Program-made: the position numbers and the translations under genes | Source of the DNA: Bacillota bacterium | Lineage (GTDB): Bacteria; Bacillota; Limnochordia; Darwinibacteriales; DTU012 | NCBI GenBank assembly: GCA_012520795.1 | Contig: JAAYNP010000082.1 | Span: forward strand, 1 to 57,756 | Length of the DNA: 57,756 nucleotides | Direction of reading: 5' to 3' | Notes under the pieces: model-generated | What the model saw: the letters and a program-made list of their open reading frames with translations, nothing else | The model's database searches: none | Told to the model about the DNA's origin: nothing | Part shown: piece by piece, positions 1-57,756 of the stretch | Layout of the letters: every line of letters starts with the position of its first letter | How positions within the stretch are numbered: the stretch's first letter is position 1

Positions 1-1
1 G

Positions 2-706
2 GAAAGCGCTGAATTCATGGCCGGTTTTGCCCATTACGATTCCAAAACCGATCGCTATGTCCTGGGCCCGCCGGTGATTCCAGCCCAGGAATGCCATCGA
101 GCAACCGAGACCGTGAATCCCACCTATGAACTGGAATACTGGCTGTTTGGCCTGAAAACCGCTCAGGAGTGGCGGAGGCGGTTGGGGATGGAGCCGAATG
201 CACAGTGGGACACAGTGATCAAGAAACTGGCACTCCTACCGCACATGGGCGGCGCCTATCTTGCTCATGAAAAATGCCCCGATACATTTTCCAAGTATAA
301 CTATGATCATCCTTCCATGCTGTGCGCCTGCGGCGTGCTCCCGGGTGAACGGGCTGATCATGAACTGGTGCGAGCTACTGTCAAAAAGGTCTTTGAAGTA
401 TGGAACTGGGATAAAGCCTGGGGCTGGGATTTCCCTGTGGTGGCCATGGCTGCGGCAAGAGCCGGCGAGCCCGAAATGGCCGTTGACGCTTTCTTTATTG
501 ATACTGTCAAGAACACGTGGCTTCCCAACGGGCACAATTTCCAGAGGCCTAACCTGCCGCTGTACCTGCCTGGAAACGGTGGGCTTTTGTTGGCTGTTGG
601 GATGATGGCTGCCGGCTGGGAAGGCTGCCCGCCGGTACAGGCACCCGGATTCCCCCAAGACGGATCTTGGCAGGTTGAAATAGAAGGAATTTTGCGTTAT
701 TGGTAG
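2..706 (+). CDS. C-terminal part of a GH65-like (alpha/alpha)6 glycoside hydrolase (5' end outside window)
   Basis: The frame is open to the left edge, so this is the last 234 residues of a larger protein rather than a gene starting at the internal ATG at 17. The visible part reads VLGPPVIPAQE, then a Trp-rich stretch with KYNYDHPSML, WNWDKAWGWDFP and LPLYLPGNGGLL, which is the pattern of the six-hairpin toroid of GH65-like glycosidases found in polysaccharide-utilisation loci. The Glu of PAQE lies where these enzymes usually carry an active-site acid, but I cannot fix the substrate. No signal peptide can be judged because the N-terminus is missing. The next gene, a DUF4282 membrane protein, begins 81 bases later and looks unrelated. 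Confidence 0.7.
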   Translation, partial: ESAEFMAGFAHYDSKTDRYVLGPPVIPAQECHRATETVNPTYELEYWLFGLKTAQEWRRRLGMEPNAQWDTVIKKLALLPHMGGAYLAHEKCPDTFSKYNYDHPSMLCACGVLPGERADHELVRATVKKVFEVWNWDKAWGWDFPVVAMAAARAGEPEMAVDAFFIDTVKNTWLPNGHNFQRPNLPLYLPGNGGLLLAVGMMAAGWEGCPPVQAPGFPQDGSWQVEIEGILRYW

Positions 707-787
707 AAATCGTAGTTAAACCGATGACAAGGAGGCAGCATCGCTTTATTCTGAACACGTATATTCAAAACGCAGGGAGGTATAGCC

Positions 788-1144
788 ATGCAAAAGAGCT
801 ATGAATCGTTGTGGGAAGGGGTTAAGAGATTTTTCAGTTTTAGGTTTTTGTTGGGTGTCAGGATAGCGGAAATTTTGTATTTCATCGGATTTGTACTGAT
901 CACTGTATACGGTATCCGCATTCTTGCCTTTCTAATCAGTGATGACAGATTCTACCGCAATTGTTTTGGCTTTTTGCCCAGGGGGCAGCTGATAACTGCC
1001 GTATTGATCCTGTTTCCCATTGCACACCTCGTATGGCGCATGTTTTTTGAAGGGTACGTGGTTGTCATCAGGGCTCTCAATGCAACCGAATCAGTTGACA
1101 GCAAGCTGCACAAGCTGGAGAACCCATATGGCGATGGCCGATAA
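788..1144 (+). CDS. DUF4282-type small membrane protein
   Basis: This 118-residue protein has two hydrophobic segments, around residues 27-49 and 66-86, joined by a polar loop. The layout of a cytoplasmic FRFL-containing N-terminus, two membrane spans and a R-M-F-F-E-x-x-V-V-x-x-R-A-L motif after the second span matches the DUF4282 family, whose role is unknown. A GGGAGG ribosome site sits nine bases before the ATG. A strong terminator follows the stop, so the gene is probably monocistronic or ends the upstream unit. Confidence 0.7.
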   Translation: MQKSYESLWEGVKRFFSFRFLLGVRIAEILYFIGFVLITVYGIRILAFLISDDRFYRNCFGFLPRGQLITAVLILFPIAHLVWRMFFEGYVVVIRALNATESVDSKLHKLENPYGDGR

Positions 1145-1165
1145 CTTAGGCGCAATATAAGCTTT

Positions 1166-1209
1166 AACAGCTCTTGATGGGCACAACCCAAAGAGAGCTG
1201 TTTTTTTTT
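1166..1209 (+). terminator. Rho-independent terminator after the DUF4282 gene
   Basis: The perfect 9-bp stem AACAGCTCT (1166-1174) / AGAGCTGTT (1194-1202) is followed by a run of T to 1209. Confidence 0.85.
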
Positions 1210-1220
1210 CGGCGACTTCC

Positions 1221-1229
1221 TGGTATGAT
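1221..1229 (+). promoter_or_regulatory. Extended -10 promoter candidate for the Tet(M)-like gene
   Basis: TGGTATGAT is an extended -10 (TGn plus TATGAT at 1224-1229) about 43 bases before the ATG at 1272 and just after the upstream terminator. No good -35 hexamer is visible, as is common for extended -10 promoters. Confidence 0.4.
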
Positions 1230-1271
1230 TAATAGTAGGGGCAATCAAAAGCAAAAGGACTGACATTTGTT

Positions 1272-3953
1272 ATGAACAGGGGCAAAAAGAAGCTGGTTAT
1301 TGGCATCCTCGCCCATGTTGACGCGGGCAAAACCACCCTGTCCGAAAGCATGCTTTTCTTAAGCGGCAAGATCCGCAGCCTCGGCCGGGTGGATGATAGA
1401 AATGCCTACCTTGATACCCATGAGCTGGAGAGGCTGAGGAAAATCACTATCTTTTCCAAGCAGGCTGTTTTTCAGCTTGGGGACACCCGGATCACTCTGC
1501 TGGATACTCCGGGGCATGTGGATTTTGCGGCTGAAGCAGAACGGACACTGCATGTCCTGGACTATGCTGTTCTAGTGATCAGCGGAGCCGATGGTGTCCA
1601 GGGGCATGCCAAGACTCTGTGGAAACTGCTTGAACGCTATCAAATACCGGCTTTTATCTTTATCAATAAGATGGATCAGGATAGGACAGATCGCAACAAG
1701 CTGATGGCTGAGCTGAAAAAAGAGTTTGCCGAAGGCTGCATCGCTTTTGATCAGGGCACATCCCCGCATTTTTACGAACAGTTGGCCATGGGCCACGATT
1801 CTTTGTTGGAAGCATACCTTGAGACAGGGCAGATCAGCCTTGCCCAAATCCGGGAGGCTATCAAAGCCCGGAAGGTTTTCCCCTGCTATTTTGGTTCTGC
1901 GCTGAAACTGCAGGGAGTGGAAGCATTTCTGCAGGGAATCGCCAGATATACCGTTCAGCCAACCTATCCGCCGGAGTTTGGAGCAAGGGTGTTCAAGATT
2001 TCCAGGGATGAACAGGGGAACCGCTTGACCCATCTGAAGCTGACCGGTGGGAGTTTGAGGGTGAAGGATCTCCTCACCAATGGAGAATGGGAAGAGAAGG
2101 TTAACCAGATCAGAGTATACTCAGGTGAAAAGTACGAACTGGTAAGCAAAATCGAAGCCGGATCTGTCTGTGCCGTTACCGGGCTTACCCAAACCAAGCC
2201 CGGTGAGGGCTTGGGCTTGGAAAAAGGTGCCCATAGGCCGGTTTTGGAACCGGTTTTGTCTTATCAGATCCGTTTGCCGGAAGGCTGTGACTCACGGCTG
2301 TTCCTGCCGAAACTCAGACTTTTGGAGGATGAAATCCCGGAGCTTAGTATTGTATGCGATGAAAGGCTGCAGGAAATCCAGGCTCGGATCATGGGCGATG
2401 TCCAGGTGGAGATTATTCAGAGCTTGGTTCAAAAACGCTTCGGCATTGAGATCCAGTTTGATACCGGCAGGATTCTCTACAAAGAAACCATTGCCAATGC
2501 GGTGGAGGGAGTGGGCCATTTTGAGCCGCTGGGCCATTATGCCGAGGTCCATCTGCTGCTGGAACCGGGTGAACCGGGCAGCGGCTTGGAATTTGCGGCG
2601 GACTGCCCTGAGGAAGTGTTGGCCAAGAACTGGCAGCGCCTGGTTTTGACTCATTTGGCAGAAAAAACGCATATCGGTGTGCTCACGGGATTTCCGGTTA
2701 CTGATATGAAGATAACATTGGTGTCTGGGCGGGCCCATCTTAGCCACACCGAGGGCGGTGATTTCCGTGAGGCTACGTACCGGGCAGTGCGCCAAGGTTT
2801 GAAAGAAGCTGAATCTGTACTGCTGGAGCCATATTATGCATTTCAGCTGGAAGTGCCGGAGCAGATGGTTGGCAGGGCCATGACTGATATCAGCAATATG
2901 CACGGCAGCTGCACCGTTGCCGAATCAAAGGGCGGGATGGCCACCTTGGTTGGCAGTGCCCCAGTGGTAACGATGCGGAACTACCACCGGGAAGTTGCCG
3001 CTTATACTAGGGGCCGGGGGGCGCTGTTTTGTTTTTCAGCAGGTTACCGGCAGTGCCACAACGCTGAGGAAGTCATTGCCGGCATGGGGTATGATTCCGA
3101 AAGGGACGTGGATAACCCTACCGGATCAATTTTCTGTTCCCAAGGCACAGGGTTTTACGTAAGTTGGGACAAGGTAAAGCAGTACATGCATGTGGAAAGC
3201 TGTATCCAATCCAAACTGCCGGCTTTAAGCCAAAATGCACCGGAGGGGGCTTCCGTATCCAGTCGAACGCCCAGCGGCAGGGCAGACGAACCTGCTGACG
3301 ACTATTTCGCCCAGGCGGTCTTTGCCAATAAAGGCAAAAGGCGCTCCTGGAGACGGCGCAGCCAAAATGCCAAGGGCGAGCCGGAATATGCCGCATTCCG
3401 TAGAGATAGGGAAAACAGCGGCTTTAGTCCGAAAAGAACGGAGTACCTGCTGGTTGATGGTTATAATATCATTCATGCCTGGCCGGAACTGCAAAAGCTT
3501 GCTGAGGGCAATCTCGATACGGCTCGCACCAGGCTCCTCGATCAGCTGTGCAGCTATCAGGCGATGAGAAAATGCAAGATAATGGTGGTTTTCGATGCCT
3601 ACCGGGTACCGGGGAACCGGGAGAGTATCAGCGATTACCACAATATTAAGGTTGTATTTACAAAAGAGGCTCAAACAGCGGATCAGTTTATTGAACGCTT
3701 TGCCCACGAAAACCAGGAAAAATACTGGATTACCGTAGCCACATCCGACAGCCTGGAGCAGATCATCACCCTGTGTGCAGGCTCTGTGCTTTTGGCGGCC
3801 GATAATCTTTATCGGGAATTGGAACTGGTTAAACAACAGGCTGCTGAAGCCAACCGGCAGGGGCTAAAACGCAGTTATCTCGGAGACACGGTTGACCCCG
3901 AGGTCCTCGAGGAGATGCAATCGCTGCGCAATGACGATCAGCAAGGCCAATGA
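1272..3953 (+). CDS. Tet(M)/EF-G-like translational GTPase fused to a C-terminal NYN (YacP-like) domain
   Basis: The 893-residue protein starts with a translational GTPase domain: G1 AHVDAGKTT (14-22), switch-I-like ERLRKITIFS (53-62), G3 DTPGHVDF (78-85) and G4 NKMD (132-135). Domain II and EF-G domains III-V follow to about residue 640. This is the layout of ribosomal protection proteins of the Tet(M)/Tet(O) family, which release tetracycline from the ribosome. Those are near 640 residues, so this one is about 250 longer. After a polar linker, residues about 723-870 begin LLVDGYNII and carry the acidic pattern of NYN/YacP RNase-like domains. Chromosomal relatives with this fusion occur in Clostridia and are often auto-named tetracycline resistance. 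Real resistance is not shown by the sequence; a housekeeping or stress role on the ribosome is equally possible. Confidence 0.85.
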   Translation: MNRGKKKLVIGILAHVDAGKTTLSESMLFLSGKIRSLGRVDDRNAYLDTHELERLRKITIFSKQAVFQLGDTRITLLDTPGHVDFAAEAERTLHVLDYAVLVISGADGVQGHAKTLWKLLERYQIPAFIFINKMDQDRTDRNKLMAELKKEFAEGCIAFDQGTSPHFYEQLAMGHDSLLEAYLETGQISLAQIREAIKARKVFPCYFGSALKLQGVEAFLQGIARYTVQPTYPPEFGARVFKISRDEQGNRLTHLKLTGGSLRVKDLLTNGEWEEKVNQIRVYSGEKYELVSKIEAGSVCAVTGLTQTKPGEGLGLEKGAHRPVLEPVLSYQIRLPEGCDSRLFLPKLRLLEDEIPELSIVCDERLQEIQARIMGDVQVEIIQSLVQKRFGIEIQFDTGRILYKETIANAVEGVGHFEPLGHYAEVHLLLEPGEPGSGLEFAADCPEEVLAKNWQRLVLTHLAEKTHIGVLTGFPVTDMKITLVSGRAHLSHTEGGDFREATYRAVRQGLKEAESVLLEPYYAFQLEVPEQMVGRAMTDISNMHGSCTVAESKGGMATLVGSAPVVTMRNYHREVAAYTRGRGALFCFSAGYRQCHNAEEVIAGMGYDSERDVDNPTGSIFCSQGTGFYVSWDKVKQYMHVESCIQSKLPALSQNAPEGASVSSRTPSGRADEPADDYFAQAVFANKGKRRSWRRRSQNAKGEPEYAAFRRDRENSGFSPKRTEYLLVDGYNIIHAWPELQKLAEGNLDTARTRLLDQLCSYQAMRKCKIMVVFDAYRVPGNRESISDYHNIKVVFTKEAQTADQFIERFAHENQEKYWITVATSDSLEQIITLCAGSVLLAADNLYRELELVKQQAAEANRQGLKRSYLGDTVDPEVLEEMQSLRNDDQQGQ

Positions 3954-3959
3954 CCGACA

Positions 3960-3987
3960 GGCTCAACTGGAGTTTGCCGCTTTTTTT
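3960..3987 (+). terminator. Weak terminator-like hairpin after the Tet(M)-like gene
   Basis: An imperfect stem GGCtcAAC / GTTtGCC around loop TGGA is followed by GC and seven T. The stem has mismatches, so this is tentative. Confidence 0.35.
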
Positions 3988-3993
3988 GGAAAT

Positions 3994-4007
3994 TTGACCT
4001 AGGTCAA
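3994..4007. promoter_or_regulatory. Perfect CRP/FNR-type palindrome TTGAC-N4-GTCAA
   Basis: TTGACCTAGGTCAA is a perfect 14-bp palindrome with half-sites like those of CRP/FNR-superfamily regulators, including redox- or nitrosative-stress-responsive ones. It lies about 70 bases before the start of the broken metal ATPase gene, an activator-type position. No CRP/FNR-family gene is in the window. Confidence 0.45.
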
Positions 4008-4065
4008 TTTTTTTGTGCCTTAAGCGTGTTAGACTACAGTTGAGAAGGCAAGGAAAGCAGGTGAT

Positions 4066-4450
4066 ATGATGCAGCGGTGGATACTCGGCAGTAAGAATAA
4101 AATTGTTATGGTTAGCGGAGCGTTGATTGCTACAGCCTTTGCCGGCGAATGGTTTTTAGACAATCCCGCACTGCTTCAGTGGGGGCTGGCAGCGGCAGCG
4201 GTTTTCGGTGTAGCGCCCATTGCCATCCAGGCATACCAGGCTTTGCGGGTGAAGGTAGTCAGCATTGATGTCCTGGTTACGATAGCTGTTACCGGAGCCT
4301 TTCTAATTCGAAACTATGAGGAAGCAGCAATTGTCACGTTCCTGTTCCTCTTTGGGGCTTACTTGGAGCAGCGGGGCGGCGGTGATCGGGATTGGGGATA
4401 TCGAAAGGGCCATCGCCACGCTTGATTACGAAGTCAAAAACTCAAGTGTG
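4066..4450 (+). pseudogene. Remnant of a heavy-metal P1B-type ATPase (internally deleted)
   Basis: The first 102 residues from ATG 4066 hold two hydrophobic spans and the string VVSIDVLVTIAVTGAFLI, then FLFLFGAYLEQR, which is the first transmembrane part of cadmium/zinc/copper P-type ATPases. Complete members have over 600 residues. Here the frame changes right after LEQR and stops at 4425. In another frame the bases that follow (about 4380-4440) read VIGIGDIERAIATLDYEVKN, which resembles the last helix and strand of an HMA metal-binding domain. The phosphorylation (DKTG) and nucleotide-binding domains are gone. The simplest reading is a large internal deletion; the HMA assignment of the tail is weak. 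Confidence 0.6.
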
Positions 4451-4460
4451 AAAGAGGCAC

Positions 4461-4491
4461 AAAAATGCCGGGGCCTGCTACCGGGCCCCGG
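4461..4491 (-). terminator. Terminator of the GH2 gene, overlapping its last codons
   Basis: The inverted repeat CCGGGGCC (4468-4475) / GGCCCCGG (4484-4491) is followed, read on the minus strand, by CATTTTTG. It lies across the 3' end of the GH2 gene (stop at 4478) and would end its transcript. Confidence 0.65.
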
Positions 4492-6175
4492 TATACATTT
4501 TCCGGACAGTCCAATAGGCTTGTTTTGGTTTGCGGTATTCATTGACGATCCCCTTGTTGTTGAAGCTGCGGGGCCGGCCCAACTCCAGCTCCCGGGCTGT
4601 GCGGACATCACAGTACTGCCAGATGTAGGTACCGATGATGTCCGGATCATTAAGAAAGAGGTTTAAAGTGTATTCCAGGTACTTTTCCTGGTAGTTTTCA
4701 CTCCACTTTTGCTGTTCGAATGTGCTTTCGCCGTAGAGGGCGCCGGCGCCGAATTCTGAGATGATCATCGGCTTGCCGGAAAGCCCTTCGTTTTGCATTT
4801 TGGCTTTGAAATCCCGCAGGAAGCTTTCCCACTGTTCAACCTCGCCGGAGTACCAGCCAAAGTAAAGGTTGATGCTGATGATGTCCACAAAGGGCAGGCA
4901 GATATCATCAAGGGGATGCATGGTGGCATAGGTAATGGGGCGTGTGGGATCAAGGCTGCGGATTTCTGCAGCAAAAGCCTTTGTCACGTCTAAGGCTGCC
5001 TTGGTGCGGCTGTCAATTTCATTGTGCAGCCCCCAGATAATGATCGACGGATGATGGTAGTCCCGTTTGATCATCTGCTCATGCATGGCCAGCCCCCGCT
5101 TAAGGGTCAAGGGATCTTTAAGGGCGTGTTCAGGGAAACCCCACATGGGGATTTCCTCCCAGAACAGGATCCCTTCCTGGTCCAGCAGATCCAGGAAAAT
5201 GGGTGCGTTGGGGTAGTGGGAGCCGCGAATGGCATTGCAGCCCAGGTTTTTGATAATGTCCAAATCCTTTTTCATCAGTTTGAGGGGCACGGCAAAACCC
5301 CAATCCGGATGATCCTCATGCCGGTTGATTCCTTTTAACTTAATCTCTCTGTTATTGAGGAGTAATTTGCCGTCCTGCACCGTAATGGTGCGAAAACCAA
5401 TGCGTTCGGTTAAGTCGTCGTTTTCAAGCTCCAGCCGTATCTGGTAGAGATTGGGGTTGGCCGGTTCCCAAAGCCGGACATTGGGCACCAAAAGATCGGT
5501 AATGGTGATTGAGTGGACATCTCCGGCATTGCCCTGAAAGCTGACTGTTCGGGCAGCCAGCAGTTGTTCATCCAAATACACTTTCAGCTCCTCCCGGGAA
5601 ACGGAGAAATTCTGGATCGCTACGTGGAGATCCAGATGGGCTGTGGCTTGCGCAATATCCAGTCTGTAATCGATCCTGCAGTCTTTGATCCAGGCGTCTT
5701 CCAGCTCCATCAGCTCGACACTGCGGAACAGGCCCCCATAGTGGAACCAGTCGACTCTGGCCAGGGGGATGGTGTTGCGGTCATTGTGGGAGTTGTCTGT
5801 GAAAACCACCAGATTGTGTTTTCCCGGAGCCAAGCCCTTGACCAGGCATTGATAACCAGCAAAACCTCCATATTGGCTCCCCACCTCTTTGCCGTCCACA
5901 TAGACGCGGATCAAGCCGTAAAAGCCGTGAAAAACCAGGTTGGCCCGGCTTTTTGTTGTCTCGAATTCCCGTTGGTACCAGGCGCCTCCTTCATAATGGT
6001 AGAGGCCGAGTTCGGTATTCCAGCATCCCGGTACGAGAACAGCCCGGCTGTCCTTGGGGAAGTCTGCGTACCATTTTTCGCTTTCCCCAGCCCTGTCAGG
6101 GTCGATCTTAAACCGCCAAAAGCCGTTCAGGCTGGTAACCTTTCTTTTGTGATGGCTTTTGAACAGTCGAGTCAT
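4478..6175 (-). CDS. GH2 family beta-glucuronidase-like glycosidase
   Basis: This 565-residue protein has the GH2 order: sugar-binding jelly roll (about 1-150), Ig-like domain (about 155-255) and TIM barrel. The acid/base Glu is E386 in GLHNEID and the nucleophile is E474 in ISEFGAG. Near the C-terminus N539-N540-K541-G precedes VNEYRKPK, matching the N-x-K motif that beta-glucuronidases use to hold the substrate carboxylate, so a glucuronidase (or galacturonidase-like) activity is favoured over beta-galactosidase. There is no signal peptide, so it acts in the cytoplasm on imported uronic-acid glycosides. A GGGAGGGG ribosome site precedes the ATG. It is transcribed alone, divergently from the TPR gene. 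Confidence 0.85.
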   Translation of the reverse strand: MTRLFKSHHKRKVTSLNGFWRFKIDPDRAGESEKWYADFPKDSRAVLVPGCWNTELGLYHYEGGAWYQREFETTKSRANLVFHGFYGLIRVYVDGKEVGSQYGGFAGYQCLVKGLAPGKHNLVVFTDNSHNDRNTIPLARVDWFHYGGLFRSVELMELEDAWIKDCRIDYRLDIAQATAHLDLHVAIQNFSVSREELKVYLDEQLLAARTVSFQGNAGDVHSITITDLLVPNVRLWEPANPNLYQIRLELENDDLTERIGFRTITVQDGKLLLNNREIKLKGINRHEDHPDWGFAVPLKLMKKDLDIIKNLGCNAIRGSHYPNAPIFLDLLDQEGILFWEEIPMWGFPEHALKDPLTLKRGLAMHEQMIKRDYHHPSIIIWGLHNEIDSRTKAALDVTKAFAAEIRSLDPTRPITYATMHPLDDICLPFVDIISINLYFGWYSGEVEQWESFLRDFKAKMQNEGLSGKPMIISEFGAGALYGESTFEQQKWSENYQEKYLEYTLNLFLNDPDIIGTYIWQYCDVRTARELELGRPRSFNNKGIVNEYRKPKQAYWTVRKMYTGAR

Positions 6176-6208
6176 CTTGATGCCCCTCCCGTGAGTGCTG
6201 ATGGGTAA

Positions 6209-6217
6209 ATTATACCA
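6209..6217 (-). promoter_or_regulatory. Extended -10 promoter of the GH2 gene
   Basis: On the minus strand TGGTATAAT gives a consensus -10 (TATAAT, complement of 6209-6214) with the extended TGn, about 34 bases before the GH2 start. No clear -35 is seen. Confidence 0.5.
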
Positions 6218-6315
6218 TATTTGTGCAATTGGTACTTGAAACAGCGCCAGGTGCGAAGGAAATTGTTTCCAGACGGTAGAAAATGTCAGTAACTACATTA
6301 AGGAGGTCTGTCGGA

Positions 6316-7059
6316 GTGAAAAGCAACATTTGCAGATACGCTGGTATTACGGGGGTGTTTCTCAGCCTGGCACTTGCCTTTGCGTGTGCTGCGGCTGCCC
6401 AAGGCCAGACCGGGGCTGTGCTGCAGGAGGTCAATGGTTTATTGGCTGCCAAACAGGTTGGCACTATCGAACAGGCGATTGAACTTTTGGAAGCGGCGCT
6501 GGCCAATGCTCCAGGAGATGGCGTTCTGCTGTGGACAATGGCGAAAGCCTATTTGTACCTGGCGGATCGGAGTGATGATCAAAAGCTGGCCTTATATGAA
6601 AAGGGTAAAGCATATGCGGATCAGGCTGTGGAAGCTGTCCCTGATAATCCCCATGCCCACTACTGGCAGGGTGCTCTGATTGGAAGAATCGGCCAAACCA
6701 GGGGAGTCCTCAACAGCCTGTTCATGGTGCGCCCCCTCCAGGAAGCAATGGAGCGTGTCCTTGAGCTTGATGATCAGTATGCCGATGCCCACTATGTCTT
6801 GAGCAGCCTCTACGATCAGGCTCCCGGCTGGCCGCTCAGTATCGGCAATAAAAACAAGGCCCTGGAGCATATTGAGATAGCCCTGGCGATTGATCCCGAC
6901 AACCCGGAGTATAAAGTACAGTATGCTGCTGTGCTGCTGAGCCACAAAAGGCGCGACGAGGCCCGGGAGGCTTTAATGGAGGCTTTTGAGTCGCCGGAGA
7001 TGGAGATCGATGAGGTTTTGCGGCAGGATGCGGAAGCATTATTGGCAAAGCTGAAATAA
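6316..7059 (+). CDS. Secreted TPR-repeat protein
   Basis: The start is taken as GTG 6316 because AGGAGG at 6301-6306 is nine bases upstream; an ATG at 6283 lies before that site. The 247-residue product begins with a signal peptide (basic KSNICRY, hydrophobic GVFLSLALAFACAAAA, cleavage near AQG). The rest is alpha-helical with TPR-like units, for example IEQAIELLEAALANAPGD, YADQAVEAVPDNPHAHY and ALEHIEIALAIDPDNPEY. It is therefore an exported protein-protein interaction scaffold of unknown partner. A strong terminator follows at 7080-7124, so it seems to be a single-gene unit. Confidence 0.75.
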   Translation: MKSNICRYAGITGVFLSLALAFACAAAAQGQTGAVLQEVNGLLAAKQVGTIEQAIELLEAALANAPGDGVLLWTMAKAYLYLADRSDDQKLALYEKGKAYADQAVEAVPDNPHAHYWQGALIGRIGQTRGVLNSLFMVRPLQEAMERVLELDDQYADAHYVLSSLYDQAPGWPLSIGNKNKALEHIEIALAIDPDNPEYKVQYAAVLLSHKRRDEAREALMEAFESPEMEIDEVLRQDAEALLAKLK

Positions 7060-7079
7060 TCGGCTGCTTTTGGTTTAAG

Positions 7080-7124
7080 GCGAAAGATGATTGCGCTGAA
7101 TCAACGTCATCTTTCGCTTTTTTG
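7080..7124 (+). terminator. Rho-independent terminator after the TPR gene
   Basis: The perfect 11-bp stem GCGAAAGATGA (7080-7090) / TCATCTTTCGC (7107-7117) is followed by TTTTTTG. Confidence 0.9.
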
Positions 7125-7218
7125 TTTTTGTGGAAAGGAAATAGTGAAACGGCGGGGAATATTAACCAAGGATGGCAGCAAGATTTGCCAAATATTCATG
7201 TGAAAAGGAGCGATCCCG

Positions 7219-8739
7219 ATGGAGGCATTTTTCCCCAAGGCGACTCCGGAGCAAGTGGGGATCAGTTCGCAGGATGTTATCGATTTCATTGAACAGCTGG
7301 AAAGCGAAGATGTCTGCATGCACAGTGTGCTGCTGATCCGCCGCGGCAAACTGGCTGCCGAGGCATATTATGCCCCGCATACGGCGGATACCATGCACCG
7401 CATGTTTTCTGTGACCAAGAGCTTCACTTCTTTGGCGGTAGGCTTGCTGGAAAGCGAAGGCAAGCTCTCCCTGAATGACCCGATTGTGGATCATTTCCCG
7501 GAGAAACTGCCCCGCACAGGGGTACACCCCTACATAGCCCAGATTACAATCAGGGACATGCTGATGATGGCCACGGCTCATGCCCGCACCACCTACATAC
7601 CCTACATACGCACTGGGGATCCGGATTGGGTGAAAAGCTTCTTCGTTGAGGAACCAACTCACTTCCCGGGCACACTGTTTTACTATGACACATCTGCCAG
7701 CCATACTTTGGCGGCTCTGGTGGAGAAGCTTGCGGGCATGCCGATGCTTGAATACCTGCGTACCAAGTTCCTGGATGAAATCGGTTTTTCCAAGGAAGCG
7801 TACATTATTCCTGATCCCATGGGTGTTTCCATGGGAGGGTCGGGACTGGTGGCGAAACCCTTGGACTTGGCCAAGGTTGCCTGGATAGTGATGAACGGGG
7901 GCAAATGGCAGGGGAAGCAGTACCTTCCCCCGGATTATCTCGAAGCTGCGGTGAGCAGGCAGATTGCCACTGTATCCACTGCCAATGACCTGGTTGAGGA
8001 TAAACCCGGCTACGGTTATCAATTCTGGCGGGTCAAGAACAACGGTTTTGGGATGTTTGGCATGGGTGGGCAGCTTGCCGTCTGTTTTCCGGACGAGGAT
8101 CTACTGTTGGTGACAACCGCCGACACTCAGGATTACCACCGGGAAGGCACTATACTCGATCTGTTTTTCAAGACGGTCTTCGCTAATCTAAGTGATTGCC
8201 CCTTGCCTGAGGATTCCGGCAAACAGCAAGAACTTGACAAACGGCTGGCCCGCTGTGCCATCAGGCCGTTAAAAGGCATAGAACCGGAAGCCGGTTTTAC
8301 GGGCTGGTGTCTGGAAGGCGGAGAATCTGGGGAATATGTCTTTGCGGATAACCCCATGGGGCTGCAGAGCCTCTCTTTAAGCTTAAGTTCCGGGACTGAG
8401 GCTGCAGTGTTTCCAGGATCGGCTTCGGCATGGACGGAAGGGGTTCTGCACTTTACCAACAAAACTGGGAGCCATGCCTTAAGGTTTGGCATCAACCGGC
8501 TGATATCCGGCAAGTTTCCGCATTATGGCTACTGCTGTGCAGCGTCGGGCGCCTGGGCTTCACCGGATACATTTGTTATAAAATGCCATATTATCGATTA
8601 TCAACTGGGCAAAGTAACGATCCGGCTTGCTTTCAAAGATGGAGCCGTTACCGTTGGGATGAGAAAAGTGATGGAAACCGGCCTTAACGAGTTCTCAGGA
8701 GTGGCAAGCGGCACCAGGGACCATGGAACAAGCCCATAA
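7219..8739 (+). CDS. Beta-lactamase-family (PF00144-type) serine hydrolase
   Basis: This 506-residue protein has the class C/DD-peptidase fold signature: S64-V-T-K67 (the SxxK nucleophile/base motif) in RMFSVTKSFTS, then FYYDTSASH near residue 154 in the place of the YxN motif, and FGMGGQLAV near 287 in the place of the third (HxG/KTG-like) motif. The last 170 residues form an extra beta-rich domain. Such proteins are usually esterases or peptidases, not antibiotic resistance enzymes. There is no signal peptide. AAGGAG lies seven to eight bases before the ATG. It precedes the GH3 gene by 24 bases, suggesting a shared transcript and a role in removing acyl groups from oligosaccharides; that role is inference. 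Confidence 0.8.
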   Translation: MEAFFPKATPEQVGISSQDVIDFIEQLESEDVCMHSVLLIRRGKLAAEAYYAPHTADTMHRMFSVTKSFTSLAVGLLESEGKLSLNDPIVDHFPEKLPRTGVHPYIAQITIRDMLMMATAHARTTYIPYIRTGDPDWVKSFFVEEPTHFPGTLFYYDTSASHTLAALVEKLAGMPMLEYLRTKFLDEIGFSKEAYIIPDPMGVSMGGSGLVAKPLDLAKVAWIVMNGGKWQGKQYLPPDYLEAAVSRQIATVSTANDLVEDKPGYGYQFWRVKNNGFGMFGMGGQLAVCFPDEDLLLVTTADTQDYHREGTILDLFFKTVFANLSDCPLPEDSGKQQELDKRLARCAIRPLKGIEPEAGFTGWCLEGGESGEYVFADNPMGLQSLSLSLSSGTEAAVFPGSASAWTEGVLHFTNKTGSHALRFGINRLISGKFPHYGYCCAASGAWASPDTFVIKCHIIDYQLGKVTIRLAFKDGAVTVGMRKVMETGLNEFSGVASGTRDHGTSP

Positions 8740-8763
8740 ACCATGAAGGAGGGCAAGGTAATA

Positions 8764-10947
8764 GTGGAAAAACAGTATCGTTTTCAACAGCCAGATCAGC
8801 CGTTGGAGGCGAGAATTGACGATTTAATCAGCCTGCTCACGCTTGAGGAAAAGGTCAGCCAGATGCTGTACGCTTCCTCAGCCATTGGCAGGTTGGGGAT
8901 ATATGAGTACAACTGGTGGAATGAGGCGCTGCACGGGGTTGCCCGTGCCGGAGTGGCAACTGTCTTTCCCCAGGCGATTGGCATGGCTGCCGCGTTTAAC
9001 CGGCAGCTTCTGCATGAGGTGGCAGCAGCGATTGCCGCGGAGGGCAGGGCCAAGTACAATGCAGCCCGCAGGCATGAGGATCGGGGCATGTATAAGGGCA
9101 TCACTTTCTGGTCTCCAAACATCAATATTTTCAGGGATCCCCGGTGGGGCAGGGGCCAGGAAACCTATGGTGAAGACCCATATTTGACGGGTAGGCTGGC
9201 AGTGGCTTTTATTACCGGCCTCCAGGGCGATGATCCCAAGTATTTGAAGGCAGCGGCATGTGCCAAGCATTATGCTGTCCACAGCGGCCCCGAATTGAAG
9301 CGCCATGAGTTTAACGCCCAGGTCAGCCCCAAGGACTTAAGGGAAACTTATCTTCCGGCATTTCGGGATGCAGTTAAAGAGGCCAAAGTTGAGGCAGTGA
9401 TGGGAGCGTACAACCGGGTCAATGGTGAACCGGCCTGCGGGAGCTACGAGCTTTTGATCAAAATCTTGCGGGAAGAGTGGGGCTTCGAAGGCCATGTTGT
9501 TTCCGACTGTGGAGCCATCAGAGACTTCTATACTGACCATAAAGTAGTGGAAACCCCGGCGCAGGCGGCCGCACTTGCGGTTAACAACGGCTGCGATTTG
9601 AATTGTGGGCGGGTTTTTGAGCACCTGCTGGACGCCGTAAACCAGGGACTGTTGTCTGAAGAAGCCGTTGACCGGGCTGTGAAACGGCTGCTCAGAGCCA
9701 GATTCAAATTGGGTATGTTCGATCCTGAAGAGCTGGTGCCTTTCAACTGGATTCCATATGAGGTCAATGACTGCGCGGAACACCGGCTGTTGGCCAGGGA
9801 GATGGCAAGGGAGAGTATTGTCCTTATGAAGAACGAGGGTTCGCTTTTGCCGTTGGACAAAGCCAAGGTCAAAAACATAGCGGTCATCGGCCCCAATGCC
9901 GACAGCCGCGATGTTTTGATCGGCAACTACTTTGGTACGGCATCAAAATATGTGCCGCTTTTGGCAGGGATTCAGCAGGCTGTCAATGACGGTACCAGGG
10001 TCTATTACGCTCAAGGCTGCGATTTGAGAAGTACCAAGACCTCCGGTTGGGGCAGGAAGCCCACAAGTGGGTTCGCCGAAGCATTGACCATTGCGGAGAT
10101 GGCGGATGTGGTGATCATGGCGATGGGCATTTCTCCCAAAATGGAAGGTGAACAAGGAGCTTCCGCCGATTCTGACGGCGGCGGCGACCGGCTCAGCCTT
10201 GATCTGCCGGGCATGCAGGAAGCTCTGTTGAAAGCCATTCATGCTTTGGGCAAGCCAATTGTGCTGGTGCTGTTCAACGGCAGCCCATTGACGATCAATT
10301 GGGCTCAGGAACATATCCCGGCCATAATCGAGGCCTGGTATCCCGGCCAAGAAGGAGGCAATGCCATTGCCGATGTGATCTTCGGCGATTACAACCCCAG
10401 CGGGCGCCTGCCGGTGACATTTGTCAAGTCCCTTGACCAGCTGCCGGACTTTGAAGATTACAGCATGGAGAACCGGACATACCGGTTCATGAATAGTACT
10501 CCCCTGTATCCTTTTGGCTATGGTCTAAGCTACACCAAGTTTGACTATTCAGGCCTAGCTCTTGATCAGGATGCGGTGGATGCCGGTTCGGATTTTGCCG
10601 TTAAAGTCTCAGTATCGGTTACAAACAGCGGCGATCGGGCCGGGGCGGAGGTTGTCATGCTCTATGTCAAAGATGAGGAAGCCAGCGTCAGGGTGCCCAA
10701 TTGGGAGCTGCAGGGCTTTCAGAAGATTATGCTCCAGCCCGGGGAGTCACAGCGTGTAGAGTTCACACTGGCCAGGAGGCAGTTGGCCTTGATCGGAAAT
10801 GATGGTAAATGTGTGCTGGAACCGGGCAGGTTCACGATTTACGTTGGCGGCCAGCAGCCCGATGCCCGCAGTCAGGAATTGACCGGGAGGCAGGTCCTCA
10901 AAGCCGGGCTGGTTGTGACCGGCAGCCCGGTAGAGCTGGAATACTAG
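8764..10947 (+). CDS. GH3 beta-glycosidase, xylan 1,4-beta-xylosidase-like
   Basis: The start is placed at GTG 8764 because AAGGAGG (8746-8752) sits 11 bases upstream; ATG 8743 has no ribosome site. The 727-residue protein has the full GH3 plan: TIM barrel with WWNEALHG (typical of the xylosidase/arabinofuranosidase branch), RDPRWGRGQETYGEDP and AKHYAVHSG; nucleophile D248 in VVSDCGAI; alpha/beta sandwich with acid/base Glu in MEGEQG (E461/E463) and the DR-LSLDLPG motif; then a fibronectin-III-like C-terminal domain from about residue 600. There is no signal peptide, so it acts on imported xylo- or arabino-oligosaccharides. It likely forms an operon with the serine hydrolase just upstream. 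Confidence 0.9.
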   Translation: MEKQYRFQQPDQPLEARIDDLISLLTLEEKVSQMLYASSAIGRLGIYEYNWWNEALHGVARAGVATVFPQAIGMAAAFNRQLLHEVAAAIAAEGRAKYNAARRHEDRGMYKGITFWSPNINIFRDPRWGRGQETYGEDPYLTGRLAVAFITGLQGDDPKYLKAAACAKHYAVHSGPELKRHEFNAQVSPKDLRETYLPAFRDAVKEAKVEAVMGAYNRVNGEPACGSYELLIKILREEWGFEGHVVSDCGAIRDFYTDHKVVETPAQAAALAVNNGCDLNCGRVFEHLLDAVNQGLLSEEAVDRAVKRLLRARFKLGMFDPEELVPFNWIPYEVNDCAEHRLLAREMARESIVLMKNEGSLLPLDKAKVKNIAVIGPNADSRDVLIGNYFGTASKYVPLLAGIQQAVNDGTRVYYAQGCDLRSTKTSGWGRKPTSGFAEALTIAEMADVVIMAMGISPKMEGEQGASADSDGGGDRLSLDLPGMQEALLKAIHALGKPIVLVLFNGSPLTINWAQEHIPAIIEAWYPGQEGGNAIADVIFGDYNPSGRLPVTFVKSLDQLPDFEDYSMENRTYRFMNSTPLYPFGYGLSYTKFDYSGLALDQDAVDAGSDFAVKVSVSVTNSGDRAGAEVVMLYVKDEEASVRVPNWELQGFQKIMLQPGESQRVEFTLARRQLALIGNDGKCVLEPGRFTIYVGGQQPDARSQELTGRQVLKAGLVVTGSPVELEY

Positions 10948-10982
10948 GTTTTGCCGATAGCTCTCAGGCTCCTAGAGGAGAT

Positions 10983-11040
10983 GCCGTTTGTGTTGGCAAA
11001 CGGCTCAAAGAAAAACACCGCCCATTTCAGGCGGTGTTTT
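10983..11040. terminator. Tandem hairpins between convergent GH3 and CBM9-like genes
   Basis: The first stem is GCCGTTTG (10983-10990) / CAAACGGC (10997-11004). The second is AAAACACCGCC (11012-11022) / GGCGGTGTTTT (11030-11040), with A/T tracts on both sides, so it can work in both directions. Confidence 0.8.
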
Positions 11041-11055
11041 GGCGTGACAAGGCAA

Positions 11056-11679
11056 TTACTCGGTAAAGACCAATGGGCTGTAGGCACCGGAATCTACAAA
11101 ACCGCCAAGAATGCGGGTCCGCTCTTCGCCATCCTTCGAGTCATTGACTTGAACAGCCATCTGCACCTCAGCACCGGCGCTAATATCAAATTCTGCCAAA
11201 GCCCAATGTTTCTGGCTCAAGATGACCTGGCCGCGATAACCGAAGTCTGTTTCTACGATAAGTACTTGGTGGAACTCATTGGGAGCTACGTAGTATTCTC
11301 TGTCCGGATAGCGGATGACAACCTCGTAACCCTTTGCTTCAGTCAGTGCGATCATCCATTTCTGCCTGTTGGTGAGTATTTTGATTTCCCACTCCAAGCT
11401 GTCGGCGTCGTAAATATACCGTTCTGTCTTTTTGTTCCCCAGCGGCAAGTCAGTATAAACATCATACTGAATATAGACATTGTCATCATCCCAAAAAACC
11501 CACAAGTTCCAGCCTGCGCCGTCCGCAGTAAACGAACTGTACACGTCTTCCTCCCAAACAGGCCACTCTTCGCCCAAGACCAAAGGTTTGTCAACTTTCG
11601 GCGCTTCATAGGCTAAGGCGGTGGCGCCAAACGCAAGCAATAGACATAATACGCCTGCAAACACAAGGGTTTTTTTCAT
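11056..11679 (-). CDS. Secreted CBM9/DOMON-like carbohydrate-binding protein, copy 1
   Basis: The 207-residue product starts with a signal peptide (KK, then a hydrophobic run to ATALA-YEAPKV). The mature part is one beta-sandwich with the CBM9-like features W-x-L-W-V-F-W-D-D-D-N-V-Y, VETDFGYRGQV and M-A-V-Q-V-N-D-S-K-D-G-x-E-R-T-R-I-L. It has no catalytic domain, so it probably binds extracellular sugar or polysaccharide ends, or is a structural surface domain. Copy 2 at 17781-18395 shares the signal peptide, the PLxLGxEWP segment and most motifs, marking an in-genome duplication. AGGAGG precedes the ATG. It is divergent from yjbQ. Confidence 0.75.
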   Translation of the reverse strand: MKKTLVFAGVLCLLLAFGATALAYEAPKVDKPLVLGEEWPVWEEDVYSSFTADGAGWNLWVFWDDDNVYIQYDVYTDLPLGNKKTERYIYDADSLEWEIKILTNRQKWMIALTEAKGYEVVIRYPDREYYVAPNEFHQVLIVETDFGYRGQVILSQKHWALAEFDISAGAEVQMAVQVNDSKDGEERTRILGGFVDSGAYSPLVFTE

Positions 11680-11899
11680 ATTCGAATCCTCCTCGTTAAA
11701 ATGTAAAATTTATCTACTATCTTTAATACTAGATTTACCTAGAGACTCCTGCTTTGGGAGGTATTTTTTTCACAGCATGATTCTGCCGCCATCTCCTGGG
11801 TGGAATATTGCATTTCTTGGGCCGCCGGCTCTTTTGTGAAGGATTACCAATGTCTCATTGTCGAATTTATAACTTAAATAGTAAAGAAGTGGACGGGGG

Positions 11900-12304
11900 A
11901 TGAAGGTGGAACAGTTTTCGGTAAGGACCACAAGCCGGTGTGAATTAGTTCCGGTCACCGCTCAGGTCCGGTCGATTGTCCGCAATGCCGGGGTTGAGAG
12001 CGGAGCCTGTGTAGTGTTTTGCCCGCATACAACCGCCGGCTTGACCATTAACGAAAATGCTGATCCAGATGTTGCCCGGGACATAGTGTACATGCTGCAG
12101 AAGTTGGTACCGGCGGATGATCCCGGATACAGGCACCTGGAAGGCAATTCAGCAGCCCATATCCTGGCTTCCCTGGTGGGATCCAGTGTGCATTTGATGG
12201 TTGAAAACGGCGGGCTTAAGCTTGGTACATGGCAGGGAGTGTTTTTGGTGGAGTTTGACGGGCCCCGGACAAGGAAGGTATGGGTTCAGGTTATCGGCAC
12301 GTAA
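11900..12304 (+). CDS. yjbQ: YjbQ (UPF0047) family protein
   Basis: The 134-residue protein matches the YjbQ/UPF0047 family over its whole length: CPHTTAGLTINENADPDV around residues 45-62, HLEGNSAAHI near 93-102, and GTWQGVFLVEFDGPRTRKV at the end. Members are small trimeric beta/alpha proteins; some can make thiamine phosphate in vitro by a side reaction, but the cell role is unclear. A GGGG ribosome site is close to the ATG. The 220 bases before it are the divergent region shared with CBM9-like copy 1 and hold only a short CTCC/GGAG hairpin with a T-run (11731-11768). Confidence 0.85.
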   Translation: MKVEQFSVRTTSRCELVPVTAQVRSIVRNAGVESGACVVFCPHTTAGLTINENADPDVARDIVYMLQKLVPADDPGYRHLEGNSAAHILASLVGSSVHLMVENGGLKLGTWQGVFLVEFDGPRTRKVWVQVIGT

Positions 12305-12351
12305 TCATGCTGCAGCATTGGAGCTGAAGCTGAAAGGTGGGATGCAGTCAG

Positions 12352-12594
12352 ATGATGTGGAAGGAGAAATACCGGATTGGTGTAGAGGCAATCGACAACC
12401 AGCATAGGGAGTTGTTCCAGAGGGTCTCCGATTTCCTCATGTCTGCCGATTACATGTGCAATATCTGCCCACCTCAGATTGTGCTGGGCGGCGAGGCCTC
12501 TCTGGCGATGGTTACGCCAAAGGCTCTGATTGTGCCTTTCAAAACCCGAATTGGCGAGTTCGATATTTTCATAACGCTGAAGGAGCAGACATAA
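12352..12594 (+). pseudogene. Deletion chimera: N-terminus of bacteriohemerythrin joined to C-terminus of CheX-like protein
   Basis: From ATG 12352 (or 12355) the first 30 residues, WKEKYRIGVEAIDNQHRELF, are the first helix of bacteriohemerythrin including its first His ligand. After about residue 36 the frame continues as ICPPQIVLGGEASL, then ALIVPFKTRIGEFDIFITLK, which resembles the last two beta strands of the CheX/CheC-type chemotaxis phosphatase fold. The other iron ligands of hemerythrin (about 100 residues) and the front of CheX are absent. The open frame is 80 residues and has a weak ribosome site (AAAGGTGG), so it might be translated, but it is best read as two adjacent genes fused by a deletion. 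Confidence 0.6.
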
Positions 12595-12602
12595 ACATGG
12601 TT

Positions 12603-13176
12603 TCAGCTGCCGGTGCTCTGATAATGCCTGACACCGATCCGCCAGAAAAGTGCAGCAAAGAGCGCGAAGGCGAGCCCGGCAGGTAAAGCTAAAAACCCTT
12701 TCCAATACGGTTCTCCCCAGCCGCAGACGGCGGCTGCGGGATAATAGCTGACCACCAGCATTGGCATGAAAAACGTGAATGTGTTCTGCAAAAATCTTGG
12801 CAAATAGTCAACAGGGCATTTGGTGACCTGGTAGCTGGCATTGGTTAAAATATAAATCCAGTCCAAGCCGCGGATTGTAAAGAAAGCCAATCCTGAAGTG
12901 AGAATGAGGCCGGGTCAATTCAAGGCAGATGTCACCACTTTCGATCTTGGCCTGGATCTCACTGTCTATGGACATTGGCTGGAGTACAAACAGACACTGG
13001 CCCAGCCATACATAAGATATTGCCTGCCTTAAGGACAAACCGGCCGTGGCTCCAGCCTCGGCCCGATCAGAATGAGTGTAAAACACAATTAATATGATGA
13101 TTTCAACCAGGGCCCAAAAAGCTCCGGTTGTTAGGTCATAGTGGTAATTAATCTTAATCAATTCTAAAAAGTACAA
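12603..13176 (-). pseudogene. Remnant of an ABC-2-type permease (deleted and frameshifted)
   Basis: Two minus-strand frames hold the two ends of one ABC-2 family membrane protein. The 13176-12908 part reads IKINYHYDLTTGAFWAL, a membrane segment, and then ISYVWLGQ and IESGDICLELTRP, typical of the N-terminal half. The 12890-12603 part reads WIYILTNASYQVTKCPVDYL, two membrane segments with YYPAAAVCG, and ends VRHYQSTGS, typical of the C-terminus. About 90 middle residues are missing and the frame changes near 12900. The N-terminal part starts at a TTG without a good ribosome site. Partner ATPase genes are absent. Confidence 0.65.
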
Positions 13177-13347
13177 GGATAAAATAAATTTTCAATCAAA
13201 TGGAAGGAATTTCAAAAGATGTGACGAATACAAATCGTATACTGTTTATGCAATGGTTGTCATAAGCAGTAGCAGCTTACTTTTGGGCCCAAAGGAGATG
13301 AACCAACATCAAAACGAACATGTTTCTAGGAAAGGAGAATTGCGACT

Positions 13348-13896
13348 TTGGATAAGCGGTATTGTTATGCTTGCGGCCATGAAATGATCCACAAAGACAT
13401 CGCTGTCGATGCCCGTTGGGGCAAATATACAGTTATGATTACTGGAATGGCAGCCCATGCATGCCGCAATTGCACTGAAACAGTGGTTGACGCCGGTGAA
13501 ATTCTGGCACTGCATGAATTGGAACAGCGGTTTTCCGACTTAATGATAACAGAGTTGAGACCAATTCCCGATTCCTCAAGCCAACCGCTTGTGCAATCAG
13601 GCACAAGCCACTGCAATGGCTGTGCAGCCGGCACAGTAGATGAATGCAGCGGTTCAGCCTATGCAGGAAACCAGATATGTGAACCGCCAGCCAGGCCTAC
13701 AAAAAACCGCGGTGGCAATGGAGCTGCCAAATCCGATTTGCTGGGAGTGAAAGAGGTGGCAGAACTGCTGCAGATTGCTCCTCAAAGTGTATACAGCTTG
13801 ATTTATGTAGAAAAGCTGCCGGCGGTGAAGATTGGTAATGCCTGGAGGTTCAAACCGGAGGACGTTCATGCATTTATGGAGGCGAATGCCACATAG
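13348..13896 (+). CDS. YgiT-type zinc-finger protein with C-terminal excisionase-type helix-turn-helix
   Basis: The start is TTG 13348, with AAAGGAGA ten bases before it. Residues 1-75 carry C6-x2-C9 and C39-x2-C42, the zinc site of YgiT/MqsA N-terminal domains. A Cys-containing, low-complexity linker (about 76-128) follows. Residues 131-182 (LLGVKEVAELLQIAPQSVYS, then LPAVKIGNAWRFKPEDV) form a MerR/excisionase-type DNA-binding domain. MqsA antitoxins have an Xre-type HTH instead, so this is a different fusion. No toxin gene is next to it. It is probably a small DNA-binding regulator, with zinc for stability or sensing; its target is unknown. Confidence 0.75.
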   Translation: MDKRYCYACGHEMIHKDIAVDARWGKYTVMITGMAAHACRNCTETVVDAGEILALHELEQRFSDLMITELRPIPDSSSQPLVQSGTSHCNGCAAGTVDECSGSAYAGNQICEPPARPTKNRGGNGAAKSDLLGVKEVAELLQIAPQSVYSLIYVEKLPAVKIGNAWRFKPEDVHAFMEANAT

Positions 13897-13909
13897 ATGC
13901 TCCAGATAA

Positions 13910-13952
13910 AAGGGAGTGGAAAGACTGCTCAAAGCAGTTCATTCACTCCCTT
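13910..13952. terminator. Bidirectional terminator between the zinc-finger gene and the lipoprotein gene
   Basis: The outer stem AAGGGAGTG (13910-13918) / CACTCCCTT (13944-13952) encloses the inner stem ACTGC-TCAAA-GCAGT. On the minus strand it is followed by TTTATC, fitting the lipoprotein gene end; the plus side has no T-run. Confidence 0.65.
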
Positions 13953-13991
13953 GGACAAAAAGCAAGCCGCTGGTTCCGGCGGGATATGCTT

Positions 13992-15281
13992 CTACTTGTT
14001 CTCGCCGTCAAATTCCAGCCTGACTACGTCGAGCCATTTGTCATTATTTGCAGTTGTGCTGTTGTAGGTGAACAAAAAGGTGTGATCATCGATTCGTGCC
14101 AGCACTTGGTCCCAACGTGTTTGATCCGTGTCTTCTTTGGCTATCAATTGGACATTGCCGGATGGATCGACTTGGCACACGGCCAAGTGGCTGGAAACAT
14201 ACCGGTCATGAACACCTGTCAGGTGGAAGTGGTGGATTTCATCCACACATGTATATGCTACGACAAACATCTCTTCATTGAGTTTTTCGCTCTTCATGTA
14301 ATGAGTGACTGCTTCATGGCCGTTGAAACCGGCGATGACAGTGGTACTCAATTCCTTGAAATCAGCAGCATCCAGCGTCTTCACCACGACCTGCCCAACC
14401 AGGCCGGTGCGGGGCCGGTTGGAAAATGCCGCCGGCTTGAGATATACTATCACATACAAGCCTAAGCCCTCATACTTAAAGATGTTGATCGATCGGGGCG
14501 GCATTCTGTCCGGAGATGTGAACTTATCCAGCAGCTGGGTGCTGATGGTCAAAGTTTCCGTGTCAATAACTCCCAAGTGGAGCTGTCCGCTGATGGCAAT
14601 CGGCACGATAATGCGGCCCTCATCGTAGATCAAATCATACAGCCTGGCACCGCTGGTTGGCAAACTGATATTCGGCAGACGCTCTACTGCTTCAGTTTCA
14701 ATGTTCATTCGCCACCATTTGATTCCATCCCTTCCGGACGAAGTACGGTCTGGGACGAAGATATGGATATACCCGTCCCGGCTGCTGATAGCCTGAGGAT
14801 TTAGAACCTGCCCTTCCTTTTGGTCAAGTTCAAACACCCTCCGCAAATCTTCTCCTTCGAAACGTTCCATTATGGCATAACGAAAACTTTCATTTGTACG
14901 GTCGTTGAAGATAAAAAACAGATCATCAGTGTAGACTGGATCAGTGACGATATTGGCCATGCCAATGATCCGGTCGGGCAAGAACTCATACTTTTCCCAT
15001 TCGCCACTTTCCAGGGGCCTGGTCCAGTAATGCAGACCCTGCCCGGTTCCGGTTGCGGGAGTGACGTGGGTGGTCAGAAGCATATGCAGCCTGCCGTCGA
15101 TAATCTCAAAAGCCCGCATGTTGCTGTGAAAATGCTCACCTAAAAACTCATGCTTCACTGTATGCAGGCTGGCTCCTTCCACGGGAACCAATGCTGTGTC
15201 GGCTTTGCCAAGCTTACAGCCAGTTAAAACTAATAATGAACAGATACAGCAAAGGACAAAAAACCTTGTCCTTTGTTTCAT
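13992..15281 (-). CDS. Lipoprotein with a sialidase/BNR-like beta-propeller pattern
   Basis: The 429-residue protein has a lipoprotein signal peptide: MKQRTRFF, a hydrophobic run, and lipobox L-T-G-C with Cys22. The mature part is a series of repeated beta-strand segments, such as LFFIFNDRTNESFRYAIMER, DGYIHIFVPDRTSSG and HLGVIDTETLTIS, suggesting a beta-propeller like BNR/sialidase-type proteins. I see no clear Asp-box or catalytic triad, so a binding or surface role is as likely as an enzyme. It is alone, divergent from the thrE pair across a 205-base spacer that holds the inverted repeat GTTCTC-N4-GAGAAC (15343-15358). Confidence 0.6.
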   Translation of the reverse strand: MKQRTRFFVLCCICSLLVLTGCKLGKADTALVPVEGASLHTVKHEFLGEHFHSNMRAFEIIDGRLHMLLTTHVTPATGTGQGLHYWTRPLESGEWEKYEFLPDRIIGMANIVTDPVYTDDLFFIFNDRTNESFRYAIMERFEGEDLRRVFELDQKEGQVLNPQAISSRDGYIHIFVPDRTSSGRDGIKWWRMNIETEAVERLPNISLPTSGARLYDLIYDEGRIIVPIAISGQLHLGVIDTETLTISTQLLDKFTSPDRMPPRSINIFKYEGLGLYVIVYLKPAAFSNRPRTGLVGQVVVKTLDAADFKELSTTVIAGFNGHEAVTHYMKSEKLNEEMFVVAYTCVDEIHHFHLTGVHDRYVSSHLAVCQVDPSGNVQLIAKEDTDQTRWDQVLARIDDHTFLFTYNSTTANNDKWLDVVRLEFDGENK

Positions 15282-15486
15282 ATGGCCCTCCCCTTTCGCT
15301 AATGGTTCGATCAGTTTTCCAACACTGCCCTAATAATCTGGTGTTCTCCGTAGAGAACAAAAAGTCCTGTCGGCGTCATGTTTGTTTTCTTTTTCACTAT
15401 GATCGGCGCAGGAATCGTGTATAATTGAATATAGGTTGGAAGGATAAGAGTAGGGGTGGATCCTCCACCGGAGGGAGGGAACGCAA

Positions 15487-16254
15487 GTGGAAAGGCATCA
15501 GATGGGAGAGATTATCGATCTGGCATGCCAGGCAGGCAGGATCATTTTGGAGAACGGCGGCGAGACCTATCGTGTCGAGGATACAATGCAGTATGTATGC
15601 AAGGCCTTTGGCATTTCCGGATGTGACTGCTTTGCCACACCGACCACGATCATCATATCGGCGAATCACAATGGCGAAGTATTTTCCAGGATGATTCGGA
15701 TCAAAAAACGCGGTGTAGATTTGCATAAGGTGGAGCTTGTCAACAGTTTTTCCCGGGCAGTTATCAATCAGCCCATGACTGTTTTGGAGGCAAGGCAGGT
15801 ATTGGCCGGAATAGACACAACTCCAGCTTACAACCTTTTTGCAACCGCTGCAGCGGCTGCTTTGGGGACCGCTGCCTTTACTGTCATTTTTGGCGGCGGG
15901 TTAACGCATTTCCTGTCCGGAATCCTGCTTGGTGCCGCCCTGCGTTCGCTGCTTGCCTACTTGAACCGGATCCGGCTCGAATATTTCACCACGAACTTGC
16001 TGGGCGGGGCAGCAGCAGCTGCCGGCGGCTGGCTGTTCGGTTTTACGATTTCCCTTACCGATTGGTGGATAGTAACTCTTGCCGCAATCATGCAGATGGT
16101 GCCGGGCCTGATTTTCACCAATGCACTGCGGGACTCTGCCGCTGGTGATCTGGTTTCCGGCAGCAGCCGCGGGGTTGAAGCTTTAAGCATTGTCGCTGCA
16201 TTGGCCTGTGGAGCCGGTGTAGTGTTAATGCTGCTGGGTCGATTGGGAGGTTGA
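15487..16254 (+). CDS. Threonine/serine exporter, large subunit (ThrE N-terminal/YjjP-like, DUF1212)
   Basis: The 255-residue protein has the cytoplasmic DUF1212 part (EIIDLACQAGRIILENGGET, CFATPTTIIIS, about residues 1-115) and then four to five membrane spans. This is the YjjP-type half of two-gene ThrE exporters, which export threonine, serine or, in some relatives, other small organic acids. The start is GTG 15487 after GGAGGG. A TATAAT at 15420-15425 may be the -10 of its promoter, although the -35 is weak. The second half follows after four bases. Confidence 0.85.
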   Translation: MERHQMGEIIDLACQAGRIILENGGETYRVEDTMQYVCKAFGISGCDCFATPTTIIISANHNGEVFSRMIRIKKRGVDLHKVELVNSFSRAVINQPMTVLEARQVLAGIDTTPAYNLFATAAAAALGTAAFTVIFGGGLTHFLSGILLGAALRSLLAYLNRIRLEYFTTNLLGGAAAAAGGWLFGFTISLTDWWIVTLAAIMQMVPGLIFTNALRDSAAGDLVSGSSRGVEALSIVAALACGAGVVLMLLGRLGG

Positions 16255-16258
16255 TCAA

Positions 16259-16693
16259 ATGCTGGCCAAGGTTATGTTTGCCGCCGTAGCGACCGCCTCA
16301 TTTGGCGTCATCTTCAATATCCGGGGCCTGAACCTGGTCCTGGCAGGGATTACCGGGGGGATCGGTTATTTGATTGTCGCCGTTGGTGCTACCAGGGGCT
16401 TTGAAACGTACATAGGGATGTTTTTGGCCAGTTTAGTGATGGCAACTTTGGCTGAAATTCTGGCCCGCAAACGTAAAGCTCCTGCCAGCATCTTTCTGGC
16501 TGCCGCCTTGATCCCGATAGTCCCGGGAGGGCGCTTGTTCAGCTTTGTCATGCATTTTCTGGAGGGCGACTACCAATTGGCTGGCGTCGATGGGGCTGCA
16601 ACCTTGCTTGAGGGCGGCGCCATTGCCATCGGGATTATAGTTGTTTCTTCATTCACGAAGACTGTTATCGGCAGCTGCCGGCAGCGGATGTAA
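16259..16693 (+). CDS. Threonine/serine exporter, small subunit (ThrE_2/YjjB-like, DUF3815)
   Basis: This 144-residue membrane protein with four to five hydrophobic spans contains the YjjB-like string R-K-x-P-A-S-I-F-L-x-A-A-L-I-P-I-V-P-G. It is the partner of the preceding YjjP-like subunit; the two together correspond to one full-length ThrE. GGGAGG lies eight bases before the ATG and the genes are four bases apart, so translation is probably coupled. Confidence 0.85.
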   Translation: MLAKVMFAAVATASFGVIFNIRGLNLVLAGITGGIGYLIVAVGATRGFETYIGMFLASLVMATLAEILARKRKAPASIFLAAALIPIVPGGRLFSFVMHFLEGDYQLAGVDGAATLLEGGAIAIGIIVVSSFTKTVIGSCRQRM

Positions 16694-16787
16694 AAAAAAT
16701 TGCGCACTGCAAGGAATTAAGGCAGAAAAACCGGTAATATAGTATTAGGATTTCACACGCAAAGCGTATCTGAAGGGAGGCCGATCA

Positions 16788-17603
16788 ATGAATGTAGTTA
16801 TCAGGGATACCTATGAGGAAATGAGTAAGGTTGCTGCGGGAATCATCGCGGGCTTTGTCAGAGCGAAGCCGAATTGTGTGATTGGGCTGGCCACGGGGAG
16901 TACCCCGATTGGGACTTACAGAGAGCTGATCCGGATGCACAAAGAAGAGGGGCTGGATTTTTCCCAGGTGCGGACCTTCAATTTGGATGAATACCTTGGA
17001 CTGGGGATGGATCTGGACAAGCCTTACCACCTGGATCAGAGTTACGCCCGCTTCATGTATGAGGAACTGTTCAAGCATATCAACATACCCAAAGAAAACA
17101 CGTTGGTGCCGGATGGGCTGGCTCAAGACCCGCAAGCCTATTGCCAGTGGTATGAAGAACAGATTGCAGCTGCCGGCGGAATCGATATTCAAGTCCTTGG
17201 CATCGGCGGAGACGGGCATTGGGGGTTTAATGAACCAGGTTCATCCTTGGCTAGCCGCACCAGGGTGGTAGCTTTAACGCAGAAGACCCTTGACGACAAC
17301 TATGAGTCTTTTTATAAAAATGCTGGGTTCTCCCGGGATGAGATGCCTAAGTTTGCAATAACCATGGGTATTGGCACGATCCTGGAAGCCCGCAATGCCA
17401 TTATGCTGGCCAATGGGGCCCACAAAGCCGGTATTGTGGCAAAGGCGATTGAAGGGCCTGTAATCGCTCAGATTACAGCCACGGCGATGCACCTCTATAG
17501 AGGTGAAATGACTATAATCCTGGACAAGGCTGCTGCGTCCAAACTTGAGAACATCGATCATTACCTGCATGTGGAAAGGGCTATGCGGGAGCTGCACAAA
17601 TGA
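16788..17603 (+). CDS. nagB: Glucosamine-6-phosphate deaminase
   Basis: The 271-residue protein matches NagB along its whole length: GLATGSTPIGTYREL (substrate phosphate loop), TFNLDEYLGL with the catalytic Asp, and GIGGDGHWGFNEPGSS with the active-site His and the Asp/Glu relay. It turns glucosamine-6-phosphate into fructose-6-phosphate and ammonia in the cytoplasm. Most NagB have Ile where this one has Trp after GDGH. No nagA or transporter is next to it, so it may serve amino-sugar recycling rather than a dedicated uptake system. A GGGAGG site precedes the ATG and a terminator follows. Confidence 0.93.
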   Translation: MNVVIRDTYEEMSKVAAGIIAGFVRAKPNCVIGLATGSTPIGTYRELIRMHKEEGLDFSQVRTFNLDEYLGLGMDLDKPYHLDQSYARFMYEELFKHINIPKENTLVPDGLAQDPQAYCQWYEEQIAAAGGIDIQVLGIGGDGHWGFNEPGSSLASRTRVVALTQKTLDDNYESFYKNAGFSRDEMPKFAITMGIGTILEARNAIMLANGAHKAGIVAKAIEGPVIAQITATAMHLYRGEMTIILDKAAASKLENIDHYLHVERAMRELHK

Positions 17604-17687
17604 GACTAGGCGGTCCGGGACAGCGCAGGTGCCACGCAGGTTCGCTGGCCGGCTGGAGTGCTGGAGGCTCAAAGTTAGGTTGGATAT

Positions 17688-17728
17688 GGAAAAAGGCCCT
17701 TCCGCCTCATGAGGAAACGCCTTTTTCC
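17688..17728. terminator. Bidirectional terminator between nagB and CBM9-like copy 2
   Basis: The 10-bp stem GGAAAAAGGC (17688-17697) / GCCTTTTTCC (17719-17728) has a smaller stem inside. The A and T tracts in the stem let it act from both sides. Confidence 0.8.
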
Positions 17729-17780
17729 GAACCTTGACTCGATTGAGGAGGTATTAGGATAGCTGTTATCGACGTTTAGC

Positions 17781-18395
17781 TCAGTCAACAAATGTCAGTT
17801 TGTAGTAGGTACCCTTGCCAATGTGTTCGCCCAAGATCCGGGTACGTTCGAGGCCATCTTTTGAGTCGTTTACTTGAACGGCCATATCCCACACAAATCC
17901 TGTTTCAATTGGGAACTTGGCCATATGTGGATGGGTGCGGTCAAACACGACCTGGCCGCGATAGCCGAAATCTGTTTCAACGATAAGCACTGTGACGCCT
18001 TCACCAGGTGTGACGATTGTTCTGGGCTGGCGGGTTACGATTTGGTAACCGTTGGATGTAAGAGCGATGATCCACTTCTCTTTCTGGCCAGCGCCCGTGA
18101 CCTCAAATTCAATACTGTCGGCATTCCAGATTTGATGTTCATCATACTGATTCCCCATGGGGAAGTCTGTGTAGACGTCGTACTGCAGGTATACATTTTC
18201 GTCATTCCAGAACAGCCATACCTTCCAACCTGCATCGCCGTCAAAAGCGCTGTAAGCTTTCTCATCAACAACTGGCCATTCGCTGCCCAGTGTAAGAGGA
18301 GCAGCCACTTTTGGAGCTTCATAGGCAGCCAATGCAGAGGCACCGGAGGCAAGCAGCAGACAAAGCATACCAACAAACAACATAGCCTTCTTCAT
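17781..18395 (-). CDS. Secreted CBM9/DOMON-like carbohydrate-binding protein, copy 2
   Basis: The 204-residue paralogue of the product at 11056-11679 has a signal peptide (KKAMLFVGMLCLLLASGA, cleavage near ALAAYEAP), the aromatic segment W-K-V-W-L-F-W-N-D-E-N-V-Y, then VETDFGYRGQV and AVQVNDSKDG-ERTRILG. Differences are spread along the protein, so this is an old duplication, not a recent repeat. It consists of a single binding domain without an enzyme. GGAGGG precedes the ATG. Being alone and exported, it may be a soluble or surface sugar-binding protein made in bulk. Confidence 0.75.
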   Translation of the reverse strand: MKKAMLFVGMLCLLLASGASALAAYEAPKVAAPLTLGSEWPVVDEKAYSAFDGDAGWKVWLFWNDENVYLQYDVYTDFPMGNQYDEHQIWNADSIEFEVTGAGQKEKWIIALTSNGYQIVTRQPRTIVTPGEGVTVLIVETDFGYRGQVVFDRTHPHMAKFPIETGFVWDMAVQVNDSKDGLERTRILGEHIGKGTYYKLTFVD

Positions 18396-18716
18396 TGTGG
18401 ACCCTCCTAAATGGATGTGTTTTTGTTACGCATATTTAATACTTTGTTAAACCGGGATTTCCTTCTGTTTTAGTAAAATTTAATTGAAATAATTTCTTGA
18501 TCGAGGTAAGGAATTTAGTGAACCGTTAGTTCAATTCATTAAGCATCAACTTAACCGGCTGGTTGAACAGAAGGTTTGACTGAAAGGCTTTGCCGGGGTT
18601 ACCGCAATTGAACAGCAGGATTTCTGGCAAATGTTTTGCATAAATTAATTGGTTTGTTGAATGATATGTCTCGATGCTAAGGGCTGGAGTTTGGACAATC
18701 GTCTGGAGTGATTGCT
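18396..18716. other. 321-base intergenic region without a recognised gene
   Basis: This region separates CBM9-like copy 2 (minus) and the GH106-like gene (plus). It is AT-rich near 18420-18500, with TTTTAGTAAAATTTAA at 18468-18483. In the plus direction one frame around 18525-18650 reads HQLNRLVEQKV, stop, LKGFAGVTAIEQQDFWQMF, which could be eroded coding sequence, but I recognise no family. I see no convincing promoter pair. Confidence 0.4.
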
Positions 18717-21700
18717 TTGAACCTGAAAGAATTTGGATGTCCGCCAAAAACATATCGCGCATCACCGTTTTGGGCCTGGAATGATCAGCTTACCGATGAA
18801 GAACTGTGCCGGCAAGTACGGGAGATGAAGGCACAAGGTTTCGGCGGATTTTTCATGCATGCACGGGAAGGACTGCAAACAGAATATCTTTCGGAAGATT
18901 GGTTCGACCGGATTGCCGCAGCCGTGAAAGAAGCTGAAGCACATGATTTGGAGGCCTGGCTGTACGATGAAGATCGATGGCCGAGCGGTTGTGCTGGCGG
19001 ACTTGTGACTGCAGGCAACGACGATTTCAAAGCGAAATGTCTTGTGATGGTTCCAGTCGCGGCTGCCGATGTTGAACGAAGCCTGACTGATCCAACGGTG
19101 GAAGCGGTGTTCCGGTATGTGTTCGATAACCAGGGCAACATGGCAGCAGCGGAAAGGATCTGGGAAAGCAGTCAGCTGCAGGTGCCGGAAACGGGCAGCG
19201 GATCAAATCAAGTATCATATTGGCAGTTCCAAACTCAAATCCAAGAGCCAACAGCCAACAGCAACGGCCACGGGTACATCGATGTGTTCAATCCCGATGC
19301 GGTGGAGGCATTTATCCGGGCGACACACGAAAAATACCGTGAGCATGTAGGGAAGTATTTGGGTGCGGTTGTTCCCGGCATTTTTGCCGATGAGCCTACA
19401 TACCGAAGTAAAGCAGAGGATTCAATCCCCTGGTCGCCGCTTTTACCCGGATATTTTCAGCAGGATCATGGCTATGACTTAACCGATCATTTACCAGTGT
19501 TGTTCTTTGAGTACAAAAATAGTGCAAGAATCCGGTACGATTTCTTCTACACTCTTACCAAATGGTTTGTACGGTGCTTCACAAAACGGCTGTATGACTG
19601 GTGTGAGGAGCACAGATTGCTGTATACAGGGCATTATCTAAGTGAAGATACCATGGTGAAGCAGACAAATGCCATTGGCGCCGCCATGCCGCATTATTTG
19701 TACATGCATGTGCCCGGCATTGATCATCTGGGCAACAACATCGATGACAGCCTAACCCTAAAGCAGTGCGCTTCAGTAGGCAATCAATTCAAGCGCAAGC
19801 GCCTGCTTTGCGAGAACTTCGGTGTCAGCGGCCACCATATGACCTTTGCGGATCAAAAGTGGATTGCCAATTTGCATTTTGCCTTGGGGATCACCTTCAT
19901 GTCCCAGCATTTGGTACTCTATTCCATGACCGGCGGCCGGAAGCGGGATTACCCGCCGACATTCAGCTATCATCAGCCCTATTGGCCGTATTACCGCCAG
20001 ATCAATGATTACCTGGCCCGAGCCGGTTATTTCTGTTCCCAAGGCGACTATGTTTGCGAAACTTTGGTCCTGCATCCCATCGGTTCTGTTTGGGCGACAT
20101 TTGCCAGGGAAAAGGGCAAGCCGCTTTCCAGCAGGTATGATGCCGGGTTGATCAAACTGCAGGAAAGCCTGTTCCAGGCACAAGTCCCTTTTGATTACGG
20201 CGATGAACTGATTATGGAAGAACATGCGGCAGTGGTTGATGATCACGGCAAAGCCTTTCTGCAAATAGGGGCTGCCCGCTACAGCACGGTGATAGTGCCT
20301 CCATCCTTGACTTGGCGCCAGAGTACGTTTGAGCTGCTGCAGGATTTTGCTGCAAGGGGAGGAAGGCTGGCCTTTGTAGGTGAAAGGCCCAGTATGGTTG
20401 GGGGCGAAGAGGCCTATGATCGCTGGGATGCACTCTGCAAAAGCAAGAATGCGGCACTGCACAGCAATGAACTGTCTGGATTGGCCGGAGTATTGGCGGA
20501 GCTTTGCCATCGCCCGTTGGAAGTTCGGGGAGATACTGATGACATCCTGTTTCAAACCCGCCGAGACAATAACTGCCTGTACCTCTTCATTACCAATACC
20601 AGCAGAAAGGCTTCCCGGCAGGTAACAGTAACAGTGCCTGTGGACTGGGATGACAACGTCCATGTGTACCGCTGTGATTTCGAAACAGGAGCTGTTGCCG
20701 AAATCGGCACCAGGCTGGTAGGGAATGGGTGGGACTTCGACCTGACTCTGGCCCCTGCCGAAGGCCAAGGCTACATGATCTCCGCAGCAGCGCTTGACTT
20801 GGATGCCGGTGGAGCAGTGGATGCTGCGGCCAATGCCTTGGATTCCGCCAAGATTGTCGAGACTGCGGCCTTAAAAAACGAATGGAGTTTTGCAAGAACC
20901 CACAAGAACTCATTGACTTTGGATTACTGCCGGTATCGTATTGGCGAAGCTCCTTGGAGCGGTATGTTGCCGGTTTGGCAGGTGCGGCGCCGGCTGTGGT
21001 CGTATGCCGGGTTCAATGATTACCAGGAAATCCAACCTTGGGTGATCCTGCCGCAAAAGGACAAGCTGCCGTCGCTGCCGGTATGGCTTCAGTTTGAATT
21101 TTCTGCGGACGATCTTTCCGGAGAATTGGGGGTGGTGGCGGAGCAAGGCCATATTTGGCAGCTGACTGTCAACGGTAAGCCCATCGGCACTGAAACGAGT
21201 GGGTATTACTGGGACAGGCAGTTTGGATTGATTGATATTGCCAAGGCTGTAAAGCCAGGAAAGAACATAATCGAACTTGCAGGGGAGTTCAAGTACGGCG
21301 TAGAGATTGAAGAGATTTATTTGGTGGGAGACTTCGCCCTCAGGCAGAGCGGTTATCAGGAATACTGGCTGGTGCAGGAACCGCCGCTTCTGACTGACGG
21401 CAGTTGGGTTTACCAGGGGTATCCGTTTTACGCCGGCAACATGGTCTACACCCAGGAGCTTGACCTGCCGGAAACGGTCGGCCGCCGCTTCTGGATCAGG
21501 CTGAACCAGCCCAAGGGCACACTGTTCCGGGTGAGGCTGAACGACGGAGAGTGGAAGTACCTTATCTCCCAGCCATGGGAAGTGGAAGTAAGCAATGACT
21601 GTGTTGCAGGGAAGAACTTGCTGCAGATCGAGGTTGTCGGTTCGCTGCGCAACACCTTCGGGCCGCTGCACCACCGCCTGCGGTCGCCGGCGTGGTGCGG

Positions 21701-21797
21701 GCCGAAGCAGTTTGAGGATGAATCGAGCTGGGTCGGGAATTACCAGTTTGAAGACTATGGGCTGATGGGCGGTGCCGAGTTGGTGATTACCATATAA
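18717..21797 (+). CDS. GH106-like large glycosidase (alpha-L-rhamnosidase-like)
   Basis: The start is taken as TTG 18717, nine bases after TGGAG (18703-18707); GTG 18708 touches that site. The 1026-residue product begins SPFWAWNDQLTDEELCRQV, then EMKAQGFGGFFMHAREGLQ and EAWLYDEDRWPSGCAGG, the N-terminal TIM-barrel pattern shared by the GH106 rhamnosidase superfamily. GIFADEPTY and LLCENFGVSGHH carry conserved acidic residues in later barrel strands. The second half holds beta-sandwich domains, including a GH2-type jelly roll near 790-900. Having no signal peptide, it is cytoplasmic. Rhamnogalacturonan or rhamnosides fit the pectin context; the exact substrate is not certain. Confidence 0.75.
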   Translation: MNLKEFGCPPKTYRASPFWAWNDQLTDEELCRQVREMKAQGFGGFFMHAREGLQTEYLSEDWFDRIAAAVKEAEAHDLEAWLYDEDRWPSGCAGGLVTAGNDDFKAKCLVMVPVAAADVERSLTDPTVEAVFRYVFDNQGNMAAAERIWESSQLQVPETGSGSNQVSYWQFQTQIQEPTANSNGHGYIDVFNPDAVEAFIRATHEKYREHVGKYLGAVVPGIFADEPTYRSKAEDSIPWSPLLPGYFQQDHGYDLTDHLPVLFFEYKNSARIRYDFFYTLTKWFVRCFTKRLYDWCEEHRLLYTGHYLSEDTMVKQTNAIGAAMPHYLYMHVPGIDHLGNNIDDSLTLKQCASVGNQFKRKRLLCENFGVSGHHMTFADQKWIANLHFALGITFMSQHLVLYSMTGGRKRDYPPTFSYHQPYWPYYRQINDYLARAGYFCSQGDYVCETLVLHPIGSVWATFAREKGKPLSSRYDAGLIKLQESLFQAQVPFDYGDELIMEEHAAVVDDHGKAFLQIGAARYSTVIVPPSLTWRQSTFELLQDFAARGGRLAFVGERPSMVGGEEAYDRWDALCKSKNAALHSNELSGLAGVLAELCHRPLEVRGDTDDILFQTRRDNNCLYLFITNTSRKASRQVTVTVPVDWDDNVHVYRCDFETGAVAEIGTRLVGNGWDFDLTLAPAEGQGYMISAAALDLDAGGAVDAAANALDSAKIVETAALKNEWSFARTHKNSLTLDYCRYRIGEAPWSGMLPVWQVRRRLWSYAGFNDYQEIQPWVILPQKDKLPSLPVWLQFEFSADDLSGELGVVAEQGHIWQLTVNGKPIGTETSGYYWDRQFGLIDIAKAVKPGKNIIELAGEFKYGVEIEEIYLVGDFALRQSGYQEYWLVQEPPLLTDGSWVYQGYPFYAGNMVYTQELDLPETVGRRFWIRLNQPKGTLFRVRLNDGEWKYLISQPWEVEVSNDCVAGKNLLQIEVVGSLRNTFGPLHHRLRSPAWCGPKQFEDESSWVGNYQFEDYGLMGGAELVITI

Positions 21798-21811
21798 GCG
21801 GCCCGGCACAG

Positions 21812-22732
21812 CTAGTAATTCCTGATAATAAGCTCGGTAATCATACCTCTGCCGCTGCCATCACAGTTTATGCTTCGCTTTGCGTACACACGATCAATAG
21901 TAAAGCCTTGATAGAGGCTGTCAAAAAAATCATCATCAGGGTTGCTGGCCTTTGGATCAGAGTTGCTGAGGAGAAGTAATGCCCCCATCTCGTCCAATTC
22001 CCGAAAATAATGGGCTAAACGAATTTGGTCGTCATCTGTAAAATCATTCTTATCGTAGGTTGTGAAACTGGCGGTTTTTGTCAGTGGGCGGTAAGGCGGA
22101 TCGAAATACACGAGAGTTCCTTGATCAATGTACGGCTTGGAACCGGTGAAATCGGTGCAGACCAGCTCGATACCGGCCAGTGCTCTGCTGGCCGCCTTTA
22201 TGTTTTCGGGATCACAGACTGTCGGCCTTTTATACCTGCCGTGGGGGACGTTGAACTCACCCTTGTGACTTTGCCGAAACAAGCCGTTATAGCAAGTCTT
22301 GTTGAGGAAAATCATATAGCTTGCCCGCACAATCCAAACTTCGTCAAATGATTCGTAGTTCAATTGGTTCATCTGCTGATTATACAGTTCGCGGATATCA
22401 TAATAAAACACTTGGCGCGCCTGGCTGTCCAGTGCCAGGTAGTCGCTTTCAAGTTGGCTTAAATACGCGATCAATGCATCCGGTTCCTGCTGAACAACTT
22501 TATATCCGAGCATCAACTCCCTGTTGATGTCCATTAAACAAGCATTTTCAACAGCAAACAGGCTTTGCAAATGAAAGAAAAAAGCTCCGCCGCCTACAAA
22601 GGGTTCGACATAGGATTTTATGACACCTGATTCCTTGATCTCATGCGGTAAACGCGCAGTCAATTCACCCAGCAGTTGGGTTTTGCCTCCAGCCCATTTA
22701 AGAAAGGGTTTTGCCTGCATCAGTCTATCCAC
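21812..22732 (-). CDS. dam: Dam-type (DpnM-like) DNA adenine-N6 methyltransferase
   Basis: The 306-residue protein has the alpha-class adenine methylase layout: N-terminal KPFLKWAGGKTQLL, AdoMet-binding VEPFVGGGAFFF (42-53, motif I), a target-recognition region, and the catalytic D211-P-P-Y214. This group (Dam, DpnM) methylates adenine in GATC. The GTG start at 22732 has AAGGGG about ten bases before it; ATG at 22720 is the alternative. No restriction endonuclease gene is next to it, so it looks solitary and could serve regulation, mismatch repair or phage defence. It converges with the GH106-like gene, only 14 bases apart. Confidence 0.88.
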   Translation of the reverse strand: MDRLMQAKPFLKWAGGKTQLLGELTARLPHEIKESGVIKSYVEPFVGGGAFFFHLQSLFAVENACLMDINRELMLGYKVVQQEPDALIAYLSQLESDYLALDSQARQVFYYDIRELYNQQMNQLNYESFDEVWIVRASYMIFLNKTCYNGLFRQSHKGEFNVPHGRYKRPTVCDPENIKAASRALAGIELVCTDFTGSKPYIDQGTLVYFDPPYRPLTKTASFTTYDKNDFTDDDQIRLAHYFRELDEMGALLLLSNSDPKASNPDDDFFDSLYQGFTIDRVYAKRSINCDGSGRGMITELIIRNY

Positions 22733-22757
22733 TTCGACCGGCCCCTTTCTTCATATT

Positions 22758-22794
22758 CAAACCGCCCTACTGCCTTAGGCTTGAGGGCGGTTTG
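22758..22794 (-). terminator. Hairpin after the corrinoid protein gene
   Basis: The perfect 11-bp stem CAAACCGCCCT (22758-22768) / AGGGCGGTTTG (22784-22794) lies between the corrinoid protein gene and dam. The following T-tract is poor, so it may act as an attenuating or processing hairpin. Confidence 0.55.
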
Positions 22795-22813
22795 GGTACG
22801 AATCCTATCACTG

Positions 22814-23455
22814 TCACGACATACCGGCACAGGCTTGGACCGCCACTTCCGCCGCAGATGCTGCGTCGGGTGCATAGAGATCAGCGCCGATACTTTCCCG
22901 GAACTGATCAGTGACCGGCGCCCCGCCGATCATAATTTTGACTTTGTCACGGATGCCTGCTTCTTGGGCAGCTTCCACAATCAGTTTCATTTCGTTCATG
23001 GTGGTGGTTAAGAGCGCAGAACAGGCAATGATCTGTGCATTCTCCTGGATGGCAGTTTCGATGAATTTATCCACGGGCACATCGATGCCGAGGTCAATGA
23101 CCTCAAGGCCTTTGCCTTCCATCATCATCCGCACAAGGTTCTTGCCGATGTCATGGAGATCGCCTTTGACTGTGCCCAGGACCACTTTACCTTTGGCCTG
23201 GACGTTGTCGGATACCAGCAAGGGTTTTAAGAGCACTGTCCCTGCATTCATAGCCCTGGCGGCGATCAGCACTTCCGGAACGTAGATCTCGTTGTTCTTG
23301 AACTTCTCACCGATGACATCAATCCCTGCCATCAAGCCTTGTTCCAAAATCTCTTCCGCCGCATACCCCTCATCGATTGCTTGCTGTACCAGTTCTTTGA
23401 CAGCTTTTGCGTTTCCCTGCTGTAGTTTTAGGGAAATCTCATTTAGGATGTTCAT
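22814..23455 (-). CDS. Methyltransferase corrinoid protein (MtaC/MtbC-like)
   Basis: The 213-residue protein has the two-part plan of corrinoid shuttle proteins: a helical cap (about 1-88, with YVPEVLIAARAMNAG) and a Rossmann B12-binding domain with D99-L-H101-D-I-G104 (DxHxxG, where His is the lower cobalt ligand) and IGGAPVT near 176. Such proteins carry a methyl group between a substrate-specific methyltransferase and a UroD-family or tetrahydrofolate methyl acceptor enzyme. The substrate methyltransferase is not beside it, but UroD-family genes lie at 26339 and 39963. It sits 25 bases after the PocR-AraC regulator and probably shares its transcript. Confidence 0.9.
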   Translation of the reverse strand: MNILNEISLKLQQGNAKAVKELVQQAIDEGYAAEEILEQGLMAGIDVIGEKFKNNEIYVPEVLIAARAMNAGTVLLKPLLVSDNVQAKGKVVLGTVKGDLHDIGKNLVRMMMEGKGLEVIDLGIDVPVDKFIETAIQENAQIIACSALLTTTMNEMKLIVEAAQEAGIRDKVKIMIGGAPVTDQFRESIGADLYAPDAASAAEVAVQACAGMS

Positions 23456-23479
23456 GGTGTACCCTCCAATACTAGTGTT

Positions 23480-24769
23480 TTATTTGATCTGACCCCGGGC
23501 TTCCCGATATTTGCCAGGTGTGGTTCCGGTCAATTTTTTAAAGACCCTGGTGAAATAGCTTTGTTCATCAAATCCCACCAGGTTCGACACATCCACCAAC
23601 GGGATATCACAATTGACCAGCAGCTTTTTGCTTTTCTCAATCCGGACAGTGTTGAGGTAGGTGCTGAAATTATAGCCTGTTTCCTCTTTGAACAACCTGC
23701 TGAAATAAGATGGGCTTAAATGGACCTGCCCGGCTACATCTTCGAGGGTCAGTTTTTCCATATAGTAGGTGTTGGTGTATTCAATTGCCTTATATATTAT
23801 ATCTTTATTTTTGACATTCTTAAAGTTAAAAACGCAATCCGTAACGCGGGCCAGGATTTTGGACAGCCACACGCTGAGTTCATCAAGGTTGTGGAGGTGG
23901 GACACTTGCTTGAGATAATGATTGTTAAGCCCAAAAATCTCTTCCTGTTCCGCTCCCCCTTCCATTGCCGCCCTGGAAAGGAGGACCACCAATTCCACCG
24001 TTCGGTACTTGATCAGTTCAAAATCGTTTTGGGAAAAAAAGATAAAGCCCAAAATTTCATTCAGCACTCTTTGAGCGCCGGTTTTATCACCGATTGCCAC
24101 GTAGGAGATTAACTCGTTTTCTTTGTCGATGGGATAATCATGCGCCAAGCCATCTGGTTTTGGCCCCATCTGGCTGAGATAAGCCGCCGGATCTAAGTCA
24201 AGCAGTGGACTATCCTGATAAGCAGCAGGCGGCCTCCAATAGTGATCCCTTTCGGAATTGGCATGGCTGGCCAAAAGGAACAGCAGTTCAGACAGGCTCG
24301 TGACCACATCTGGCTTTATTACGGGAACCATATCCATAAACGCCTTGAACCGGCGGCGTTGCTGGTGATCCTGAATCCGCTGCTCAATGATTTCATCAAT
24401 CAAAAAAGCTTCCGGTTCAATCATCATCACCGGGCCGGCGACAAACGCGCCTTTAAACAATTCTCCCAAATCAATGGGTGCCACCCAGTGGGTAAGCCCC
24501 ATGGGGCAGAAGTAGATGTATCTGCCGCCAAACCGCTCAGCCTGGAAACTGCCGTACGCATGTACATTCTCACAGCGGCACAAGTTGGCAAAGCCCTCCC
24601 GGCCGGCCTGGCAGAACAGGCTGCAGTTTTTGGCCGGGGCATGGTGAACGATACTACCGGAATAGTCGATGACAAAACTGGCAATTCCCGTTGCCTTACT
24701 GTAATAATCGATCCACTGGCAAATCTTCTCAAGCCCGGTGCCGCCTTCGGCAAACTTTTTCGCTTCCAT
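23480..24769 (-). CDS. AraC-family regulator with PocR sensory domain
   Basis: The 429-residue protein has an N-terminal PocR-type ligand domain (about 12-165) with the Cys-rich pattern CSLFC, LCRCENVHAYG and YFCPMGLTHWVAPI. A helical middle part follows, then an AraC double helix-turn-helix at 340-425 (LTLEDVAGQVHLSPSYFSRL and GFDEQSYFTRVFKKLTG). PocR domains sense small organic compounds and are common regulators of cobalamin-dependent pathways. Its position directly before the corrinoid protein gene suggests that it controls the methyl-transfer genes. The inducer is unknown. Confidence 0.88.
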   Translation of the reverse strand: MEAKKFAEGGTGLEKICQWIDYYSKATGIASFVIDYSGSIVHHAPAKNCSLFCQAGREGFANLCRCENVHAYGSFQAERFGGRYIYFCPMGLTHWVAPIDLGELFKGAFVAGPVMMIEPEAFLIDEIIEQRIQDHQQRRRFKAFMDMVPVIKPDVVTSLSELLFLLASHANSERDHYWRPPAAYQDSPLLDLDPAAYLSQMGPKPDGLAHDYPIDKENELISYVAIGDKTGAQRVLNEILGFIFFSQNDFELIKYRTVELVVLLSRAAMEGGAEQEEIFGLNNHYLKQVSHLHNLDELSVWLSKILARVTDCVFNFKNVKNKDIIYKAIEYTNTYYMEKLTLEDVAGQVHLSPSYFSRLFKEETGYNFSTYLNTVRIEKSKKLLVNCDIPLVDVSNLVGFDEQSYFTRVFKKLTGTTPGKYREARGQIK

Positions 24770-24965
24770 AGCCTCACCTTTCGGTTAATATTCTAAACGA
24801 TAATAGGGCATGAATCAATATCAGAAACGGATAAAGCGGCAGCCGGCAAGCGGATCCATCTGCGGCCCGGAACCGGATCAGGCAAATACTGCAGGGGAAA
24901 TGCAATCAGAGTAGAATAGAAACAGTAGGCTTAAGTAGATTATCTTGGTAAAAGAGGGAGATACG

Positions 24966-26246
24966 ATGAATATCAGACTCAGGATTGGATTCCTGGTAGT
25001 TGTAATGATAGCGGTATTTTCGCAGTTGGCTGGGGCGCAGTATTCCATTCCTCTCAAATCAGAACGGGCTATAACGATTGCCGACAATGTCATTGCCTGG
25101 CAGACGGACGCCGGCGGATGGACGAAGAATATCGATTTTTCGACAGTAATGTATCAGCCGCATATGTCCAAGGGAGACGGCACCTTTGACAATAACGCCA
25201 GTATCAAGGAAATGCGGTTTTTGGCTTACATGTATATGACCCATGGGTTTGACCGCTATAAGGATGCTGTCATTAAAGGTATCGACTGGATGCTGGACGC
25301 CCAATACCCCAGCGGCGGCTGGCCGCAGTACTACCCACTGCGGGGCGGGTACTCTGACAATGTCACATTTAATGACGGTGCCATGATTAATGTCCTTAAC
25401 TATATCCAGGAGATTTTGAAATACCAGGGTTTGTACCAGTTTATCGGGGAGGAGCGCTTTGAGCGCCTGGAGGCTGCATTGGAGAAGGGCATAGAATTCA
25501 TTCTGAAAGCTCAGATCGAAGTGAACGGGCATCTTACTGCATGGTGCCAGCAGCATGATCCGGTAACTTATGAACCGCGGATGGGGCGGAGTTACGAACA
25601 TCCTTCCATTGTTTCGGCGGAATCGGTTCCGATTGTGGAGTTCCTGATGTCGCTGCCGGATCCGTCGGAAGACGTGCGCCGGGCTATTTTAAGCGCACTG
25701 GAATGGTTTGAGCTGTCGCAGCTGCCGAACCGTCAATGGGCCCGTTTCTACGATATCCAGTCCAATGTCCCCATCTTTTCCGGGCGTGACGGGATTATCC
25801 GCTACGAAGTGACCGACATTGAGTTGGAGCGGCAGCAGGGTTACAGCTGGTTCAGCGGCAGCCCCGGCAGGTTGCTGGACAAAGGCAGGCACGGCGGGTA
25901 CATGGATAAGCTGCGGGAAAGCCTGCCGGATCACAAGCAGATCACGATCGATGTGTTTACTGATCCGGCCATACCGAAATTCAAGAGCCCGAAGATCCAG
26001 CCACCTCCAACGGCAAAGGGCATGCTGGATATTGAGATCGAAATCACCATGCGCAAGCCGGAGGATCTGGAAGAAGTGGTGATCAAGATTGATAGTCAAG
26101 AAATCTACCGCGGCAGTGATTCTGTGATCAGATTGTCCTATGATACCACTCAGGTTTCAAACGGGACCCACGTCATTATCGTTCAAACAATGACCAAACT
26201 GGGCACTGCCCTGACCCATAATGTCCGGTTCACTGTAAACAACTAG
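24966..26246 (+). CDS. Secreted PL10 pectate lyase with C-terminal beta-sandwich
   Basis: ATG 24966 is chosen because GAGGGAG lies seven bases before it. The 426-residue product has a signal peptide (MNIRLRIGFLVVVMIAVFSQ, cleavage after LAGA). Residues about 35-330 match PL10: WQTDAGGWTKNIDFS, GTFDNNAS, YPSGGWPQYYPL, FNDGAMINVLNY and TAWCQQHDP, an (alpha/alpha) toroid fold with the Asp/Arg catalytic groups of the family. Residues about 345-426 form a small Ig-like domain. It cuts polygalacturonate outside the cell by beta-elimination. It converges with a UroD-family gene; a weak CATAGG/CCTATG hairpin is in the 92-base gap. Confidence 0.88.
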   Translation: MNIRLRIGFLVVVMIAVFSQLAGAQYSIPLKSERAITIADNVIAWQTDAGGWTKNIDFSTVMYQPHMSKGDGTFDNNASIKEMRFLAYMYMTHGFDRYKDAVIKGIDWMLDAQYPSGGWPQYYPLRGGYSDNVTFNDGAMINVLNYIQEILKYQGLYQFIGEERFERLEAALEKGIEFILKAQIEVNGHLTAWCQQHDPVTYEPRMGRSYEHPSIVSAESVPIVEFLMSLPDPSEDVRRAILSALEWFELSQLPNRQWARFYDIQSNVPIFSGRDGIIRYEVTDIELERQQGYSWFSGSPGRLLDKGRHGGYMDKLRESLPDHKQITIDVFTDPAIPKFKSPKIQPPPTAKGMLDIEIEITMRKPEDLEEVVIKIDSQEIYRGSDSVIRLSYDTTQVSNGTHVIIVQTMTKLGTALTHNVRFTVNN

Positions 26247-26338
26247 AGCAAAGCCATAGGGATGGTAAAAAGCCGGCTTGGGGCTTGATCAGCCGCCAGG
26301 CTGGCCTATGTTTTCTGCTGATATTACACGCCGTGCTG

Positions 26339-27373
26339 TTATACCGGTTCCTTGATCGCTTCAAACATAGCCTCAATATTGGCCGGGTCTACATCGGGAA
26401 GGATTGCTTCATGGCTGGGTGAGAAAACCAGCCCGGTTGGGAAGAGCCGTTTCAGCTTTCTGACACTGTCTTTGACCTGCTGTGGCGTGCCGTGGATCAA
26501 CAGCTGCTGAGCATCGACGCCGCCGCAGAATGATACTTGATCGCCAAAATCCCGCTTCAGCCTTTCCGGTTCCATATCTTTGGCCAGGGCTTGAATGGGG
26601 TGGACTACGTCAACACCTACGGCAATCAAGTCCGGGATCACATCATAAATAGAGCCGCAGGAGTGGTAGACAACCTTCAATCCATAGCTTTTGGCCTGCT
26701 CAACAAACTTCCTGGTGCCGGGGATCACAAACTCCCTGATCGCATCCGGTGACAGCATCAACCCTCGTTGACTTCCAAAGTCATTACCGATTAAAATGGC
26801 ATCCAGCTTGCCTTTGGTGGCACTATAGAAAATATCATTGGCATCAAGGTAAAACTCGGTGATCCGTTCAATCACAGCCCTGAACATTTCAGGCTCGGTC
26901 AGCATCTTAACCAGGGCAGTTTCCATGCCGAAGGCGGAACAGGCATCTTGAAAATGAGCTGACCACAAAACCCCCATGATTGGATAGCCTGCCGGTACAG
27001 CTCCCACCGCCCGGCGGCATTTTTCCGGATCGATATGTTTTGCCGGATCAGGCCAGTCAAAATCGTCAATCCTGCCGGGATCGGAATAATCCTCGAAGAA
27101 TCCCGGCGCTGTCAGTGTCCTTTGGTCAGGAGCGCCGGCGTGTTTGGCAAAATTGAGTGCCGTATAGATGGCATTGCTGTGAGGGGACTCATACGGGATT
27201 TCCACCGGGTAGATGTCATCTTCGAGCTTTTGTTTCAATTGGTTGATGTCGCTGCTCTTAAAATAGGAAAAGAGGCGTTCACAAGCCTCCGGCAAGGGCA
27301 GGCCAAGCCATGATGCGGGCCTGTCCACCGGCTTTCGTTCAATCGTGGCGTAAAATCTTTCGATGCGATTCAT
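26339..27373 (-). CDS. UroD-family protein, probable corrinoid methyltransferase component
   Basis: The 344-residue TIM-barrel protein is of the uroporphyrinogen-decarboxylase superfamily. It has H237-S-C239 (VVYHSCGSI) and a later Cys283 in FCGGVD, the His-x-Cys...Cys zinc site of MtaA/MtbA-type methyltransferases. True HemE lacks this site. It would move a methyl group between a corrinoid protein and a thiol or other acceptor. The cognate corrinoid protein could be the one at 22814, which is 3 kb away with the PL10 lyase between. The start has AAGGAAGG about six bases upstream. The exact methyl donor cannot be read from the sequence. Confidence 0.8.
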   Translation of the reverse strand: MNRIERFYATIERKPVDRPASWLGLPLPEACERLFSYFKSSDINQLKQKLEDDIYPVEIPYESPHSNAIYTALNFAKHAGAPDQRTLTAPGFFEDYSDPGRIDDFDWPDPAKHIDPEKCRRAVGAVPAGYPIMGVLWSAHFQDACSAFGMETALVKMLTEPEMFRAVIERITEFYLDANDIFYSATKGKLDAILIGNDFGSQRGLMLSPDAIREFVIPGTRKFVEQAKSYGLKVVYHSCGSIYDVIPDLIAVGVDVVHPIQALAKDMEPERLKRDFGDQVSFCGGVDAQQLLIHGTPQQVKDSVRKLKRLFPTGLVFSPSHEAILPDVDPANIEAMFEAIKEPV

Positions 27374-27438
27374 GGCAACCTTCCTTTCATCATTATTTTA
27401 TAGTATTCGCTGGAATCAACCGATCCCCTCTAGTACGG

Positions 27439-27467
27439 TTGAACTCTTGCCTTAACCATGTTATGAT
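27439..27467 (+). promoter_or_regulatory. Sigma-A-type promoter of the SUMF1/sialidase/MORN gene
   Basis: TTGAAC (27439-27444), a 17-base spacer, and TATGAT (27462-27467). The start codon is 106 bases downstream, leaving a leader of about 100 bases. Confidence 0.65.
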
Positions 27468-27573
27468 TTTATAAAATATGATCGGCTCTTCTTGTGGCAG
27501 TGGAATTTGTTTTCCTGCAAGGAGAGCTTTTCGTCATGATCGGTTGCAAAAACACTGGAGAGCAGGTGGATCA

Positions 27574-29781
27574 ATGTTTGTAGAGATGGTAAAGGTTCCG
27601 GCGGGATCTTTCAAGATGGGCGGCGGTGATCTCAAAAACAGGCCTGATGCACTGCCAACCCACCATGTGACGATTTCCCGGGATTTTTTGATCGCAAAAG
27701 AGCCCGTCAAGTACGAGCTGTTCGCCCAGTTTTACCGGGAAGAGTACGGTGAAGAGCCGGATGCCGAAAACTACCTGGGTTTCGTGATCGGAGCCAGCTG
27801 GTATGAAGCTGAACTGTTCTGTGCCTGGCTGAGTGCAAAGACCGGTCTGGCTTACCGCCTGCCGACAGAGGCGGAGTGGGAATACTGTGCCAGGAACAGC
27901 AGGAAATTTGGTATTGACCGGATGTGCGATCTGAACCTGCGGGAATGGTGCTTTGACTGGTATGATCAATACTCCGCGGATGCGCAGACTGATCCTGCCG
28001 GCCCTGATTCGGGTATGTTCAAAGTAGTCAGGGGCGGCTTCCTGGACAATCCGTCTAGGTTCAACGCCTACTATCTGGAAGTCTGGGCACGGGCTTCGCT
28101 GCCGCCGAATTACAGGCATTTCCCCGGGGATCCCAATGATTTCGGCCGCCACAATGTGGGGTTCAGGGTGGTGCAGGGTGAACCGGCCAAAACAAATGGA
28201 AAATGCGCTGTCATACCTTTATCACTCCACGTTCGGCAAAACCGCCCTCCGGCAAAAATCACCTCCGAGAAGCCCTACTTCAGAAAACGCTACCTGTTTC
28301 CTATTCCACCGGATACGGCGAGCCCGGAAGCAATCCAAGCCTTCGGGCTGAACCCGCTGTTGAGGCACCACAACCATTCACCGGCGCTTGAAGTGGCGCC
28401 CAACGGGGACTTGATTGTTTCAATATATTCTTCTTACCACGAATATGATCCGGAAGTGGGGTTGATGGGTGCCAGGCTGAGATACGGAGCCGACGAGTGG
28501 GAAATGCCGGATATCTGGTGTAATGCAGTGGGTGTCAACGATCATGCGCCGCTGCTTTTCACAGACCGGGACGGGACCATCTTTCATTTCTGGGGATGGC
28601 CGCAGCTGGACAATTCTTTTCCGTTTCAGTTCATCTACTCCAAAGATAATGGTGCAACCTGGAGCGAGGTCCAGTTCCCGAAGTTTTCAGAGAAGGCGGA
28701 GCAGGTGATCAGCCAGCCGGTAAACACAGTGGTCCATGCCCAAGACGGCTATTATTACGTACCCTGCGATGTCCGGGGCGAGTCCACCTCAATTTTGTGG
28801 CGCTCGCAGGACCTGATCAACTGGGAAGTGCCAAAGGGCAAGACCGCAGGCCGGCACAGCACCGTAGTCGAGCTGAAGGACGGCAGGCTGTTGGCTGTTG
28901 GCGGCAAGAACACCAATATCGACGGGTTCATGCCGCAGACCATTTCACGGGACAGGGGTGATACCTGGGAGGTGAACAGGACACCATTTCCGGCCATGGC
29001 TTCAGGGCAGCGGCCCTGCGTGATTCGGCTGCAGAGCGGGCGTTTGTTATACTGCGGCGATTTCCAGACCAAATTGGGTAAAAGGCCGCCGGGTGCCGCC
29101 GATGATCAATGGGGTTCATTTGTGGCCTACTCTGAAGATGAGGGCGATACCTGGGTGGTTAAAAAACTGTGGGGTACGCAGCATAAGAAGCAGAATCCGA
29201 CTCAGCTGGGTGGGTCGCATACGCTGGGCTACAGTGTCTGCCGCCAATCACCGGACGGGTTGATCCATATCATCACATCAAACAACCGCCCTTGCCTGCA
29301 TCTTTGCTTCAACGAAGCCTGGCTCCTGGCTGATACGGATCAGTGCCCGGATGATCAGGAACTGATGCTTGAAACTGCTGCAGAAATCTCCAATGTTAAG
29401 ACATATACTGAAAAATATCCCGATGGCCGGATCAAATGTACCTATGACGGCGGTACTGCCGCTGACGGGCGCTTTTTGCTCCATGGTGAGGAAAAATGGT
29501 ACTATTCTTGCGGCGCATTAATGACTGAATGCAGTTATCAGTTTGGAAAGAGGATTGGCACCTGCACTCACTACAGCCCGGAAGGCGACAAAATCTGGGA
29601 GTGGGAATACCGGGAAGGCGGGGTGGCTCTTTACAAAACCTATTACGGCAATAACCAGCTGAAAACTATAGGAAGCTATCAAAACCGGATTGCCCATGGA
29701 TGGGCCGAAAGGTATGCTCCCGACGGCAAACAGGAGTCCAGAGTCCTGTTTGAAAACGGAGTGATCATCAAGGCCGAATGA
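27574..29781 (+). CDS. Three-domain fusion: SUMF1-like domain, BNR sialidase-like propeller, MORN repeats
   Basis: ATG 27574 follows AGGTGGA; an upstream in-frame ATG at 27478 has no such site. Of 735 residues, about 1-205 are a SUMF1/FGE-like domain (VPAGSFKMGGG, YRLPTEAEWEYCAR, LREWCFDWYDQY, KVVRGGFL, NVGFRVV). The paired catalytic Cys of true formylglycine-generating enzyme is not seen, so sulfatase activation is unlikely. Residues about 240-600 form a sialidase-like propeller with three Asp-boxes, SKDNGATW, SRDRGDTW and SEDEGDTW. Residues about 610-735 hold MORN-like repeats (YPDGRIKCTYDGG, LHGEEKWYYSCGAL, YAPDGKQESRVLFENG). No signal peptide is present. The role is unknown; a cytoplasmic glycan-binding or hydrolysing enzyme fits the context. 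Confidence 0.75.
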   Translation: MFVEMVKVPAGSFKMGGGDLKNRPDALPTHHVTISRDFLIAKEPVKYELFAQFYREEYGEEPDAENYLGFVIGASWYEAELFCAWLSAKTGLAYRLPTEAEWEYCARNSRKFGIDRMCDLNLREWCFDWYDQYSADAQTDPAGPDSGMFKVVRGGFLDNPSRFNAYYLEVWARASLPPNYRHFPGDPNDFGRHNVGFRVVQGEPAKTNGKCAVIPLSLHVRQNRPPAKITSEKPYFRKRYLFPIPPDTASPEAIQAFGLNPLLRHHNHSPALEVAPNGDLIVSIYSSYHEYDPEVGLMGARLRYGADEWEMPDIWCNAVGVNDHAPLLFTDRDGTIFHFWGWPQLDNSFPFQFIYSKDNGATWSEVQFPKFSEKAEQVISQPVNTVVHAQDGYYYVPCDVRGESTSILWRSQDLINWEVPKGKTAGRHSTVVELKDGRLLAVGGKNTNIDGFMPQTISRDRGDTWEVNRTPFPAMASGQRPCVIRLQSGRLLYCGDFQTKLGKRPPGAADDQWGSFVAYSEDEGDTWVVKKLWGTQHKKQNPTQLGGSHTLGYSVCRQSPDGLIHIITSNNRPCLHLCFNEAWLLADTDQCPDDQELMLETAAEISNVKTYTEKYPDGRIKCTYDGGTAADGRFLLHGEEKWYYSCGALMTECSYQFGKRIGTCTHYSPEGDKIWEWEYREGGVALYKTYYGNNQLKTIGSYQNRIAHGWAERYAPDGKQESRVLFENGVIIKAE

Positions 29782-29799
29782 GGTACCGGGGTTGAAAAA

Positions 29800-29844
29800 T
29801 TTAGTTAACATGTTGACGAAAATTTAGCTAAACAGTAAACTAAA
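29800..29844. promoter_or_regulatory. Repeated TTTAG-TAA boxes overlapping the promoter of the sugar cluster
   Basis: TTTAGTTAAC (29800-29809), TTTAGCTAAAC (29823-29833, a palindrome inside the promoter spacer) and the inverted GTAAACTAAA (29835-29844) form an operator-like array. A binder here would block or guide RNA polymerase. No regulator gene is in the cluster itself. Confidence 0.5.
29813..29841 (+). promoter_or_regulatory. Sigma-A promoter of the 29.9-46.5 kb cluster
   Basis: TTGACG (29813-29818), exactly 17 bases, then TAAACT (29836-29841), 58 bases before the first start codon. Confidence 0.65.
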
Positions 29845-29898
29845 GGTAAGACAGAGGATGATAAACTTCAAGATTAAACTTAGTTAGGGGGTATAGCA

Positions 29899-31299
29899 TT
29901 GAAAATAGGCGTGATACTCGGCAACAGAAGTTTTTTCGCAGATGAATTGTGTCTGGATGGAAGGCAGCGGATCCTTGGGGCTTTGGAAGCTGCCGGGGTG
30001 ACTCCGGTGATCCTGCCGGAAGACGCAGGGGCATATGGCAGTGTGCAAAACAGGGAACAGGCGCTTGAATGCGTAGCCTTGTTCAAGGAACACAGCGATC
30101 TTGCAGGCGTGGTTATTTCATTACCGAACTTCGGTGATGAAAAGTCCATCGCTATCGTGCTGCGGGAGGCCAAAATCGATGTGCCGGTTTTGGTCCATGC
30201 CTTCAACGATCACCTTGATCGCCTTGACTATGAGAACCGCCGCGACAGCTTTTGCGGTAAGGTTTCTGTCTGCAACAACTTAAGGCAATATGGGATCAAG
30301 TTCACCCTGACCACTCTGCACACAGTAGATCCGGAACACCCCACGTTTCAGGCGGATCTCCAGCGGTTCCTGGCTGTTTGCCGGGTAGTGAGAGCCCTCA
30401 AACGGGCAAGAATCGGGCTCGTGGGTGTGCGGCCGGCAGATTTCAATACGGTCCGCTATAGTGAGAAACTATTGGAATACAACAATATTTCTGTGGAGCC
30501 AATCGGCCTGATCGACATCGTCGGCAGGATTGACGAGCTTAGCGATGATCAAGCGGAACAGGCTCTTGCCGAGATTAAAGCCTATATGCCCACCGAAGGT
30601 GTGCCGGGCGGTGCATTGGTGAAAATGGCCAAATTGCTGATGGTACTGCGGGAGTGGGTTGGCAGCAGCGATCTTCACGCAGTAGCTGTTCAGTGCTGGG
30701 ATTCGCTCCAGCGTTACCTGGGCGTTAATCCGTGTGCAGTTATGAGCATACTGGCCAATGCCGGGATTCCCGCAGCCTGTGAAAGTGATGTTGTCGGCGC
30801 CGTAAGCATGCTGGCCCTGCAGGCAGCGAGCGGCATGCCCAGCGCACTTGTGGACTGGAACAACAACTATGCCGATGATCCCGAACGGTTTGTCTTGTTC
30901 CACTGCGGTAACTTTGCCAAGGCAATCTACCAGAACGAATCATGCAGCCCGGCCATTAATTATCCGCCAATTTTAGCCTCGACCTTGGGGCAGGAGCATA
31001 CCTACGGATCCATTGATGGCAAGGTAAAGCCCGGCAAGGCCACCTTTGCCCGGATTACGACTGACGATCTGACCGGGACAATCAGGGCTTATTGTGCCGA
31101 AGGTGTCATTACCGATGATCCCCTTGCCACTTTTGGTTCCTGGGGAGTGGTGAATGTACCGGGGCTGCAGGATTTAATGCGCTTTATCTGTGAAAATGGG
31201 TTTGAACACCATGTGGCCATTACCTTGGACAGTGCTGCCGATGCTTTGGCAGAGGCATTAGGCAAGTATCTGGGATGGGATGTGTACCGTCACCGCTGA
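29899..31299 (+). CDS. L-fucose/L-arabinose isomerase-family protein
   Basis: The 466-residue protein starts at TTG 29899 after TTAGGGGG. It has the FucI/AraA superfamily look: an N-terminal Rossmann-like domain (KIGVILGNRSFFADEL), HAFNDHLDRLDYENRRDSFCG around 104-124, WDSLQRYLGVNPCAVMSILA near 275, an acidic metal-binding residue in PAACESDVVGA near 300, and HCGNF near 335. Such enzymes interconvert an aldose and a ketose in the cytoplasm. Fucose isomerases are about 590 residues and arabinose isomerases about 500, so this is a shorter branch of unknown sugar. As first gene of the cluster it probably does the first intracellular step. Confidence 0.75.
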   Translation: MKIGVILGNRSFFADELCLDGRQRILGALEAAGVTPVILPEDAGAYGSVQNREQALECVALFKEHSDLAGVVISLPNFGDEKSIAIVLREAKIDVPVLVHAFNDHLDRLDYENRRDSFCGKVSVCNNLRQYGIKFTLTTLHTVDPEHPTFQADLQRFLAVCRVVRALKRARIGLVGVRPADFNTVRYSEKLLEYNNISVEPIGLIDIVGRIDELSDDQAEQALAEIKAYMPTEGVPGGALVKMAKLLMVLREWVGSSDLHAVAVQCWDSLQRYLGVNPCAVMSILANAGIPAACESDVVGAVSMLALQAASGMPSALVDWNNNYADDPERFVLFHCGNFAKAIYQNESCSPAINYPPILASTLGQEHTYGSIDGKVKPGKATFARITTDDLTGTIRAYCAEGVITDDPLATFGSWGVVNVPGLQDLMRFICENGFEHHVAITLDSAADALAEALGKYLGWDVYRHR

Positions 31300-31311
31300 G
31301 GAGGGATTTGC

Positions 31312-31974
31312 TTGAAAAAGCTTGTGGCGATCTATACTGGGCAGGGATTGGCGGAACCGCTGCAAAAGCTGATTCAATCAGAGCTTCCCGGGCTTTGGCT
31401 GGTCAACATAATCGATGACGGGATCATCCATGATGTGATCAAAGCCGGCGGCGTGACCAATCCGGTTAGAAGGCGGTTGATCAAGTACTATCAGATAGCG
31501 GTGGAAATCGGTGCCGATCTGATTCTCAACACCTGTTCGTCCGTGGGCGAAGTGGTTGATCTGGGAAGGGCGCTGATTGATGTCCCCATTGTGAAAATCG
31601 ATGAGCCAATGGCCAAACATGCGGCCGCCAACTACCAGAGAATAGGGGTCGTTGCCACTTTGCCGACGACGCTTGAGCCCACTGCCAGGCTTGTGCAAGC
31701 TCAGGCACAGACTTTGGGAAAAGACATCACGATTATTGACGGGTTGGCTGAAGGCGCTTACCATGCCCTGATCAACGGCCGGGCGGATGAACATGATCAG
31801 CTGATTATGGAAGTCGGCCGCCGGTTGGCGGAACAGGTAGACTGTATTGTCCTGGCCCAGGCTTCGATGATGCGGATGCAGCAGAAGCTGGCGGAAACGG
31901 CGAACGTGACTGTCCTGTCCAGCCCGCCCCTATGTGTCGCCCACCTCAAAACCATGCTGGAGCGTGGAATATGA
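31312..31974 (+). CDS. Asp/Glu racemase-superfamily protein with one catalytic Cys
   Basis: This 220-residue two-domain protein begins at TTG 31312 after GGAGGG. LILNTCSSVGE places a Cys (C75) at the first catalytic position of Asp/Glu/hydantoin racemases. At the second position LAQASMM (181-187) has no Cys, so a two-base racemase mechanism is unlikely; single-Cys relatives include decarboxylases and isomerases. It lies 12 bases after the isomerase, and its stop overlaps the next start (ATGA at 31971-31974), so it is part of the same translation unit. The substrate is probably an intermediate of the cluster's sugar. Confidence 0.7.
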   Translation: MKKLVAIYTGQGLAEPLQKLIQSELPGLWLVNIIDDGIIHDVIKAGGVTNPVRRRLIKYYQIAVEIGADLILNTCSSVGEVVDLGRALIDVPIVKIDEPMAKHAAANYQRIGVVATLPTTLEPTARLVQAQAQTLGKDITIIDGLAEGAYHALINGRADEHDQLIMEVGRRLAEQVDCIVLAQASMMRMQQKLAETANVTVLSSPPLCVAHLKTMLERGI

Positions 31975-32801
31975 TGTCAGGCCACAACGTCAGTTACCTG
32001 GAACACATGGCGCGGCAGATCCGCCGTGACATCATCACCATGATTTATGAGGCGGGAGACGGGCACCCGGGACCCAGCCTGTCCTGTGCCGATCTTGTCA
32101 CTGCACTCTATTTTGCAGTTATGGAAGTGGATCCAGCCAATCCCCATTGGCCCCGGCGCGACCGCTTGATTCTATCCAAGGGCCACGCCTGTCCTGCTGT
32201 TTATGCCGCATTAGCCAGGAAAGGCTATTTTGATCCTGCCGAACTGCCGCGGCTCCGCACTCTTGGCGGGATGCTCCAAGGCCATCCCGACATGCTTAAG
32301 ACTCCCGGCATTGATTTTACCTCTGGTTCTTTAGGAAACGGGATCAGTATCGGGCTGGGAATTGCCCTTGCCGCCAGGATTAACGGCCTGGAATACTACA
32401 CATATGTGATTACCGGCGATGGAGAGCTGCAGGAAGGAATCATTTGGGAAGCGGCTATGGCCGCCAAGCATTACCAGGTGGGCAATCTGATCGTCTTTGT
32501 CGATTACAACGGAATTCAAAGCGGAGGCAGGATAGCAGAAATTAGCGGCCTGGAGCCAGTTATCCCCAAGTTTGAAGCCTTTGGGTGGCACTGCCAGGAG
32601 ATTGACGGCCACAACTTCACCGAGATTTTGTCGGCAGTGGCCAACGCCAAAGCCACGCCCGCCATTCCTTCCGTAATTGTCGCCCATACTGTCAAGGGCA
32701 AAGGCATCTCATTTATTGAAAACAATAATGCCTGGCACAAAAGGGTTCCGGACAAGGCAGAGTGGGAGCAGGCATTGCAGGAGCTGGGGGCTGAACCATG
32801 A
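31971..32801 (+). CDS. Transketolase N-terminal subunit, pair 1
   Basis: The 276-residue protein is the thiamine-diphosphate-binding half of a split transketolase: LILSKGHACPAVYAAL, GSLGNGISIGLGIAL, and the ThDP motif from GDGELQEGIIWEAAM to FVDYNG, plus TVKGKGISFIEN at the end. It starts inside the previous stop (ATGA) and its own stop overlaps the next start in the same way, so three proteins are translationally coupled. With the next gene it moves a C2 ketol unit between a ketose and an aldose. Split transketolases are used for pentoses but also for odd sugars such as apulose-4-phosphate or sulfosugars. Confidence 0.9.
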   Translation: MMSGHNVSYLEHMARQIRRDIITMIYEAGDGHPGPSLSCADLVTALYFAVMEVDPANPHWPRRDRLILSKGHACPAVYAALARKGYFDPAELPRLRTLGGMLQGHPDMLKTPGIDFTSGSLGNGISIGLGIALAARINGLEYYTYVITGDGELQEGIIWEAAMAAKHYQVGNLIVFVDYNGIQSGGRIAEISGLEPVIPKFEAFGWHCQEIDGHNFTEILSAVANAKATPAIPSVIVAHTVKGKGISFIENNNAWHKRVPDKAEWEQALQELGAEP

Positions 32802-33757
32802 TCAAGTATGCATCTACGAGAGCGGCTTTTATCGACAGCCTGACAGAGTTGGCGGGCAGTAATCCCAAAACTGTCCTTGTCTGCGCCGATTCAGCCAAAG
32901 TGATCTGGGCCGATGGGTTCAAGGAGAGATTCCCGGAGCGGTTCATTGATGTGGGCATTGCGGAGCAAAACGCCGTGGCCTGCGCAGCCGGATTGGCATC
33001 ATGCGGCTTGATACCGTTTGTCGCCACCTATGCCGGGTTTATCACCATGAGGGCTTGTGAGCAAGTACGGACTTTTGTGGCGTATCCCAACTTAAACGTA
33101 AAAATGGTGGGGGCAAACGGCGGGATTGGAGCCGGTGAACGGGAAGGTGTCACACACCAGTTCTTCGAAGACCTGGGAATTTTGCGGGCTATTCCCGGTA
33201 TTACCATTGTGGTGCCGGCGGATGCCTCCCAGGTGGGCAAAGCCGTTAAGGCTGTGGCCAATATCCCGGGGCCGGCGTATGTGCGGATCGGCAGTGGGCG
33301 AGATCCAGTTGCCCTGGATGCGGATCTCCCATTTGAGCTGGGTAAAACCAGGGTTCTTAAAGCTTTTGGGGACGATGTGGCCATCTTTACCAACGGGCAT
33401 GCCATCCCCAGAGCCTTGGCGGGAGCAGAGGAACTGAGCAAGGCGGGAATCAAGGCCACTGTGGTTGAGGTCCATACCTTGAAGCCCTTGGAGACTGAAG
33501 CCATAGCAGAGATTCTTGCGAAAACAGGTGCAGCGGTTACGGTGGAAGACCATAGTATTATCGGAGGCTTGGGCAGCGCCATCGCCGAAGTGATTGCTGA
33601 ACAGGTCCCAGTGCCCTTGGCCAGGATCGGGCTGCGGGATCGGTTCCCTGAATCAGGGCCGGCGGAACAGCTGATGGATGCTTATGGGTTGAGTGTTGGC
33701 GATATCACTGCTGCGTGCAGGCAAGTATTGGCCAGAAAGGAAGGTCGGCATGGGTAA
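32798..33757 (+). CDS. Transketolase C-terminal subunit, pair 1
   Basis: The 319-residue partner of the preceding gene has the pyrimidine-binding domain with the activating Glu in FIDVGIAEQNAVACAAGLA and the C-terminal domain with TVEDHSIIGGLGSAI. It also contains NGGIGAGEREGVTHQFFEDL, the loop that faces the substrate. It starts by ATGA overlap with the N-subunit, which ensures equal amounts. The transaldolase-family gene starts within its last codons. Confidence 0.9.
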   Translation: MIKYASTRAAFIDSLTELAGSNPKTVLVCADSAKVIWADGFKERFPERFIDVGIAEQNAVACAAGLASCGLIPFVATYAGFITMRACEQVRTFVAYPNLNVKMVGANGGIGAGEREGVTHQFFEDLGILRAIPGITIVVPADASQVGKAVKAVANIPGPAYVRIGSGRDPVALDADLPFELGKTRVLKAFGDDVAIFTNGHAIPRALAGAEELSKAGIKATVVEVHTLKPLETEAIAEILAKTGAAVTVEDHSIIGGLGSAIAEVIAEQVPVPLARIGLRDRFPESGPAEQLMDAYGLSVGDITAACRQVLARKEGRHG

Positions 33758-34799
33758 CGGCTACTTTCAGCGGGTGGCACAGCAGAGCCCTACCAGATTA
33801 TGGATCAACAATCCAACCAGGGAGGAAGCGAAGAAAGCTATTGCAGCCGGAGCCATCAGCTGTACCACCAACCCTACTTATGCAGCCAAGATGCTGCAGT
33901 CCGAATCGGAAAGAGACGCAGTGATTGCTGTTATTGATCAGGTTATAAAGGCCAAAAGTGACGACTCAGAGGCGGCTGCCCAGATCCAGAGGCTGGCAAT
34001 CAAGCCGCTGGTGGAGATCTTTCGACCGCTTCATACAGCCAAACAGCGGCAGGGTTTTGTCTCAGTACAGGGCGACCCCTTTGCTGAAGATGATTACACC
34101 AATATTATCGATGCCGCCTTGGCCGACCGGGGATTGGGTGAAAACGTGATTGCCAAAATCCCCGTCACAGCGGCAGGTTTAAAGGCCATCGAATACCTGA
34201 TTGGTGAGGATGTGCCCATTATTGCCACAGAGGTGATGGCCATCTCCCAAGCCATCACTGTTTGTAAGCTGTATGAACGGGCCTGTGAGAAGTTAAATAA
34301 ACGGCCGCCGTTTTATGTCACCCATATCACCGGAATTCTCGATGAATATCTGCACAATTTGGCCCGGCAGGAGCAGATCGGTATAGCCAAAGATATTCTC
34401 TGGCAGGCGGGGACTATTGTGGCCCGCAAGCAGTACAGGATACTGAAACAGCGGGGCTTTAACGCAACCATGCTGGGGGGTGGGGCCAGAGGGCTGCACC
34501 ACTTTACAGAAATGGTTGGCGGTGACATCCATGTCACCATCAATTGGCGGGGAGCTGCGGATGAGCTTCTCAGCCAGGATCCGCCGGTGGTTTACCGCAT
34601 GGATACGCCGGTTCCCGACTATGCCGTCAGGGAACTGCTGCGCATTCCCGCATTCAAGATGGCCTTTGCAGAAGACGGCCTTGCTGTGGAGGAGTATGCC
34701 GATTTTGGGCCGGTGCGCTATTTCAGGGATAGCTTTGAAGCAGGCTGGAGCGCTTTGCTGACAGTCATTGACGAAAGGCGCCGGGCTGGAAGCGGCTGA
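33750..34799 (+). CDS. Transaldolase-family protein
   Basis: The start is ATG 33750 with AAAGGAAGG upstream, overlapping the transketolase stop by eight bases. The 350-residue protein has the transaldolase barrel with LWINNPT, SCTTNPTYAAKM, and the Schiff-base Lys K136 in NVIAKIPVTAAG. Its C-terminal part, with GGGARGLHHFTEM and HVTINWRGAADEL, is longer than in the small TalC/FSA type, near the length of TalA. It would transfer or cleave a C3 dihydroxyacetone unit. Beside two transketolases and no complete pentose pathway, a special sugar phosphate is likely. Confidence 0.8.
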   Translation: MGNGYFQRVAQQSPTRLWINNPTREEAKKAIAAGAISCTTNPTYAAKMLQSESERDAVIAVIDQVIKAKSDDSEAAAQIQRLAIKPLVEIFRPLHTAKQRQGFVSVQGDPFAEDDYTNIIDAALADRGLGENVIAKIPVTAAGLKAIEYLIGEDVPIIATEVMAISQAITVCKLYERACEKLNKRPPFYVTHITGILDEYLHNLARQEQIGIAKDILWQAGTIVARKQYRILKQRGFNATMLGGGARGLHHFTEMVGGDIHVTINWRGAADELLSQDPPVVYRMDTPVPDYAVRELLRIPAFKMAFAEDGLAVEEYADFGPVRYFRDSFEAGWSALLTVIDERRRAGSG

Positions 34800-34824
34800 A
34801 GCTTTGACGAAAGGAGTGGGCTTG

Positions 34825-35172
34825 TTGGCGATGGCAGACAACAAATACCACAAGCGTTTGGAGGAGCAGAAGACAGTGGAGATGCTGCCCGGCATCTTCA
34901 GGACCACCCTTGCTTACAATGATCAGCTGATGCTGTGCCATTTTTACATGAAAAAAGGGGCTGCGATCCCTCTTCACAGCCATGAAGCTGTTCAAAACGG
35001 ATACGTGATCAAAGGCAAGGTGCGCTTCTTTACCAAGGATGGAACTGACATCATTGCCAAACCCGGGTCTGGCTATGTTTTTGGCTCATACGAGGAACAC
35101 GGCTCGGAAGTGCTTGAGGACACAGAATTGATCGAGTGCTTTACTCCGATGCGCCAAGAGTACATCGATTGA
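34825..35172 (+). CDS. Cupin-domain protein
   Basis: The start is uncertain among TTG 34822, TTG 34825 and ATG 34831; TTG 34825 has the best spacing (eight) to AAGGAG at 34811-34816. The product of about 115 residues is a single small cupin barrel with P-L-H-S-H-E-A (metal-binding His pair plus Glu) and, later, E-E-H-G-S-E supplying the last His. Cupins of this type in sugar clusters are mutarotase-like isomerases, epimerases or lyases for sugar acids. No stronger call is possible. Confidence 0.75.
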   Translation: MAMADNKYHKRLEEQKTVEMLPGIFRTTLAYNDQLMLCHFYMKKGAAIPLHSHEAVQNGYVIKGKVRFFTKDGTDIIAKPGSGYVFGSYEEHGSEVLEDTELIECFTPMRQEYID

Positions 35173-35182
35173 GGTGCGGTAG

Positions 35183-36202
35183 GTGGATAACAGCTTAAAC
35201 GATGCGGCGAAAAAGTACTTCACCCCTTATAAACTTGGGCGGCCGGTTTTGACAGGTTCCGGCAGGGCTGGAGATTTTGATGCCCTGGCCGTGGACTGCC
35301 CCTTTGTTTTTTACCATAACAGCCGGTTTTACATGCTCTATGTCGGCTTTGACGGGTTCGGGTACCAGACAGGCTTGGCTGTCAGCGGTGATCTTGTAAA
35401 CTGGGAGCGCAAAGGGCCGATCTTGAGAAGGGAAGAGCATGTGGGCTGGGATCGGGTTGGAGCTGCGGGCACCTGGATTCTGAAAAACACCAACTCTATT
35501 TGGGAGCTGCCCGCTCTGCAGAAAGTGGGCGGCAGATACTGGATGGTGTACCATTCGTATCCAGAAGCAGGATACGAAGCAGGGCCTGCCCAGATTGGCC
35601 TGGCCTGGAGTGAGGATCCGGAACTGATGCAGTGGCACCGCCTGCCGGAACCCGTCTTTTCCTGGAAAGACGGGGCGGATTGGGAAAACGGCGGGCTTTA
35701 CAAAGCGTGTCTGCTTTGGGAAAACGATCGCTATTATCTTTTTTATAACGCCAAAAATGCCAAGCCCAGAGGCTGGGTCGAGCAGATCGGCGTGGCAGTC
35801 TCCACCGATTTGAACAACTGGCAGCGTTATGAGGGAAACCCGATTGTCCGGGTGTCGGAAGGCCGGTGGGACAGCCAGTTTTGCGCCGACCCTTATGTGG
35901 TGAAAGACAAGGGCCGCTGGCTGATGTTCTACTATGGGTTTAACCGGAAGCATGCCCAGGACGGGCTTGCCTTTTCCCGCAATCTTTACGACTGGACAAA
36001 ATTACCGGAGCCGATCCTGGCCAACGGCAAAGAGGGCGAAATTGACCATTCTTTTGCCCATAAACCCTCCATTCTTTATCACAACGGCACCCTGTACCAT
36101 TTCTACTGTGCATGCCGCAAGTACAGGGAAGGCGATCCGGCAAAGAGCCTTTGGGATGAATTCCGAACCATCACCTTTGCCGCTTCTCGGCCCATCAAAT
36201 GA
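35183..36202 (+). CDS. GH43/GH32-like five-bladed beta-propeller glycosidase
   Basis: The 339-residue protein starts at GTG 35183, 11 bases after the cupin stop. Repeated blades such as DCPFVFYHNSRFYMLYVGFD, YWMVYHSYPEAGYEAGPAQI, GLYKACLLWENDRYYLFYNA and FCADPYVVKDKGRWLMFYYG are typical of clan GH-F/GH-J propellers (GH43, GH32, GH117, GH130-like). Asp residues at the start of the blades and the Glu/His of AHKPSILYHNG could be catalytic, but the exact family cannot be fixed by eye. With no signal peptide, it would release a terminal sugar in the cytoplasm. Confidence 0.7.
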   Translation: MDNSLNDAAKKYFTPYKLGRPVLTGSGRAGDFDALAVDCPFVFYHNSRFYMLYVGFDGFGYQTGLAVSGDLVNWERKGPILRREEHVGWDRVGAAGTWILKNTNSIWELPALQKVGGRYWMVYHSYPEAGYEAGPAQIGLAWSEDPELMQWHRLPEPVFSWKDGADWENGGLYKACLLWENDRYYLFYNAKNAKPRGWVEQIGVAVSTDLNNWQRYEGNPIVRVSEGRWDSQFCADPYVVKDKGRWLMFYYGFNRKHAQDGLAFSRNLYDWTKLPEPILANGKEGEIDHSFAHKPSILYHNGTLYHFYCACRKYREGDPAKSLWDEFRTITFAASRPIK

Positions 36203-36252
36203 GAAACCGCGGCCTTGAACGTCTGTAATCACAAATGAAGGAAGTGATCTGC

Positions 36253-37077
36253 TTGGCTAACCTGAAGCTGCTGGCTGAAAAGGCGGTTCAAACACGAATC
36301 GCCATTTTGCAGATGATCTACCAGGGAAAAGGGGGGCATATCGGAGGAGCCCTTTCATGCACTGATATTCTTGTAACACTCTATTATACCGTTATGCGCA
36401 TTGATCCCAAAAACCCCGGCTGGGAAGGCCGGGATCGGTTTGTCTTGAGCAAAGGCCACAGTGTGGAAGGTTTGTATGCTATTCTGGCAGATCTGGGGTT
36501 CATCCCCCGGGCGGAGCTGGACTCTTACCGCGGGTTTGGTTCGCGCCTGATCGGCCACCCCAGCAACAAGGTGCCGGGAATTGAGGTCAATACCGGTGCC
36601 TTGGGACACGGTTTGTCGGTGGGTGTCGGCATGGCACTTGCGGGAAAGATGGATCAAAAAGACCACAAAGTGTATGTCCTGATGGGTGACGGCGAGCTGG
36701 CGGAAGGTTCGGTTTGGGAAGCGGCGATGGCCGGCAGCCATTACAAGCTGGATAATCTAATCGGGATTGTTGACCGCAACCGGCTCCAGATTGGCGGCAG
36801 TACTGAAGATGTAATGGCGCTGGAGGATTTGAAAGCGAAATGGCAGGCCTTTGGCTGGGAAGCCCTGGAGGTCGACGGGCATGATTTCAACAGCCTGGTG
36901 GAACTGGCCAAGCTGCCGATCGTGCCGGGAAAGCCGCATATGATCATCGCCAACACCATCAAGGGCAAAGGGATATCTTTCATGGAAAACGAAGTTGGGT
37001 GGCATCACAGAGTCCCCAACGAGGAAGAGTATGCCCAGGCACTGCAGGAACTGGAGCTGAGGATGGGAGCGTTTTAG
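36253..37077 (+). CDS. Transketolase N-terminal subunit, pair 2
   Basis: The start is placed at TTG 36253, with AAGGAAG (36238-36244) eight bases upstream; ATG 36235 has no ribosome site. The 274-residue protein has GKGGHIGGALSC, FVLSKGHSVEGLYAIL, ALGHGLSVGVGMALAG, and the ThDP motif from GDGELAEGSVWEAAM to VDRNRL. It differs clearly from the pair 1 N-subunit (for example HSVEGLYA against HACPAVYA), so the two pairs are old paralogues with probably different substrates, not a recent copy. Confidence 0.88.
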   Translation: MANLKLLAEKAVQTRIAILQMIYQGKGGHIGGALSCTDILVTLYYTVMRIDPKNPGWEGRDRFVLSKGHSVEGLYAILADLGFIPRAELDSYRGFGSRLIGHPSNKVPGIEVNTGALGHGLSVGVGMALAGKMDQKDHKVYVLMGDGELAEGSVWEAAMAGSHYKLDNLIGIVDRNRLQIGGSTEDVMALEDLKAKWQAFGWEALEVDGHDFNSLVELAKLPIVPGKPHMIIANTIKGKGISFMENEVGWHHRVPNEEEYAQALQELELRMGAF

Positions 37078-37079
37078 AT

Positions 37080-38021
37080 ATGATAAAGAAGAATCAAGTA
37101 CCATGCAGAAAGGCTTTTACCGAGACACTGCTGGAATTGGCCAGAGAAGACCGGGATATCATTGCCTTGACCAGCGATGCCAGGGGTTCTGTAACTTTGG
37201 AACAGTTTGCCCGGGAACTGCCGGAGCAGTTCGTGGAGGTAGGGATTGCCGAGCAGAATCTCGTCGGGATCGCCGCCGGTTTGGCCGCCTGCGGCAAAAA
37301 ACCTTTTGTGTGCGGCCCTGCCTGTTTTCTTTCCGCCCGCAGCCTGGAACAGGTGAAGGTTGATGCGGCCTACAGCGATATGAATGTGAAAATCATTGCT
37401 GTCAGCGGCGGAGTGAGCTACGGCCCGCTCGGCTCGACTCATCACGCTGTTCATGATCTTGCGGTGATGCGGGCAATACCAAACCTGACAGTGATACTTC
37501 CCTGTGATGTGCATCAAACCCGGGCCATGACGAAACTTCTGGCGGAGTATGAGGGTCCCGTTTATGTGCGGATGGGCCGCGGCGCGGTTGCCGATGTCTA
37601 TCGGGAAAACGATGCCCCCTTTGCAATTGGGCGGGCCAATGTCCTGCTCAACGGCGGCGATCTGACAATCATTGCCACCGGCGAGATGGTGAGGCCGGCT
37701 CTGGATGCAGGCCTGATCTTGAAGCAGCAAGGTGTAAAAACCCGGGTGATTGACATGCATACCATTAAACCGCTGGATCAGGAGGCAGTACTGCAGGCTG
37801 CCTGCGATACGGGAAATCTGATCACCGTTGAAGAACACAGTGTCCACGGCGGGCTTGGAGCAGCCGTGGCAGAGTTGGTAACCCAAAACTTCCCAGTGAG
37901 GATGCGGATTATGGGCATTCCTGACGAGCCCGCCATTACAGGCGATCCTGCCCAAATTCTCAAGTATTACCGGATGACGGCAGAGGATATTGCAGAGGCG
38001 GCGCTGGCAATGCTGGACTAG
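37080..38021 (+). CDS. Transketolase C-terminal subunit, pair 2
   Basis: The 313-residue protein starts at ATG 37080, two bases after the N-subunit stop. It has ALTSDARGS, FVEVGIAEQNLVGIAAGLA with the activating Glu, and the substrate-side loop SGGVSYGPLGSTHHAVHDLA, which is unlike the GAGEREGVTHQ loop of pair 1. TVEEHSVHGGLGAAVAEL closes the C-terminal domain. The difference in the loop supports a different aldose or ketose for pair 2. Confidence 0.88.
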   Translation: MIKKNQVPCRKAFTETLLELAREDRDIIALTSDARGSVTLEQFARELPEQFVEVGIAEQNLVGIAAGLAACGKKPFVCGPACFLSARSLEQVKVDAAYSDMNVKIIAVSGGVSYGPLGSTHHAVHDLAVMRAIPNLTVILPCDVHQTRAMTKLLAEYEGPVYVRMGRGAVADVYRENDAPFAIGRANVLLNGGDLTIIATGEMVRPALDAGLILKQQGVKTRVIDMHTIKPLDQEAVLQAACDTGNLITVEEHSVHGGLGAAVAELVTQNFPVRMRIMGIPDEPAITGDPAQILKYYRMTAEDIAEAALAMLD

Positions 38022-38046
38022 TTCTGCATGCTTGAAAGGAGACAAG

Positions 38047-39948
38047 ATGATGAGCTTACAGTGGTGTCATGAGTCGGATCACTTATACAGCGGAACAGAA
38101 CTGATTGGAGAACTGCTTCTGGACATCTCTTCAGGGGTGATTCTGCATAACAGTGCCGTTGAACAGGTCAAGCCTGGTGTGTTCAAGATCAGCAAGACGT
38201 TTTTGGCCACAGAACAAACCGATTTTTTCCGGCTGGTCTTGGATTTCAAGGCCCATTACGGGATGAACTGGGCCATGATTCCTGCTGTGAGTTACAACGG
38301 GAATAATTGGGGCAGGGGCAGTGAGCCAAAGGGGTTTGTTACCGACGGCAAGCCCTGGTCCTTCTCCTACAGCAGGGCGTCTGTTGCCGGAGCCACATAC
38401 TCCGAAGGACCTCGCTGGTCTGTTGGCTTGTTCGGCGACCTAAACGGCACTGACGCCCCATTTTCATGTTCGGTGGTGCCAAGCGGTGAATACACAGTTC
38501 ACCGTTTGATTTGGCCTGAGGAAGAAGGGCCCAGCACCTATTTTCAAAAGAACAGGTACCAAGAGGCATTTCAACGCCGGATCAGCCTGGCAGCCGGGGC
38601 TGAATTCAGGATTTGCATTTATCTGGTAACAGCCGCTGTCCAGAAAGAAAAGCTGTCGTACACCCACCTGCTGGATTTTGCCTGGGATCTGAATTACCAT
38701 CGGCAGAAACCATGGTATACCCCGGAAGAGCTGTGGCGTCTGGGGATTCACTATGCCAAGCACAGCCTGTATGTGGAGGATGGCATTTACCGCGGGTTTT
38801 CCAAGGGCTTGCGTTGGTATGGCGACCAATGGAAACTGCGTCCCACCGGAAAGTATGTGGTGGGCTGGACCGGGCAGAACATTTCTTTGGCCAATTCCAT
38901 GATCTACAGCTATATCCGAAGCGACAGCGAAGAAGACCTGCAGATCGGGCTGAATACTTTGGATACTTGGACGGCCCATGCCCGGCTGGAGAACGGCTTA
39001 ATTCAGTGCCTGTTCGATCCTCTTTTAGATGGGGATGATCAACGCAGTGTGAATGATGCCTGCAACTTGTCGGACGCAGCGGAAAACTTCTTCGAAGCAT
39101 GGGAGCTGCTGGGCCGGATTGAGATTGACCATAACAGAGAGCTGTATAAGGAGACAGCCCTGGGAATTTGCGATTTTGCCGCAGAGCATCAAGCCTCGGA
39201 CGGGAGGTTCGGCAAATCCTGGGACAATGCCGGGGAATGTGTCGATTCCAACGGAACCATCGGCTGTTATTTGGTACTGCCGCTTCTGAAGGCCTATCAA
39301 ATCACCGGGGATCAAAAATATCTCACAAGCGCACGGCGGGGCTATGAGTATTATATTGCCGGATTCCTCAGGGACGGGTACACTACAGCAGGAGCGCTGG
39401 ACACCTATTGTATCGATAAGGAATCGGCAATCCCTTTGCTCAGGAGCAGTATGCGCTTGTACGATCTGACTAAGGAAGAGCGCTACCTGGAACTTGCGGA
39501 GCTGGTTTCCTATTATCTTGCCAGCTGGCAGTGGCATTACACCACACCGTTCCCGGAAGGCACTCCCCTTAATGAGATGGGTTACGACACCTTCGGCGGG
39601 ACTTCCGTGTCCGCGCAGCACCACCATATTGATCCCTTTGCCCTGGTTTTTCTGGAAGACTGGTTTAGGCTTGCGGAATTGACTGGCAGGGAGATCTGGC
39701 GCCGGCGGGCTATGGCAGTCTGGGCCAATGCTTCCATGGGAATCTCCGACGGCACGCTGGTTGTCAATGGGGTTGTGAGGCCCATTGGTAGCCAGGATGA
39801 AGGATATTTCCATACTTACTGGGGAGCGCCCAACGAGACTACAGGCGATCCCATGGGCAATGTCAGCTATTGGCTGGTGGCCTGGCCCACCGCATTTCGG
39901 CTGCAGGCCTTGCGCCGTCTGGCCGATTGGCGGCAGCTGACAGATTAA
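38047..39948 (+). CDS. Putative (alpha/alpha)6-barrel glycoside hydrolase, family not recognised
   Basis: ATG 38047 follows AAAGGAG. The 633-residue protein has an N-terminal beta-rich part (about 1-225) and a C-terminal helical toroid (about 230-633) with repeated Trp/Tyr/Gly segments: YGDQWKLRPTGKYVVGWTGQ, SDGRFGKSWDNAGECVDSNG, YYIAGFLRDGYTTAGALDTY, FGGTSVSAQHHHIDPFAL and YFHTYWGAPNETTGDPMG. Candidate acids are the Asp and Glu of GKSWDNAGEC and the Asp of GALDTYCIDKE. This plan is seen in several glycosidase and lyase families, but I do not recognise one. With no signal peptide, it is probably cytoplasmic. Confidence 0.55.
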   Translation: MMSLQWCHESDHLYSGTELIGELLLDISSGVILHNSAVEQVKPGVFKISKTFLATEQTDFFRLVLDFKAHYGMNWAMIPAVSYNGNNWGRGSEPKGFVTDGKPWSFSYSRASVAGATYSEGPRWSVGLFGDLNGTDAPFSCSVVPSGEYTVHRLIWPEEEGPSTYFQKNRYQEAFQRRISLAAGAEFRICIYLVTAAVQKEKLSYTHLLDFAWDLNYHRQKPWYTPEELWRLGIHYAKHSLYVEDGIYRGFSKGLRWYGDQWKLRPTGKYVVGWTGQNISLANSMIYSYIRSDSEEDLQIGLNTLDTWTAHARLENGLIQCLFDPLLDGDDQRSVNDACNLSDAAENFFEAWELLGRIEIDHNRELYKETALGICDFAAEHQASDGRFGKSWDNAGECVDSNGTIGCYLVLPLLKAYQITGDQKYLTSARRGYEYYIAGFLRDGYTTAGALDTYCIDKESAIPLLRSSMRLYDLTKEERYLELAELVSYYLASWQWHYTTPFPEGTPLNEMGYDTFGGTSVSAQHHHIDPFALVFLEDWFRLAELTGREIWRRRAMAVWANASMGISDGTLVVNGVVRPIGSQDEGYFHTYWGAPNETTGDPMGNVSYWLVAWPTAFRLQALRRLADWRQLTD

Positions 39949-39962
39949 GGGAGGGGTACGGC

Positions 39963-41078
39963 ATGAAGTACCAGATGCAGCATGTCCAAAACTGGGAGGA
40001 AACCAAGGCCCGCTTTACCGCCTGGTGGCAGGGGAAGAACATCGACCGGCCGCTGATGAAAGTCGTTGCCAGGCTGGAGCGGCCCGTCGAGGAGCTGGAA
40101 CCATCCTGGAAGGCGAAGACCTTCGTGGACAAACACCTGGAAGTGGAGCGGAAGGTAGTCAATATGCGCAACTACTGTCGCACCCACAGGTTTTATGCCG
40201 AGGCTTTCCCTTCCCTGGACATCAATATTGGAGCCGGTTCATTCGCAGTTTACCTGGGATTGGAGCCCAAGTTTGACCAAAACACGGTCTGGTTCCCGGA
40301 ATGCATTGATGACTGGGATACATGGGGAGACTTCCGTTTTGATCCGGACAATCACTGGTGGCAGCGGCATTACCAGGCGGTTGAAAAAGCGGTGGAGCTT
40401 GCTCAAGGCGGCTATTTGGTCAACATTCCCGATATCATCGAGAACTTGGATATTCTAGCTGCAATGCGCGGCGCCCAGAACCTGTGCTTCGATTTGATCG
40501 ACCAGCCAGAGGTGGTCAAAGCCCGCCTTGATCAGCTGGATGAGGTGTATTTCGAATACTATGACCGGTTTTACGAACTGGTGATGACAGAGGACGGGGG
40601 CAGCAGCTATACCACATTCAGCATTTGGGGCCCGGGCCGGACAGCCAAGATCCAGTGTGATTTTTCCGCCATGATTTCCCCCGCCCACTTTCGGGAGTTT
40701 GTCCTGCCTTCCTTGAGAAAACAGTGCCGCAACCTTGATTTTTCCCTATACCACCTGGACGGGCCCGATGCGGTCAAACACGTGCCGGCGCTGATGGAGA
40801 TCGAGGAGCTGAACGCTCTGCAGTGGACGCCCGGAGCAGGGCAGCCCGACGGCGGCAGCTCCCAGTGGTTCCCCGTTTACGACCAGGTGATCGCCGCCGG
40901 CAAGTCTTTGTGGATCATGTTTTCCGGCAAAGAAGGCAGGTATGATGACTGGGTGGAAGCCGCCGACCGGATCGTTAAACGCTACGGCCCGGAAAAGCTC
41001 TACTTCCTTTTCCCGGAGATGTCGGAAAAGGAAGCGGAGGCGTTGATGGCCAAAGCCGAGCGTGATTGGGTGAGATAG
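39963..41078 (+). CDS. UroD-superfamily protein without the usual zinc Cys
   Basis: The start is ATG 39963 after GGGAGGGG. The 371-residue TIM-barrel protein belongs to the UroD/methyltransferase superfamily: VARLERPVEELEPSW, INIGAGSFAVYLG, GPGRTAKIQCDFSAMISPAHF and SLYHLDGPDAVKHVPALMEI. The position that holds His-x-Cys in MtaA/MtbA and in the gene at 26339 is H264-L-D266, and the later Cys is also absent, so it is not a typical thiol methyltransferase. Genes of this sort are often found in sugar-degradation clusters, where they may act on the sugar directly; its reaction is unknown. Confidence 0.65.
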   Translation: MKYQMQHVQNWEETKARFTAWWQGKNIDRPLMKVVARLERPVEELEPSWKAKTFVDKHLEVERKVVNMRNYCRTHRFYAEAFPSLDINIGAGSFAVYLGLEPKFDQNTVWFPECIDDWDTWGDFRFDPDNHWWQRHYQAVEKAVELAQGGYLVNIPDIIENLDILAAMRGAQNLCFDLIDQPEVVKARLDQLDEVYFEYYDRFYELVMTEDGGSSYTTFSIWGPGRTAKIQCDFSAMISPAHFREFVLPSLRKQCRNLDFSLYHLDGPDAVKHVPALMEIEELNALQWTPGAGQPDGGSSQWFPVYDQVIAAGKSLWIMFSGKEGRYDDWVEAADRIVKRYGPEKLYFLFPEMSEKEAEALMAKAERDWVR

Positions 41079-41095
41079 GCAGAGGTGGTGTGAGA

Positions 41096-42436
41096 TTGTA
41101 TAATGGTTTGATCGGCGTGATCGCCGATGATCTGACCGGCGCCATGGATGCGGGGATGCAGCTTTTGGCCAAAAATGTGCAGATCCGCACTGCTTTGACC
41201 GTCGACGATCTGGATGCAGTCGTCGCCGGGGCCGACGTGGTGGTGGCCAATACCCAAAGCCGCAACATCGATCCCCGGATCGCTCACGGGCAGGTCAAAG
41301 CGGCGCTGGGGAAGCTTCTCGCCGGCGGGTGCCGGGCTTGGTACAAGAAAATTGATTCGACCTTAAGGGGCAATATCGGAGCTGAGCTGAGGGCTGCCCT
41401 GGAGAGCGGGATCTTTGCTCTGGTGATCGTGGCGCCGGCTTTGCCTTTCAATAAAAGGACGACGGTCAACGGGGTCCACTATGTCGACGGTGTGAGGCTC
41501 GCCGAAATAGAGCTGGCCAAGGATCCCTTCGCACCCATAGCTTGTTCGGAGGTGGGGGAGATCATCAGGAACCAGTTTGAGGTGCCGGTAGGGCATTTGG
41601 ATCTGTCGGCAGTGCGGCAGGGAGGCGCTGTGCTGAGGAAAAAGGCCGAAGAATACTTGGCCGCCGGAATCAGGGTGCTTGCCGCAGACGCCGAAGAAGA
41701 ACAGGATCTGCAGAATATCGCCGCCGCGGCGGGTCTGCTGTCCGGAAAAACCCTTCTGTGCGGCTCGGCGGGATTGTTCCAGCATTTTGACAGGGCTTAT
41801 CCCATCCCAGGCAGAAGCGGGGAGCCAAGGGCTGACATCGCCCTTGAGGAACTGCCGGTATTGGTGCTGTCGGGAAGCCCCGCCCAGATGTCCAAAAGGC
41901 AGATACGTTACGCCGAAGTCAGGCGCGACGGCACGGTTGTGATCCGCTGTGATGTCACAGCCGCGCCGGAAGCGGAACTCACAGGCAGTATGCAAAGGGT
42001 GGCCGAGATTGTTGTGAACCACCTGCGGGCGGGTAAAAACGTAGTCCTGGATGCGGCCGGGGAGAGTAAAGAGTCCATTCTCCTGCAGTCCTGGGGCGAC
42101 CGCGGACGGCTCGATCACTACAGCGCGCTGGTGCAGAAACTGGTGAGGGACACGGCGTCCGCAGCGGCGCAGGCAGGAATCTCCGCTCTTGTCCTCTTCG
42201 GCGGCGACACCGCCGTGTCGGCATTGAAGGGTCTGGGGGGACAGGGCATAGAAATCATTGGAGAGGTGGAGCCCTATATTCCCCTGGGCAGGCTGATTGG
42301 AGGGGCTTACTCCGGTTTGCCCGTGGTCACCAAAGCCGGCGGGTTCGGCGGTGAAAAGTCCCTGATCCGAATCCTGGCGGAGCTGAGTTCATTGAAGGCC
42401 GGAGCACAGCAAAGGAGACAGCGGCATGATGAGTGA
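41096..42436 (+). CDS. Four-carbon acid-sugar kinase family protein (DUF1537, OtnK/DtnK-like)
   Basis: The start is taken as TTG 41096 with GGTGG nearby; GTG 41090 is possible. The 446-residue protein has IGVIADDLTGAMDAG at the N-terminus, KKIDSTLRGNIGAEL near 85-100, and the nucleotide-binding C-terminal half with VLSGSPAQMSKRQI, LVLFGGDTAVSALKG and TKAGGFGGEKSL. DUF1537 enzymes phosphorylate D-threonate, L-threonate, D-erythronate or 3-oxo-isoapionate. The next gene is a PdxA2-type dehydrogenase, and that pair is the known D-threonate/erythronate arrangement, giving CO2 and dihydroxyacetone phosphate. The start of pdxA2 overlaps its stop by 11 bases. Confidence 0.85.
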   Translation: MYNGLIGVIADDLTGAMDAGMQLLAKNVQIRTALTVDDLDAVVAGADVVVANTQSRNIDPRIAHGQVKAALGKLLAGGCRAWYKKIDSTLRGNIGAELRAALESGIFALVIVAPALPFNKRTTVNGVHYVDGVRLAEIELAKDPFAPIACSEVGEIIRNQFEVPVGHLDLSAVRQGGAVLRKKAEEYLAAGIRVLAADAEEEQDLQNIAAAAGLLSGKTLLCGSAGLFQHFDRAYPIPGRSGEPRADIALEELPVLVLSGSPAQMSKRQIRYAEVRRDGTVVIRCDVTAAPEAELTGSMQRVAEIVVNHLRAGKNVVLDAAGESKESILLQSWGDRGRLDHYSALVQKLVRDTASAAAQAGISALVLFGGDTAVSALKGLGGQGIEIIGEVEPYIPLGRLIGGAYSGLPVVTKAGGFGGEKSLIRILAELSSLKAGAQQRRQRHDE

Positions 42437-43490
42437 TCAATCGATGATGGCAAAACTGACGGAACAGGCGGCAGCCAAAGGCAGGCCGATCGTGGCCATA
42501 TCCACCGGCGATCCTTCCGGGATCGGGCCGGAGATTTCCGTGTCGGCGCTTCAGCATGAAGAGGTTTACCGGATCTGCCGCCCGTTTTTAATCGGCGATC
42601 TGGCTGTATTTGCGGCCGTGGGCTTGAAGGGGTGGAACCTCAACCCGTCCGAGCGGGTTGCCGACATGCAGTTCCGTTTTGGCACCATTGATCTCTTGAA
42701 CATGAACCTGCTTGAGTGTGCCCCGCCTCTGGGTGTGGTCAATGCCAGATCCGGCCAGGCATCGTTCCAGTATGTGAAAAAAGCCATTGAGCTGGCCATG
42801 GCCAAAGAAGTGGACGCCACGGTTACGGGCCCGATCAGCAAAGAAGCGATCAACCTGGCCGGGCACCGGTTTTCCGGGCACACGGAGATCTACGCCCGTT
42901 ACACCGGCGCCAAAGACTATGCCATGGTTCTGGCCCACGAGCATTTTCGGGTGATCCATGTTTCCACCCATGTGTCGCTGCGCCGGGCCTGCGATATGGT
43001 GAAAAAGGACCGGGTGTTGAAGGTGATTCAGATCGCTGACCAGGCCTGCCGCCGGCTGGGCATTGCCAAGCCCAGGATCGCGGTGGCAGGTTTGAATCCC
43101 CATGCAGGGGAAAACGGCCTTTTCGGCACGGAGGAAATCACGGAGATCATCCCGGCGGTGGCCGCGGCCCGGGAACAGGGCTTGGACGTGGACGGTCCCA
43201 TTCCGCCGGACACCGTGTTTCCGAAACTGAACGGCGGGCTGTACGACATCTGTGTCTGCATGTACCATGACCAGGGGCACATCCCCACGAAACTTTTGGG
43301 GTTCGCCTGGGATCCGGCCCAAGAAAAGTGGCAGGCGGTGAGCGGCGTCAACATCACCATGGGCCTGCCGGTTGTCCGGGTTTCGGTGGATCACGGCACC
43401 GCCTATGACATCGCCGGCAAGGGTGTGGCGTCGGAGCGTTCGATGGTCAGCGCCATTGCCTACGCGGTGCAGCTTGCTCTGAACCGTTGA
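42426..43490 (+). CDS. pdxA2: PdxA2-type 4-phosphate (threonate/erythronate) dehydrogenase
   Basis: The 354-residue protein is of the PdxA family: ISTGDPSGIGPEI, FSGHTEIYARYTG and HVSLRRACD (metal-binding His), VAGLNPHAGENGLFG, CMYHDQGHIPTKLL and the C-terminal SVDHGTAYDIAGKG. True PdxA makes pyridoxal precursor; PdxA2 members next to a DUF1537 kinase oxidise and decarboxylate 4-phospho-threonate or -erythronate to dihydroxyacetone phosphate. The kinase neighbour and overlap make the second role likely here. A C4 acid must therefore arise in this cell from a sugar; which one is open. Confidence 0.85.
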   Translation: MMSDQSMMAKLTEQAAAKGRPIVAISTGDPSGIGPEISVSALQHEEVYRICRPFLIGDLAVFAAVGLKGWNLNPSERVADMQFRFGTIDLLNMNLLECAPPLGVVNARSGQASFQYVKKAIELAMAKEVDATVTGPISKEAINLAGHRFSGHTEIYARYTGAKDYAMVLAHEHFRVIHVSTHVSLRRACDMVKKDRVLKVIQIADQACRRLGIAKPRIAVAGLNPHAGENGLFGTEEITEIIPAVAAAREQGLDVDGPIPPDTVFPKLNGGLYDICVCMYHDQGHIPTKLLGFAWDPAQEKWQAVSGVNITMGLPVVRVSVDHGTAYDIAGKGVASERSMVSAIAYAVQLALNR

Positions 43491-43520
43491 GCAGTCGATA
43501 AACTACTGGGAGATGATGGC

Positions 43521-44405
43521 ATGAAACTGTGCCGGGGGATTACAGCGGCGATTGTGACGCCGTTTACCAAAAGTGAAGCCCTCGATTGCCGGGAACTGCG
43601 CCGGCATGTCCGCCGCACGCTGGAGGCTGGGGTGCACGGGATTTTCTGCCTGGGGACCAACGGCGAGTTCTATGCCCTCAGCGAAAGGGAGAAATACCGG
43701 GTGGTGGAGACGGTGGTCGACGAAGCCGACGGACGGGTCCCGGTTTACGCCGGGTCCGGGGAGATTGCGACCCGGACGGTGATCCGGCTGACCAAACGGT
43801 TTAGAAAACTGGGGGCCGATGCCGTTTCCATTGTCACGCCTTATTTCATTCACCCCACCCAGCACGAGCTGTACCACCACTATGCCAGAATTGCGGTGGA
43901 AACAGAGTTTCCCATCATTCTCTACAACATCCCCATGCGGACCAATGTGAAACTGGAGCCGGAAACAGTGACGGCATTGGCCGCCGGGTTTGAGAATATC
44001 ATCGGTATTAAGGACTCCAGCGGCGATCTCCGGCTTACCCGGGCTTATATTGAACAAACACCGGATCGGTTTGCTGTCATGGGAGGCAACGACGGCTTGA
44101 TCCTCGACACCCTGCTTTTGGGCGGGACGGGAGCGATCGCTGCCACAGCCAATGTGATTCCGGAAATCCTGGTGAATATCTATCAGGCTTTCCTGGAAGG
44201 GGACCTGGAAAAAGCCCGGATGTGGCAGGAGCGGGTGGCGCCTTTGCGGCAGGATTTCAAGCTTGGGACTGCCCCCGGGGTGATCAAGGTGCAGGCGAAC
44301 CAACGCGGGTACCCGGTCGGCCCCAGCCGGATGCCGATTTTGTTCGATGATCCGGAGGCAGATGCCGTTATCGCTGAAAACTTGACGAAGTTCTACGGCC
44401 GCTGA
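43521..44405 (+). CDS. DHDPS/NAL-family aldolase or dehydratase
   Basis: The 294-residue (beta/alpha)8 protein of the dihydrodipicolinate synthase family has CLGTNGEFYALS (44-54, substrate carboxylate loop), Y135 in ILYNIPMRTN and the Schiff-base Lys K164 in IIGIKDSSGD. GTNGEF rather than GTTGE points to the sugar-acid branch (2-keto-3-deoxy-acid aldolases or dehydratases) more than to lysine biosynthesis. It probably splits or dehydrates a keto-acid of the pathway to pyruvate and an aldehyde. GGGAG lies eight bases before the ATG. Confidence 0.85.
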   Translation: MKLCRGITAAIVTPFTKSEALDCRELRRHVRRTLEAGVHGIFCLGTNGEFYALSEREKYRVVETVVDEADGRVPVYAGSGEIATRTVIRLTKRFRKLGADAVSIVTPYFIHPTQHELYHHYARIAVETEFPIILYNIPMRTNVKLEPETVTALAAGFENIIGIKDSSGDLRLTRAYIEQTPDRFAVMGGNDGLILDTLLLGGTGAIAATANVIPEILVNIYQAFLEGDLEKARMWQERVAPLRQDFKLGTAPGVIKVQANQRGYPVGPSRMPILFDDPEADAVIAENLTKFYGR

Positions 44406-44434
44406 AAGAATAACCGGGAATGGAGTGGGCAAAT

Positions 44435-46471
44435 ATGGACCAAACAGAGCAAGGACTGCGTTTCCGCCAGATCCATCTGGATTTTCACACCAGCGAAGCG
44501 ATCACCGGGGTTGCAGCCAAATTTGACGCCGAGGAATTTGCGTCAGTCCTGGAGCAGGCGAGAGTCAACTCGATCACCTGCTTCGCCCGCTGTCACCACG
44601 GCTGGCTGTATTATGACTCAAAGAAGTTTCCCGAGCGGATTCATCCCCATCTGGCAAACCGCAACCTGCTCAAAGAACAGATCGAGGCCTGCCACCGGCG
44701 CAAGATCAGAGTGCCTGTATATATCACGGTCCAATGGGATCACTACACAGCGGTGCGGCATCCGGAATGGCTGGTGGTTACAGCCGACGGCCGGTTTTCC
44801 GGCACTCCCCCTTTTGAGCCGGGATTTTACCGCAACCTTTGCCTTAATTCACCCTACCGCGAACTCGTGAAAGAGATTACGGCCGAGGTTTTGGAGACTC
44901 TGCCCGTGGACGGGTTGTTCTTTGACATAGTCATTGTGCGGGAATGTGCCTGCAGGCACTGCATCGACGGCATGAAAAGGCAAGGCATGGATCCGGCGAA
45001 CAGGGAAGACCGGCTGCGGTATGCCGTACAGACCCTGAACCAGTTCAAACTGGAAATGGCGGAATTTGTCCGTTCGTTCAACCGGAACTGTTCAATCTTT
45101 TATAACGCTGGCCATATCGGGCCGTTGATCCGCGAGTCCATGCCGGCGTACACCCACCTTGAACTGGAGTCGCTGCCCAGCGGCGGCTGGGGTTATCTGC
45201 ACTTCCCGCTGACCATGAGGTATGCCCGTACGTTGGGTTTGGACTGTCTGTCCCATACCGGCAGATTTCACACGTCGTGGGGAGACTTTCATTCCTTTAA
45301 AAACACGGCGGCGTTGGAGTTCGAGTGTTTTCACATGCTTGCCTTGAACGCGAAGTGCCTGATTGGCGATCAGCTTCACCCTGACGGCGAGATCAGCAGG
45401 CCTGTGTACGAGCTGATCGGTTCGGTGTACCGCCAGGTCGAGCAGAAAGAACCTTGGTGCCGGGGGGCAAAAGCTGTCACCGACATGGCGGTTTTCAATA
45501 CCGAAGAGTTCGACGGCAAACAAGTTTCGCCGCCGACTGCCGGGGCGCTGCGAATGCTGCAGGAAGCCGGCCATCAGTTCGACATTGTCGACAGCCGCAG
45601 CGATTTCTCCCAGTACAAGCTGCTGATTCTGCCGGATCTAGTGGCAGTCGATGATCAGCTGGAGCAGAAGCTGGAAGAGTACCTTGCCGCAGGCGGCAGG
45701 ATGATCGCGTCGGCGTTCTCGGGCCTGGATGCCGGCAAGAGCGAGTTCAGGCTCAAGCCCCTCGGAGTCAGGCTGAGGCAGCCTCTGCGCCGGGACAGCG
45801 GCGGCGATCTGGCGGCGGGCAGGCTCGCTGAAGGCAACGACCATGCTGAGTATATCGTGGCAAAAGGGGCTCTGGGAAAGGGCTTGCCCGAGACCGAACA
45901 TGTGATGTACCTCAAAGGCCTGGAGGTCGCTGCGGCCGACGGCGCCGAAGTGCTCATCGATACTGTCGCCTCGTATTTTGACCGGACCTGGGAGCATTTT
46001 TGTTCCCACCGGCACACTCCTTCCTCCGGCCGGATCGACTATCCGGCGGTGGTTCGGCGCGGCGGGGCGATCTATTTCGCCCATCCGGTTTTCACCCAGT
46101 ATCACATCAATGGACCGCGGTGGTGCAAGATCCTGGTCCTGAACGCGATCGATCTGCTGCTGCCGGATCCTGTCTTAAGGCACAGCGGCCCGTCTTCCCT
46201 GGTTGCGGCCGTCAACGAGCAGGCCCACGCCGGCCGGTGGGTGGTTCATCTGCTGCATTACATTCCGGAACGGCGCTGCCGGGAAATTGACGTTGTCGAA
46301 GATGTAATCTCCCTCTACGATGTCACCGTCTCGATCCGGGCGCCGCAAAAAGTGGCCTCGGTCCGCTGCGTACCGTCGGGGGAGCCGATCCGTTTCCAGG
46401 AACGGGATGGGCGCGCCGAATTTGTGGTGCCGAAGATTGACGGCCACCAAATGGTGGAAGTGAACTTTTGA
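44435..46471 (+). CDS. GHL6-like glycosidase with beta-galactosidase-type trimerisation domain
   Basis: ATG 44435 is chosen because GGAG (44422-44425) is nine bases upstream. The 678-residue protein begins RQIHLDFHTSEAITG, then VNSITCFARCHHGWLYY and IRVPVYITVQWDHYTAVRHP, the TIM-barrel start of the hypothetical glycosyl hydrolase 6 group. GLFFDIVIVRECAC carries acidic residues at a later strand. A trimerisation-like Rossmann domain (about 345-480: AGALRMLQEAGHQFDIVDSR, LLILPDLVAVDD) and a small C-terminal beta domain follow. It lacks a signal peptide. It is the last gene of the cluster; its activity is not established, and fucosidase- or galactosidase-like action is possible. Confidence 0.7.
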   Translation: MDQTEQGLRFRQIHLDFHTSEAITGVAAKFDAEEFASVLEQARVNSITCFARCHHGWLYYDSKKFPERIHPHLANRNLLKEQIEACHRRKIRVPVYITVQWDHYTAVRHPEWLVVTADGRFSGTPPFEPGFYRNLCLNSPYRELVKEITAEVLETLPVDGLFFDIVIVRECACRHCIDGMKRQGMDPANREDRLRYAVQTLNQFKLEMAEFVRSFNRNCSIFYNAGHIGPLIRESMPAYTHLELESLPSGGWGYLHFPLTMRYARTLGLDCLSHTGRFHTSWGDFHSFKNTAALEFECFHMLALNAKCLIGDQLHPDGEISRPVYELIGSVYRQVEQKEPWCRGAKAVTDMAVFNTEEFDGKQVSPPTAGALRMLQEAGHQFDIVDSRSDFSQYKLLILPDLVAVDDQLEQKLEEYLAAGGRMIASAFSGLDAGKSEFRLKPLGVRLRQPLRRDSGGDLAAGRLAEGNDHAEYIVAKGALGKGLPETEHVMYLKGLEVAAADGAEVLIDTVASYFDRTWEHFCSHRHTPSSGRIDYPAVVRRGGAIYFAHPVFTQYHINGPRWCKILVLNAIDLLLPDPVLRHSGPSSLVAAVNEQAHAGRWVVHLLHYIPERRCREIDVVEDVISLYDVTVSIRAPQKVASVRCVPSGEPIRFQERDGRAEFVVPKIDGHQMVEVNF

Positions 46472-46509
46472 TATATAAGTGAAATATTAGCCGTTCGTAA
46501 ATAATGTTA

Positions 46510-46524
46510 CCTAAAACGTTTAGG
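46510..46524. promoter_or_regulatory. LacI-type operator palindrome upstream of the PL1 gene
   Basis: CCTAAA-ACG-TTTAGG is a perfect 6-3-6 palindrome with the AACGTTT core common in LacI/GalR-family operators, 113 bases before the pectate lyase start. It suggests sugar-controlled expression. No LacI-family gene is in the window. Confidence 0.5.
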
Positions 46525-46636
46525 CACCCGTTTTGGAAGTTGTGAAAACCGCAGGCGAGGGGGTGACGCTTCCAGACCCGTCATTGCTGTGAACTCATTG
46601 TCAACTCTATGGGACTAGAAAGAGTGGAGGGTTGAT

Positions 46637-48604
46637 ATGAAGGAAAAATTGGTGTTCACAATTCTTGCCTGCTTGTTGGTCTGTATGGTGGCTGTACCCG
46701 GCCTTGCCGCGGCTGAAGGCATTCCCTTTGCTGTGGACAGCCCGCTTGGCTTTGCAATCGTTGACATTCTTGGCCAGAATGGCATTACCGGAGGCGGCAA
46801 CGGGAAATCTGTCGTGGTGACAAATCTGAGCGAACTCCGCACTTACGCCGCCAGTCCCGAACCGCTGACGATTTTTGTCAAAGGTACGATCGCAGGGTCG
46901 AGCGATGTCAACGTCACATCCAACAAGACCATCATTGGCCTGGACGATGACGCTACCCTGCAGTGGGTGGGCATCTCGGCGAACGGTGCCCACAATATCA
47001 TCATCCGGAATCTGAGGATCGCCGATGTGCGCAGTTCATCCGACGCAGTCGCCCTGCGCAACTGTCACCATGTCTGGATCGATCACTGTGAACTGGCGTC
47101 GGCCCCTGATGGGTTGTTAGATTTCACGATCGGATCTGATTACCTGACCGTATCATGGACGATCTTCAGAGACCATGACAAGGTTTCGCTGTTGAACTCC
47201 GGCACAAACCATTGGGAAGATCATGGAAAGAACAAAGGCACATTCTATTTCAACTGGTTTTTGAACACGAACCAGCGCAACCCCAGAATCGGGTATGGTC
47301 TTGGGCATATCTTCAACAACTACTACTCGAACGTAACCAGTTATGCCATCGGCACACATACCAGGGCCAAGATTCTGGCGGAAAACAACTACTTCTCCAA
47401 TACCAACAACCCGTTCAGCCAAATGTACAACAACAATGAATGGGATGCCAACTATGGAGACATCGAGGGTATCGGCAATATTTTCGAGAATTCGCGGGGG
47501 AATATGACCGGTACCGGAAGATCCTTTGATCCCGGTTATTATTATGACTATGGTTGTGCCTTGATCGACGCCGCGTTCGTTCCCGCATATGTGGAGGCGA
47601 AGGCAGGCCCGGGCGCCGAGTTCAGCCATCTCGCAATCCCGGTGCCGGGCAACGGCGCGGTTGATGTCGCCGATGGGAACCCGGAATTGATGTGGGTGGA
47701 TACCCGCGAAATCAAGGCATGGCAGGTTTACTTCGGCAAACAGACTGATTTCGGCTATAAGGCTACTGTCACCGCACCCAGCTTCAATCCCAGGAGCCTG
47801 GAGCCTGACACGGTGTATTTCTGGCGTGTGGATGCGGAAACAGAGGAAGGAACCGTCAAAGGCGAACTGTGGCGGTTCAGGACTGCTCCAGCCCAGGCTT
47901 CAAAACCGGCTCCGGCGCACGGCAGTGTCGCCATGCCTTTCGAGCAGCTCAATGCCGCAGCTGTCAAACCGGTGGAATTGAGCTGGGTGCCTGGCCTGAA
48001 TGCTGTTGCTCATGATGTTTACCTTGGCACAGATCCTGCGCCGGGGGCTGATGACTACCGGGGCAGGGTGGAAACAACTGTGTTTGCCCCCGGGCGGCTG
48101 CAGCTCGGCGCCGCATATTTCTGGCGCGTGGATACTGTGCTTGCCGACGGTACCGTCGTACCGGGAGAAACCTGGAGCTTTGAACTGCCTGTCGCTTACG
48201 CCAAGGCAGGAAGAATCGAAGCGGAAAACATGGTGGTCGGCGGGCGCTATTTCAAAGAGCACCATCCCGGCCGCGGCGGCGCCTTCATCGCATCCAACGA
48301 GTGGGTGATGAAGATCGAAGCCGGCGCAGGCAGTCTCAGCGCCGTCTGGGATGATCCGGACGCAGTCTGCGACATCACCGTCGCCTACCTGGATCAAAGC
48401 ACCGGCCGGGGTGTGATCGCGCTGTATGTCAACGACGATTTGATTGAGCGTTTTACAGCCGACAAGAATACGAACAGGATCGAAAAATACAAGATCGCGG
48501 GCGTTCAATTGAGAACCGGAGATGAAATCCGGATTGAGGCGCGCAGTGAATCCAACATGCTGACCAGGATCGATTACCTGGATATCGAAATCAAGGGTCA
48601 GTAA
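46637..48604 (+). CDS. Secreted PL1 pectate lyase with two Fn3-like repeats and a C-terminal CBM-like domain
   Basis: The 655-residue product has a signal peptide (KEKLVFTILACLLVCMVAVP, cleavage near GLAAAEG). Residues about 30-325 are the PL1 beta-helix: GGGNGKSVVVTN, CHHVWIDHCELAS, SWTIFRDHDKVSLL, and catalytic R214 in QRNPRIGYG. Two tandem beta-sandwich repeats of about 90 residues, each with Y-F-W-R-V-D and E-x-W-x-F, lie at about 335-425 and 430-520. The end (about 525-655) resembles a CBM35-type domain (GRIEAENMVVGG, GGAFIASN). It cuts pectate outside the cell in a Ca-dependent way. AGAGTGGAGGG precedes the ATG. Confidence 0.88.
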   Translation: MKEKLVFTILACLLVCMVAVPGLAAAEGIPFAVDSPLGFAIVDILGQNGITGGGNGKSVVVTNLSELRTYAASPEPLTIFVKGTIAGSSDVNVTSNKTIIGLDDDATLQWVGISANGAHNIIIRNLRIADVRSSSDAVALRNCHHVWIDHCELASAPDGLLDFTIGSDYLTVSWTIFRDHDKVSLLNSGTNHWEDHGKNKGTFYFNWFLNTNQRNPRIGYGLGHIFNNYYSNVTSYAIGTHTRAKILAENNYFSNTNNPFSQMYNNNEWDANYGDIEGIGNIFENSRGNMTGTGRSFDPGYYYDYGCALIDAAFVPAYVEAKAGPGAEFSHLAIPVPGNGAVDVADGNPELMWVDTREIKAWQVYFGKQTDFGYKATVTAPSFNPRSLEPDTVYFWRVDAETEEGTVKGELWRFRTAPAQASKPAPAHGSVAMPFEQLNAAAVKPVELSWVPGLNAVAHDVYLGTDPAPGADDYRGRVETTVFAPGRLQLGAAYFWRVDTVLADGTVVPGETWSFELPVAYAKAGRIEAENMVVGGRYFKEHHPGRGGAFIASNEWVMKIEAGAGSLSAVWDDPDAVCDITVAYLDQSTGRGVIALYVNDDLIERFTADKNTNRIEKYKIAGVQLRTGDEIRIEARSESNMLTRIDYLDIEIKGQ

Positions 48605-49190
48605 TCCAGCGGTCTTCGATTTCAGCCAATTGGAATACGTAGCCGTCGCCGCCGTCCCGGAGGTTGGTGGCTTTTATTCTCACATATCTGGCGGCAACCG
48701 GTTCAAAAGCGTGCACCTGAACTTGCGCGTCGGGATGCGGCGCATCGGTCACAGTGCAGACTGTTGTCCAGAATTCATCACTCGCGTCTTCCTGTTCCCG
48801 GGCCTTGTCGTCTGTGGAAACCTGGATTACATAGTCGATCGGGAAGTAGTTTTCGGCATTGCTGCCGTCCGGGCGGGGATAAAGATCGAATTGAGCGAGG
48901 GTATATACTTTGCCGAGATCGATCTTAATCCACTGGGTTGAATTCTCTCTGGCGATTTCAGGGTAAAAGTAGCGGATTGCGCTGCTCCAACCGCGGATCG
49001 GGGTTCCCTCGTCAAACTCCCGCATACCGTCGGTAACGTATTCTGCAAACCAGCCAAAAGCTTCGACAGAGATCGAGGGCTTTACCGGAGCACCCTTGGC
49101 CAGGTTCACTTTTTCCTGGGCGCCGGCTGTGGAAAAGATCAGAAGAAGAAACATTAAAAAAGCAGTCAGAGTCCAAATTGCTTTTTTCAT
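48591..49190 (-). CDS. Secreted discoidin/F5-8C (CBM32-like) domain protein
   Basis: ATG 49190 has AGGAGG seven bases upstream; an in-frame GTG at 49196 is less likely. The 199-residue product has a signal peptide (KKAIWTLTAFLMFLLLIFST, cleavage after AGA). The remaining domain is a discoidin-like jelly roll: NLAKGAPV, TDGMREFDEG, WIKIDLGKVYTLAQFDLYPR, YVIQVSTDD, ARYVRIKATNLRDGG and QLAEIE. No enzyme is attached, so it is a free extracellular sugar-binding protein. Its 3' end overlaps the PL1 gene end by 14 bases in convergent orientation. Confidence 0.8.
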   Translation of the reverse strand: MKKAIWTLTAFLMFLLLIFSTAGAQEKVNLAKGAPVKPSISVEAFGWFAEYVTDGMREFDEGTPIRGWSSAIRYFYPEIARENSTQWIKIDLGKVYTLAQFDLYPRPDGSNAENYFPIDYVIQVSTDDKAREQEDASDEFWTTVCTVTDAPHPDAQVQVHAFEPVAARYVRIKATNLRDGGDGYVFQLAEIEDRWITDP

Positions 49191-49304
49191 AAACACACCT
49201 CCTCGCGTAATTTGACAATGGCATGGTCAAGCGGGGGAATGCCTCCCGTGAAATGATGGTTGTGGTAAAAATTGGCTCCGTTTCGCCATTAAAACATCAA
49301 CATA

Positions 49305-49314
49305 TTTAACTAAA
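49305..49314. promoter_or_regulatory. TTTAACTAAA box like that before the sugar cluster
   Basis: TTTAACTAAA is, in reverse complement, TTTAGTTAAA, matching nine of ten bases of the 29800-29809 box. It lies in the 293-base divergent region between the CBM32-like gene and the transport operon, upstream of the consensus promoter. Confidence 0.35.
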
Positions 49315-49351
49315 TTACCCCAAGCCGTTTTAGTGAATCCATTAGATTTCA

Positions 49352-49380
49352 TTGACAGAGCACCATTTTTGTAATATAAT
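49352..49380 (+). promoter_or_regulatory. Perfect-consensus sigma-A promoter of the transport operon
   Basis: TTGACA (49352-49357), 17 bases, TATAAT (49375-49380). The start codon of the Yip1 protein is at 49484, leaving a leader near 97 bases. Confidence 0.9.
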
Positions 49381-49483
49381 AAAGATGTAAAGTTCCCGAA
49401 AAAAAATCATTAAGTCAACCGGAAACAGGAACTGCCGCAGTGATTGAGCTGCGAATTGTACAACCAGCCTGGAGGTGCTGTGG

Positions 49484-51640
49484 GTGAGGTACCGGAGCCC
49501 AGCCGTCTGCTGTTTGATCTTGTTGATATTGTGCCTGCCACTTCCTGTGGAAGCAGCTTCGTACAAAAGTTATGTCTTTGACGCATGGGGGAGGGCTGTA
49601 CCGACACCTGAACCATATGAACCTGTCCGGATTATCTATGGCCCGGATCTGGGTATTGGCGAACTGCGGGGCCCGGAAGACCTGTTCGTCGCCCCTGATC
49701 AGACCATATACATAGTCGATACCAGAAACAACCAGATTGTCAGGACCACAAGTGAATTTGAGGTCCTCGACATCTATGCCGAGTTTGAACGCGACGGTGT
49801 GATCGACCGTTTCAACAATCCGCTGGGAGTGTTTGTGACAGATTACGGGCACATGTTTGTCGCGGATACCAACAACGGCCGCATTGTCCGTTTTGATGAA
49901 AACGGCAAGTTTGTCTCCATAATCGAGGCTCCGGAAAAGGCTTATCCGGAGGCCTTTTCTGAATACTTCCAATTCAGGCCCAGGAAGGTCGCGGTGGATC
50001 AAGTCGGCAGGCTTTATGCAGTCAGTGCCGGCTTGTTTGATGGAATCATGGAGCTGGATCTTGAGGGCAATTTTCATGGTTTCCTGGGTGCCCCGCGGGT
50101 GTCTTTGTCTCTCTGGGAGTACTTCTGGGCTTCGATTGCGACTGATGAGCAAAGACAGAGAAGGCGCTTGGTTCTGCCGCAGGAATACAGCAGCATGGAC
50201 TTGGATGAATTTGGTTTCATTTACGCCACCGCCTTCAGCGGTGAGATGGAGGTGCAAGAATTTATCCGCCGGCTGACCCCCGCCGGGAAGGATATCCTCA
50301 GGCGGGAGTGGTACTCCCCGCCGATGGGCGATATCAACGTCAGCGACTACATGGAGCTTTCGGAGATTACAGGCCTTTCGGTATTGGTGGACATCATCTA
50401 CCGCGGGAATGGTGTCTACAGTGTCTTGGATCAGCGCCGCGGCAGAATTTTCACTTACGATGATTCCGGCAATCTGCTTTATGTGTTCGGGGGCATCGGC
50501 CACGGGGTGGGCTTGTTTGTGCGGCCGGTCGCCATCGAGCAGCTCGGGGATCAGCTGCTGGTATTGGATAACAGGAACAACAGCATAACGGTGTTCGAGC
50601 CGACGAAATACGCCTTGTTGATTCATGAAGCGATCGATCAATACGAGCAAGGGCGCTATGAGGCTGCCGCCGGCTTATGGCATGAAGTGCTCAAGCTTAA
50701 CGCCAACTATGAATTGGCCTACTCCGGCGTCGGCGACGCCCATCTGCGGTGGGGAAACTATGAAACCGCCATGCGCTGCTACAAATTGGGGAATGACCGC
50801 AGAGGCTATTCCAAAGCGTTTTACGCGTACCGCCGCCAGTTGGCGAACGATAACTTCGGGACGGTTATGACCTCGGTGGTCGTCCTTGCAGCGGTGATCT
50901 ATCTTGCCGCCAAAATACGCCTGGCTGACAAATTGCGGCGGCTGTACCGCAATACTCAACTGGCAGCGGCTCTTGCCGGCCCAAGAATCCAACGGAACAG
51001 GGTTTGGGCCTTTGTCAAAGACACCTGGCAGCGGCTGCGCTACGCCGGGCATGTAATCTTCCATCCCTTTGACGGTTTTTGGGATTTGAAGCATGAAGGG
51101 CGCGGCTCCTTTATCGCAGCCACGGTCATTCTGGTTTTGGCCCTGTTGGCATACGTGTTCATGCGTCAATACACCGGCTTTGTCCTCAATTACCTCCGCA
51201 TTGAAAACCTGAACATCCTGATCGAGATTGCGAGCGTCCTCGTGCCCTTCATCCTCTGGTGTGTGGTAAACTGGGCGTTGACAACGCTTATGGATGGAAA
51301 AGGCAAAATGATAGAGATCTATATAACCGGCGCCTATGCATTGACTCCACTGATCCTGGTTCTGATCCCGGTTACAGTTTTCAGCCACTACATCACCATT
51401 GAAGAAGGCACTTTCTATTATTTGGCCTTGGGGGTCGGCGTGGCCTGGGCCATGGCCCTGCTGGTTCTCGGCACAGGGGTGATCCATGAGTATGGATTGA
51501 TCAAGACCCTGTTCACGGCAGCCGCCACCGTTGTGGGTATTGGCATAGTCCTTTTCATCGGCCTGCTGTTCTTTGACGTTGTCGACAGGATGTACCAGTT
51601 TGCACAGGATCTGTACATAGAGATATCATTCCGGCTATAA
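49484..51640 (+). CDS. NHL-propeller / TPR / Yip1-type membrane protein of a sugar-transport operon
   Basis: GTG 49484 is eight bases after GGAGG. The 718-residue protein has a signal peptide (CCLILLILCLPLPVEA), an extracellular NHL-type propeller (about 45-365, with GPEDLFVAPDQTIYIVDTRN, GVFVTDYGHMFVADTNNGRI and VFGGIGHGVGLFVRPVAIEQ), a short TPR unit (about 373-435, YEAAAGLWHEVLKLNANYEL), and at least five membrane spans with Yip1-type arrangement from about 465 on. The next genes are a DUF5696 protein and two ABC permeases. This order is seen in other plant-biomass Bacillota. It may dock substrates or the binding protein at the permease; that is inference. Confidence 0.75.
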   Translation: MRYRSPAVCCLILLILCLPLPVEAASYKSYVFDAWGRAVPTPEPYEPVRIIYGPDLGIGELRGPEDLFVAPDQTIYIVDTRNNQIVRTTSEFEVLDIYAEFERDGVIDRFNNPLGVFVTDYGHMFVADTNNGRIVRFDENGKFVSIIEAPEKAYPEAFSEYFQFRPRKVAVDQVGRLYAVSAGLFDGIMELDLEGNFHGFLGAPRVSLSLWEYFWASIATDEQRQRRRLVLPQEYSSMDLDEFGFIYATAFSGEMEVQEFIRRLTPAGKDILRREWYSPPMGDINVSDYMELSEITGLSVLVDIIYRGNGVYSVLDQRRGRIFTYDDSGNLLYVFGGIGHGVGLFVRPVAIEQLGDQLLVLDNRNNSITVFEPTKYALLIHEAIDQYEQGRYEAAAGLWHEVLKLNANYELAYSGVGDAHLRWGNYETAMRCYKLGNDRRGYSKAFYAYRRQLANDNFGTVMTSVVVLAAVIYLAAKIRLADKLRRLYRNTQLAAALAGPRIQRNRVWAFVKDTWQRLRYAGHVIFHPFDGFWDLKHEGRGSFIAATVILVLALLAYVFMRQYTGFVLNYLRIENLNILIEIASVLVPFILWCVVNWALTTLMDGKGKMIEIYITGAYALTPLILVLIPVTVFSHYITIEEGTFYYLALGVGVAWAMALLVLGTGVIHEYGLIKTLFTAAATVVGIGIVLFIGLLFFDVVDRMYQFAQDLYIEISFRL

Positions 51641-51663
51641 CCGGTTTGCGGGGAGCGATTCCA

Positions 51664-54480
51664 ATGAGCAAACAGCCAATCTATCGTCAAAGCCTGATAT
51701 GGATCGTGTTTTTGTGGGTGTTTCTTGCCAGTTTGCCGGTATCGGCACAGCCGGCCGGGTTTGAACCTGCGGCAAGCAACGAATATCTAACGCTGTATAT
51801 CGATACCGCAACCACGGAAATCGCGGTGGAAGATCGGACAACAGGCAAACTGTGGTTCTCCAACCCTCAGGATCGCGCCGCCACCGCAAAGGGCACGGTT
51901 CTGCAGAGATTGAGCAGCCAACTGACAATTGTCTATAATCCCAATGCTGTCGTAAAGGACAATTTCCGGTACAGTGTCGCCTATGAACAATACGAGATTA
52001 CCGGTATCGAAAACGGTGTCCGGGTCGACTACACAATCGTGGAAGAATGGAAAAATGAGCACTATCTCCCGAAAATGATCAGCGCCGCCCGGATGGAGGA
52101 GCTGATCCTGTCGGCCATCGAAAAGCCTGGGGATAAACAGCGGGTTGTTGACGCGTACTACCTGATCAAGCTGGCGCCCTTGGGCGACAGGCAGCGCCTG
52201 GAGGTAAAGGGAGTCGATCAAGAGCGGGTTTTTGGCGATTATGATCTCGTAGTGTTGGATGGGGCTTATCAGGACAAGGAGGCGCAAATAAGGCAGCTTG
52301 AGCAAGAACTGTCAGCCGTCGATCCGGATGCCGGGGCCAAGCTGGAGTCAGATATCACACGTTTGCGGCAGCAGTTGGACAAGGAAAAAGAAGAGGTTAT
52401 GAAGCGGCTGCTGTACGTTGTTCAAGGAAGCCGCGGCGATTTGGGGAAGATTGACGACATCACCCATGGGGATGTGGCGCAGCTGATCGATACGCCGACA
52501 TATGTGCTCAAACAGATCCCGCCGTTTTTGCTCACCTCTGTGCAAAACCTGGTGATCGATTCCGGTTATACGCCCCTTGACGCTTGCGATGACCATGAAA
52601 TGAACAACATCGACCCTCCGATACCGGGTTTGGAGATTTTCAAGGTGTCTATTGAATACATCCTCGACGGCGCCGACCTGCTGGTGAGGATTCCGGTCAA
52701 GGATCTGGTTTATCCCATCGACGTCGAAGACCGGCTGGGGGAGAAATACACCTTCCCGCTGATGAGGATCAATGTGTTGGAGTGGTTTGGGGCGGCAGGC
52801 CCCGGCCAGGAAGGGTACATTCTGGTTCCGGACGGGTCCGGCGCCTTGATTTACCTGAATAACGGCCGGATCAACACCTCCGCCTACAATGAACCCGTTT
52901 ACGGCCTTGACAACGCCCTGGACTTGGTCAACGAGGTACAGAGGTATCCGGAGACAATCCGACTGCCTGTCTTTGGACTGAAGCAAGGTGATCAGGCCTT
53001 TTTTGCCATTATCGAAGAAGGTGCGCCGCTCGCCAGGATCAAGGCCGACATTTCCGGCAGGGCAACCAACTACAACCAGGTCTATGTGGAGTTCAACCCG
53101 CTGCCCTCCGGCGAAGTGTCTTATTCGATCGAGGATGTCAGCAGCGGCTCCATTCCCATCTATCAGGCAAGGATGTACGAGGGCGATTTCGTCATCCGGT
53201 ATGCTTTCCTGGCGGGAGATCAGGCCGACTATGTGGGCATGGCAGATTGCTACCGGAATTACCTGATCGATCGTTATGGTTTGAGCAAGGTTGAACCCAA
53301 ATCAGATATCCCATTCTATCTGGAGCTTGTCGGCGCAATCGACAAGCGGGTCCCAATCTTGGGCATAGCCCGGGATGTGTTTCATCCCTTGACGAGCTTT
53401 AACCAAACCAGAATCATCATCGAGGAACTTGTCGATCAGGAGATCGGCAATATTCAGCTGAAATACAATGGGTGGCTGAGCGGCGGGATGAATCACCATT
53501 ATCCGGACAAGGCGGCGCCGGAAAACGTATTGGGGGGCGACAAAGAATTCCGGCGGCTGATTGAGTTTATGGCTCAACAGGATTTTGGGCTGTATCCCAG
53601 CGTCGGGTTTCTCAGGGTGTACCGCAACAGCCTGTTCAACAGTTTCAACCCCCAGCAGGATGCTTCCCGGTTTTTAAACCGCCTGCCGGCCAAGGTGCAC
53701 AATTATTACTTGGACACGTATGAGCGAATGGAATCCCAGTTCGCATACGTGCTGTCGCCGCGCAAGCTCGGCCGGCTGGTGGACAGTTTCATGGAGGATT
53801 ATCAGAAATATGGGCTGGCAAGCCTTTCCCTGTTTGACATGGGCAGAGAGGTCAACTCAGATTTTATCGACGATGCCCGCCGCGTGATCGACCGGGTGCA
53901 GGCGGAGGCGGTCATCGGCGAGCAGCTCCGGAAGCTGAAGAGCCAAGGCTTCAAGCTGATGATCGATCACGGCAATGCCTGCACGCTGCCCTATGCCGAC
54001 GTGATCATCAACATGCCCACAACCAGCCTGCACGGTCTGATCAATCGGAGCATTCCTTTTTATCAGATTGCCGTTCACGGCCTGATCGGCTATGCCGGCA
54101 GCCCGGTCAACCTGGCCTCGAACCCGAAGGCGGCTTTGCTGAAGATGCTGGAAACAGGGGCCAATCCATATTTCATTGGCAGCTTCGCAGAATCATTCGA
54201 GGTGAAAAATACCGAATTTGAGCATCTCTATGCCCTGCATTACAAAGACTGGCTCGATCTGGCTGTGGAGTTTTATCAAACAGCCAATGCCGTTCTCAGG
54301 GATGTCCAGGATCAGCTGATCACCGATCACTGGATGCCGACCAGTGGAGTATATCAGACTGTGTTTGAGAACGGCAAGTCCATTGTTGTGAATTACAACA
54401 AGAAGGATGTGGAGCTGAACGGGCATTTGATTGATGCGGAAGGCTTTATGGTATTGGAAGGTGGTTGTTATGAAGAATAG
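51664..54480 (+). CDS. DUF5696-type exported protein of a sugar-transport operon
   Basis: ATG 51664 is 23 bases after the Yip1 gene. The 938-residue protein has an N-terminal signal or anchor (QSLIWIVFLWVFLASLPVSA), a beta-sandwich start (LTLYIDTATTEIAVEDRTTG), a coiled coil near 203-250 (KEAQIRQLEQELSAVD and KLESDITRLRQQLDKEKEEV), then GYILVPDGSGALIYLNNG and a barrel-like second half (NIQLKYNGWLSGGMNHHYPD, GLYPSVGFLRVY, SLFDMGREVNSDF, LMIDHGNACTLPYADVIINM). These are hallmarks of DUF5696, a family coupled to sugar ABC permeases and of unknown biochemistry. The barrel part could be a glycosidase-like or glycan-binding fold. The permease starts inside its last codons. Confidence 0.8.
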   Translation: MSKQPIYRQSLIWIVFLWVFLASLPVSAQPAGFEPAASNEYLTLYIDTATTEIAVEDRTTGKLWFSNPQDRAATAKGTVLQRLSSQLTIVYNPNAVVKDNFRYSVAYEQYEITGIENGVRVDYTIVEEWKNEHYLPKMISAARMEELILSAIEKPGDKQRVVDAYYLIKLAPLGDRQRLEVKGVDQERVFGDYDLVVLDGAYQDKEAQIRQLEQELSAVDPDAGAKLESDITRLRQQLDKEKEEVMKRLLYVVQGSRGDLGKIDDITHGDVAQLIDTPTYVLKQIPPFLLTSVQNLVIDSGYTPLDACDDHEMNNIDPPIPGLEIFKVSIEYILDGADLLVRIPVKDLVYPIDVEDRLGEKYTFPLMRINVLEWFGAAGPGQEGYILVPDGSGALIYLNNGRINTSAYNEPVYGLDNALDLVNEVQRYPETIRLPVFGLKQGDQAFFAIIEEGAPLARIKADISGRATNYNQVYVEFNPLPSGEVSYSIEDVSSGSIPIYQARMYEGDFVIRYAFLAGDQADYVGMADCYRNYLIDRYGLSKVEPKSDIPFYLELVGAIDKRVPILGIARDVFHPLTSFNQTRIIIEELVDQEIGNIQLKYNGWLSGGMNHHYPDKAAPENVLGGDKEFRRLIEFMAQQDFGLYPSVGFLRVYRNSLFNSFNPQQDASRFLNRLPAKVHNYYLDTYERMESQFAYVLSPRKLGRLVDSFMEDYQKYGLASLSLFDMGREVNSDFIDDARRVIDRVQAEAVIGEQLRKLKSQGFKLMIDHGNACTLPYADVIINMPTTSLHGLINRSIPFYQIAVHGLIGYAGSPVNLASNPKAALLKMLETGANPYFIGSFAESFEVKNTEFEHLYALHYKDWLDLAVEFYQTANAVLRDVQDQLITDHWMPTSGVYQTVFENGKSIVVNYNKKDVELNGHLIDAEGFMVLEGGCYEE

Positions 54481-55378
54481 GCGGCGGCTGAGGTTGACGC
54501 TGGCTCGGAAACACGCGCTTTGGGGGTATATCTTCACAGCTCCGTTTACAATCGGATTTATCCTTTTCTTCCTAGCGCCGATGGTCCAGTCCATTGAATT
54601 TGCGTTCCACAAACTTACGATTACCCCCGCAGGTTTTCAGCTGGAAAATGTCGGCTGGGAGAATTTCCGCTATGCACTGCAGGTGGACGCCGATTTTCTC
54701 CAGGTGTTCACCGAGACCATCATCGGCGTTTTGGTCGATATCCCGGCAGTGATTATCTTTAGTTTCTTTGCCGCCAGCATCCTCAACCAGCGGTTCCGCG
54801 GCCGTGCTCTGGCCCGGGTGATCTTTTTCATGCCTTTGATTTTGACCGCTGAAATCATCTTCAATCTTGAGGCCCAGGACATTTTCCACCATATGCGCGC
54901 TTATGTGCCGGGGGCGGTGGGAGCCTTTTCCGGATCCCAGGCATTGGTCTCCTTCCTCTACCAAATCAGGATACCGCTGGGGCTGATCGATTATATCATC
55001 CTGGCCGTGTCGCAGATTCCCGAGATTATCAATGCTTCTGCAATCCCGATTCTGGTCTTCCTGGCGGGCTTGCAGAGCATACCGTCATCATTGTACGAAT
55101 GCGCGAAAATCGAAGGTGCCACAGGCTGGGAGAGTTTTTGGAAGATCACGTTTCCGTTGATCTCACCCCTGTTTTTGACCAACATTGTCTATATTATCGT
55201 GGATTCATTCACCACGCCGTCAAATCAATTGACGGATTTAATCTATAACACTGCCTGGCTGCGCAACATGTTCGGCGCAAGTGTGGCCATGACCTGGCTT
55301 TATTTTGCGGCGATCGGCCTGATTATCATCGTGATTTTTGCCGTCCTGGCCAGGCGGGTTGTTTACATGGAGGAGTGA
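54470..55378 (+). CDS. Carbohydrate ABC transporter permease, MalF-like
   Basis: ATG 54470 overlaps the previous stop by 11 bases and has GGAAGGTGG upstream. The 302-residue protein has six membrane spans and the EAA loop ECAKIEGATGWESFWKITFP near 215-235, which contacts the ATPase. It is an inner-membrane permease of a CUT1-type importer for oligosaccharides. No solute-binding protein or ATPase gene is in the window; a shared MsmX-like ATPase is usual in Bacillota. Confidence 0.92.
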   Translation: MKNRRRLRLTLARKHALWGYIFTAPFTIGFILFFLAPMVQSIEFAFHKLTITPAGFQLENVGWENFRYALQVDADFLQVFTETIIGVLVDIPAVIIFSFFAASILNQRFRGRALARVIFFMPLILTAEIIFNLEAQDIFHHMRAYVPGAVGAFSGSQALVSFLYQIRIPLGLIDYIILAVSQIPEIINASAIPILVFLAGLQSIPSSLYECAKIEGATGWESFWKITFPLISPLFLTNIVYIIVDSFTTPSNQLTDLIYNTAWLRNMFGASVAMTWLYFAAIGLIIIVIFAVLARRVVYMEE

Positions 55379-55383
55379 GCAGG

Positions 55384-56352
55384 ATGGGAATCAAAACCAG
55401 GGCCAACGCACTGGATCAAGTACGGTACAAGCATAAATTCCGGACTTCCAGTTTCTGGGTTTCCACAGCGTGGAGCCTGATCAGAGGAGTGCTGGTCGCA
55501 GGCATCTGTTTTATTATCGTCTATCCCGTGTTGATTAAAATCTCATCGTCACTCATGACCGAAGAGGATTTGTTTGACCTGACAGTCAGGTGGATACCCA
55601 AGCGCTTCAGCATGAAAACCATGCTCGGGAACTATGCCGATATTTACCGGGAAATCGACTACCTCCATGCTTTCGCCAACTCGGCGGCACTGGCCTTGAC
55701 GGTGGCTGTGCTGCAGGCGGCATCCTGCACCTTGGTGGGTTATGGGCTGGCCCGGTTCAAGTTTCTGGCGAACAACCTGTTGTTTGCTTTAGTGATCTTT
55801 ACGCTGCTGGTACCGCCGCAGATGGTGACCATACCGTTGTTTTTAAACTTCCGTTTCTTCGATTTATTCGGATTGCTGAAGCAGCCCCTCAACCTGATCG
55901 GCACTTTCTGGCCGTTTGTCCTGACATCCATGACCGGGATGGGGTTGAAGAACGGTTTGTTCATCTATATCATGCGCCAGTTCTTTAAAGGAATGCCGAA
56001 AAGCCTGGAAGAGGCCGCCTTGGTGGACGGCGCCGGCCATTTACGGACGTTCTTCGCGATCATGCTGCCCGGCGCCAAGGTTTCGCTGCTGATTGTGTTC
56101 TTGTTTTCCTTTGTATGGCAGTACAATGATATGTTCTTGACTCAGATGTACATGCAGCAGTCGTCCGTGCTTCTGCCGTTCAGGCTTGAGAGCCTGACCT
56201 TGATTTTTGACAACCTCGATTACTCCGACGAATACATCTCCATCATCCTCAACACAGGCATGGTGATGTTCATCACGCCAATCCTGATCATGTACGCCTT
56301 CCTGCAGAGGTACTTCATTGAAAGCGTGGAACGGACCGGTATCGTCGGTTGA
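55384..56352 (+). CDS. Carbohydrate ABC transporter permease, MalG-like
   Basis: ATG 55384 is eight bases after AGGAG; a GTG at 55375 lies on the ribosome site. The 322-residue protein has six membrane spans and the EAA motif EEAALVDGAGHLRTFFAIML near 214-233. It is the second permease half that pairs with the preceding MalF-like subunit. It follows that stop by five bases and ends ten bases before the GH31 start, so the importer and the GH31 enzyme share one transcript. Confidence 0.92.
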   Translation: MGIKTRANALDQVRYKHKFRTSSFWVSTAWSLIRGVLVAGICFIIVYPVLIKISSSLMTEEDLFDLTVRWIPKRFSMKTMLGNYADIYREIDYLHAFANSAALALTVAVLQAASCTLVGYGLARFKFLANNLLFALVIFTLLVPPQMVTIPLFLNFRFFDLFGLLKQPLNLIGTFWPFVLTSMTGMGLKNGLFIYIMRQFFKGMPKSLEEAALVDGAGHLRTFFAIMLPGAKVSLLIVFLFSFVWQYNDMFLTQMYMQQSSVLLPFRLESLTLIFDNLDYSDEYISIILNTGMVMFITPILIMYAFLQRYFIESVERTGIVG

Positions 56353-56362
56353 TGGGAGGGGT

Positions 56363-57756
56363 ATGGTGAAACAGAGGAATCATTTCATCTATGACATGCT
56401 TGACTTTGATTTGCCTGAAGCCGGCGAAGATGTGTTCTGGCTGGCCGGCAAGCCCGCCCGCGCTTGGGAGCGCGGCGGAGCAGTGATCGTCGAGGTTCCC
56501 TTTCAAGCTCAGACACGGCCAAAGCTGATGCCCGATCCAACCAGAAAACTGAAATATTACCAGTTGGCAGTCAGAGCTTACGGTGACCAAGTAGTGCGCT
56601 GTTCCATCGCTTTTGGCGGCGAACTGCCCGACGATCAACACAACCCGATGTTTGAATGGGATCGCACTTTGGTTCAAGTGCCTCTGAATGTGCGCGAGAC
56701 CGCCGAAGGTTGGGACTTGAGCAGCGGTGAGACACTGCGGATGCGAATCACCACCCGGACCAGGCCGATCAGGCATTGGAGCTCCCTGCTGCCTTCTCCT
56801 CAGGACTTCTTCGCGGCAACGGTCTATCCCGACGGTCGGACAGTCGTGCCTTTCATGGCTTATGACACCTTTTCCCCGGGCCATATCGATTCCGCCAGTC
56901 TGGGGTATGTGGAACGGCAAGGGCGGTCTGACCGCTGTGTGTTTTCTCTCCACGCCGGGCTCGGTGAGAAGTTCGCCGGAACCGGTGAACGGTTCTTGGG
57001 CATGAATCTGGCCGGCACGACTCTTACTCTGGAGAACGAAGATGCCGCCGGCGCCAACAGCCCCCGCGCCTACAAGAACGTTCCATTTTACATCTCGAGC
57101 AGAGGGTACGGGCTGTTGATCATGACCTCAAACCATGTGCGCTTGTCTTTGGCGGACATATCCACCAGGGCCGCCCAGGGGCTGGTTGAATCAGATCGTC
57201 TCGATCTGTTTTTCATCGGCGGTAGAAACGCCGCCGAAATAGTCCACAACTACCAGCGGATTACCGGCTTTCCCCGCAATGTGCCCCTTTGGTCGTACGG
57301 GGTCTGGATGAGCCGCATGACCTATTTCTCGGCCGAAGAAACGCTGGAAGTCGTCCGCAAGCTCAGGGAAGGTGGATTTCCATGCGATGTCATTCATCTT
57401 GACACCGGTTGGTTCCGCCGGAACTGGCAGTGCGACTGGCAGTTCAACGAGGAGACCTTTCCCGACCCCAAGGGATATATGGAACAGATGCGGGAGATGG
57501 GTATCAGGATCTCGCTGTGGCAAACACCGAATGTCGCCAAGAAAACAGAACTCTATGCCGAAGCCAGAGACAAAGGCTACGTCCCCCGCAAAAGGGCGGC
57601 TTCCGGCGATGCCTCCAGCTTTGGCGCGGTCGAGTACGGAGGGCGGATAGATTTTACCAACCCGGAAGCTGTCCGCTGGTACCAGGGGCTTTTGCAAAAC
57701 CTCTTTGATCTTGGGGCGGAAGTGATCAAGGCTGATTTCGGCGAGCGGGTCGATCA
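56363..57756 (+). CDS. GH31 alpha-xylosidase-like glycosidase (3' end outside window)
   Basis: The frame stays open to the right edge; 464 complete codons are visible. ATG 56363 or GTG 56366 follows GGGAGGGG. The N-terminal beta-sandwich leads to YGVWMSRMTYFSAEETLEVV, FPCDVIHLDTGWFRRN and VIKADFGERVD, which match GH31. The Asp of KADFGE (residue 458) is the catalytic nucleophile position, and the DFGER form is typical of alpha-xylosidases such as YicI. As last visible gene of the transport operon and lacking a signal peptide, it likely removes alpha-xylose from imported xyloglucan- or isoprimeverose-like oligosaccharides. Confidence 0.88.
   Translation, partial: MVKQRNHFIYDMLDFDLPEAGEDVFWLAGKPARAWERGGAVIVEVPFQAQTRPKLMPDPTRKLKYYQLAVRAYGDQVVRCSIAFGGELPDDQHNPMFEWDRTLVQVPLNVRETAEGWDLSSGETLRMRITTRTRPIRHWSSLLPSPQDFFAATVYPDGRTVVPFMAYDTFSPGHIDSASLGYVERQGRSDRCVFSLHAGLGEKFAGTGERFLGMNLAGTTLTLENEDAAGANSPRAYKNVPFYISSRGYGLLIMTSNHVRLSLADISTRAAQGLVESDRLDLFFIGGRNAAEIVHNYQRITGFPRNVPLWSYGVWMSRMTYFSAEETLEVVRKLREGGFPCDVIHLDTGWFRRNWQCDWQFNEETFPDPKGYMEQMREMGIRISLWQTPNVAKKTELYAEARDKGYVPRKRAASGDASSFGAVEYGGRIDFTNPEAVRWYQGLLQNLFDLGAEVIKADFGERVD

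Follow-up and report, generated by a model that had tools for sequence, protein, structure and literature searches.

Corrinoid methyl-transfer systems and the present genome

In the split methionine synthase of Phaeobacter inhibens and the MtgBCDE system of Ruegeria pomeroyi, as described in the available parts of two reports, the homocysteine (PF02574) and corrinoid subunits are separate proteins served by a RamA-like activase, and in Ruegeria one corrinoid protein is common to a donor demethylase and to methionine synthesis (PMC5764234, PMC12478193). DUF1638 accompanies the corrinoid gene in these systems, as it does in 12 of 80 named loci related to the one studied here. The genome analysed here (G000), from a pectin-degrading anaerobic bacterium, resembles them in that its PF02574 domain (contig C144) and its corrinoid protein are encoded separately and that an activase of this kind is present, but it differs from them in having no pterin subunit, MTHFR or MttB, in drawing its candidate donor enzymes from the UroD family, and in having a shortened MetH as its candidate homocysteine subunit. 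Type 1 mlp gene clusters (Kountz and Balskus) are defined as at least two Mlps with a corrinoid protein and a Ram in the same direction within 2 kb; according to the accessible sections, some of them lack any folate methyltransferase and S or Se substrates have been proposed (PMC10418091). They share with G000 a UroD-family methyltransferase, a corrinoid protein and an activase in anaerobes, although G000 has a single His-Cys-Cys UroD, its genes lie on separate contigs (C40 for the corrinoid gene, C136 for UroD and the activase), and none of the neighbours seen is a sulfur or selenium gene.

The anaerobic O-demethylase and chloromethane systems Odm, Mtv, Mto and Cdm likewise combine a UroD-family methyltransferase I, a corrinoid protein and an activating enzyme (PMC13222342, for part of them), but G000 lacks their pterin methyltransferase II. 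Folate-free methionine synthesis from corrinoid-bound methyl, which we propose for G000, is known for MesA-C; the MesA-D enzymes are of MetE type in the excerpt of PMC7857596, whereas the candidate in G000 is a MetH-type PF02574 protein and the MetE-type core PF01717 had no match in any of 13 genomes, G000 among them. Among the titles and abstracts listed from one open-access collection, none described a MetH-type folate-free synthase or a UroD/corrinoid system acting on pectin or on O-methyl sugars. A search of the same collection on anaerobic corrinoid O-methyl or sugar demethylation matched one paper, on methanol in Moorella.

The reading that we prefer, at a probability of roughly 0.45, is a corrinoid shuttle with homocysteine as acceptor and a possible donor from pectin; the window, that is, the whole stretch of 57,756 nucleotides analysed, would supply the carrier, its regulator and one or two candidate donor enzymes, with the remaining parts elsewhere in the genome.

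Genes around the pectate lyase

According to the ORF list and Pfam, the window encodes a stand-alone, MtgC/MtbC-like corrinoid (cobalamin-binding) protein of 213 aa (22814-23455, minus strand), a PocR-domain AraC-type regulator (23480-24769, minus), a PL10 pectate lyase (24945-26246, plus) and a UroD-superfamily putative methyltransferase, w24 (26339-27373, minus). The sequence-only reading had described these four genes and their positions, as well as the DxHxxG motif of the first (GDLHDIGKN) and both domains of the regulator, and all of this was confirmed. Their Pfam matches are not by chance: B12-binding 1.6e-27 and B12-binding_2 3.3e-20 for the corrinoid protein, PocR 1.5e-22 and AraC HTH_18 3.4e-22 for the regulator, Pec_lyase 2.6e-92 for the lyase (TIGR02474 284.5 bits against a cut-off of 189.8) and UroD 1.2e-25 for w24. 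A stand-alone protein with B12-binding cap and domain is what a three-component UroD-type system contains, and the nearest solved structure is 1y80, a 'predicted cobalamin binding protein' (E 9e-57).

The regulator and the corrinoid gene are paired in tandem on one strand, with the regulator upstream and 24 bp between them; PL10 diverges from the regulator across 175 bp, and w24 converges with PL10. The claim that methyl-transfer genes flank the lyase thus holds for position, with the pair on one side and w24 on the other, but w24 is outside the corrinoid/regulator operon since PL10 intervenes on the opposite strand. The regulator may turn the carrier on in the presence of a small substrate. 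TAGAAT-like boxes conserved in the regulator/PL10 gap of three genomes were considered as a shared operator and are read instead as -10 boxes. No convincing word common to this gap and other promoter regions was found, and therefore co-regulation is not claimed. Rfam at the gathering score returned no riboswitch in the window and only tRNAs in six further loci.

Wherever w24 occurs in the genus (G000, G001, G003 and G004) it neighbours PL10, and in the same four genomes the corrinoid protein and w24 both lie inside the pectin cluster. Among the 80 related corrinoid loci (ORF calling labelled the corrinoid ORF in 63, the match itself being present in all 80), PocR-AraC stands immediately upstream (<400 bp) in 32, UroD within 5 kb in 39 (BLAST label >60 bits), and PL10 in two, both from this genus. 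Since the pair is thus widespread without pectin genes and the nearest outside copies, in G005 and G008, adjoin neither PL10 nor GH106, it could be that a PocR-AraC/corrinoid pair common in Clostridia entered the pectin locus in the genus ancestor and serves housekeeping methyl transfer. We consider this unlikely, as the pectin-locus position has been kept despite rearrangement in G001, G003 and G004, and within the genus w24 occurs only where the corrinoid gene is also in the pectin locus, G002 lacking both.

Activase and likely partners of the carrier

The sequence-only reading had looked to the rest of the genome for an activation gene and an MtaB- or MttB-like partner. The former exists: G000 has one match to a RACo-type activase, on C136 outside the window (E 9.9e-82; 417 bits against NCBIfam AcsV, below its cut-off of 800), as a UroD-type system would have. 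As to the latter, the MttB family PF06253, which marks trimethylamine and glycine betaine systems, matches 2 of 13 genomes and not G000. Adjoining RACo is a UroD with His-Cys-Cys ligands (H-x-C ... GC). In NCBIfam this UroD comes closest to methylcobalamin:CoM methyltransferases (126.9 bits, under the cut-off); it reaches 89.9 bits against the MtaA/CmuA family TIGR01463 (cut-off 235.4) and 45.5 bits against hemE (cut-off 302.95).

The PF02607 search of G000 found the window protein as its sole corrinoid protein, and a second complete operon with its own corrinoid gene, which the sequence-only reading had named as evidence against itself, was accordingly not found in this genome. Two sister genomes, G003 and G004, do have one: a second corrinoid protein stands there beside UroD, an activation-like protein and an activase. 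In G005 and G008, corrinoid proteins of the window type (82% and 80% identical, and joined with the window copy in the tree) have as neighbours RACo, a C3-type UroD only 56-59% identical to that of G000, and an activation-like protein, and these loci offer the best evidence for the probable partners of the window protein. The corresponding locus of G000 and G001 has no native corrinoid gene and retains UroD and RACo. Very probably, then, the window protein works as a shuttle with the C136 activase, which would re-reduce it following accidental oxidation.

Homocysteine as candidate acceptor

Genome searches of G000 found no MTHFR, MetE, full MetH or full pterin-binding methyltransferase; the PF00809 match covers positions 7-128 of 244, half of the domain, and at the search sensitivity used this absence of folate-side genes holds, in a 99%-complete MAG of 154 contigs where absences could be gaps. 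Because these enzymes and MttB were not found, folate as acceptor looks excluded, and with it the folate route in one form of the original proposal. With the folate route to methionine apparently missing, the carrier may give its methyl to homocysteine.

The half pterin domain belongs to the C144 ORF (458 aa), which combines it with a PF02574 homocysteine domain, lacks B12 domains and retains the zinc cysteines GxNC and GGCC. In a tree of 17 rows (L106, L154_4 and L189_10 left out, the MetH of G047 and G058 included), this domain falls together with MetH of its own family (86/86), apart from E. coli MmuM; an S-methylmethionine enzyme is unsupported by that tree, in which the MmuM branch is long. 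A MetY-like enzyme is present in G000, and in G001 the row runs MetY-like, homoserine acyltransferase, homocysteine methyltransferase.

Among 60 relatives, a small corrinoid protein was counted in 30, on the criterion of about 49% identity or more in a short frame or short match; two of the matches are partial (G028 at 65% over 154 residues and G014 at 49%). The protein is found in all ten genomes with PF02574 and without MTHFR, which span five families, against 10 of 21 with MTHFR (p 0.005, kinship ignored); of those lacking both MTHFR and PF02574, 10 of 29 still have it. Only two of the 80 loci encode a homocysteine methyltransferase no more than 6 kb away from the corrinoid gene. In L154, from sheep rumen, the row is UroD, corrinoid protein, homocysteine S-methyltransferase, DUF2284 and RACo; in L189 the corrinoid protein and homocysteine S-methyltransferase are followed by RACo about 2 kb further. 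The pattern of ten in ten against 10 in 21, with the L154 row, makes homocysteine the best candidate acceptor as judged from gene content, and we give it an even chance of being one in this species, the truncated MetH then moving the methyl to homocysteine and yielding methionine without folate.

In G004, RACo, a C3-type UroD and two corrinoid proteins are accompanied by neither a homocysteine methyltransferase nor a MetY-type match over cut-off; methionine is therefore not the sole use of the shuttle. Salvage of S- or Se-methyl groups would account for such a genome: the corrinoid protein and the C136 UroD would demethylate methyl-thiols or methyl-selenols, the pectin position being irrelevant to the substrate. 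The His-Cys-Cys ligands and CoM-type matches of that UroD point the same way, as in the available sections of PMC10418091 this ligand set is tied to S and Se substrates rather than to ethers or alcohols. On the other hand, the genes do not form an mlp cluster, and neither w24 beside PL10 nor a truncated MetH without MTHFR is explained, so that we hold salvage to be improbable.

The most specific form of the preferred reading, in which UroD demethylases pass pectin-derived methyls to one corrinoid carrier and a MetH without its cobalamin part and half its pterin part hands them to homocysteine, seems quite unlikely as a whole. One carrier would then be common to several UroD donors, with methionine and SAM synthesis supplied from the pectin locus. 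If true, it would differ from the known folate-independent methionine synthases, which are MetE-type in the excerpt of PMC7857596, and from the known split MetH systems, which retain a pterin subunit in the available parts of PMC5764234 and PMC12478193. It would also explain methionine synthesis in anaerobes without MTHFR, suggest a function for many unassigned UroD-family proteins of carbohydrate loci, and connect the degradation of polysaccharides with the supply of one-carbon units. For direct assay of such a UroD-fed, MetH-type route, the L154 row offers a compact system.

UroD-like proteins and the possible source of the methyl group

The zinc motif reported for w24 is there in part: H237-x-C239 is present, but the third-ligand position holds H321, which is cysteine in methyl-CoM enzymes. 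Against TIGR01463 w24 scores 50.7 bits, and an identity as HemE was rejected at 21.5 bits (cut-off 302.95). Its AlphaFold2 model (mean pLDDT 81.5, pTM 0.83, residues 64-97 poor) is about as like HemE (Z 27.8, rmsd 3.0, 299 residues aligned) as MtaA 4ay8 (Z 26.9, rmsd 2.9, 295 aligned), and matches MetE at Z about 17.

Matches like w24 occur in 49 of 398 genomes, its own genus counted. Among the best-scoring are 19 loci outside the genus, where identity is 35-43% and H-x-C ... H rather than H-x-C ... C is found in 18. At least two sugar ABC importer parts lie within 6 kb in 10 of the 19 (12 carried the label, from which L241 and L246 were dropped for a generic ABC ATPase match only; several reference proteins for the label came from these loci themselves); a corrinoid protein is present at four and RACo within 6 kb at none. 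L240 and L243 bring together a SorC-type regulator, FGGY kinase, UroD, importer, corrinoid protein and pterin methyltransferase.

Such loci, and w24 beside PL10 in four of four genomes, speak for a form of the original proposal in which methanol or O-methyl sugars from pectin are demethylated by w24 as donor methyltransferase, with the methyl passing over the corrinoid protein to folate; PMC10418091 associates O-methyl substrates with ligands other than Cys. It is nevertheless distinctly unlikely for G000, in which no folate acceptor enzyme or MttB was found, and w24 is only 35-43% identical to its sugar-locus relatives, and no pectin methylesterase is among the window genes scanned. The proposal is partly supported, in that a corrinoid methyl-transfer set does lie in a pectin cluster, but its pectin origin was read from that position. 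In the preferred reading, too, the donor may come from pectin breakdown because the carrier gene is in the pectin locus in this genus; going by locus position, we regard release of the donor from pectin as a tentative and somewhat doubtful suggestion.

The other UroD-like gene, w36 (39870-41078, plus), was found in the sugar cluster as described, but its Pfam UroD match has an E-value of 0.085 only and H-x-D replaces H-x-C. A PDB search with it gave no usable match. The view that UroDs with H-x-D are not methyltransferases was given up, L154 having one beside its corrinoid gene, and w36 is possibly a further donor methyltransferase. Its ortholog in G001 is 76% identical.

Corrinoid Carrier in the Pectin Locus

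Sequence comparisons argue for a real, conserved corrinoid methyl shuttle (putative UroD donor enzymes, corrinoid carrier, the reductive activase RACo and a putative acceptor enzyme) whose carrier is encoded among pectin-degradation genes. The four genes proposed by the sequence-only reading are indeed present, namely those for the corrinoid protein (22814-23455, minus strand), the PocR-AraC regulator (23480-24769, minus), the pectate lyase PL10 (24945-26246, plus) and the UroD-family protein w24 (26339-27373, minus). The corrinoid and regulator genes are arranged in tandem, the regulator and PL10 are divergent, and PL10 and w24 are convergent; regulator and carrier thus pair up, and the UroD gene is transcribed separately. 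It is neighboured by genes for a GH106-like protein (18708-21797), a Dam-type DNA methyltransferase (21812-22732) and another pectate lyase (46637-48604), and by a sugar cluster (29899-43490). According to PMC9768040, the PocR domain senses small hydrocarbon derivatives, and a dichloromethane cluster of the UroD/corrinoid type includes a PocR histidine kinase.

The window is contig C40 of its genome (G000; 2.37 Mb, 154 contigs, 99.0% complete), which holds a single PF02607 match, the window corrinoid protein. The sequence-only reading suggested that activation and MttB-like genes be sought outside the window; the former was found as a single RACo-type activase on contig C136, and MttB had no match in the genome. 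The activase directly adjoins a UroD gene (L038_7, hereafter C3) whose product has a complete His-Cys-Cys set of ligands. PF01208 matches total six, and the window protein w36 (39870-41078, plus) is a seventh, weak relative. Two closely similar H-x-D UroD paralogs lie on separate contigs, C134 and C38 (L039, L040).

In the family tree, small corrinoid proteins fall into two lineages. The first belongs to an order-level module of corrinoid protein, C3 UroD, activation-like protein and RACo, and this lineage survives in genus members G003 and G004. The second, the window type, groups with Clostridia-type corrinoid proteins; in this clade the corrinoid gene frequently comes directly after one for a PocR-AraC regulator (32 of 80 named loci). 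Outside the genus, in G005 and G008, the module of RACo, activation-like protein and C3-type UroD includes a corrinoid protein of the window type. In G000 and G001 the module locus keeps UroD and RACo without a corrinoid gene, and the sole small corrinoid protein is the pectin-cluster copy. On the simplest reading, the C3 UroD now relies on the carrier encoded in the pectin locus.

Possible Methyl Donors

RG-II contains 2-O-methyl-xylose and 2-O-methyl-fucose. w24 adjoins PL10 in G000, G001, G003 and G004, and is absent from G002. Relatives of w24 in the phylum (35-43% identity) carry H-x-C ... H at 18 of 19 loci examined; two or more components of a sugar ABC importer lie nearby at 10 of the 19, and a corrinoid gene at four. 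Two of the 19 (L240:1623-12229 and L243:4545-14977) combine genes for a SorC-type sugar regulator, an FGGY kinase, a UroD protein (H-x-C...H), a sugar ABC importer, a corrinoid protein and a methyltetrahydrofolate:corrinoid (pterin) methyltransferase-like protein; each row is a candidate for O-demethylating a methylated sugar or polyol after its import. Sugar-borne methyl groups draw their best support from these loci. PMC10418091 argues that His-Cys-Cys sites favour S or Se, and non-Cys ligands O; on that basis C3 would act on S or Se compounds, and w24 or the H-x-D paralogs might be O-demethylases.

Homocysteine as a Possible Acceptor

Within G000-G003, a genome has either the shuttle or full MetH with MTHFR. 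The latter two occur in G002, which has no small corrinoid protein or RACo; G000, G001 and G003 lack MTHFR and encode the corrinoid protein, RACo and a homocysteine methyltransferase in truncated form. In G001 this enzyme (297 aa) is encoded downstream of MetY-like and homoserine acyltransferase genes. In G000 the MetH remnant is a 458-aa ORF on contig C144 with a homocysteine domain, zinc cysteines intact, and half a pterin domain; a tblastn search with full MetH did not detect the rest of it in the stretch that follows, and no MTHFR, MetE core or full pterin-binding protein was found in the genome. Among 60 relatives, counted regardless of kinship, the small corrinoid protein occurs in 10/10 with the homocysteine methyltransferase domain PF02574 but no MTHFR, 10/21 with MTHFR and 10/29 with neither. 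At two named rumen loci, a stand-alone homocysteine methyltransferase adjoins a related (67% identical) corrinoid gene; one of the two, in a sheep-rumen Clostridia MAG (L154:994-5649), encodes UroD (H-x-D), corrinoid protein, homocysteine S-methyltransferase, DUF2284 and RACo in a row. G004 carries the shuttle, but no homocysteine methyltransferase and no MetY-type match above cut-off was found there, which speaks against an exclusive methionine role. We therefore regard the shuttle as a hub for which homocysteine would be one of the acceptors.

Other Features of the Window

One row of the sugar cluster (29899-38021), largely preserved in G001, contains an isomerase weakly similar to sulfoquinovose isomerase SftI (107 bits against a cut-off of 700), two complete split transketolases (31932-33757 and 36235-38021) and a transaldolase-like gene. 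The row resembles the bifurcated sulfo-transketolase/transaldolase layout of PMC11659671, but its setting is a pectin locus, and it may process a rare pectin sugar by a transketolase route. At the cluster end, a D-threonate/3-oxo-tetronate kinase-like gene followed by a PdxA-type dehydrogenase (41066-43490) looks like a four-carbon acid-sugar pathway. Elsewhere, one ORF (27478-29781) fuses a sulfatase-modifying-factor-like domain to a BNR repeat domain, and an 893-aa ORF (1272-3953) joins, in a single frame, EF-G-like GTPase domains to a YacP-type NYN domain at the C-terminus.

Follow-up and report, generated by a model that had tools for sequence, protein, structure and literature searches.

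Background

The 57,756-nucleotide stretch of DNA analyzed here (the window), a contig of a Bacillota bacterium, carries a run of co-directional genes that encode two different split transketolases, which raises the question of what each of them acts on. The initial annotation saw a single pathway for rare pectin sugars; the pectic context held, specifically that of rhamnogalacturonan II (RG-II), but the cluster consists of two separable modules and probably degrades two rare branched RG-II sugars, apiose and aceric acid. We put at about 0.55 the probability that it represents the intracellular end of RG-II use, with a D-apiose module and a predicted L-aceric acid module whose activities and substrates are deduced from sequence comparison. 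This reading draws on directly observed gene order, clades, residue losses, and gene neighbors. The apiose route is known, and the predicted aceric acid route appears to be undescribed.

Organization and conservation of the gene cluster

ORF and Pfam analysis of the window identified 15 plus-strand ORFs at positions 29,899-46,471, mostly overlapping or separated by only a few bases:

29899..31299, +, ISO, fucose/arabinose-isomerase-like protein, candidate D-apiose (apulose) isomerase (Pfam Fucose_iso_C; neighbors; tree)
31312..31974, +, RAC, Asp/Glu racemase-family protein, candidate keto acid decarboxylase, tautomerase, or epimerase (Pfam Asp_Glu_race; Cys pattern; neighbors)
31971..32801, +, TKN1, N-terminal (ThDP-binding) subunit of split transketolase 1 (Pfam Transketolase_N; tree)
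32798..33757, +, TKC1, C-terminal subunit of split transketolase 1 (Pfam; tree; residues)
33750..34799, +, TAL, transaldolase/FSA-family protein, candidate aldolase or transaldolase for an unphosphorylated substrate (Pfam TAL_FSA; alignment)
34831..35172, +, CUP, small cupin, candidate aldose-ketose isomerase of the TK1 module (Pfam Cupin_2; position)
35183..36202, +, GH137-like (GH43-type) beta-propeller related to the BT0996 beta-L-arabinofuranosidase domain (NF049877; PDB matches)
36235..37077, +, TKN2, N-terminal subunit of split transketolase 2, AptA-like (identity to AptA; tree)
37080..38021, +, TKC2, C-terminal subunit of split transketolase 2, AptB-like (identity to AptB; tree; residues)
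38047..39948, +, GHx, 652-aa ORF, beta-sandwich plus (alpha/alpha)6, likely glycosidase of unnamed family (weak Foldseek matches to the structure model)
39963..41078, +, URO2, UroD-like protein (resemblance; conserved place)
41066..42436, +, DUF1537 kinase, nearest to D-threonate kinase (profile scores)
42426..43490, +, PdxA-family 4-phosphate dehydrogenase (profile matches)
43521..44405, +, DHDPS-family aldolase (DapA model)
44420..46471, +, GHL6 glycosidase-like protein, outside the conserved core (Pfam GHL6 and Glyco_hydro_42M)

This analysis confirmed the 16.6-kb co-directional cluster with two split transketolases, a transaldolase-family protein, and a DUF1537/PdxA pair that had been described earlier; the main content of the earlier gene list likewise stood, apart from the omission of RAC (Asp_Glu_race) and a count of thirteen to fourteen genes in place of 15 ORFs. 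The gene order, for which a search in other genomes had been suggested as a check, is kept in three genomes of the same genus (G135, G321, and G062) and partly across families, and is therefore not due to chance. The GHL6 gene has no homologue at the corresponding place in G135 or G062, and the place of URO2 is kept in four genomes.

The GH137-like propeller matches NF049877 over model residues 27-337 of 1400 and PDB entries 5mt2, 5muj, and 5mui with E values of 4e-32 to 7e-32. Searches of Pfam and NCBIfam returned no match for URO2, and those of Pfam, NCBIfam, and PDB returned no sequence match for GHx. A family call for GHx from its structure was dropped because the model (mean pLDDT 58.5), with weak Foldseek matches to (alpha/alpha)6 enzymes, is too weak to support one. 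GHx is likely a glycosidase and URO2 likely UroD-like, both being named by resemblance only.

Two divergent split transketolases

In the phylogenetic tree, TK1 and TK2 both fall outside the general (pentose-phosphate) split transketolase clade. Grouping of both pairs with pentose-phosphate enzymes, or loss of the gene order in relatives, had been named as results that would refute the initial interpretation; neither was observed. TK1 clusters with seven TK1-type pairs, and this group (100/99) is separate from the general split pairs; TK2, E. coli AptAB, and seven operon transketolases are split from all others by a branch supported at 100/99, in which the E. coli AptAB branch is very long (1.94). 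TKN2 is 44% identical to E. coli AptA, and TKC2 is 36% identical to AptB.

The alignment was read at the four phosphate ligands R358, S385, H461, and R520 and at D469 (E. coli TktA numbering). All five residues are kept in 18 of 18 general pairs. TK1 retains only R358, with D469 replaced by Glu, and the loss of three of the four phosphate residues (S385, H461, and R520) extends to 11 of 11 TK1-type pairs. In TK2, R358, S385, and R520 are kept, with H461 replaced by Ser and D469 by Leu. The tree and the residues together led us to reject an ordinary pentose-phosphate role for either transketolase; should TK1 have to bind a phosphorylated acceptor, its lost phosphate ligands would pose a difficulty. 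The placement of TK1 and TK2 in different clades and modules bears out the earlier suggestion that they have different (predicted) substrates. The AptAB logic of apiose utilization, previously named as the nearest known, applies to TK2 only, TK1 lying outside the apiose module.

The TK1 module and its predicted substrate

Within the TK1 group, the neighbors of the transketolase genes are RAC, TAL, and either a cupin or a TIM-barrel protein. A distant Clostridiales contig (L155) contains GH127-RAC-TKN1-TKC1-TAL-cupin, with RAC adjoining TK1 and the gene order as in the window, and the same module is found in L145, L167, L169, and L175. CUP, which has 50% identical counterparts at the same position in L155 and L162, replaces the TIM-barrel protein of other TK1 clusters; a search for a TIM-barrel isomerase elsewhere in the window genome, run without a positive control, yielded no match.

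RAC is a member of the Pfam Asp/Glu racemase family that does not have the full Cys pair of a two-base racemase: only the first catalytic Cys is present, in a conserved N(T/I/A)CS motif, whereas none of the 15 aligned sequences has a Cys at the second site, where the motif is (L/F)AQxSM. The catalytic K, N, and T of the TAL family are kept in all 17 aligned proteins, and the phosphate-binding Arg (TalB R181, FsaA R134) is replaced by Ile in 17 of 17. An FSA-type aldolase signature was considered for TAL and rejected: the Gln also occurs in general transaldolases and Ile occupies the FsaA Y131 position, so the signature cannot separate aldolase from transaldolase.

The GH127 proteins of L155, L166, and L169 have the aceric acid hydrolase model NF049879 as their sole NCBIfam match, with 564, 725, and 793 bits, all below its curated cut-off of 950 bits. 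Among PDB entries, the L166 protein is nearest to 5mqo (BT1003), at 550 bits versus at most 309 for other GH127; of these enzymes, BT1003 is the one that acts as aceric acid hydrolase (PMC10850190). L166 also encodes a GH137-like protein (342 bits to the BT0996 model). The L167/L175 and L145 modules have no GH127 in view; L145, L167, and L175 contain FCD-GntR regulators and, judged by resemblance only, TRAP transporter genes, a combination that suggests an acidic monomer. A search of the window genome for an aceric acid hydrolase of the BT1003 type gave only matches of about 88-101 bits (best 88 bits in one search, about 100 bits for the whole proteins in another), which were rejected as candidates; by its place only, GHx is a candidate for freeing aceric acid.

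The second sugar is most likely acidic and unphosphorylated, with L-aceric acid, which the initial annotation did not propose, as its likeliest identity. Literature searches turned up no description of how cells process aceric acid once it has been freed. Here, all substrates, the order of steps, and the roles of RAC and the cupin are predictions from sequence and gene context. The cupin would convert L-aceric acid (3-C-carboxy-5-deoxy-L-xylose), acidic and unphosphorylated, to its 2-ketose; TK1 and TAL would cut this 2-ketose or its product, and RAC would act at the keto-acid stage. In one consistent order, TAL would cleave the C3-C4 bond to give acetaldehyde and 3-oxotetronate, after which either TK1 would move a C2 unit to an aldose phosphate, leaving glyoxylate, or the DUF1537 kinase and a decarboxylation would yield dihydroxyacetone phosphate. 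In favor of this reading, TAL has DUF1537-PdxA as neighbors in L170, and a hydroxypyruvate/2-oxo-tetronate-isomerase-like and an acetoacetate-decarboxylase-family protein in L156.

It is somewhat unlikely that only the apiose half of this reading is right and that RAC, TK1, TAL, and the cupin handle another acidic sugar (a uronate, a Dha- or Kdo-derived acid, or a sugar acid of a different glycan), from which TAL would release a C3 or C4 acid aldehyde. Relatives of TAL are spread over many phyla, and the wider TAL loci, with HpcH/HpaI aldolases, hydroxyacid dehydrogenases, SDRs, and AP_endonuc_2 proteins and no aceric acid hydrolase in view, would suit such a role, as would the Treponema and G298 modules, which have a TRAP transporter and no glycosidase recognized nearby. 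However, the wider TAL loci lack TK1 and RAC, and all three loci that combine TK1 with TAL and show a glycosidase on their flank carry an aceric-acid-hydrolase-like GH127.

The probable D-apiose module

In the apiose module, ISO would convert D-apiose to D-apulose, an FGGY kinase encoded elsewhere in the genome would phosphorylate apulose to apulose 4-phosphate, and TK2, of the AptAB type, would transfer a C2 unit of the latter to an aldose phosphate, leaving dihydroxyacetone phosphate. E. coli strains carrying the apt cluster grow on D-apiose (PMC13001218). No FGGY kinase is encoded inside the cluster, and the kinase had been listed as missing; it turned out to be present but unlinked, with eight FGGY matches in the window genome and a LacI-FGGY-GH95 arrangement on contigs C148 and C153, which have a 127-base end overlap in common. 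In G062, the order is LacI-FGGY-ISO-GH95, with the ISO homologue (72% identical) adjoining an AplK-like FGGY kinase; in the window genome, the corresponding genes are without ISO, which heads the cluster instead.

Homologues of ISO in G277 (44%) and G414 (51%) lie beside both an FGGY kinase and a TK2-type transketolase. TK2-type genes are linked to an FGGY kinase and related isomerases in G277, G414, G424, G229, G420, and G071; these operons hold an FGGY kinase (38-41% identical to AplK in the four compared), mostly together with an isomerase, and those of G277 and G424 also encode an apiosidase-like protein. Genes resembling GH140 apiosidases flank the cluster in G321 and G062, and the window genome has one apiosidase.

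Alternatively, ISO could be an L-arabinose isomerase, given that its homologues at about 50% identity are mostly located beside AraB- and AraD-like genes, and such genes are present elsewhere in the window genome; it would then serve arabinose freed by the GH137-like enzyme, with TK2 using apulose 4-phosphate from other enzymes. The kinase neighbors of ISO in G062 and the kinase and TK2-type neighbors in G277 and G414 make this unlikely, as does the exclusion of ISO from the clade (96/93) of AraB/AraD-linked homologues, although the tree gives no support to the grouping of ISO with its apiose-linked homologues.

The DUF1537, PdxA, and DHDPS-family genes

These three genes lie next to one another in the window and likewise in G135 and G062. 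The DUF1537 kinase scored 271 bits against D-threonate kinase (DtnK cut-off 450) and 160 against 3-oxo-tetronate kinase (cut-off 350), and the adjacent PdxA likewise scored under the curated cut-off for each named activity. The known D-threonate and 3-oxo-tetronate kinase pathways (DtnK, OtnK, PdxA2) have DUF1537 and PdxA side by side as well. The DHDPS-family aldolase scored 238 bits with the DapA model (cut-off 206).

DUF1537 and PdxA perhaps belong to the L-aceric acid module. That all three genes serve Dha, with the aldolase cleaving it, is improbable to about the same degree as an arabinose role for ISO: the contiguity of the genes, the proximity of the kinase to D-threonate kinase, and the configuration of the Dha cleavage product after reduction, which by our own derivation is that of D-threonate, are set against the lack of an aldehyde reductase in the cluster, an aldolase that passes the DapA cut-off and may be an ordinary DapA, and the adjacency of TAL to DUF1537-PdxA in L170, which ties these genes to the TK1 module.

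Comparison with known systems

As in the D-apiose/AptAB system of E. coli SE15 and Pectobacterium (PWY-8089), TK2 groups with AptAB and is accompanied by an AplK-related FGGY kinase, an isomerase, and, in relatives, nearby apiosidase-like genes; here, in contrast, the kinase is unlinked, the isomerase is of the fucose-isomerase type, and the RG-II cluster includes a second transketolase. The B. thetaiotaomicron RG-II degradome (BT1003, BT0996 GH137, BT1012 apiosidase) comprises glycosidases, to which the GH127 proteins next to TK1 modules (BT1003 being the closest) and the GH137-like proteins of the window and L166 are related, whereas catabolism of the freed sugars is predicted here. With the sulfo-TK/sulfo-TAL pathway of Faecalicatena (PMC11659671), the TK1 module would have in common the use of an isomerase, a split transketolase, and a transaldolase-type enzyme on an acidic ketose that carries no phosphate; it differs in the cupin or TIM-barrel isomerase candidate, the absence of sulfonate enzymes, and a substrate that is most likely a carboxylated branched sugar.

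A sulfosugar pathway of this type (SQ isomerase, SqwGH, SftT), part of the logic initially invoked, found no direct support and is highly improbable: the SQ isomerase model is the only NCBIfam match of ISO, and a bifurcated TK and TAL pathway does exist in Faecalicatena (PMC11659671), but ISO reaches 107 bits against the SftI cut-off of 700, the families in the cluster include no sulfonate enzyme or sulfoquinovosidase, its glycosidases being of RG-II type instead, and the SftI-like loci retrieved for comparison have no transketolase among their annotated genes.

Implications

RG-II is a part of the plant cell wall for which the glycosidases are known. Tentatively, at slightly less than an even chance, we propose that the cluster holds the first catabolic pathway for L-aceric acid, in which a cupin (a TIM-barrel protein in other clusters) would isomerize the sugar and the branched keto acid would be cut by a phosphate-independent transketolase and a TalB-like enzyme that has lost its phosphate Arg; with the apiose module alongside, a single operon would remove both branched RG-II sugars. 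If true, this would put names to the genes that complete RG-II use, mark out a transketolase clade by a recognizable residue signature, and provide, in RAC-TK1-TAL-cupin/TIM, a marker module for RG-II users among uncultured bacteria of several phyla.

Composition and conservation of the gene cluster

The window is contig C40 (1-57,756) of a 2.37-Mb draft genome with a completeness of 99%. It contains a cluster of fifteen genes in the order Fucose_iso_C isomerase-like protein (ISO), Asp/Glu racemase-family protein (RAC), a first split transketolase (TKN1 and TKC1, together TK1), transaldolase/FSA-family protein (TAL), small cupin (CUP), GH43-type propeller, a second split transketolase (TKN2 and TKC2, together TK2), a 652-aa likely glycosidase (GHx) and UroD-like protein (URO2), followed by DUF1537 kinase, PdxA, DHDPS-family aldolase and GHL6 protein. 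The gene list of the initial annotation was correct apart from the omission of RAC.

27478-29781: FGE-sulfatase-type domain fused to a BNR/sialidase-type propeller, preceding ISO
29,899-46,471, + strand: the fifteen-gene cluster, genes mostly overlapping or a few bases apart
35,183-36,202, + strand: GH43-type propeller, matching N-terminal residues 27-337 of a 1400-residue beta-D-glucuronidase/beta-L-arabinofuranosidase model
43521-44405, + strand: DHDPS-family aldolase, with the DapA motif YNxPxRT kept, as read from the sequence

The closest PDB matches of the GH43-type propeller are 5mt2, 5muj and 5mui (E 4e-32 to 7e-32), representing the GH137 domain of BT0996, an enzyme of rhamnogalacturonan-II (RG-II) degradation. 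Pectate lyase genes and one protein weakly similar to alpha-L-rhamnosidase flank the cluster, and the DHDPS-family aldolase, with DUF1537 and PdxA, could act in Dha catabolism through D-threonate.

Gene order is conserved in relatives: three other members of the genus, G135, G321 and G062, share the order from RAC through DUF1537, with PdxA and the aldolase next in G135 and G062; the G321 contig stops inside the DUF1537 gene. ISO heads the cluster in G135 and G321, where the FGE-sulfatase/BNR fusion is also kept at 81-84% identity. A gene resembling GH140 apiosidases in sequence immediately precedes the BNR gene in G321, and one follows directly on the aldolase gene in G062. A related gene of G062 is assigned to Apiosidase in Pfam; the genome under study has one Apiosidase match, on contig C153. 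No TAL orthologue of at least 70% identity was found in the other genomes of the class or in a 398-genome sample of the phylum, the genomes searched being a subset.

Just upstream of the cluster, the minus-strand genes at 22814-27373 encode an MtgC-like corrinoid protein, a PocR/AraC-type regulator and an MtaA/CmuA-type UroD protein, and accompany the cluster in G135 and G321 too. Because RG-II contains 2-O-methyl sugars, a corrinoid O-demethylation system for these is conceivable.

Substrate-site signatures of the two transketolases

In transketolases, the ligands of the substrate phosphate are R358, S385, H461 and R520 (E. coli TktA numbering throughout), and D469 binds a hydroxyl. All 18 general pairs retain S385, H461, D469 and R520. 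In TK1, as in three orthologues and seven more distant relatives, S385 is replaced by Val or Ala, H461 by Asn, R520 by Ser and D469 by Glu, with one extra residue adjoining. In TK2 and its relatives, H461 is Ser (Asn in E. coli AptB) and D469 is Leu, and S385 and R520 are mostly retained. The phosphate ligands being mostly kept in TK2 and mostly lost in TK1, a phosphorylated branched ketose would fit the former and an unphosphorylated one the latter.

TK2 and a proposed D-apiose route

Transketolases 49-59% identical to TKC2 occur in six other genomes (G277, G424, G229, G414, G393 and G420) beside an FGGY kinase and LacI-type or other regulators, mostly with a fucose-isomerase-type protein (27-51% to ISO) and, in G277 and G424, with apiosidase-like proteins nearby. 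E. coli strains with the apt cluster grow on D-apiose and K-12 does not; the genes in strain SE15 are named aptA, aptB and aplK (PMC13001218). TKN2 and TKC2 are 44% and 36% identical to SE15 AptA and AptB, and in a tree of 43 concatenated pairs a branch with 100/99 support sets TK2, all operon pairs and AptAB apart from the rest, E. coli AptAB itself having a long branch.

The FGGY kinase said to be missing is present in this genome outside the cluster, split over two contigs: C148 carries LacI and most of the kinase gene, and C153 the remainder followed by GH95. The two contigs overlap at their ends by an exact 127 bases; the pieces match residues 1-350 (72%) and 309-489 (71%) of the G062 kinase. 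The kinases of C148, G062 and the TK2-type operons are 37-41% identical to AplK, compared with 22-26% for three more FGGY kinases encoded here. In G062, ISO lies about 45 kb from the cluster between the FGGY kinase and GH95 genes; the order LacI-FGGY-ISO-GH95 there, compared with LacI-FGGY-GH95 here, indicates that ISO has moved. ISO homologues of about 50% identity adjoin AraB/AraD-like genes and form a supported clade (96/93) outside which ISO falls, so apiose is preferred over arabinose as its predicted substrate.

TK1, TAL and a proposed L-aceric acid route

TAL retains the Schiff-base lysine, and all 17 aligned family members carry Ile where TalB has R181. One of the two racemase catalytic cysteines is retained in RAC (15/15). 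Relatives such as arylmalonate decarboxylase likewise have a single cysteine; RAC is therefore more probably a decarboxylase, a tautomerase or a one-base enzyme than a plain racemase.

The 2-ketose of aceric acid carries its carboxyl at C3, adjacent to the keto carbon. In the route inferred here, transketolase cleavage at C2-C3 would give 2-oxo-3-hydroxybutyrate; cleavage by TAL at C3-C4 would give acetaldehyde and 3-oxotetronate, which could pass to TK1, leaving glyoxylate, or alternatively through the DUF1537 kinase to dihydroxyacetone phosphate and CO2. The gene sets of two loci speak for TAL products of C4-acid size, one holding DUF1537, PdxA, a TIM protein and TAL (L170), the other TAL with hydroxypyruvate/2-oxo-tetronate-isomerase-like and acetoacetate-decarboxylase-family proteins (L156). 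The logic is that of a sulfoquinovose route, in which an isomerase is followed by transketolase and transaldolase acting on an acidic ketose (PMC11659671). No earlier account of the pathway was found in the literature searched, which covered few subscription journals.

Scanning a species-level genome collection with the TAL alignment yielded 26 loci from many phyla (38-79% identity). Beyond the genus, TK1-type pairs accompany TAL in L155, L162, L166, L169 and the Treponema loci L167 and L175; L145 (genome G298) has the TK1 module with no TAL in view. L155 repeats RAC-TKN1-TKC1-TAL-CUP in the window's order (35, 56, 46, 50 and 50% identity, respectively) immediately 3' of a GH127 gene. L166, L169, L167 and L145 have an FCD-type GntR regulator and a TIM-barrel (AP_endonuc_2) protein (32-69% alike), with no cupin in view. 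A search of the genome under study for this TIM-barrel protein, run with no positive control, gave no match. Additional genes in L145, L167 and L175 are taken, from sequence and size, for a TRAP transporter; TRAP uptake and FCD regulators fit the acidic nature of aceric acid.

The sole NCBIfam match of the GH127 proteins is aceric acid hydrolase, at 793 (L169), 725 (L166) and 564 bits (L155), below the cut-off of 950. The L166 protein is closest to 5mqo, the structure of BT1003 (550 bits; other GH127 proteins at most 309), and L166 also encodes a GH137-like protein (342 bits to the BT0996 model). BT1003 is an aceric acid hydrolase whose relatives are otherwise beta-L-arabinofuranosidases (PMC10850190). 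No BT1003-type hydrolase was found in the genome under study, where GHx is only a candidate for the enzyme freeing aceric acid.

The L166 module opens with a gene (648-1760) whose product shares 63% identity with the MtaA-type UroD protein of the window (26339-27373), again adjoining RG-II-type enzymes. A split transketolase at L141 357-2134 (genome G141) branches beside the TK1 group with S385 and R520 retained, and may represent the state preceding loss of the phosphate ligands.

Seven TAL loci from many phyla (L156, L157, L158, L159, L164, L170 and L173) have no TK1 in view; there TAL is accompanied by assorted acid-sugar enzymes, namely HpcH/HpaI aldolases, hydroxyacid dehydrogenases, AP_endonuc_2 proteins or DUF1537-PdxA. 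Given these varied neighbours, the TAL family probably serves more than one substrate.
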